Of a stretch of 25,867 nt of DNA, positions 1-25,867 are shown one piece after another (within the stretch, counting starts at the first letter, position 1; every line of letters starts with the position of its first letter). The translations under genes and the position numbers were made by a program. Origin of the DNA: a virus; IMG/VR virus record IMGVR_UViG_3300002514_000213, positions 1 to 25,867 of that record. One strand, given 5' to 3'. Under the pieces are notes generated by a model, which did no database searches, was not told the DNA's origin, and was given only the letters and a program-made list of their open reading frames with translations.

Positions 1-85
1 CTGATGTCATTTGTGGTTTTGTGGAACCACCACTTTGTTTGTTTTTCTCGTATTGAGCTAAAACCGCATCTAAACTATTACTCAT
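1..85 (-). CDS. Start of probable gp32-like ssDNA-binding protein (partial)
   Basis: An open frame runs leftward from an ATG at 85 and leaves the window after 28 codons. The visible N-terminus starts MSNSLDAVLAQYEKNK and continues with a Ser/Gly/Thr/Lys-rich linker. This short helix plus flexible basic linker is what I recall from the N-termini of gp32 single-strand DNA-binding proteins of marine T4-like phages, but 28 residues are too few to prove it. Supporting context: the leader is AU-rich and carries TTAA repeats just before the start, as in T4 gene 32, where gp32 binds its own leader to repress translation. There is no Shine-Dalgarno sequence. It could be another small late or replication protein. 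Confidence 0.55.
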   Translation of the reverse strand, partial: MSNSLDAVLAQYEKNKQSGGSTKPQMTS

Positions 86-118
86 AAATTTTTTTTTTAA
101 TAATTAATTAATTAATTT
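86..118 (-). promoter_or_regulatory. AU-rich TTAA-repeat leader of the gp32-like gene
   Basis: On the coding (minus) strand the leader is almost pure A/T: three tandem TTAA units, then TTATTAA, a ten-A run and the start codon. In T4 the gene 32 leader holds an unstructured stretch with UUAAA repeats that gp32 binds cooperatively to block its own translation. The resemblance suggests the same autoregulation. No pseudoknot was identified. Confidence 0.35.
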
Positions 119-121
119 CTA

Positions 122-129
122 TATAAGTA
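122..129 (-). promoter_or_regulatory. Candidate phage promoter box, variant TACTTATA
   Basis: On the minus strand this reads TACTTATA, one mismatch from the TATTTATA box found before other genes here. It lies 36 bp before the ATG of the gp32-like gene. Assignment is by similarity to the other copies only. Confidence 0.3.
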
Positions 130-166
130 TAATAATATTGTTGGGGGATGTCAAATAAAGAATAGG

Positions 167-958
167 TTATTTTACTCCTCTATAATCGTTTCTAATGTCG
201 TCGTCCTCTTCTTCGGGGTCAGCAAAACTTTTCTTTATATCTTCGTCACTATAGTTTTCTACCTCATCTTTGGTTAAGATGTATTGTTTTTTTCCAGATT
301 CTTCAAAACCTTCTTCTTTGTCATTAAAAAAATCACTTAGACTATTACTAAATGGTCCACTATCGTATTTTCTTCTTATTTGTTGTTGTTCTTCTGGTGT
401 TCTTGGTCTGTATTCTTCAAGTTTGTCCTCTAACTTGTCTATTTTACTCATCATACTGTCCATAGATGTTAGATGAGTCTCTAGTTGGGATAGTTTTGAC
501 ATTAAGTCTTCTAGGCTCTCGGTATTTTTAGAAAGTATATCTTGTTGGTCTGAAAGTTCTGCACTTACTTCATCTTGTTTACTTACCAAGTCTGTAACAT
601 CAAGTTCGGTGGTGTCTTCAGTACCCGTATCAATTTCGTCCGTAATATCGATATCATCTACAACACCCTCTTCTTCTCCACCTTCCACTTCTGTGTCTAC
701 TGCCGCCATATCTACATCTTCAGTTTCACCACCTTCCATCTCAGCTTCTGGGTCTAACGGAATATCTAAATCTACTTCTTCTTGTTCCCCCATTTCTTGA
801 CGTGCGTGAAACTTTTTGAGTGTGTCTGAATCTCCTTGTTTACCCATAAACCCTGAACCACCACCTATCATTTGTTGTTCAGTAAGGTTCTCAGAGTTAC
901 GACCAATTTCTTTAAATCGATTTAATTCCTTTAGTAATTCTTCTTTAATGTTATCCAT
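167..958 (-). CDS. Acidic coiled-coil protein, unknown function
   Basis: A 263-residue, very acidic protein that I do not recognise. Residues 1-20 form an amphipathic helix, followed by an LTE tripeptide (about 25-27), a Gly-rich turn and a long Asp/Glu-rich segment (about 58-120). A Ser/Leu/Glu/Lys coiled-coil region follows (about 125-185), then another acidic tail. The composition resembles scaffold or prohead-core proteins such as T4 gp22/gp67/gp68, and LTE fits the T4 prohead-protease consensus (L/I)xE, but both points are inference. Its ATG overlaps the end of the upstream 79-residue gene by 8 bp, so the two are probably co-translated. It lies directly downstream of the baseplate block. 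Confidence 0.8.
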   Translation of the reverse strand: MDNIKEELLKELNRFKEIGRNSENLTEQQMIGGGSGFMGKQGDSDTLKKFHARQEMGEQEEVDLDIPLDPEAEMEGGETEDVDMAAVDTEVEGGEEEGVVDDIDITDEIDTGTEDTTELDVTDLVSKQDEVSAELSDQQDILSKNTESLEDLMSKLSQLETHLTSMDSMMSKIDKLEDKLEEYRPRTPEEQQQIRRKYDSGPFSNSLSDFFNDKEEGFEESGKKQYILTKDEVENYSDEDIKKSFADPEEEDDDIRNDYRGVK

Positions 959-1190
959 TTAATAATTGTTTTACTTGTCCTGAAGGTGACTCAACCTGTA
1001 CTTTTCTATTTATTCTCACACTATTTTCAACTCTTTCTATTAAACCGTCTCTAGTGCGAACTGTGTAACAAATTCCTGTGTCTAAATCACACACTTGTTG
1101 TCCTTCGTCAGTTGTTCCGTTGTCAATTACATTGTCTGTTTTCTTACCTAAGAAATTACCTAATGTTTGTTTTAGTTGTTCTGTAATCAT
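951..1190 (-). CDS. Small protein with N-terminal ITE-helix motif, unknown function
   Basis: A 79-residue hypothetical protein. It begins MITEQLKQTLGNFLG, which resembles the N-terminus of the HAD protein encoded at 15647-16510 (LTEKQLKYVLGSL). The middle holds two cysteines six residues apart (CDLDTGIC), and the C-terminal half looks like a small beta-rich domain ending in a basic segment. No Shine-Dalgarno sequence is present; a TATTTATA box lies 21 bp upstream of the ATG. The gene overlaps the next minus-strand gene by 8 bp. The N-terminal motif could be a head-packaging signal, but the remainder gives no clue to function. Confidence 0.7.
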   Translation of the reverse strand: MITEQLKQTLGNFLGKKTDNVIDNGTTDEGQQVCDLDTGICYTVRTRDGLIERVENSVRINRKVQVESPSGQVKQLLNG

Positions 1191-1211
1191 AATAATTGTG
1201 TTTTTATATTA

Positions 1212-1219
1212 TATAAATA
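1212..1219 (-). promoter_or_regulatory. Candidate phage late promoter box TATTTATA
   Basis: Exact TATTTATA on the minus strand, 21 bp before the ATG at 1190, in the gap after the 2109-residue baseplate gene. Both flanking genes are on the minus strand, so the orientation is unambiguous. Confidence 0.45.
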
Positions 1220-1251
1220 TCAATTAAATCAATAATAGTCAATTTTTATCT

Positions 1252-4200
1252 TTATACCCTGAATATAGGAAGGAAATTTTCTGGTAATAAATACTGTTCT
1301 ACTATTCTACCGTTTCTTTTTACCCCTCTTATAATTTCAAAATGTAAATGTACATCTTTAGATAAACCACTATTTCCCATAATGCCAATTACTTTTCCAG
1401 CAACTGCTCCTGTTCCTGGTGAGGACCAATCTATATTGTAACCGGCTTCGTCATCTGTTATAAAAGGCGGGTTAATTATTGGTTCGTTTTCTCTAAGAAA
1501 AGCGTATCTAGTTTTGTAATACCCTGTTCCGTCATCATCTGGATTACTGTTTATAGTAGTATATATTTCTACATAGTTACCGTACTCACCACAACCATCA
1601 TCTTTTTGTAGGGGTTTACAATTTCTTTTCTGATTGATTATCTTCCCTTTTAATGCCGCATAAACTTTTATTCCGGTTGGTCCCGCAGCTTTGGATACCA
1701 TGCTTGCCTTTGGTGTGACGTCTATTCCTAAGTGTGTTACTTCTGGGTCAACACCTCCCATACTTACCTCAAGATAATCCCACACATCATGCCAAGTTAC
1801 ATTATCACTTTCTAATGTCTTCCAGTTACTACTCTTATCTATATAAAGATTATCAGCTTCTCCTCTAGATAACTGCATTGGTGTAGCACTTAAATTGTCA
1901 TAATATAAATCTATAGGTAATTCTTTTAGTCTTTTTTCTGCCGCTTGATAAAGATTTGAATTTACTCTTTGTACTAAATCGGTAATACTTGGTAGTTCTG
2001 CTAATGGTTGTCTAACTCCTTCAAATGTGGTTTCTATATTATTTGGGGATATATTATGTTCAACACTAACAATCATATACGGACCATTAAACATAGGTAG
2101 GTATCTTAGTTGGAAGTATTGGGTTGGTTGGATTGTTACGTTACCCATCATTGTTATTTTGGCTGAATAGGACCTACTCGCGTAAACATTAAATAATGAT
2201 AGAGAGGCCATAGATGTACTTCCACCACCACCAGAATCAGCCATTGATTGTAGTATTTTATAACTTTCTTCAGTATTTTGATATTCTGATTGGTCAAGGG
2301 TTACTGATTCAAAAATATTCTGATTTGGTATACCGAAATCAACATTGAACCCCATTACCTTGTTAGATAAATTTTTGTTTCCACACGCGGGTCCATTAAG
2401 TGGGTTTGGTGTAGCTCTACCTAAATTATATGAATCATTAGTATACCCATTGTCCTGTGTTTTAACATTAAGTTGTGTAGAACTATTTCCAATATATTGA
2501 CAGAGAAAAGCTGGTCTAGAGTCCAAGTAGTCCACGGTTTGGAATGTTCCAAATAAAGCGTTAGCCTGTTTTTGGGTATTCATTCCTTTTTTTTCTAGAT
2601 TAAAGAAATTAATATAGGATGGTAGGGGTATAAAATTAAAATAATTATTAGCTAGAATAATACTTAAAAAACTATCTACACTCTGGGTTAATGTTCTGGA
2701 ATTTTTATTAGCGAATGGGGAGTCTAATAGGATAATATCCCATATATCTATAACAGCTTCACTCCCAATATCTCGATTAGCTTTGTCTAAAAATAAAAAC
2801 TTCTCAAATAAAGTTTGATTATTTAGTGTTGGTATTCCCGCTATCCACCTATCATTAAGTTTTTTAAAACTGTTGTATAAGCTTAACTTTAGGTTATCTC
2901 CTTTTATCTCTGACCTATCATCGGTAGGGGGTGGAGTGCTTATGTTGATAATTTCTGAAGGATTTTCTTTAATATTTTTTTGTGCTGACTTAACCAAATC
3001 ATTTATGTACTGGTCAGATATGGTATCTAGATTACTAATCTGGGACATAAAAATTCCAATATAATCACGTGCAGTAACATATCCTTGTTCTGCACAGTAT
3101 GAACCGTATAACCTAATTAATGGTGCAAATCTTTTAATATTTACGCTATTAAAAGTAATTCCTTCTAAGGGGTAATTAATCTCCATAAAGAAACTATATA
3201 ATGGATTTGTGTCATCTGTTGGTACGAGTATATTAAATTGACTGGATGATTGTGAAAAATATTCTCCTACGTATATTCGCATGTCTTGATATTCTACTGG
3301 GTTACCTATGAAAAATCCACCTGCTGATGGAATGGTAGTGGTGCTAGAAGTATAAGTCCCGAATGTTTGTGTGATTTGGTATGAAACTGGTTTGCCTATC
3401 GGTGAAGAATAATTATAATGTAATTGTGTAATATCTTGTAGTAATGAAGAGTTGTTAACTACCGCGTTTAAATTTGTTGTGGTTTTGTGTGAATATTGTA
3501 TAGTGGTTTGTAAAAATTCATTAATAAGTACACTTATTTTTCGTGTTTGAGCGAATGCTAAGGCTGTGCTAAAATTACCCGAAGCTGCGGTTGCTGCATC
3601 AACCCACTTATCTTCAACAACACAAAAATCTTTTATAGCTTGCTTCATAGTCCAAGGTACGTCTCCACTACCTTCCGTGCTACTAAATATTTCAAATAAC
3701 TTCTCAAACCCGTCTAATTGTTCCGTATTAAACACACCACGCAGGTCCTCTATGTTAGAATAGGCTCCGTCTTCTTTAAACTGCCAATCGGTTTGTTCGT
3801 CTTTGTGGATGTCAATTAATTTAAAGTATTCTGCCGCTGTAGGTTTGTATACACCTCTATTAACAAAATATCCGTAATTGGACATTCCCCAGAATAATCT
3901 ACACGCTCCATTGTGTAAAGCTCTATTACTATATAAAGGAGCGTCATATGTATTAGCGTCAGTTTGGTCTAGTCCTCCGGAAGAAGGGAATAGAACATAA
4001 TATTGACCAGGACTCTCGGTGTTAGTGAATTTAACCTTTTCACTCTCATTTATAATATTATTTGAGTCTAGATATACATCGTAAAACTGTATAGTAGAAT
4101 TGTCCGTTGTAGCATTAAATGATATCTTTGTGTTATTACGTATTGTTAGTGGTGCGGCAGGAATAATAGTATTTAAGGTTAGGGTAGCGGGTATGTAGGC

Positions 4201-7200
4201 TGTAGAGTTAGTTGTTATATAGTGAATTGCACCTATTATATTTGGGTAAACTCCTACTTGCATAATATTATTAACTACTTGTTGGGATGTGTATTGGAAG
4301 GTTATACCTCCCTCAACGTACGTATATTGTGTAGCCAAACTACCCCCAACTTCATCATATACGTATGCTGGTCCTGTTGCCCCAAAAATTGTAGAGACAG
4401 TACCAACATCCCCCCAAATTTCACTTAAAGGGTCCGCTACTCCAGTTGCAGACCTTACACTATCTTTGTATCTCCACCATATCGACCCTATCTTTAATAA
4501 CAATGATAGTGGTACTTCATGTAAAGCTGGCATTTGATTAAAAAGTTGTGATATATAGTCCCCAAACCTTAATCCTGTTTCAGATGGTCCTGAGGTGTCA
4601 AACATAGCTTTCTCTCTAAATGTTGGTAGTGGCAATGAGTTTAGGAAAAGGTACGCGGCTTTCTTATATGGATGATTTACATTTAATTTCTCTTTATTGA
4701 CCCCATCTAGTAGTGCGTTAATAAAATAAGGTGTATTCATCATAGAGGTTAACCTAGTTTTAGCGTTATCTAATGTAAGTGGAGCAACATTAGGTGCTAT
4801 TCCCGATTGTGTGGGGTTAAATAAAATTTCCCCTTCTGTTACTAGTTTTGTATTATTAGGTGCTCCGCCTCCATCACCTAAAATTCTATCGTAAAATTCA
4901 TCAACAGCGTTTGGGTTATTTAACTCGTCACTATTAAAGTACCTATCCATACAAATATGAAAGTTTTCTAATGCTATCTCTGTATTATTAACCATTTTGG
5001 TTCCTAATGTAGTAAAATATAGTGTATCAACTGTTTCACTTAATATATTGTTACCCATAATGTTGTAGGTTAAATTGTTATAGATAGTAAAAAAATCATG
5101 AACCCCATTAGGTATATTAGCTCCATTTGCCATATTCACTTTCGCCCATCCTCCAAATATCATTGGAGCTACATCAAAAAACCCATTACCCTTGGTTATC
5201 TTAAGAGCTTTGTCATTAAGTTTCCATTGTTCGGACAAAATATCTACATTCATTTGTTGTGGAAAATCGAATGTTGGTCCTCCGACTAATCCACCTGTAA
5301 CTACTCCACCCCACAAGTACATCTGATATCTTTCTGGTGCTGCTTGTTTGAGTACCATATCTATATATTCCCTTGGGTTGTTCATATCTCTAAAAATCTG
5401 TGTGGTAGATGTAAATTTTTTAATTTGATTGTATAGATTTCTTCCTTCGTATGATGATAATTCCCCAATTATAGCTTCTCCCACTTCTATTGGGATTGAG
5501 GCATTACCAGGGATAGCGTGTCGTGTTAAAAGACTGCCGAAGAGTATAGCTGCTTGAGCTCTGTCTAATATTTCAAACCAAACATCTACATTGTCTAAGG
5601 AACTATAGGGTACATCAATAGGTGGATAATCTAAGATATTATTTATAGGGGTGAAATTTTTCTGTAACCCATCATTTGTGGTAGGAGCCATAAATGTTGA
5701 GAATTTATAATTGGTGCTCTTCGTGTACTCTTCTACAAACTCCACTTCAGGCCATACTTTTTTATTTGAGCTGTCTAATACATCCATTACTTCTTCGGAA
5801 CCAATATAAGTTAGAACTGAAGAGGTTTGACATTCTGAAACCTCTTTTGTTACATAATATTTAGGCCATGGAAACGCAATTTGGCTATTTTCTGAATTGG
5901 TTTGTGGTATATCGTTTGATACCTTAGCCACTTCTAATCTTTTTTTATTTTGTCGTTGAGCAAAAGCGTTGGTGTGCACATCATCTAGTAACCTTAAAAA
6001 GGTATCTGCCCCAGCAAGAATTACGGCAAAAACATTTCTTATTGTTGGTTTGAATCCTATTTCTGCTTCTAAAGCTAAATTTAATTCGTCACTCATATCT
6101 TCTTCCATCTGTTTTGCTTTACCGTCAAAGAGTTTCTTAGTTTTTTTCCATTGGAAGGTGAATGAGTCTACTCCACCATCAAAACAAAAATAAGGGCTGT
6201 ATTCTTGTGGTAACATTGCAATTGTGGACTCTATGGTTTGTACACCAGTAAGTTGGTTTTTCTTGAATTGATTTACATTAGCGTTGAAGAACTTGGTTGC
6301 TACTGCGTATTTACCGTCTTTTACGGTACTATCTACCCTAAATGTTGGGTTCTGTTGTAATAGTTTTACATATTTAGCTACAATACTATTAAGGTCTTGT
6401 TCAGCTTTCTTCTGTATTTTGTCTTTCTCTTCTTGTTGTTTGGTGGTGTCGGTTATATCATTGGCGGCTCTCATACCTTTTAAAGGAAAGCATTTGGTAC
6501 TTATCGTTGACCCGGTGGTCTCCTCACTAGTAGCTGGTAATTTGATTTGTACATTACGGACACCATTATTGTCTAAGTAGGTGTTCGTCCAACCTTCGGA
6601 CCCCATTATTGCTTGATAAAATTTATCCAGCGTTTTTAAATATTCTAATTTATCTGAAGTGTAGGATAGGTTAGCTTCACCAAAAACCCTACTTAAATCA
6701 TTATCTATAGCTTTTACTTTCTCAATTAATTGAACTATTGTGAGTGTTGGGAAATCGTCATCTATGAGTCCTTTAGCCGCATATAATTTATACACATCAT
6801 TTAAAACTTGCATTCCTTTGGTCCACGTAACATCTCCCGTACTTTCATTTATTGTAGTGGGATACATATATGGAGCGGTTATAGCTTGATGCATATTAAT
6901 ATCCCTTAACAACGCTATATGGTTACCTTTAAAATCACATGTAACTAGATAATCACCCGAAGAGGGGTCAAATCTAGAAACAAATTTATGTAACGTTAGT
7001 TGGTATTGTACCGCTTTACCGTAAAACCCTTTTAGAGTTAACATAAAGACTGGGTATGGCATATGAAAAAATGCAGTATACGGGGTATTAGTTCTTGCTT
7101 GTTCAAATAAGGTTTTACCCCTAATATCAGTAAAATTAATGGTTACTTCAGGTATAAAGGAGGCACTTATTTTTACAGCAATTGATGTTATTCCGAACCC

Positions 7201-7581
7201 CTGGAAATCGTTTTGATTTTCTATTTTCTTGGATATGGTGGACCCATCGTTATCTACTGTTCTTATTTGTTTGTTAGTGTCTGGATTGGTGAACGCTTCG
7301 GTCCAATCTGAATCTAAAAAATCTTTTCCTTCTGGTTTTAAAAAATTTAATTCGCCACTATAGATGTCTACAATAACTTCGGTATCTCCACCACCACCTT
7401 TTATTAATTTACTTCTAGGGGCAATTTTTGCTGTTAAATTAGCGTACATAATTAAATCCTCACTATCGACAACCCTGTCTTTAGTTTGCCCATTTACAGT
7501 AATCTTATTGGGGTCTATAACAACTACATTGTTGCCGACCTGATTAACTGCTATATCTCCGGAATTTAACTTATCTGCCAT
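1252..7581 (-). CDS. Giant baseplate protein with C-terminal M23 peptidase domain
   Basis: A 2109-residue virion protein. The C-terminus carries an M23 (LytM/lysostaphin-type) zinc endopeptidase signature: HLGID (His1950, Asp1954) and HLHFE (His2078, His2080), with the usual Gly-rich surroundings. These are the metal ligands and catalytic His of the family, which cuts peptidoglycan cross-bridges. A segment near residues 1800-1870 (FNGPYMIVSVEHNI, then a TTFEGVRQP turn) resembles beta-barrel hub proteins of contractile tails. The N-terminal 250 residues and the long Asn/Thr/Tyr-rich middle look structural. I infer a baseplate or hub protein that opens the cell wall during injection, doing the job of the gp5 lysozyme in T4. 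The ATG overlaps the gp53-like gene by 11 bp. Confidence 0.85.
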   Translation of the reverse strand: MADKLNSGDIAVNQVGNNVVVIDPNKITVNGQTKDRVVDSEDLIMYANLTAKIAPRSKLIKGGGGDTEVIVDIYSGELNFLKPEGKDFLDSDWTEAFTNPDTNKQIRTVDNDGSTISKKIENQNDFQGFGITSIAVKISASFIPEVTINFTDIRGKTLFEQARTNTPYTAFFHMPYPVFMLTLKGFYGKAVQYQLTLHKFVSRFDPSSGDYLVTCDFKGNHIALLRDINMHQAITAPYMYPTTINESTGDVTWTKGMQVLNDVYKLYAAKGLIDDDFPTLTIVQLIEKVKAIDNDLSRVFGEANLSYTSDKLEYLKTLDKFYQAIMGSEGWTNTYLDNNGVRNVQIKLPATSEETTGSTISTKCFPLKGMRAANDITDTTKQQEEKDKIQKKAEQDLNSIVAKYVKLLQQNPTFRVDSTVKDGKYAVATKFFNANVNQFKKNQLTGVQTIESTIAMLPQEYSPYFCFDGGVDSFTFQWKKTKKLFDGKAKQMEEDMSDELNLALEAEIGFKPTIRNVFAVILAGADTFLRLLDDVHTNAFAQRQNKKRLEVAKVSNDIPQTNSENSQIAFPWPKYYVTKEVSECQTSSVLTYIGSEEVMDVLDSSNKKVWPEVEFVEEYTKSTNYKFSTFMAPTTNDGLQKNFTPINNILDYPPIDVPYSSLDNVDVWFEILDRAQAAILFGSLLTRHAIPGNASIPIEVGEAIIGELSSYEGRNLYNQIKKFTSTTQIFRDMNNPREYIDMVLKQAAPERYQMYLWGGVVTGGLVGGPTFDFPQQMNVDILSEQWKLNDKALKITKGNGFFDVAPMIFGGWAKVNMANGANIPNGVHDFFTIYNNLTYNIMGNNILSETVDTLYFTTLGTKMVNNTEIALENFHICMDRYFNSDELNNPNAVDEFYDRILGDGGGAPNNTKLVTEGEILFNPTQSGIAPNVAPLTLDNAKTRLTSMMNTPYFINALLDGVNKEKLNVNHPYKKAAYLFLNSLPLPTFREKAMFDTSGPSETGLRFGDYISQLFNQMPALHEVPLSLLLKIGSIWWRYKDSVRSATGVADPLSEIWGDVGTVSTIFGATGPAYVYDEVGGSLATQYTYVEGGITFQYTSQQVVNNIMQVGVYPNIIGAIHYITTNSTAYIPATLTLNTIIPAAPLTIRNNTKISFNATTDNSTIQFYDVYLDSNNIINESEKVKFTNTESPGQYYVLFPSSGGLDQTDANTYDAPLYSNRALHNGACRLFWGMSNYGYFVNRGVYKPTAAEYFKLIDIHKDEQTDWQFKEDGAYSNIEDLRGVFNTEQLDGFEKLFEIFSSTEGSGDVPWTMKQAIKDFCVVEDKWVDAATAASGNFSTALAFAQTRKISVLINEFLQTTIQYSHKTTTNLNAVVNNSSLLQDITQLHYNYSSPIGKPVSYQITQTFGTYTSSTTTIPSAGGFFIGNPVEYQDMRIYVGEYFSQSSSQFNILVPTDDTNPLYSFFMEINYPLEGITFNSVNIKRFAPLIRLYGSYCAEQGYVTARDYIGIFMSQISNLDTISDQYINDLVKSAQKNIKENPSEIINISTPPPTDDRSEIKGDNLKLSLYNSFKKLNDRWIAGIPTLNNQTLFEKFLFLDKANRDIGSEAVIDIWDIILLDSPFANKNSRTLTQSVDSFLSIILANNYFNFIPLPSYINFFNLEKKGMNTQKQANALFGTFQTVDYLDSRPAFLCQYIGNSSTQLNVKTQDNGYTNDSYNLGRATPNPLNGPACGNKNLSNKVMGFNVDFGIPNQNIFESVTLDQSEYQNTEESYKILQSMADSGGGGSTSMASLSLFNVYASRSYSAKITMMGNVTIQPTQYFQLRYLPMFNGPYMIVSVEHNISPNNIETTFEGVRQPLAELPSITDLVQRVNSNLYQAAEKRLKELPIDLYYDNLSATPMQLSRGEADNLYIDKSSNWKTLESDNVTWHDVWDYLEVSMGGVDPEVTHLGIDVTPKASMVSKAAGPTGIKVYAALKGKIINQKRNCKPLQKDDGCGEYGNYVEIYTTINSNPDDDGTGYYKTRYAFLRENEPIINPPFITDDEAGYNIDWSSPGTGAVAGKVIGIMGNSGLSKDVHLHFEIIRGVKRNGRIVEQYLLPENFLPIFRV

Positions 7582-7888
7582 AATAGAGGAAGTATTGGTC
7601 TAATTTAGTTTTATATTCCTCTAGTGATTGCATTAATGGAAATGGTACTGTGATAATAGTATTGTCTGGTATATTCCATTCTTGTCCACCAAATTGTGGG
7701 TTTGCTTGCATAATAAGCCAACCATAATAAGGGGAATCATAGAATTGTTGGGATAACTTATCTAACCTTGTTTGCCCTACTTTATAAACTATTCTTCTGT
7801 CACTGGATTTCCTATCCAGACTTATGTGTGGTACCATGACATAATCACCATTAACCACAAACTCACTATATCTATTATAATAACTCAT
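7571..7888 (-). CDS. gp53-like baseplate wedge protein with LysM-like domain
   Basis: A 105-residue protein. Residues about 34-85 form a LysM-like module: YKVGQTRLDKLSQQFY, then the YYGWLIMQAN core and a closing IPDNTIITVPFP strand. T4 gp53 carries such a LysM-like fold and helps lock wedges into the hexagonal baseplate; many myoviruses encode short versions like this. T4 gp53 is about twice as long, so this is a minimal form. It sits between baseplate-size genes, overlaps the start of the 2109-residue gene by 11 bp, and begins 4 bp after the 362-residue gene ends, so it is almost certainly in the baseplate operon. The LysM fold here is more likely structural than peptidoglycan-binding. Confidence 0.7.
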   Translation of the reverse strand: MSYYNRYSEFVVNGDYVMVPHISLDRKSSDRRIVYKVGQTRLDKLSQQFYDSPYYGWLIMQANPQFGGQEWNIPDNTIITVPFPLMQSLEEYKTKLDQYFLYYGR

Positions 7889-7892
7889 ACTC

Positions 7893-8981
7893 TTAACTAA
7901 TATATAATTGTTGCATTGTTTTATAATTAAAACTCACATCTGTGTTCCCTATGTTCATAGAGCGTAAATTATTTACTATTAAATTCTGGGCAGCATAACC
8001 ACTATTGACGGTATATCCTATATCAAAATTATTATAATATTTATTCATCTCCCCATTAAAAATATTGTAACCAAAATTTAAACCTTCAGTAAATCTACTA
8101 TATATAAGATTAACATCGTATCTTACCCATTCTATCACTATATTATTTAATTTTGGTTTAAATTTATTCTGTGTCTTATATGTAAGTCCATTTATGCCAC
8201 TAGAGTCTATTTTTAAAAGTTGTTTATATAAAGTATCTTTTCTATACTCTAGTAATTCTGTTAGATGACTCCGATAGTTTCCACTAAAATTAAATGACAT
8301 CACATCATTTGTGTAGATAATATTAGAAAAGAAAATATATTCATTAGTTCCTGGATAATTTTTAGGGAAGATATTTGTGACGTAATTACTTATATAGTTA
8401 TTTAAATAAGTGTTACTAACATTATAATTATTAGTTAGATTAGTAACATCGGTTGTTGCTGTTAACTGTAAAGCTAATACCCTACCACCATCTTTATTTA
8501 AATATTGTCCGTCATAACTATTAGTAGTTATAAAATTAAGTCTATCTATATTCTGAGTTAACTGATGTTGTTGTCTTCTAAAACTATTAATTATGGTTAA
8601 TAATTGTGTATTAATATTGGTTAGTTGTTGGTCCGCGTATTCATTTAATATTGATTTTATATATTCTTTCTCACTATCTCTGGGAGCGACTAAGTTTAAT
8701 TGTGTTTGTATTGTTGTGGTTTCTCCACTGATATCACTCTTAAGTTGTGTGTAATAACTAGAGATTCTACTTATTATATCTTTAGGTATCCCTACTAGAT
8801 TTGAATTTGTGGCCCCGAATACTCCTGTTGTAAAATTACGAGATACCATTAATTCCTCTACACACCCCATATTGTAATATAAAAATAAATTATTTAATCT
8901 ATTTTTAACATCAAGACCATAAGCTTTGCTGTTGTCAACAAAACTATTTAAAAGCTCTTTATAATTTAAAATTTTTCTCAT
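7893..8981 (-). CDS. Virion structural protein, unknown (baseplate operon)
   Basis: A 362-residue protein that I do not recognise. It is rich in Asn, Tyr, Ile and Thr. A helical part at about residues 85-150 has repeated Gln/Leu/Ile heptad-like spacing; the second half looks beta-rich with many Asn/Tyr/Phe. That composition is common in phage tail-tip and fibre-associated proteins. It sits 11 bp after the 983-residue structural gene and 4 bp before the gp53-like gene, so co-expression with baseplate genes is clear. A possible AGGA Shine-Dalgarno lies 3 bp before the ATG. A wedge or fibre-connector role is inferred from position only. Confidence 0.75.
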   Translation of the reverse strand: MRKILNYKELLNSFVDNSKAYGLDVKNRLNNLFLYYNMGCVEELMVSRNFTTGVFGATNSNLVGIPKDIISRISSYYTQLKSDISGETTTIQTQLNLVAPRDSEKEYIKSILNEYADQQLTNINTQLLTIINSFRRQQHQLTQNIDRLNFITTNSYDGQYLNKDGGRVLALQLTATTDVTNLTNNYNVSNTYLNNYISNYVTNIFPKNYPGTNEYIFFSNIIYTNDVMSFNFSGNYRSHLTELLEYRKDTLYKQLLKIDSSGINGLTYKTQNKFKPKLNNIVIEWVRYDVNLIYSRFTEGLNFGYNIFNGEMNKYYNNFDIGYTVNSGYAAQNLIVNNLRSMNIGNTDVSFNYKTMQQLYIS

Positions 8982-8992
8982 ATTTCCTATTA

Positions 8993-11944
8993 CTATGGAT
9001 TAGTCCCCGGGCTACCTCCAGGGCTGCCACCTTGTGAATTAGTTCCGTTAGAACCTCCTTCTGTTGATTCCGCGGCTTCTGTTTCCAGTTCATTTATTAT
9101 TGCTTGTTCATCAAATATGGTCTTATCAGTTTTAGAAGTTGTTGTACTGTTTGGGTTATATATTTCTGTATTCGCAAAGAAATTGTTAGAAAGAGCGTTT
9201 TGTAGTTCTGATACTGGTTTTTCTAAACCTTGGCCTCCTATATATTTAAAGTTCATAGATACATTAGCTATCATTGGTTGTAGTCCTATCCCTTCTGGAT
9301 TCATATCCAACACTAATGGTTCGTAACTAAAACTTACAGAATCTATCGCTATCTTTGTATGGTAAAAATCACCAACCCTTAACACACAAATAGGTGGTGG
9401 ACCAAAAGCGGTGTTTTCAGCATCAACATTATCTTCACCACCCTCCACTGCAGTTGGCATTGTCCTACCTGGTCTAGTACATTGTAATAAGAAACTTAAT
9501 CTAGTGTTTAATCCCTCTGGTGTCATAGAGTGAAATGATGGATGAAAATATTTGAGTTTTCGTTTTAAGGAGTCATAAATAAATTCATCGTCTTCTTTTA
9601 AAGCGTTAAAGTAATTTTCCTCCCCTAACATTCTAGCTAATATTGCGGCGGTATTTAATTTTTTCTCTTTTTCTGTTGATTGGGTGTTATTTGTTATAGC
9701 TGCATTTTCTGCTGTCTCCTCTTCCCCTGGTGGAGTTAAGGCTGATTGATTTATCATATTTGTAGTACCTTGGGTACTTGCTGTTGCTCCCGCGTCATAG
9801 TATGCTCCGTCCGTGTCTGTTGAGTATGGTCCGTCTGCCGGTGGGACTGGTCCTGGATTATCACCCGTACCAGTTTGGGTATAAGCTTCTTCATCGGTCG
9901 CGTCAGTGATATCATTCTGCAATGTTATTATATCGGCTATTGAAAGATTAGGATAAACTGCGGCCAGTTCATAAATGTCATATTCCTTACACCCAGCGAT
10001 GAAAGCGTTTATGGATTTATCTGCAACAAAGCTGGGTGAATTTTTTAATGTATTTTGAGCTATCTCATTTAATACAGATGGATGGTCAACTACCATTTTA
10101 AAACTTAGGGTCCCAATTCTTTCTGTGTAGTTATATGTATATACTGGTTCAGGTCTCCCCAAAAAACTCACAGAATTCCATTGGGCTGAATTAGTGTCAC
10201 CTATACTAATATCATAAGGTGGGAACCACATTACTCTTCCTCCGTTTGGTCCTTTTTCTGTGGTAGGTAATCCTAGAAGTTCTGGAGTTCCTCTCCACGC
10301 CAAGTTTTCGATAGAGAACATATATTTTTTTACATTCTTTTCTGTTTTGGTTGTGTCTACATTAACATCAAAGACTGGAGCTATGTTAAGATTAAATGTG
10401 TTAGTTAGGACTGAGCCCTCCACACCTCTAGTATTTCCTTTATAACTTTGTAGGTTACTCATCTTATAATATGGATTGTCTTTTGTCCAAGTTCTACAGT
10501 AATCCGCTACGTATTCCGGAGTACCAAAAAGTCCATCATCCACATACCTTACACCAGAACCTTTAGATATGTCTTTATACCCATCATTAAATACTTTAGA
10601 GGTTTGGTCTATAGCGTGTCCAGCATGTTTTCTTCTTGCTCCCCCCATTAATGGTGCGGCGTTAATAAGTTTTTGTGTTTCGTCTAATAAACCCCCTTTT
10701 CTTTTTGGTATGGTAAAGGACCGTGTATATAAGATGGATTGTGGTGCGTTAGTCGAAGCGAAAGAATTTAACCCAAACCAACTGAATCCACCAGATAAGT
10801 CTCCACCATCCATATAACCTAACCCATTTAAACCAAAATTATAATATTTCCATAGAGCGTTTCCGTCTACTGTTTCTAACTCCTTTGCTAATGTTGATGG
10901 TCCGTATACGAGTGCATTAACTTCTCTACCAAATTCATCGTATGGGATGGCTCCGATTGGACTGTCTATGGTAGATGGGTTTGAGCTCTTAGACCCAACG
11001 TATTGGTATGGTAGTAATTTAGCTACACCTTGATGTAATCGGGCTCTTGAGTAGTCAGGCCTATTAATGTTGTAATTAAGTAATTCAAATAATTTAGATT
11101 GTTGTATAAAACCCATATGTTCTATAAACTTTTCACTAGGTTCAGGATTTGCGGTTAGGTTTCTAGGTATATCATTACCCCCTGTTATTAGATTAGATAT
11201 GGCGTTAGCTGTAGCTTCTATGTTTCCGTACTGACCAGAAGTGCTAATTCCATTTTTACTTAAAGTGTTTATATCTGGAACAAATACATCATAAAAATAA
11301 TATCCTGGTAATTCGGAACTTCCGTCATATTGGTTATTGATTCTAGATAAGAAGTCTGTACCTTTTAATTCTTTTTTCCCTGGTGTAACACTAATATCAA
11401 ATAGATAATTACCTTTTGGGCCATCACTTATTTGGTCTAGATATTGTTTCTGTATTTCGCCTAAATTTTGTCTTAGCCACCCACTAGAGACACCCATTAG
11501 ATTACTATCATCTAAAATTTTACTGTTAACTGTGTTAACTATACCATTAGTTATGTTAACTGTGTCTAAAATTTCTGCTGGGGTATATTCGGACGAAACA
11601 AATGTTTTGGGTGATACTGTATTGTCCGAAACATAACCTACACCTTCTCTAGGTAGTACTTTAGTGACGTCGATTAATTGTACATCATTATACCCTCCAG
11701 CTGGGCCATATTTATTATCTAAGAATAACTTTGTTAGGGGTGATTCCGCTACTTCACTTACTGTTGGTTGGTCTGGTACATTTTGCATTCGAGACGCTAA
11801 ATAAGCTTGGTCTCCTGGTTGTTGCACGCCAAAAGGGGGAGATATTGGTTTCCCGTCCCATAAGTAAGAACTATGAAGATTCTTACCTAACATAAACTGT
11901 CTTACATTTTCAGTACTTTCTATGGATAGTTTGTCGTGACTCAT
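8993..11944 (-). CDS. Large tail/baseplate structural protein
   Basis: A 983-residue virion protein without recognised catalytic motifs. A conserved-looking core lies at about residues 530-640 (IENLAWRGTPELLG, FPPYDISIGD, FLGRPEPVYTYNYTERIG), followed by an acidic, Gly/Thr-rich linker and a second beta-rich block near residues 850-920 (PPICVLRVGDFYHTKIAIDS). The protein ends in a low-complexity Gly/Ser/Asn/Pro tail. I recall the FLGRPEPVYTYN-type segment from structural proteins of marine T4-like phages. Lying between the tape measure and the gp53-like gene, it is most likely a baseplate component, perhaps where T4 has gp48/gp54, though homology to those is not evident. The ATG follows an AAAAAGGT stretch directly. 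Confidence 0.75.
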   Translation of the reverse strand: MSHDKLSIESTENVRQFMLGKNLHSSYLWDGKPISPPFGVQQPGDQAYLASRMQNVPDQPTVSEVAESPLTKLFLDNKYGPAGGYNDVQLIDVTKVLPREGVGYVSDNTVSPKTFVSSEYTPAEILDTVNITNGIVNTVNSKILDDSNLMGVSSGWLRQNLGEIQKQYLDQISDGPKGNYLFDISVTPGKKELKGTDFLSRINNQYDGSSELPGYYFYDVFVPDINTLSKNGISTSGQYGNIEATANAISNLITGGNDIPRNLTANPEPSEKFIEHMGFIQQSKLFELLNYNINRPDYSRARLHQGVAKLLPYQYVGSKSSNPSTIDSPIGAIPYDEFGREVNALVYGPSTLAKELETVDGNALWKYYNFGLNGLGYMDGGDLSGGFSWFGLNSFASTNAPQSILYTRSFTIPKRKGGLLDETQKLINAAPLMGGARRKHAGHAIDQTSKVFNDGYKDISKGSGVRYVDDGLFGTPEYVADYCRTWTKDNPYYKMSNLQSYKGNTRGVEGSVLTNTFNLNIAPVFDVNVDTTKTEKNVKKYMFSIENLAWRGTPELLGLPTTEKGPNGGRVMWFPPYDISIGDTNSAQWNSVSFLGRPEPVYTYNYTERIGTLSFKMVVDHPSVLNEIAQNTLKNSPSFVADKSINAFIAGCKEYDIYELAAVYPNLSIADIITLQNDITDATDEEAYTQTGTGDNPGPVPPADGPYSTDTDGAYYDAGATASTQGTTNMINQSALTPPGEEETAENAAITNNTQSTEKEKKLNTAAILARMLGEENYFNALKEDDEFIYDSLKRKLKYFHPSFHSMTPEGLNTRLSFLLQCTRPGRTMPTAVEGGEDNVDAENTAFGPPPICVLRVGDFYHTKIAIDSVSFSYEPLVLDMNPEGIGLQPMIANVSMNFKYIGGQGLEKPVSELQNALSNNFFANTEIYNPNSTTTSKTDKTIFDEQAIINELETEAAESTEGGSNGTNSQGGSPGGSPGTNP

Positions 11945-11965
11945 ACCTTTTTATTTATTATTTTA

Positions 11966-13909
11966 TTACCCTCTAGCCTGAGTTACATTCTTTGCGATTG
12001 TGCCCCAATCACCAGAAGATAACTTAGTTAAGAATCTATTAATATCTATATCAGTTGTGGTTCCACCACCTTCTAATGTTATTGTACCAGCGTGTAGTAC
12101 TGTCCCAGGCGACGCACCTCCTTGATTGTTTGTTTGTTGATTCGCTTCATCAGATAGTCTACTTCCTAAACTTACACCTAAATCCGTACCTCCGATAACC
12201 AAATCTCCTTTGGCGAAAGATAGTGTCTCGGAAGCTGAGGCTCCAGCGGGTTTTACAAAATCGTAATATGTTGGTGTACTCGCGGTTGCGGCGTTAGTCC
12301 GAATTAGGTTATTCTGTCCCGTCATAGCGTTTTTTGCTTTTATGAAATTATCATAAGTGCTCGTCAACATATTTTTTTGGAGTTCACCCATCATTTTACC
12401 CATCTTTGCTGCGTCTCCACTCATAAGGTCCTCCATCTGGTCTTCATCCAAAAACTGCATACCTCCAGCCATTTGTTGTGAAAATCCTTCTTGTTCTATA
12501 TCTCCTGCTGTTCCTCCCATTTTTCTAACCATAACTCGAATTCCAGCGTCCATAGCCGCTAAATATTGATTTGCTTTTTCTGCAACTGTAAGTTGTTGTT
12601 GGTATATGTCTTTGTCGGACATCCCGTCTTTTCTCAATAACTTCATTTGGTCGTCAGTTACATTCGCGACATCTACCATTTCTTCTATTCCTGGTATTTT
12701 AACTACAGCTTTACCATGTTTACCTATTTGAGCCATAGACGCTATCAATTCCTTGTCATTTTCACTCATTTTGGTTCCGTATTCTAATTCGGAGAATACT
12801 TGTGCTCTTCTTGCTGATTTTACAGCTGTATCAGCTAACTCCTGATAACTCATTCCCATAGCCTCTGCCATATCCTTTAACTTCCTTCTTTCCTGTGGGG
12901 ATATTATAAATTTATTTTTAGTTTTATCAAATGTTACCGAAGCTGCCGCAGTGTCTACTATTGCGTCTTGTAGGCCTTCTAGGTCATTAGTCGCCATGTA
13001 CATCAATTTAAATGGGTCTCCTAAATCACCTACCGCACCACCTATTACTTGCATTTGTGCTGCAAAATCTATTGCACCTTCAGGGTCAAAGAATTTATCA
13101 GCTAATGACGTTACCGTACTCATCTCTATACCCAATGTCTGACTTTTTGCGACCATACTAGCTAACCCTTCAATCCCTTTGTCAAAACCATATGTATTTA
13201 TCAATTTAAGTTCACCGGTTACATCCCCTAAAAAACTTTCCATAACCACACCAAACGCCCTACCGGTAGATAAAACATCCGACATAGCATTGTCAGTATC
13301 CTCAACACCACCAATTGCTTCATCTAAACTATAACCTATAGTGTCAAAAGCTGCGGCAAAATCTCCCGAGTCAAATCCATCTAAAGTCTTAGTTAGTAGT
13401 GATGCTCGTTCAACCACCTGGGGTGGTATCCTAAGGTTTCTACCAACTTCTTTTGATATATCTTTAAATGACTCGTATAATTTATCTACGGTTATTCCAA
13501 AATCAGCAGCAGACTTACCTGCTAGGTTTAATTCACCTATTGTGTCGAAGAGTTGTGCGTTGGACATCCCTAATGATTTTGAGATGTCTACCCTTAAACT
13601 ATCCTCTAAAGCTAATTTATCTAAGATAGTATTCATTTTTCCGTCTACGTTGGCTTGTAGGGTTACGGTTTCCTTCAACATATCTATCATCCCTTGTACT
13701 TCCCCAGCAGTCATTTGACCTCTAGGAATTCTAGATTTTAATAGTGTTTCGAATTTTTTCATTACCCCAGTAGCAACATCTGTGGAGGTGTGGGTGGCTT
13801 GGGTATTACTATACCCTGCGGACGCTAATTCAGCCTGAAAGTCTGAATCAGAGAATAATTGAGACATCGTTACGTCTCTACCCCGAGAATCTTTTAATGT
13901 AATTGCCAT
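11966..13909 (-). CDS. Tail tape-measure protein
   Basis: A 647-residue, mainly helical protein rich in Ala, Met, Lys, Asp and Gly, typical of tape-measure proteins that set tail-tube length. The central part has alternating helical and Gly/Ala segments (for example GGAVGDLGD, AEAMGMSYQELAD). The C-terminus is Gly/Thr/Asn-rich and predicted beta. T4 gp29 is about 590 residues; at the usual 0.15 nm per residue this one predicts a tube of roughly 95-100 nm. Its position, directly after the tube gene and the chaperone with overlapping frame, is the classic location. An AAAGG element 6 bp before the ATG may serve as Shine-Dalgarno, and a TATTTATT box lies 14 bp upstream. It lacks the enzymatic domains that some tape measures carry. 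Confidence 0.75.
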   Translation of the reverse strand: MAITLKDSRGRDVTMSQLFSDSDFQAELASAGYSNTQATHTSTDVATGVMKKFETLLKSRIPRGQMTAGEVQGMIDMLKETVTLQANVDGKMNTILDKLALEDSLRVDISKSLGMSNAQLFDTIGELNLAGKSAADFGITVDKLYESFKDISKEVGRNLRIPPQVVERASLLTKTLDGFDSGDFAAAFDTIGYSLDEAIGGVEDTDNAMSDVLSTGRAFGVVMESFLGDVTGELKLINTYGFDKGIEGLASMVAKSQTLGIEMSTVTSLADKFFDPEGAIDFAAQMQVIGGAVGDLGDPFKLMYMATNDLEGLQDAIVDTAAASVTFDKTKNKFIISPQERRKLKDMAEAMGMSYQELADTAVKSARRAQVFSELEYGTKMSENDKELIASMAQIGKHGKAVVKIPGIEEMVDVANVTDDQMKLLRKDGMSDKDIYQQQLTVAEKANQYLAAMDAGIRVMVRKMGGTAGDIEQEGFSQQMAGGMQFLDEDQMEDLMSGDAAKMGKMMGELQKNMLTSTYDNFIKAKNAMTGQNNLIRTNAATASTPTYYDFVKPAGASASETLSFAKGDLVIGGTDLGVSLGSRLSDEANQQTNNQGGASPGTVLHAGTITLEGGGTTTDIDINRFLTKLSSGDWGTIAKNVTQARG

Positions 13910-13923
13910 ACTAAACCTTTAAC

Positions 13924-13931
13924 AATAAATA
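13924..13931 (-). promoter_or_regulatory. Candidate promoter box, variant TATTTATT
   Basis: Minus-strand TATTTATT, one mismatch from the TATTTATA box, located 14 bp before the tape-measure ATG and just after the stop codon of the overlapping chaperone frame. Confidence 0.3.
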
Positions 13932-13940
13932 CTTGAAAGA

Positions 13941-14138
13941 TTATTTACGTTGGTTATTTTGTTTTTCTATTGCTTCTCTTTTTTTGGCAAATTCGTCGGC
14001 TAAAAAATCTACATAGAATCTTCTCTCGAAGGTTGGCATGAGTAGTAGGTCGGACCAAGCGACATTTAAGTGTTTCATTAAGTAGTAAAACTCTTGTAAT
14101 AGGGCATTCCTATATGCCGTAGAAAGGACGAAAAAACT
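13941..14138 (-). CDS. gp51-like/tail-chaperone overlapping frame, possibly made by frameshift
   Basis: A 65-codon stretch open from 14138 to the TAA at 13941, in the +1 (equivalently -2) frame relative to the gp26-like gene, whose last 29 bp it overlaps. Its sequence looks like real protein: a hydrophobic helix (ALLQEFYYLMKHLNVAWSD), then LLLMPTFERRFYVDFLADE and a charged KKREAIEKQNNQRK tail, much like short hub-assembly (gp51-type) proteins of T4-like phages as I recall them. The first in-frame ATG is at 14078 (45 residues), which would cut the leading helix in half. There is no GTG or TTG upstream in frame. A TTT TTT C run at 14130-14136 could allow a +1 shift, giving a fusion of about 308 residues. 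Alternatives are internal initiation at 14078 or an unusual start codon. Confidence 0.6.
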   Translation of the reverse strand, partial: SFFVLSTAYRNALLQEFYYLMKHLNVAWSDLLLMPTFERRFYVDFLADEFAKKREAIEKQNNQRK

Positions 14139-14868
14139 CTACACCGAAGTTAATTCTCAGTTCTTGTACCTCATTTGAGGGTGTTGTTACACTAACTGTT
14201 AAGTCCAATTCTGGTGTATTGTCACGGACCACTTTTCTTATTGATTGTGAATCTTTGATAGGCATTGTTTGTATAAACTGGTGAATAGTCATAGGGTCTC
14301 TAACACCATCAACCTCCTTCAGCATTTTTGCTAATTGTGTGGTCATGTATGAACTAATAACATCATTTTTATGGGTCTCGTCTAATGTCTTTAATTCTTT
14401 TTCGTCCGATGGGGAGATGAATGTTAACTTTACTTTCTTCTTGGATATTTCTAGGTAGTACTCGAATTCATTCTTTTCGTCTAGTTCCACCCCAATATCC
14501 TTTGTTTTTAATTGTGATAAGTCGATTGTCGCGCTAAAGTCTTTATTTGTCTTTCTGTCTGTAACTTTTACATCGTAGTTTGTACCAAATGCTGTATTAC
14601 GTAAAAATATTAGAATAGCTTCTTTATCACAGTCAGGCATATTCTCTAACGAAATATCTTTGTCTAAAATTTTTCTACCTATTAATGTGTCAATTAACTT
14701 TCCTGTTTCAGTTAATGATGGTGAAGCTAATAGGTTTTCGTCAGACGCGTTTAAATAAGTTACTTTTACTGAGGTTTTTCTATCTTTATAAAATATACCT
14801 TGTGATGGTAGGGTTACCACGTCATAAGGTAATATAGAGTCTGGTGTTTCTCCTAGTTGTTCTTGCAT
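14110..14868 (-). CDS. gp26-like baseplate-hub / tail-assembly chaperone protein
   Basis: A 252-residue protein. It opens with ILPYDVVTLPSQGIFY, continues with LNASDENLL, a helical part with MPDCDKEAILIFLRNTAFG and a beta segment, and ends EFFRPFYGI. This resembles the T4 gp26 base-plate hub family as found in T4-like phages (about 208 residues in T4), though zinc-type Cys pairs seen in some members are absent. Placed between tail tube and tape measure, and followed by an overlapping downstream frame, it occupies the slot of the tail-assembly chaperone (lambda G). There is no Shine-Dalgarno before the ATG; a TATTTACA box lies 29 bp upstream. An alternative is a chaperone unrelated to gp26. 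Confidence 0.65.
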   Translation of the reverse strand: MQEQLGETPDSILPYDVVTLPSQGIFYKDRKTSVKVTYLNASDENLLASPSLTETGKLIDTLIGRKILDKDISLENMPDCDKEAILIFLRNTAFGTNYDVKVTDRKTNKDFSATIDLSQLKTKDIGVELDEKNEFEYYLEISKKKVKLTFISPSDEKELKTLDETHKNDVISSYMTTQLAKMLKEVDGVRDPMTIHQFIQTMPIKDSQSIRKVVRDNTPELDLTVSVTTPSNEVQELRINFGVEFFRPFYGI

Positions 14869-14897
14869 TATTTATAATTTAAAATATATGTTATAAT

Positions 14898-14905
14898 TGT
14901 AAATA
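14898..14905 (-). promoter_or_regulatory. Candidate promoter box, variant TATTTACA
   Basis: Minus-strand TATTTACA, one mismatch from TATTTATA, 29 bp before the ATG of the gp26-like gene and downstream of the tail-tube terminator, where a fresh promoter would be needed. The remaining AT-rich sequence of this 220-bp gap shows no gene. Confidence 0.3.
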
Positions 14906-15039
14906 TAGTAATTCTGTTTTATTTGTAAAATACAAAACTAATTTATTATTTGCAGCATAATCATCGGTGAGTGATAGTTTAAAGTAAATGATTTATTAAC
15001 TATATTTTTCATTACTTATTAAATTATATGTTTTAATAT

Positions 15040-15066
15040 AAAAAAAGTCCCCGTGTGAGGACTTTT
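15040..15066 (-). terminator. Intrinsic terminator after tail-tube gene
   Basis: An 8-bp stem (AAAAGTCC with GGACTTTT) closes an 8-base loop. On the minus strand it runs into seven T residues, so it fits termination of the tail-tube transcript that ends at 15089. Confidence 0.8.
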
Positions 15067-15088
15067 ATATGTTATATGAGGGTTTATG

Positions 15089-15577
15089 TTAGTAAACTAA
15101 AATACAACGGTCTGGACGTAATGTAGCCGCTATATTTGCAAGACCGTCATCACTATAACCTAAGTCGTTAAAGTTAACGTCAGTTAAAAAACAACCTTGT
15201 AATATCCATTTTTCTACTACAACTCCTGTTGGGTCTAACATTTCTAAATCTATATTTTTTTTGTATCCAGCAGCGTAACCCATTCTACCTGTTACCGATT
15301 CTGAATGTAACCTAACCCATTCCATTAATGCTTGTGCGGCTGAAGGACCGATAGGGTCTCTAAATGTTACATTAATTGTGCCCCACGTAAATCTACCAGC
15401 AACATATGTCGATGTATTTAAAAACGGGACTTCAACTGGATTTATGGTTATTTGTGGTCTAGATGTACTCTCTACATACCACTCGTTAATACCTAAGGAC
15501 GAATCAAATCTTAGAATAAACCTATTCTTTTTCTTTGGTTCGTAGGGTATCGGCATTTTCATTAATAAATCGGCCAT
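15089..15577 (-). CDS. gp19: Tail tube protein (gp19-like)
   Basis: A 162-residue protein, almost the length of T4 gp19 (163). It shows the tube-protein layout: an N-terminal strand with KKNRFILRFD, the WYVESTSRPQI segment, the FTWGTINVTFRDP beta-hairpin, an ALMEWVRLHSES helix, and a C-terminal LDPTGVVVEKWILQGCF sheet with a DVNFNDLGYSDD turn. It polymerises as hexameric rings to form the inner tube through which DNA passes. It is flanked by its own candidate promoter (TATTTATA, 42 bp upstream) and its own strong terminator, consistent with separate high-level expression. The ATG has no Shine-Dalgarno, only an A-rich leader. This is one of the firmest identifications in the window. Confidence 0.93.
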   Translation of the reverse strand: MADLLMKMPIPYEPKKKNRFILRFDSSLGINEWYVESTSRPQITINPVEVPFLNTSTYVAGRFTWGTINVTFRDPIGPSAAQALMEWVRLHSESVTGRMGYAAGYKKNIDLEMLDPTGVVVEKWILQGCFLTDVNFNDLGYSDDGLANIAATLRPDRCILVY

Positions 15578-15619
15578 ATTCTTTTGTTTTTGTATTAATT
15601 TATTTTATTGTTATACCTA

Positions 15620-15627
15620 TAAATATA
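15620..15627 (-). promoter_or_regulatory. Candidate phage late promoter box TATTTATA
   Basis: Exact TATTTATA on the minus strand, 42 bp before the tail-tube ATG, between two minus-strand genes, so its orientation is unambiguous. Confidence 0.5.
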
Positions 15628-15646
15628 CTCAGGTTGAAAAAACGTA

Positions 15647-16510
15647 TTATTCTACCTTCTTTAATGTTATTTTTTTATTTCCTCCGTCTGAAGTGTTGTA
15701 CACCACAAAAGTAACGTCTGGAAATTCTGATTGTAGAACATTCTCTATAAAAGGTATAATTGCGTTTATATTACCTAAATCATCATCACTAAACCCTATA
15801 GACAATTTATTGTACTCTGTATTAACCATTTGTTTAGCTTGGTGAACTATTTTAGTTACGTAATCTCTTAAAGCTATTTTTTTATTTTCTTCCGGATTAA
15901 GTGCTGATTCTTCACTAGTTCCGAATTTTTCCATAAACTGTGGGGAGGTTACTGGGTGATAGTCTTGACTGTCTAGATAGATTCTTAGAGTGGTATCTGG
16001 GTCCTCACCTTCTAACTCGGGAATAGTTTGTTGGATATTATCAATCATTCTGTTTAATTCTTCTTCATTAAAAGTGTACGATATAACCAAATCCATCCCT
16101 TTTCTCAAAACCTCCGGGCTCTGTCCTCTAGCGGTAATAATAGAAATAGGGTTTGCGTATAGTAGAGCTTCTTTAAATTTCTCGAAAGACGGAGCGAAAG
16201 AATTATTTTGTAATGCCGTTTCTAAATCACTTAAGAAAGATTCATCCCCTATAAAATTATCAAACGCTCCCTCGTCTAATTCATAATCATCATTATCTCT
16301 CAATAAAGCAAAATCAGCGGTACTAACATTAACTTTTTCTACCCCAGAATCAGTCTTTCTTAACATTTTAATAGTTGTGGGCATATTAATAATATTGTCG
16401 TCCCAATCAAAAGAATATGCACGTATTACGGATGGGTCTGAAGAATTTTCGTTTAACGAACCTAGTACATACTTTAGTTGTTTTTCTGTCAAAATAATAT
16501 CTTTTTTCAT
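15647..16510 (-). CDS. HAD-superfamily phosphatase with N-terminal LTE-helix extension
   Basis: A 287-residue protein from the ATG at 16510; the in-frame TTG five codons upstream falls inside the promoter box and is unlikely. All four HAD motifs can be placed: motif I FDWDDN (Asp35, Asp37, with Asn39 where Thr/Val is usual), motif II SIITARG (Thr126), a candidate motif III Lys at about 211 (KKIALRDY), and motif IV GFSDDDLGN (Asp242-244). It should be a Mg-dependent phosphohydrolase; the substrate is unknown, with nucleic-acid 3'-phosphate or nucleotide as options. Residues 1-22 form a separate extension (IILTEKQLKYVLGSL) matching the LTE-helix motif of other proteins here, perhaps a capsid-targeting signal. 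It sits between sheath and tube genes, an odd place for an enzyme. Confidence 0.8.
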   Translation of the reverse strand: MKKDIILTEKQLKYVLGSLNENSSDPSVIRAYSFDWDDNIINMPTTIKMLRKTDSGVEKVNVSTADFALLRDNDDYELDEGAFDNFIGDESFLSDLETALQNNSFAPSFEKFKEALLYANPISIITARGQSPEVLRKGMDLVISYTFNEEELNRMIDNIQQTIPELEGEDPDTTLRIYLDSQDYHPVTSPQFMEKFGTSEESALNPEENKKIALRDYVTKIVHQAKQMVNTEYNKLSIGFSDDDLGNINAIIPFIENVLQSEFPDVTFVVYNTSDGGNKKITLKKVE

Positions 16511-16514
16511 ATAA

Positions 16515-16522
16515 TATAAATA
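16515..16522 (-). promoter_or_regulatory. Candidate promoter box TATTTATA / TATAAATA
   Basis: On the minus strand this is TATTTATA, only 4 bp before the HAD ATG at 16510. On the plus strand it is the T4-type late box TATAAATA, 44 bp before the secreted-protein gene. Orientation is therefore ambiguous here. Confidence 0.4.
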
Positions 16523-16532
16523 CAATTTAATT

Positions 16533-16562
16533 TTGTTTATTCAATTTTATTTATTATCTTTG
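16533..16562 (+). promoter_or_regulatory. Bacteroidota-type promoter (TTG-19-TATCTTTG)
   Basis: TTG at 16533-16535 and TATCTTTG at 16555-16562, separated by 19 bp, match the Bacteroidota housekeeping consensus (-33 TTG, -7 TAnnTTTG). The predicted transcription start falls at or within a few bases of the ATG at 16567, implying a leaderless or nearly leaderless mRNA. Confidence 0.6.
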
Positions 16563-16566
16563 TAGT

Positions 16567-17013
16567 ATGAAAAACATTATAACAATATTATTACTAATAA
16601 CACTACCTTTAATTTCTCCAGCACAGCAGGTAGAGGTGTTGGACCTTACGTATAACATGTCTATTTCGTTACCGGAATATTCTGGTTCATTAAAATCTAG
16701 TGACATACCTAACATAGTTGTGAATAATTTTAGTGAATCAAAGAATACTGTCCATATAGACACTTCAATGTCGAGTATATCTATTTCACGTATGTCAGAT
16801 AAAACTGGTATTGTTGAGTCGTATGAATTAACTATAATGAGTGTCAGTCAAATAGATGGTCATGGCATAACTTATAATGTACATGATTCTTATAATGGTA
16901 ATTACGGATTTTTATTTTTAGAAGATGACGGTATGGTTATTTTTACATTACAAGAAATCTATTCTTTTGACAATTATAATGGCTTTATAGCGTTTAGACC
17001 TGATTATAAGTAA
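16567..17013 (+). CDS. Small secreted protein, probable cargo gene
   Basis: A 148-residue protein with a clear Sec signal peptide: Met-Lys, a hydrophobic core of Ile/Leu/Pro/Thr (residues 4-17), then SPAQQ with probable signal-peptidase I cleavage after Ala19. The Ala-Gln-Gln end is common in flavobacterial exported proteins. There is no lipobox Cys. The mature part is beta-rich with Ser/Asp/Tyr/Asn and no cysteines or motifs I recognise. It lies on the strand opposite the tail operon, has a host-type promoter at its start codon and is followed by a small membrane protein and a terminator. This suggests expression from the host polymerase, for example for surface change or superinfection exclusion, but function is unknown. 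Confidence 0.8.
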   Translation: MKNIITILLLITLPLISPAQQVEVLDLTYNMSISLPEYSGSLKSSDIPNIVVNNFSESKNTVHIDTSMSSISISRMSDKTGIVESYELTIMSVSQIDGHGITYNVHDSYNGNYGFLFLEDDGMVIFTLQEIYSFDNYNGFIAFRPDYK

Positions 17014-17074
17014 CCTTATTAATAATAATTCGTATATATTAATATAGAAGTTTAACCCTTAAAAAAATAAAATT

Positions 17075-17311
17075 ATGTTAGAATATATAATAACTTACCT
17101 TTGTCTGTCACAAATACTGATGTTTGTGTTTTTATTAATTAATGAAAAAGATATTCGTGCTGCATACTTGTCGTTTGAGTCTAAGCGTGGGGATGTACCT
17201 AGTAATAAATGGTATGTATTCTACATCATAACACACGTCCTTAAAGCACCGATATTGGCTCCAATGATATTAGTTCTAATACTTTTAAATGGGGGTAAAT
17301 TAGTACCATAA
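17075..17311 (+). CDS. Small two-helix membrane protein
   Basis: A 78-residue protein with two predicted membrane segments, at about residues 3-22 and 48-73, joined by a charged loop (NEKDIRAAYLSFESKRGD). I do not recognise the family. It starts 61 bp after the secreted-protein gene on the same strand and ends inside the base of a strong terminator, so the two form a short unit. No convincing promoter of its own is seen; an AT-rich TATATATTAATA lies about 33 bp upstream of the ATG. Position and topology would fit a superinfection-exclusion or holin-like role, but no feature distinguishes these. There is no Shine-Dalgarno, only an A-rich leader. Confidence 0.7.
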   Translation: MLEYIITYLCLSQILMFVFLLINEKDIRAAYLSFESKRGDVPSNKWYVFYIITHVLKAPILAPMILVLILLNGGKLVP

Positions 17312-17338
17312 AAAAAAGGTCCGAAAGGACCTTTTTTT
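17311..17338. terminator. Bidirectional intrinsic terminator
   Basis: A perfect 12-bp stem (seven A then GGTCC, paired with GGACC then seven T) capped by a GAAA tetraloop. It lies between convergent genes ending at 17311 (+) and 17349 (-) and has a T-run on both strands. Confidence 0.92.
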
Positions 17339-17348
17339 ATTGACATTA

Positions 17349-17996
17349 TTATATTTTTGGTATGGGATTAATCACTTGTTTCATCTTTTTAATATCTTCT
17401 TCGAGTAACTTTCCTTTATCTTCAATTTCTTCTTTAGTTAATGTATAGTCACCTTTACCTAACCTTTCTTCTATTTCATCCTCCACACTTACTGTTTCTA
17501 ATTCTGGGTAAGGAAGTGGTTCTCTTAAGGAGTCTGCAGATTTCATAGCTCTTTGGTCTCTACCTGAACCTATAGCGTCAGCTGTGATAGTCATAAAATT
17601 ACCTAATTTAGTCATTGAGTTAGCTAACCTTCGTCTGGTTTCACTATCTTTAATCATATCATAAGCTTTCTTTATCCCATTTAAAATATTTTCTATCCCC
17701 TCAGACGCTGAACTTCCAGGGTTACGACCTTGCCATTCAGATTGTTCGGATAATATATATTCATTTAGGTGTAAATGTAAGTTTTCTGTCAGAATAGCGT
17801 GTCGAATTAAATCATTAGCCTCTTTTATAATGCCGTCTAATTCCTTAATATTAGTATCTTCTTTAATTACATTTAACAACCTCTCTAGTTGGTCTTCACT
17901 AATTACAACATTTTGTTTTCTTCCTTTAGTAAAAAACTTAGGGTTGTCAGTAGACAAAAATAGATTTTCTGTTAATATTTTTTTAGTAAATTTCAT
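17349..17996 (-). CDS. Helical protein with repeated LTE/ISE sites, unknown function
   Basis: A 215-residue helical, charged protein that I do not recognise. Its first 85 residues hold four (L/I)xE tripeptides: KKILTENL (LTE 8-10), VVISEDQLERLL (ISE 32-34), HAILTENL (LTE 69-71) and ILSE (82-84). ILTENL occurs twice. These match the T4 prohead protease gp21 consensus (L/I)xE, and the ISEDQLERLLNVIKE helix matches similar segments in the HAD and 25156-25818 proteins. The rest has a helical pair (about 103-145) and an acidic C-terminal helix. It is transcribed with or after the sheath gene, with a TATTTATA box 18 bp before the ATG. A head-internal protein is a hypothesis; a tail-assembly role is equally possible by location. 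Confidence 0.75.
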   Translation of the reverse strand: MKFTKKILTENLFLSTDNPKFFTKGRKQNVVISEDQLERLLNVIKEDTNIKELDGIIKEANDLIRHAILTENLHLHLNEYILSEQSEWQGRNPGSSASEGIENILNGIKKAYDMIKDSETRRRLANSMTKLGNFMTITADAIGSGRDQRAMKSADSLREPLPYPELETVSVEDEIEERLGKGDYTLTKEEIEDKGKLLEEDIKKMKQVINPIPKI

Positions 17997-18014
17997 TTTA
18001 AACTATATTTTTAT

Positions 18015-18022
18015 TATAAATA
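18015..18022 (-). promoter_or_regulatory. Candidate phage late promoter box TATTTATA
   Basis: Exact TATTTATA on the minus strand, between the sheath stop codon and the next ATG at 17996 (18 bp). Both neighbours are on the minus strand. Confidence 0.5.
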
Positions 18023-21000
18023 CTAGACGTCTTCAAAAGAAGCTCCAGTTGGAGTAATCAGGAACTCAACAAATATATATTCTAATGCTCTAGTTGGTTT
18101 GATGTAAATCTTACCATTCATTTCATTTCTGTCAATTTCTGCTGGGTCACTCGAAAGTACAACTCTAAAGTCCGTTAATCCTCTGTCTCTTCTAATAGAA
18201 TCAAGTATTGGGTTAACTAAATCTAGGAATTGTTGTCTCACTATCTCGTCATTTTGTTCAAATATTAATCTTACAGCTACAGCTGAAATTAATTTTCTAG
18301 TTTGTAACAACAATCTTCTCACATTAATTCTATCTAAAGCCGATTCTTTTATCTGAAGAGTTTTATTTCCCCAAATTATAGGTCCAACATCACTAAATGT
18401 CGCGATAGGATTAATTCTACCCACATATAATGTGTCTCTCTCGTCTAATGTTAATTTCTTTCTTGCTTTTACCGCGTTTACAACACCTCTAGTATAACCC
18501 GCTGAAGCGAACCATGGGAATGCTATGTTATCAGTTAAAGCAATATTTCTCATTACGTCCGCTGTTGGTGGGATGTAAATTTGTTTATTATTTGCTGAAT
18601 CCCTAACTTGTACCCAAGGATAATATGTAGCTGTATAATTTGAGTCTATTAGTGAGTCTTCAACATTATCTACAGCACTATCCGGTGAAATCATATTAGT
18701 TGGGTCTGTTGTATTTGGTACAAACATATTGTAGTCTGGTGTTGTAACAACATATAAAGAATCCGCTCTATCAGTTTCTACCATATCTATTGCTTCATTA
18801 ACCAAACCTAAATTATCAACATAATCTAACCCTGGAGTTGTAAATACATTAATATCTACAGATTCAGGGTTACTGAAATTGTTGATACCTCTAAGGTATG
18901 CAAAATAATCTGTGTTAGCTTCACTAGTACTAATCTTTTTAAATGTACCAGCTCCGGTTGCTGTTGGGAATTCTGTACTGTTACACGCACCATTTAAGAA
19001 CCCTGTTAGTCCCATTCTATAGTCGTCAGTATTAGTTCTTGTTTTTCTGTATATATCCCAACCATCAAATCCACCATAAGGTGCTATAGTAAATTTACGA
19101 GACCTTAATGATTTATAAGCTTCACTACTAAGGGTAGGTTCGTGATTAAATTGAGCGACCCCACAGTCAAATATTTGTTGTCCGTTTAATGATGTTGCTG
19201 ACCAGTCAGTATATGAACCACTACCACCGACTACTACTGTTGCTCCCGAGTCCATGTGGAATCCTTTTGTGATTACGCTCCATTCACCACCTACTGTACC
19301 AGTACATATTGTTGGTGGGATAGCTCCTTTATATGCAAAGAAGTCTGTATCATAACCAGCTCCAATACTATCGGATACTCCTAAGTATACTTTGGATACT
19401 TTGTCACCACCACTTATAGTACGGTTATTTGCTGTACCACTACCAAATGGTGGGTCGAAAACCACATCACCAGGCTTATAGTACTTAGTCTTATATTCAA
19501 TACGAGGACTCAATGCACAATCAGCATATGGTCTGAATCTATACCCTTCGAATCCAGCTGGTAAGGAACCGGTAAACGTACCGTCTAATAATCCGTCAGC
19601 TAAGAACAACATAACAAATTTAGATTTTAATTCAAATTCACCAGTAGATGTACCTATTTTTCTACCAACAAAAGATACTAATTCTGGATTTAAACTACAT
19701 CTTGTATATTTTTCTAAAATAATTGGGTTTGCGTCTGTATCCCAGAAGTCTCTCACTAATATATCAAACTCACCTCTTTCAAAAGAAAGGTTTATTATTG
19801 AGACTTTAATCTCTCTGTTTGCTGAATTTCCGTCAGAAATTGATATGAATTTAAATAGTCTATAAACATCTGTACCTTGTAATTCAGAAACTATATATGG
19901 AGTTTCTGGTGTTGCCCATTCTCTCATGTACCACGCGATGGTATTTGTATTTACCGTTTCTCTCGCTCCTGGTAAGTGTGTAAGACAACACTGAAGTCCT
20001 CTAATTTTACCCTTTTTCCAAGCGTCAGTTAATAAGTTAGGGTATGTCTCTTCAACAAATAAAGGTACATCTTCTCTTTTCTTATCAAATGGGCTTCTAC
20101 CAAATACTCTAGATACATAGTCTTGAGCGGTGTTAGCCATAGATGTTTTGAATGTGTAGATAGTTCCATTATTAGTATTAGCACTAATACCAAATGACGC
20201 AAATGGGTTTTCCAATACTTTATAATAACTTCCTGTGCAGTCAAAAGCCACTGTATTTGCACTTATATCATATACTGGACCTCCACTTGCTTTACTACTT
20301 AATCCTCTAGACCTAAATGTTAAAACAACCATACCGTCATAGTCTGGGTCCGCTGTTACATTAGTCCACTCCATATAGTCAATTGCCGCTCTACCTGAAT
20401 AAATAAGAGTTCCTCCACTTGATGTTCCTGTACATGCACTAATAACAGTTACATTTGGATTATTATAAATTTGGAAACTAACTCCGCTATATGTGGTCCC
20501 TGTACAACATTCAGTATTAATAGCGTCAAATAGACCATAGTACCACGCGTCATTAAGATAATTATATTGTGGTGTTGAGTAGGCGTCCTCACAAGAAGTA
20601 CCTAATTCGTTATAGACTACTGTTGTACCTGTACCCGATACTGGGTAGGCCATTGTAGTTGCTGTCGCTTGTTGAGTCATTCCTTCTGTCACACAACCAA
20701 ATTGGAAGATTGAACCGTCGTACCAAGCTGTAGTTTGAGCTCCTGGATTTCCGGTCATCTCTGGATAACCTGTAGCTCCAGAATAAATTATACTCGCTTG
20801 GAACCAGTCCAATATCATTTGATTTAGGGTTGTTGTATTTCCATTGTTTAATGTTATTGTTTCGTAATTAAAATGATTACGAATTACTGCTGGTAAGCTA
20901 CTAAACCAGTCAATTGGATTAACTGTATTGTCATTAGTAAAAGCTGAAGTTCCTACGGTTCCACCAGCACCAGTCATTGGTATAAAGAATGGTAGTAATG

Positions 21001-21397
21001 TGGTTCCAGTAGTTACAGCTGATGTTGCTGACGAAAAACTTTTAGGGTCTAAAGCTCCAAAAGTCTTAACTGACCACGATGGTCCTGCGTCATAACCACT
21101 AAGACCTAATACTCGTGATACAAATAGTTGATTGGATTGGCTAAGGTATTCTTTAGCGATGTATCCTAATTCATACTTCGGAATTTGTGAATCAACATAG
21201 GTCACTGGTGATGTACCACCAAATCGTGTAACGTAATCATCCCATGATTGGATGTATATAGGTTCAAATGCTGGTCCTTTTAAGGTTTCACCAACTACAC
21301 CTAATGTAGTAACACCAACACTTTGTGCTACAAATGTTAAATCTTTCTCAGAAGTATATACCCCTGGAGAAACAAATACTCTATTACCTTCTGCCAT
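18023..21397 (-). CDS. gp18: Tail sheath protein (gp18-like), very large
   Basis: A 1124-residue contractile sheath protein; T4 gp18 has 659. The N-terminus is typical (FVSPGVYTSEKDL, VGVTTLGVVGETLKGPAFEP, then YVTRFGG). The core resumes at about residue 425 and carries TIAPYGGFDGWD, and the C-terminal domain has IRRDRGLTDFRVV, followed by the strand exchanged between subunits. Extra length comes mainly from a Thr/Ser/Gly/Cys-rich insertion at about residues 105-400, with a smaller one near 690-770. CTG[T/S] appears three times in the first insertion and once in the second. Such insertions usually project from the tail surface. A TATTTATA box lies 40 bp before the ATG; the leader is AT-rich with no Shine-Dalgarno. 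Confidence 0.93.
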   Translation of the reverse strand: MAEGNRVFVSPGVYTSEKDLTFVAQSVGVTTLGVVGETLKGPAFEPIYIQSWDDYVTRFGGTSPVTYVDSQIPKYELGYIAKEYLSQSNQLFVSRVLGLSGYDAGPSWSVKTFGALDPKSFSSATSAVTTGTTLLPFFIPMTGAGGTVGTSAFTNDNTVNPIDWFSSLPAVIRNHFNYETITLNNGNTTTLNQMILDWFQASIIYSGATGYPEMTGNPGAQTTAWYDGSIFQFGCVTEGMTQQATATTMAYPVSGTGTTVVYNELGTSCEDAYSTPQYNYLNDAWYYGLFDAINTECCTGTTYSGVSFQIYNNPNVTVISACTGTSSGGTLIYSGRAAIDYMEWTNVTADPDYDGMVVLTFRSRGLSSKASGGPVYDISANTVAFDCTGSYYKVLENPFASFGISANTNNGTIYTFKTSMANTAQDYVSRVFGRSPFDKKREDVPLFVEETYPNLLTDAWKKGKIRGLQCCLTHLPGARETVNTNTIAWYMREWATPETPYIVSELQGTDVYRLFKFISISDGNSANREIKVSIINLSFERGEFDILVRDFWDTDANPIILEKYTRCSLNPELVSFVGRKIGTSTGEFELKSKFVMLFLADGLLDGTFTGSLPAGFEGYRFRPYADCALSPRIEYKTKYYKPGDVVFDPPFGSGTANNRTISGGDKVSKVYLGVSDSIGAGYDTDFFAYKGAIPPTICTGTVGGEWSVITKGFHMDSGATVVVGGSGSYTDWSATSLNGQQIFDCGVAQFNHEPTLSSEAYKSLRSRKFTIAPYGGFDGWDIYRKTRTNTDDYRMGLTGFLNGACNSTEFPTATGAGTFKKISTSEANTDYFAYLRGINNFSNPESVDINVFTTPGLDYVDNLGLVNEAIDMVETDRADSLYVVTTPDYNMFVPNTTDPTNMISPDSAVDNVEDSLIDSNYTATYYPWVQVRDSANNKQIYIPPTADVMRNIALTDNIAFPWFASAGYTRGVVNAVKARKKLTLDERDTLYVGRINPIATFSDVGPIIWGNKTLQIKESALDRINVRRLLLQTRKLISAVAVRLIFEQNDEIVRQQFLDLVNPILDSIRRDRGLTDFRVVLSSDPAEIDRNEMNGKIYIKPTRALEYIFVEFLITPTGASFEDV

Positions 21398-21437
21398 ATT
21401 ATATTATTTTTAATTAATTATTATTCTTTTATTCTAC

Positions 21438-21445
21438 TATAAATA
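21438..21445 (-). promoter_or_regulatory. Candidate late promoter box before sheath gene
   Basis: Minus-strand TATTTATA 40 bp before the sheath ATG. On the plus strand it reads TATAAATA, 112 bp before the ribbon-helix-helix gene, so it could serve either direction. Confidence 0.45.
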
Positions 21446-21502
21446 TAACGGGTAAAACCAAAAGTTTTCACAATAAAAGGGTTATTTGGGTGTTAGTAGG
21501 TA

Positions 21503-21524
21503 TTTTTTCATACTTTTTTCATAC
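21503..21524 (+). repeat. Perfect 11-bp tandem repeat, candidate operator
   Basis: TTTTTTCATAC occurs twice with no spacer, ending 33 bp before the ATG of the small ribbon-helix-helix gene. An 11-bp period places both copies on the same DNA face, the geometry used by paired ribbon-helix-helix dimers (as in Arc). Autoregulation is inferred. Confidence 0.5.
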
Positions 21525-21557
21525 TATATTCTACTTATATTAATAATACCCTTGTAA

Positions 21558-21725
21558 ATGCCTTTAGAAGATAAAAAACCCAAAATCAAAAATTTAAAAA
21601 TAAGTTCGGAAGTCCATAGTTTATTAAAAATATATTGTACTAAACATGGTCTGAAGATGTTTGCGTTCGTCGAACAGTTAATTTTAGATAAATGTTCTAA
21701 GAAAAAAGATATATACGGGGAGTAA
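21558..21725 (+). CDS. Ribbon-helix-helix DNA-binding protein, 55 residues
   Basis: A 55-residue basic protein, MPLEDKKPKIKNLKISSEVH onward. Its layout fits ribbon-helix-helix repressors: a basic N-terminal arm, a short strand (KNLKIS), helix A (SEVHSLLKIYCTKHG), a Gly-Leu turn, helix B (KMFAFVEQLILDKC) and a charged tail. Such proteins bind DNA as dimers through the paired N-terminal strands and often control their own gene. It lies between sheath and gp15-like genes on the opposite strand and ends 3 bp before the convergent gp15-like stop. TACCCTTG ends 3 bp before the ATG, one mismatch from the Bacteroidota -7 box TAnnTTTG, again suggesting a leaderless start. Its targets are unknown; late tail genes or host genes are possible. 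Confidence 0.75.
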   Translation: MPLEDKKPKIKNLKISSEVHSLLKIYCTKHGLKMFAFVEQLILDKCSKKKDIYGE

Positions 21726-21728
21726 TTA

Positions 21729-22805
21729 TTAAACCAAAGTCTCTTCTATGGTTACTGACGAGTCTTCTGTTGGTATGTTCTTAGCTATCTCAATCACCAT
21801 AGTGTCTCCCGGACTAACCTCAATGTTTGTGGTTATCTGTATGCCGTTAACAAAAAACTTTTCTGAATTTAGTACGACATTATTTGTTCTTATTAAGTTA
21901 ATATTTGCTTTATATTTGTAACTTATAGTAAATGTATTAACTAGTCCTACAAAACTTACTTTAGTTTTTACCTTATCACTATTCTTTTTTCCTAGAGTTT
22001 TAGGGTCACCCTTTCTATCTTTTTCATCAAAACCAAACATAACCAAACTTCTAGTTATAGCTGGTTTAACTTCAAACTCTTCTTCGTCTAATAAAAACCC
22101 TTGTAGTTGAAACTGATAATTTTGTTGGTAGTATCTTCTGTCTTCTGTATCAATTTGGCTTTCGTCACCTATTGATTGCATAACAATAGGGATGTAGTGT
22201 CCTTTCACAAACGTGTATGCTTGTTTTGATGTGAATTTTTGTAACACCACTCTATTAAAGTTGTTCAACTCTCTCATCCTATTACAAATTATTTTTACGT
22301 CATATATAATGTCTACTGGAACTGGTTGCGGTATGGTGTATATGTCGTAGCCTTTTCGGTTACCGTCCCAGGTTGGTACTTTTGCGTAATGGAATTGTTT
22401 TCTATCAGGAATGGTATATTGTAAAGCGGGGTTACTGCCGTACTGTACATCAGGTTGTCTAACAACCACAATAAATGGTAGTTCAACATTTTTATCTTGG
22501 TTTGCAAATTTCCATGTTTGTGAAAATTCTCCCCACCTTTGCAATGTGAGGATTCTATCTATAACATTAACCTTCTTTCCAGACGTTACTGTTTTTAGTT
22601 GTTCTTCTACAAAATCTAACATACCTCTATCTAAATCAGCGTGTAAAATAGATTTAGGTAAATAGGTGCCGTCGTCAGTGATTAAATCCGTTAACTCCTT
22701 TCTTCTATTAGGTGTAGTAATTCCATTATACCCACTAGGATAATGTCCCTGCACTGGACCTGGAGCTATATTTAAAGTTTTTTTTATTTTTTTAGGTATT
22801 GCCAT
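21729..22805 (-). CDS. gp15-like tail completion / sheath stabiliser
   Basis: A 358-residue protein. Its centre matches the plan of T4 gp15: a proline-led strand (PVPVDIIYDVKIIC), a helix with NNFNRVVLQKF, GHYIPIVM, then an Asp/Arg-Arg segment (EDRRYYQQNYQF) leading into QLQGFLLDEEEF, comparable with the IP..., RRR...F...NGW run of gp15. T4 gp15 (272 residues) forms the ring capping the tail after sheath assembly and joins it to the neck. This version has a longer N-terminus and a beta-rich C-terminal extension. It directly precedes the sheath gene on the minus strand, as expected near gp15-gp18. The start codon overlaps the upstream stop (TAATG), and an AAAGGA 5 bp before it may be a Shine-Dalgarno. 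Confidence 0.65.
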   Translation of the reverse strand: MAIPKKIKKTLNIAPGPVQGHYPSGYNGITTPNRRKELTDLITDDGTYLPKSILHADLDRGMLDFVEEQLKTVTSGKKVNVIDRILTLQRWGEFSQTWKFANQDKNVELPFIVVVRQPDVQYGSNPALQYTIPDRKQFHYAKVPTWDGNRKGYDIYTIPQPVPVDIIYDVKIICNRMRELNNFNRVVLQKFTSKQAYTFVKGHYIPIVMQSIGDESQIDTEDRRYYQQNYQFQLQGFLLDEEEFEVKPAITRSLVMFGFDEKDRKGDPKTLGKKNSDKVKTKVSFVGLVNTFTISYKYKANINLIRTNNVVLNSEKFFVNGIQITTNIEVSPGDTMVIEIAKNIPTEDSSVTIEETLV

Positions 22806-23320
22806 TATATTCCTTTAAATTCATTTTCACTAACCCATGAACATACTATGGTTCTGTAGAAAGCTTTATACCCACCTATAGTGTGTTGTATGTCCGAAGT
22901 TACCCTACCATCATTTGCAACCACATAATATCTCATAGTTGTTTCATTTTCTGGGTAACCAATATAATCCCCATAATTTATATCAATATTTAATTCTTCT
23001 AAATGTTTATTGTACACACCTAGGGTCATATTTCCTGGTTCCATCTGATTCACCAACCCACTTCCATAACTTTTGTTACTTGGTGTGTCTATTTTTACGT
23101 AAGCATTAAACTCCACTGGTGGTTTGTATCTTATTTCTTCTGGTCCGGATTCACCATATACATCATCTACATCTGATAATTTTTTATCTACTCTAAATAA
23201 AACCATGGTAAAATGCATATCACCATGTAACCATTCCATCCCGACGTCCTGTTCTAACTGGAAATCTTCAGAACTAAAAAATCTAGATATTCTTGTAATA
23301 GGTATTTTTTTATTTGCCAT
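22805..23320 (-). CDS. Neck/head-completion-like structural protein
   Basis: A 171-residue protein without catalytic motifs. The N-terminus (PITRISRFFSSEDFQLEQDVGMEWL) is mixed; the C-terminal two thirds is beta-rich, with HLEELNIDINYGDYIGYPE, RYYVVANDGRV and GGYKAFYRTIVCSWV. It is translationally coupled to the gp15-like gene through a one-base TAATG overlap, and in T4 the genes before gp15 are the neck proteins gp13 and gp14. The YGDYIGY segment followed by a short beta domain is compatible with a shortened gp14 (256 residues in T4), but the match is not strong. AAGGGA 7 bp before the ATG is a plausible Shine-Dalgarno, and a TATTTATA box lies 17 bp upstream. Confidence 0.7.
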   Translation of the reverse strand: MANKKIPITRISRFFSSEDFQLEQDVGMEWLHGDMHFTMVLFRVDKKLSDVDDVYGESGPEEIRYKPPVEFNAYVKIDTPSNKSYGSGLVNQMEPGNMTLGVYNKHLEELNIDINYGDYIGYPENETTMRYYVVANDGRVTSDIQHTIGGYKAFYRTIVCSWVSENEFKGI

Positions 23321-23337
23321 ATAAGTTTCCCTTTTAT

Positions 23338-23345
23338 TATAAATA
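23338..23345 (-). promoter_or_regulatory. Candidate promoter box between divergent genes
   Basis: Minus-strand TATTTATA 17 bp before the neck-like gene ATG. On the plus strand it is TATAAATA, 38 bp before the helicase ATG. It could drive either gene. Confidence 0.4.
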
Positions 23346-23383
23346 CAATTTGTCTTTCTTTTCTCTTTTTATTATACTTTACT

Positions 23384-25117
23384 ATGGAAAATTTTCCTCC
23401 AGAGATTAAAGCTAAAAATTCATTAGCTAAATATGATGGGGCCAATAACTACATTATCGGCCTAAAAAATAATATGCTTAATAGTAAAACTTTCACACTC
23501 ACACGTTCTCAGTCAGATTATATTAATAAAAATTATAATGAAAAACCTAAGGTTGTTAGATTGTGGATGGAGATTGACGATTATCTATCTAAAGAGTTGA
23601 TGTCCACCCAATTTCTACAAACACCACCTAAATCTATATGGATAGAAAAACTTTTATCGGAAACTGATAAAGCGTACCATGTGTGGGGTAAAATAATTGA
23701 AAGCCAGAAACTTCATTCATTTTGGGTCCCTAAAAATCAAATTGTCCCAAGAGAATCACCCGACCTTGATGTGGATTTTAAGGTGTTTTCACATCGTCCT
23801 CCTTTTGAACACCAAAAACAAGCTATCGTAAAATTAGTATCCAATAAAAAATATATATTGGCAGATGATATGGGGTTAGGTAAGACTAGTTCCGCGATTA
23901 TGGCAGCTATTAATCTTAACCTAAAAAAGGTGTTAATTATATGTCCAGCTTCTTTAAAGGTTAATTGGAAAAGAGAAATAGAAAATTACACCAAAGATAG
24001 TGTTGGTATTGTGGAGGGTAAGAAGTGGGAAGATGGTAAGTATGTTATCATAAATTATGATATTTTGAAAAACTTTCATTCCTTACCAAGGGATTCGGAT
24101 AAAAAAACAACCATCTTAGACTATAACTTTGATTTGGTTATCATAGACGAGGCTCACTATGTTTCCAATGGTAAAGCTCAACGAACTAAATTGGTTAACA
24201 ATCTTACAACTAAAATAGATAGATTATGGTTATTGTCTGGTACACCAATGACTTCTAGACCGATGAACTATTATAATTTATTGAAATTGGTGGGTTCTAG
24301 AGTTGCTAATAATTGGATTAGTTATGTTAGACGTTACTGTGATGGTAAACAAATTTTTAGAGGGTATCGTAAGATTTGGTTGACTTTTGGTGCGACTAAT
24401 CTGGAGGAGTTAAGAGATAAAACTAATGATAGGGTTCTACGTAGACTAAAGGATGAGGTTTTAGATTTACCTGATAAGATTATAACTCCCATCCATATGG
24501 AGTTAAAGTCTAAATTATATGAAAGTGAGATGGGTGAATATCTAGACTGGAGAAGACAAAATAGAAATAGGGGGTTATCTATCCAACTATCAAAACTAAT
24601 GAAAGTGAGACAAATTATTGCGTTAGAGAAAGTTAAGGAGACCTCACAACTTATTGAGCAATGTTTGCAACAAGATAAAAAAGTTATTGTATTCACAAAT
24701 TTTACTGAACCTTTAATGACTTTACATGAGAAATATAAAAAAGAATCCGTAATTCTTAATGGTACTATGAAAAAAGAGGACCGTCAAAAAAGTGTGGATA
24801 ACTTTCAAAATGATGATAAGGTAAAAGTTTTTATTGGTAATATAAAAGCCGCGGGTGTGGGAATTACATTAACCGCAGCTGAGGTGGTTATATTTAATGA
24901 CTTATCATTCGTACCTTCGGACATGTCACAATGTGAAGATAGAGCATTTAGAATAGGCCAAGACAAAAAAGTATCCTGTATGTACCCTATTTATGATAAT
25001 ACAATAGAAAGAACAATTTACGAATTGGTTAATAAAAAGAAGTCTGTTATAGATACGGTTATGGGTGATAATATAAATGAAGAGGATATTTTAGGTGAAA
25101 TACTTAATGGTTTGTAG
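23384..25117 (+). CDS. SNF2-family DNA helicase/translocase (SMARCAL1-like)
   Basis: A 577-residue superfamily 2 ATPase with a full set of motifs. Walker A is DDMGLGKT (161-168), motif Ia ICPASLKVNW, the DEAH box IIDEAHYV (253-260) and motif III LLSGTPM (283-289). The second RecA domain has VIVFTNF, motif V AAGVGITLTAA and motif VI QCEDRAFRIGQ (516-526, with Arg520 and Arg523). MGLGKT, SGTPM and RAFRIGQ are hallmarks of SNF2 proteins, and the compact form resembles SMARCAL1/ZRANB3 annealing helicases. Residues 1-135 are a separate N-terminal domain. T4 uses UvsW for branch migration and origin processing; this protein may fill that role. It starts divergently from the neck-like gene. No Shine-Dalgarno is seen. 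Confidence 0.92.
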   Translation: MENFPPEIKAKNSLAKYDGANNYIIGLKNNMLNSKTFTLTRSQSDYINKNYNEKPKVVRLWMEIDDYLSKELMSTQFLQTPPKSIWIEKLLSETDKAYHVWGKIIESQKLHSFWVPKNQIVPRESPDLDVDFKVFSHRPPFEHQKQAIVKLVSNKKYILADDMGLGKTSSAIMAAINLNLKKVLIICPASLKVNWKREIENYTKDSVGIVEGKKWEDGKYVIINYDILKNFHSLPRDSDKKTTILDYNFDLVIIDEAHYVSNGKAQRTKLVNNLTTKIDRLWLLSGTPMTSRPMNYYNLLKLVGSRVANNWISYVRRYCDGKQIFRGYRKIWLTFGATNLEELRDKTNDRVLRRLKDEVLDLPDKIITPIHMELKSKLYESEMGEYLDWRRQNRNRGLSIQLSKLMKVRQIIALEKVKETSQLIEQCLQQDKKVIVFTNFTEPLMTLHEKYKKESVILNGTMKKEDRQKSVDNFQNDDKVKVFIGNIKAAGVGITLTAAEVVIFNDLSFVPSDMSQCEDRAFRIGQDKKVSCMYPIYDNTIERTIYELVNKKKSVIDTVMGDNINEEDILGEILNGL

Positions 25118-25134
25118 AAACATACTTTTACGTA

Positions 25135-25142
25135 TATTTATA
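25135..25142 (+). promoter_or_regulatory. Candidate phage promoter box TATTTATA (plus strand)
   Basis: Exact TATTTATA on the plus strand, 13 bp before the ATG at 25156. This is the only plus-strand copy found before a gene, and it has the same orientation relative to its gene as the minus-strand copies. Confidence 0.5.
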
Positions 25143-25155
25143 ATAAACAATTGTG

Positions 25156-25818
25156 ATGAATAAAAAAGAATTTACCAAAAAACAGCTTAAGGAGCAGTTA
25201 ACTACATTAACTGAAGAAAAGAGTGCTCGTTCAGAAAGTGCCTTGAAGAAAGATTTAAAAAACTCATTTGACGCGTTAAAGAAATTGGACCAGGTGACAA
25301 CAGGTCAAAAAATAGGTGATGTTACGATAACAAAAGCTATGAATAAAAAAATTAAGAACGCTAAAAGATATATAGAAGATTTATATGATAATATAACTGA
25401 TGGTGAAATAGAAGAAAAAGAACATACAGAGGAAAACGAAGTAACTGAAAAAAATGAAAAATCTGAGGGTTATGGAAAAATGTATAACGCGTTAAAAGGG
25501 GTTAGAGAAGGTAAGGTTATTAAGGTTAATGAAGGTACTTTAAAAAGAATTGTAGAACGAGTTATTAAAGAACAAAAAAATGTTGGTTCTGGTTGGGCCG
25601 CTGGAAGTAGACCAACTGCGGCACAAGAAGCGTTGATGGGAGCCAATAGTTTTGATGATATGCTTAGTAAACTTTCGGAAGCTGTTACCAGAATTAAAAA
25701 GGTTTCTGCCACTGCGTGGAAAAAATCCGAACCTGCACTTACCGATAAAGAACTTGCAGACGCTAAAAATAAAGCCGTTACAGAATTAAAGTCAATACTT
25801 GATTCATATACTAAATAA
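25156..25818 (+). CDS. Charged helical protein with LTE and NE-helix motifs, unknown
   Basis: A 220-residue protein from the ATG at 25156; a GTG one codon earlier is possible but less likely. It is almost wholly helical and Lys/Glu-rich. Residues 1-20 (KKQLKEQLTTLTEE) contain LTE at 18-20. A second segment, VNEGTLKRIVERVIKEQ (124-140), matches the ISEDQLERLL and LTEKQLKYVL helices of two other proteins here. Between them is an acidic Glu/Asn/Lys linker (about 83-105). The C-terminal 80 residues include an Ala-rich helical region. I do not recognise the family. It follows the helicase by 38 bp, has its own promoter box and ends 25 bp before a terminator. A scaffold, prohead-core or packaged internal protein is a guess from the motifs. 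Confidence 0.75.
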   Translation: MNKKEFTKKQLKEQLTTLTEEKSARSESALKKDLKNSFDALKKLDQVTTGQKIGDVTITKAMNKKIKNAKRYIEDLYDNITDGEIEEKEHTEENEVTEKNEKSEGYGKMYNALKGVREGKVIKVNEGTLKRIVERVIKEQKNVGSGWAAGSRPTAAQEALMGANSFDDMLSKLSEAVTRIKKVSATAWKKSEPALTDKELADAKNKAVTELKSILDSYTK

Positions 25819-25843
25819 TCCTCATTTAAACACATATTTTATG

Positions 25844-25867
25844 AAAGGTCCTTATGGGACCTTTTTT
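25844..25867 (+). terminator. Intrinsic terminator
   Basis: Stem AAAGGTCC / GGACCTTT (8 bp) around a 5-base loop, followed by T residues up to the window end. It shares the GGTCC/GGACC stem core with the terminator at 17311-17338. Confidence 0.85.

Follow-up and report, generated by a model that had tools for sequence, protein, structure and literature searches.

The window analysed here is the whole stretch of 25,867 nucleotides of IMG/VR virus record IMGVR_UViG_3300002514_000213. It contains tail sheath and tail tube genes, listed for context, and its tagged genes are located in this tail region. The features are as follows, with an arrow marking a cleavage site (a predicted one, except in T4 proteins):

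167–958, minus strand: ORF of a 263-residue acidic protein
878–958, minus strand: pro-segment at the N terminus of the 263-residue protein, MDNIKEELLKELNRFKEIGRNSENLTE↓Q, a different tag class
951–1190, minus strand: 79-residue protein, outside the tag family (ITE not conserved)
15089–15577, minus strand: tail tube (phrog_4542, E 9.3e-32)
15647–16510, minus strand: HAD-like ORF, 287 residues
15647–16447, minus strand: HAD-like body, predicted cargo (RAYSFDWDDN..., SDDD motif)
16448–16510, minus strand: N-terminal tag of the HAD-like protein, MKKDIILTEKQLKYVLGSLNE, predicted cut after E21 (LNE↓N)
16516–16522, minus strand: promoter-like TATTTAT, 12 nt 5′ of the HAD-like gene
17349–17996, minus strand: 215-residue tagged protein, between the sheath and tube genes
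17859–17912, minus strand: tag in the 215-residue protein (residues 29–46), NVVISEDQLERLLNVIKE, predicted cut after E46
18016–18022, minus strand: promoter-like TATTTAT, 26 nt 5′ of the 215-residue protein gene
18023–21397, minus strand: tail sheath (phrog_23, E 1.3e-55), T4-type tail module
25135–25141, plus strand: promoter-like TATTTAT, 21 nt 5′ of the 220-residue protein gene
25156–25818, plus strand: ORF of the 220-residue tagged protein
25156–25215, plus strand: N-terminal segment of the 220-residue protein, MNKKEFTKKQLKEQLTTLTE↓, predicted site after E20
25510–25572, plus strand: internal tag of the 220-residue protein (residues 119–139), GKVIKVNEGTLKRIVERVIKE↓Q, junction before the C-terminal body

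An earlier note on this DNA had described a short helix motif common to four otherwise unlike proteins. The strings it quoted are present as placed: LTEKQLKYVL at residues 7–16 of the HAD-like protein, ISEDQLERLL at 32–41 of the 215-residue protein, VNEGTLKRIV at 124–133 of the 220-residue protein, ITEQLKQTLG at 2–11 of the 79-residue protein, and LTE at 25–27 of the 263-residue protein. The motif is real, but it had been drawn too short and runs on to a conserved [LI]xE. In the HAD-like, 215- and 220-residue proteins the tag approximates to K-h-[IL]-[TSN]-E-x-[QED]-[LY]-x-x-h-h-x-x-h-[IL]-x-E. A 20-residue profile with 15 seeds, the three window proteins among them, was run on 2,242 ORFs with a cut-off of at least 10 bits. 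It gave 110 matches compared with 0 in the reversed proteins, and this separation was maintained by iterated models. These three score beyond chance (21.2, 17.2, and 18.3 bits, respectively), but the fourth proposed carrier, the 79-residue protein, scored as no match. Its homologues begin with MITE, MISE, MITD, or MINQ or lack the segment, and no site follows; we regard its resemblance as a coincidence.

In the HAD-like protein, the [LI]xE at the end of the tag is present in 98 % of 62 aligned homologues. Of 48 distinct tags, 47 retain it; the inner LTE survives in only 22 of 46. The conserved predicted cut site of the main tag is thus the terminal [LI]xE and not the LTE or ISE within it. In the body, DWDDN and SDDD are invariant in 33 aligned homologues. 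The structure model is confident from about residue 30; the tag region is of low confidence, with a low-confidence helix (9–19) and a very low-confidence linker (18–24) preceding the folded core. Searches of the body against Pfam and PHROG gave zero matches. The label "HAD" rests on sequence motifs, because a profile search of the PDB found no relative and Foldseek with the model returned nothing significant.

The tag of the 215-residue protein is conserved throughout its homologues, and further LxE sites lie both upstream and downstream of E46. Neither this protein nor a tagged 169-residue relative gave any tblastn match to isolate phages. In the 220-residue protein, the N-terminal segment has [LI]xE in 11 of 11 aligned sequences, and the internal tag has it in 91 % of homologues. 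Among these homologues, the C-terminal body that follows the internal tag is either swapped for an unrelated one or absent. The early LTE of the 263-residue protein, to which the earlier note had also drawn attention, does not belong to the main tag, but all 7 aligned homologues have LxE↓Q at this position. Judged from this alignment, the N terminus forms a conserved pro-segment belonging to a different class.

The tag extends far beyond the window. Its commonest version, MKKVIRLTESDLxRIVKRVIxE, stands at the start of no fewer than 79 proteins in IMG/VR, whose bodies fall into 67 unrelated families, and the pattern MKKVI[RS]LTE-S-DL was found in at least 120 IMG/VR stretches compared with 0 for the codon-permuted control. 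Residues 13–22 were left unconstrained in the pattern search; even so, 74 of the 79 proteins have an [LI]xE whose E is residue 22, and conservation ceases beyond it. An [LI]xE anywhere within residues 17–27 occurs in 76 of 79, as against 16 by shuffling (maximum 27). Three jumbo genomes hold 12, 17, and 13 tagged proteins (0 when reversed), and 39 of these 42 matches begin at or before residue 8. Tags are around 15–25 residues long, a minority are internal or C-terminal, and some short variants (MKFLITESKL...) have no tag-end site. Genome-wide, [LI]xE-Q peaks at residues 21–30, whereas [LI]xD-Q, [VF]xE-Q, and [KR]xE-Q show no such peak.

Other tag classes (TESQY, EEKNRILxLHE, EEINRIKxIMG) also end in [LI]xE. 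In the TESQY class, [LIVM]xE is found at residues 15–16 in 19 of 24 families; a single DNA pattern for the TESQYKRL variant returned zero stretches, and a looser pattern returned 110. Bodies that are homologous to one another may carry tags of different classes, each with a final [LI]xE, and the tag-end site is retained where linker length varies. Over all classes we counted 104 tagged body families, and among the Pfam, PHROG, and NCBIfam families shown, none is common to more than two of them. The tag itself has no relative in the PDB (best E 0.26). A tblastn search of 50,697 phage records with tag consensus sequences of 23–24 residues returned nothing; since a local test showed that the query was unmasked, isolates lack near-consensus tags. 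The one tag match in GTDB is a single 3.2-kb metagenome-assembled contig. Among the papers searched, no relevant one contains the strings LTESDL, LTESEL, ITESQL, or ITESQY; the ten texts that matched are on unrelated subjects.

The earlier note had read the motif as a capsid-targeting tag and had proposed a search for a gp21-like protease. As the window is a fragment, this search refers to its relatives, which encode both a T4-type S77 prohead protease and gp23. S77 was present in 34 of 34 records with an intact gp23 (two pattern-scan sets). In the capsid protein of the relatives, LI[NY]E precedes the body and P1′ is mostly A; by alignment with T4, this [LI]xE↓A falls at the mapped site of T4 gp23 (FLTE↓A). 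The gene beside gp23 codes for an acidic protein of 429–511 residues, taken to be the scaffold. The co-occurrence of S77 and gp23 with the tag is not independent evidence, because both are traits of the lineage as a whole; S77 occurs without a clear tag in the cultured relatives RM378 and immuto. Large tagged records without S77 were considered as a break in the link to the protease, but TerL and the T4 portal are also missing from them, as is gp23 except for one broken piece, and they are probably fragments. With around 100 unrelated bodies and tags that end in the protease consensus, the sequences strongly support a capsid-targeting tag common to unrelated proteins of a T4-type phage that encodes a gp21-like protease.

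The closest parallel is the capsid-targeting sequence (CTS) of T4, whose internal proteins are diverse with only the CTS conserved (PMC3012670). As in IPI, IPII, IPIII, and Alt, a short N-terminal segment precedes unrelated, mostly small proteins and ends in (L/I)xE, in genomes with an S77 protease and alongside a T4-type core, portal, and gp23. The T4 CTS (MKT[YF]xEF...) spans 6–20 residues in the IPs and Alt and is carried by three IPs and Alt, whereas the tag described here is a longer (around 15–25 residues) strand-plus-helix element of several classes, the main class alone occurs on 67 body families, and it is also found internally and at C termini. Compared with T4 ipI, ipII, and ipIII, the tag has in common only the MK start and the (L/I)xE, and it falls outside the IP propeptide sequence family. 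T4 Alt, the start of which we read as MELITE, is cut at ITE-6 (PMC5694885), and MELITE↓ resembles the MKIIITE and MKYLITE starts seen here (PMC9026906, PMC5694885). An inner ITE may serve as the cut site in a short, Alt-like sub-class. Inner-head proteins of phiKZ and SPN3US likewise have N-terminal propeptides that are cut by the prohead protease after xxE, with an inferred targeting role (PMC5694885); those propeptides mostly exceed 100 residues and are cut at AxE or SxE, unlike the short tags ending in [LI]xE here.

The phages concerned resemble the Far-T4 phages, including the bS21 freshwater Bacteroidetes phages, in having T4-type gp23, portal, S77, and tail genes and in being aquatic and mostly uncultured (PMC4360716, PMC7198788, PMC9723584, PMC13037479). 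The portions of these papers on genomes, hosts, and expression do not describe an N-terminal tag. The cultured Far-T4 member RM378 differs from the phages here in having no clear tag.

The tag might alternatively be a docking helix that stays uncleaved and attaches proteins to the tail, the baseplate, or the outer capsid surface of the virion, [LI]xE being merely the end of an amphipathic helix. The tagged genes of the window between sheath and tube fit this, as does the match of several tagged bodies to cell-wall hydrolases (M23, lysozyme, LysM, PG_binding), which are commonly tail-borne. We nevertheless think it unlikely: the terminal site is placed with much greater precision than in shuffled sequences, is kept despite the variable linker, and is common to tag classes of unlike sequence and to the capsid protein. 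A role inside the infected cell, as a ribbon-helix-helix-like DNA-binding arm, a membrane-binding amphipathic helix, or a degron, seems a shade less probable again. The helix is indeed basic and amphipathic, and MKKVIRLTESDLxRIVKRVI superficially resembles the start of a ribbon-helix-helix protein, but that fold is absent from the Pfam matches of the 104 tagged proteins and from the PHROG and NCBIfam families shown, the bodies are unrelated, and the conserved E at the exact end of the tag would be left unexplained. That the pattern arose by chance, [ST]E helix N-caps being frequent in AT-rich phages, is very improbable; the 79-residue protein is such a case, but the controls (110 against 0 reversed, at least 120 against 0 permuted) and the 67 unrelated bodies contradict it for the tag as a whole.

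The tag probably loads proteins into the head, because it ends where the head protease should cut. We consider it likely that the motif is the core of an N-terminal capsid-targeting propeptide, CTS-like in action and with sequences of its own, in uncultured Far-T4-like phages. The propeptide, usually the first 15–25 residues, would consist of a short basic β-prone stretch, a helix N-cap ([TSN]E), an amphipathic helix, and [LI]xE. We infer from the sequences that during head assembly the tag would dock the protein on the prohead core and that the T4-type S77 protease would cleave after [LI]xE, releasing the body within the head; the body would then be packaged along with the DNA and ejected into the host.

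On balance, it seems somewhat probable that a large group of uncultured aquatic phages loads its heads with at least a dozen different proteins by means of several interchangeable N-terminal tag classes converging on one protease site, and that the tag is a general signature of injected proteins. Most of these would have no known function, and some would probably act against host defence. Recognition of injected phage proteins is hampered by the variety of their bodies and by sparse annotation. With the tag as a marker, predicted head-packaged proteins could be picked out from the hypothetical proteins of a common aquatic phage group and put to the test; it would also be a short signal that might be tried for cargo loading into the heads of these phages.

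The nearest sequences to the tail tube are from Mel-JY01, an unannotated metagenomic phage record, RM378, and immuto. The window itself is without gp23; that of one relative is nearest to a metagenomic record, immuto, and Mel-JY01. The T4-like late promoter TATAAAT was considered and is unenriched (2 of 65 tagged versus 128 of 1,560 other genes). TATTTAT is enriched upstream of the tagged genes, and this promoter-like element also occurs on tail genes.

The 25.9-kb IMG/VR fragment carries a T4-type myovirus tail module, with genes for sheath, tube, a T4_baseplate protein and an SNF2-type helicase. Every string quoted in the earlier note, which had proposed a tag common to four proteins, was found at the residues given. 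The proteins concerned are encoded in the window as follows:

167-958, minus strand, 263-residue protein
951-1190, minus strand, 79-residue protein
15647-16510, minus strand, HAD-like protein
17349-17996, minus strand, 215-residue protein
25156-25818, plus strand, 220-residue protein

A 20-residue profile of the tag (approximately K-h-[IL]-[TSN]-E-x-[QED]-[LY]-...-[IL]-x-E) was built on 15 clear examples. Run beyond the window proteins, over 2,242 ORFs from the window and its relatives, it gave 110 matches at or above the threshold of 10 bits, against 0 in the reversed proteins. The HAD-like (21.2 bits), 220-residue (18.3 bits) and 215-residue (17.2 bits) proteins, all three also seeds of the profile, bear the tag. 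The 79-residue protein was rejected as a carrier: it does not match the profile, in its homologues the position is taken by ITE, ISE, ITD or INQ, or the segment is missing, and in none of them is it followed by a site, so the likeness is a chance one. The early LTE of the 263-residue protein, also pointed out previously, is a real conserved feature, since 7/7 aligned sequences have LxE¦Q at the end of this N-terminal stretch (L-x-[ED]-[LI]-x-R-F...); it belongs to a different N-terminal class and not to this tag.

In the relatives the tag occurs in about 30 groups of proteins whose bodies are unlike one another. The core of the HAD-like protein is conserved in its homologues at 80 IMG/VR loci, and the majority of these also have the N-terminal pattern, which persists while its sequence drifts. 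A DNA pattern for MKKVI[RS]LTE-S-DL, the start of the main class, found matches in at least 120 stretches of IMG/VR, and a control with its codons permuted found none. Among the matches listed, at least 79 unique main-class proteins fall into at least 67 body families by BLAST. Three jumbo records of 242, 322 and 282 kb encode 12, 17 and 13 tagged proteins, respectively (0 when reversed), with the tag in the first 8 residues in 39/42. Most bodies of 104 family representatives have no known identity; matches include M23 peptidase, LysM, PG_binding, cell-wall hydrolase, phage lysozyme, endonucleases, P-loop kinase-like domains and DHH. In the AlphaFold model of the HAD-like protein, helix 9-19 is of low confidence and the linker 18-24 has a pLDDT below 50; the core from approximately residue 30 is better folded.

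Residues 1-12 of the 79 main-class proteins are set by the search pattern, so only positions from 13 onward are informative. Among the matches listed, E occupies residue 22 in 76/79 and I or L residue 20 in 75/79, [LI]xE ends at residue 22 in 74/79, and conservation ends at residues 22-23. The same listed proteins have [LI]xE inside residues 17-27 in 76/79, compared with a mean of 16 and a maximum of 27 when residues 13-27 were shuffled. The cut had been placed earlier at the inner LTE or ISE. In the HAD family, this inner position fits [LI]xE in 22/46 only, whereas the tag end does so in 47/48 distinct tags, which makes the tag end, not the LTE, the conserved candidate cut site. Eight records with 1,697 proteins in all show an enrichment of [LI]xE-Q at residues 21-30 and none there of [LI]xD-Q, [VF]xE-Q or [KR]xE-Q.

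Three further N-terminal classes were found, with ends like that of the main class:

MKIIITESQYxxLLxE, 24 body families
EEKNRILxLHExATKxxYLxE, 10 body families
EEINRIKxIMGLxE, 5 body families

Homologous bodies carry different classes (main and EEKNRIL, 40% identity over 136 aa; main and EEINRIK, 72% over 95 aa), and one HAD body bears the TESQY tag. In the family of the 220-residue protein, residues 1 to ~140 are conserved with an internal tag at the end; beyond it, members either have C-terminal parts with no relation to one another or go no further. Both the swapping and this family fit a tag that acts as a modular signal.

There are no head genes in the window, and the question of a gp21-like protease was therefore addressed in the relatives, where 67 large records were searched for the T4-type prohead protease family S77 (PF03420) and the major capsid protein gp23 (PF07068). 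S77 was found in 34/34 records with intact gp23 in the two sets defined by the tag pattern, and in 5/7 records with gp23 in the first set, defined by the HAD body; the two exceptions have gp23 at the end of the contig. The S77-less records examined further also lacked TerL and portal. The relatives' capsid proteins have LI[NY]E, mostly followed by A, ahead of the conserved body, at the place where T4 gp23 has FLTE¦A. The co-occurrence of S77 and gp23 shows the machinery to be present; as both are markers of the lineage as a whole and also occur in the cultured relatives RM378 and immuto, which have no clear tag, it bears on presence and not on action on the tag.

T4 internal proteins are diverse and have only a capsid-targeting sequence in common, which gp21 removes after (L/I)xE (PMC3012670, PMC9026906). 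T4 Alt loses six residues by a cut at ITE-6 (PMC5694885). Alt starts MELITE¦LFDE, and the short starts MKYLITE and MKIIITE of these phages are close to it. In every available sequence test the tag appears to work like a capsid-targeting sequence, although its sequence is not that of the T4 internal proteins. The tag is probably a propeptide at the N-terminus that targets proteins to the capsid and represents a new sequence type. It would dock the protein in head assembly and be cleaved, and the protein would be packaged and then ejected. No relevant paper turned up among those searched for the tag strings. These phages appear to resemble Far-T4 phages, and the predicted hosts are Bacteroidetes (PMC4360716, PMC7198788, PMC9723584, PMC13037479).

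Small proteins starting with MK[FY]LITESK or MKIIITENK are encoded in two records, G022 (31.6-34.2 kb) and G026 (IMGVR_UViG_3300042562_001598; 10.7-11.5 and 165-166 kb). Their ITE is conserved, they have no tag-end site, and they start like the MELITE propeptide of T4 Alt. G026 also has a tandem array of four paralogues (160894-163323) that start MKIIITENQYELLK. Nineteen small ORFs of 55-95 aa cluster at 135-137, 148-150 and 156-159 kb of the same record, many with an MKTK..LGKSV start and SSV-type repeats; this is a further common N-terminus, and it lacks an LxE site.

The element TATTTAT lies within 70 nt upstream of 39/65 tagged genes, compared with 388/1,560 others (odds ratio 4.5, P 6e-9), and of 50/75 main-class genes, often 21-26 nt ahead of the start. 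The window copies include:

16516-16522, TATTTAT ahead of the HAD-like gene
18016-18022, TATTTAT ahead of the 215-residue gene
25135-25141, TATTTAT ahead of the 220-residue gene

It also precedes the sheath, tube and 79-residue genes. TATTTAT is a possible promoter of these phages, and its distribution suggests that the tagged genes may be expressed together with the tail genes.
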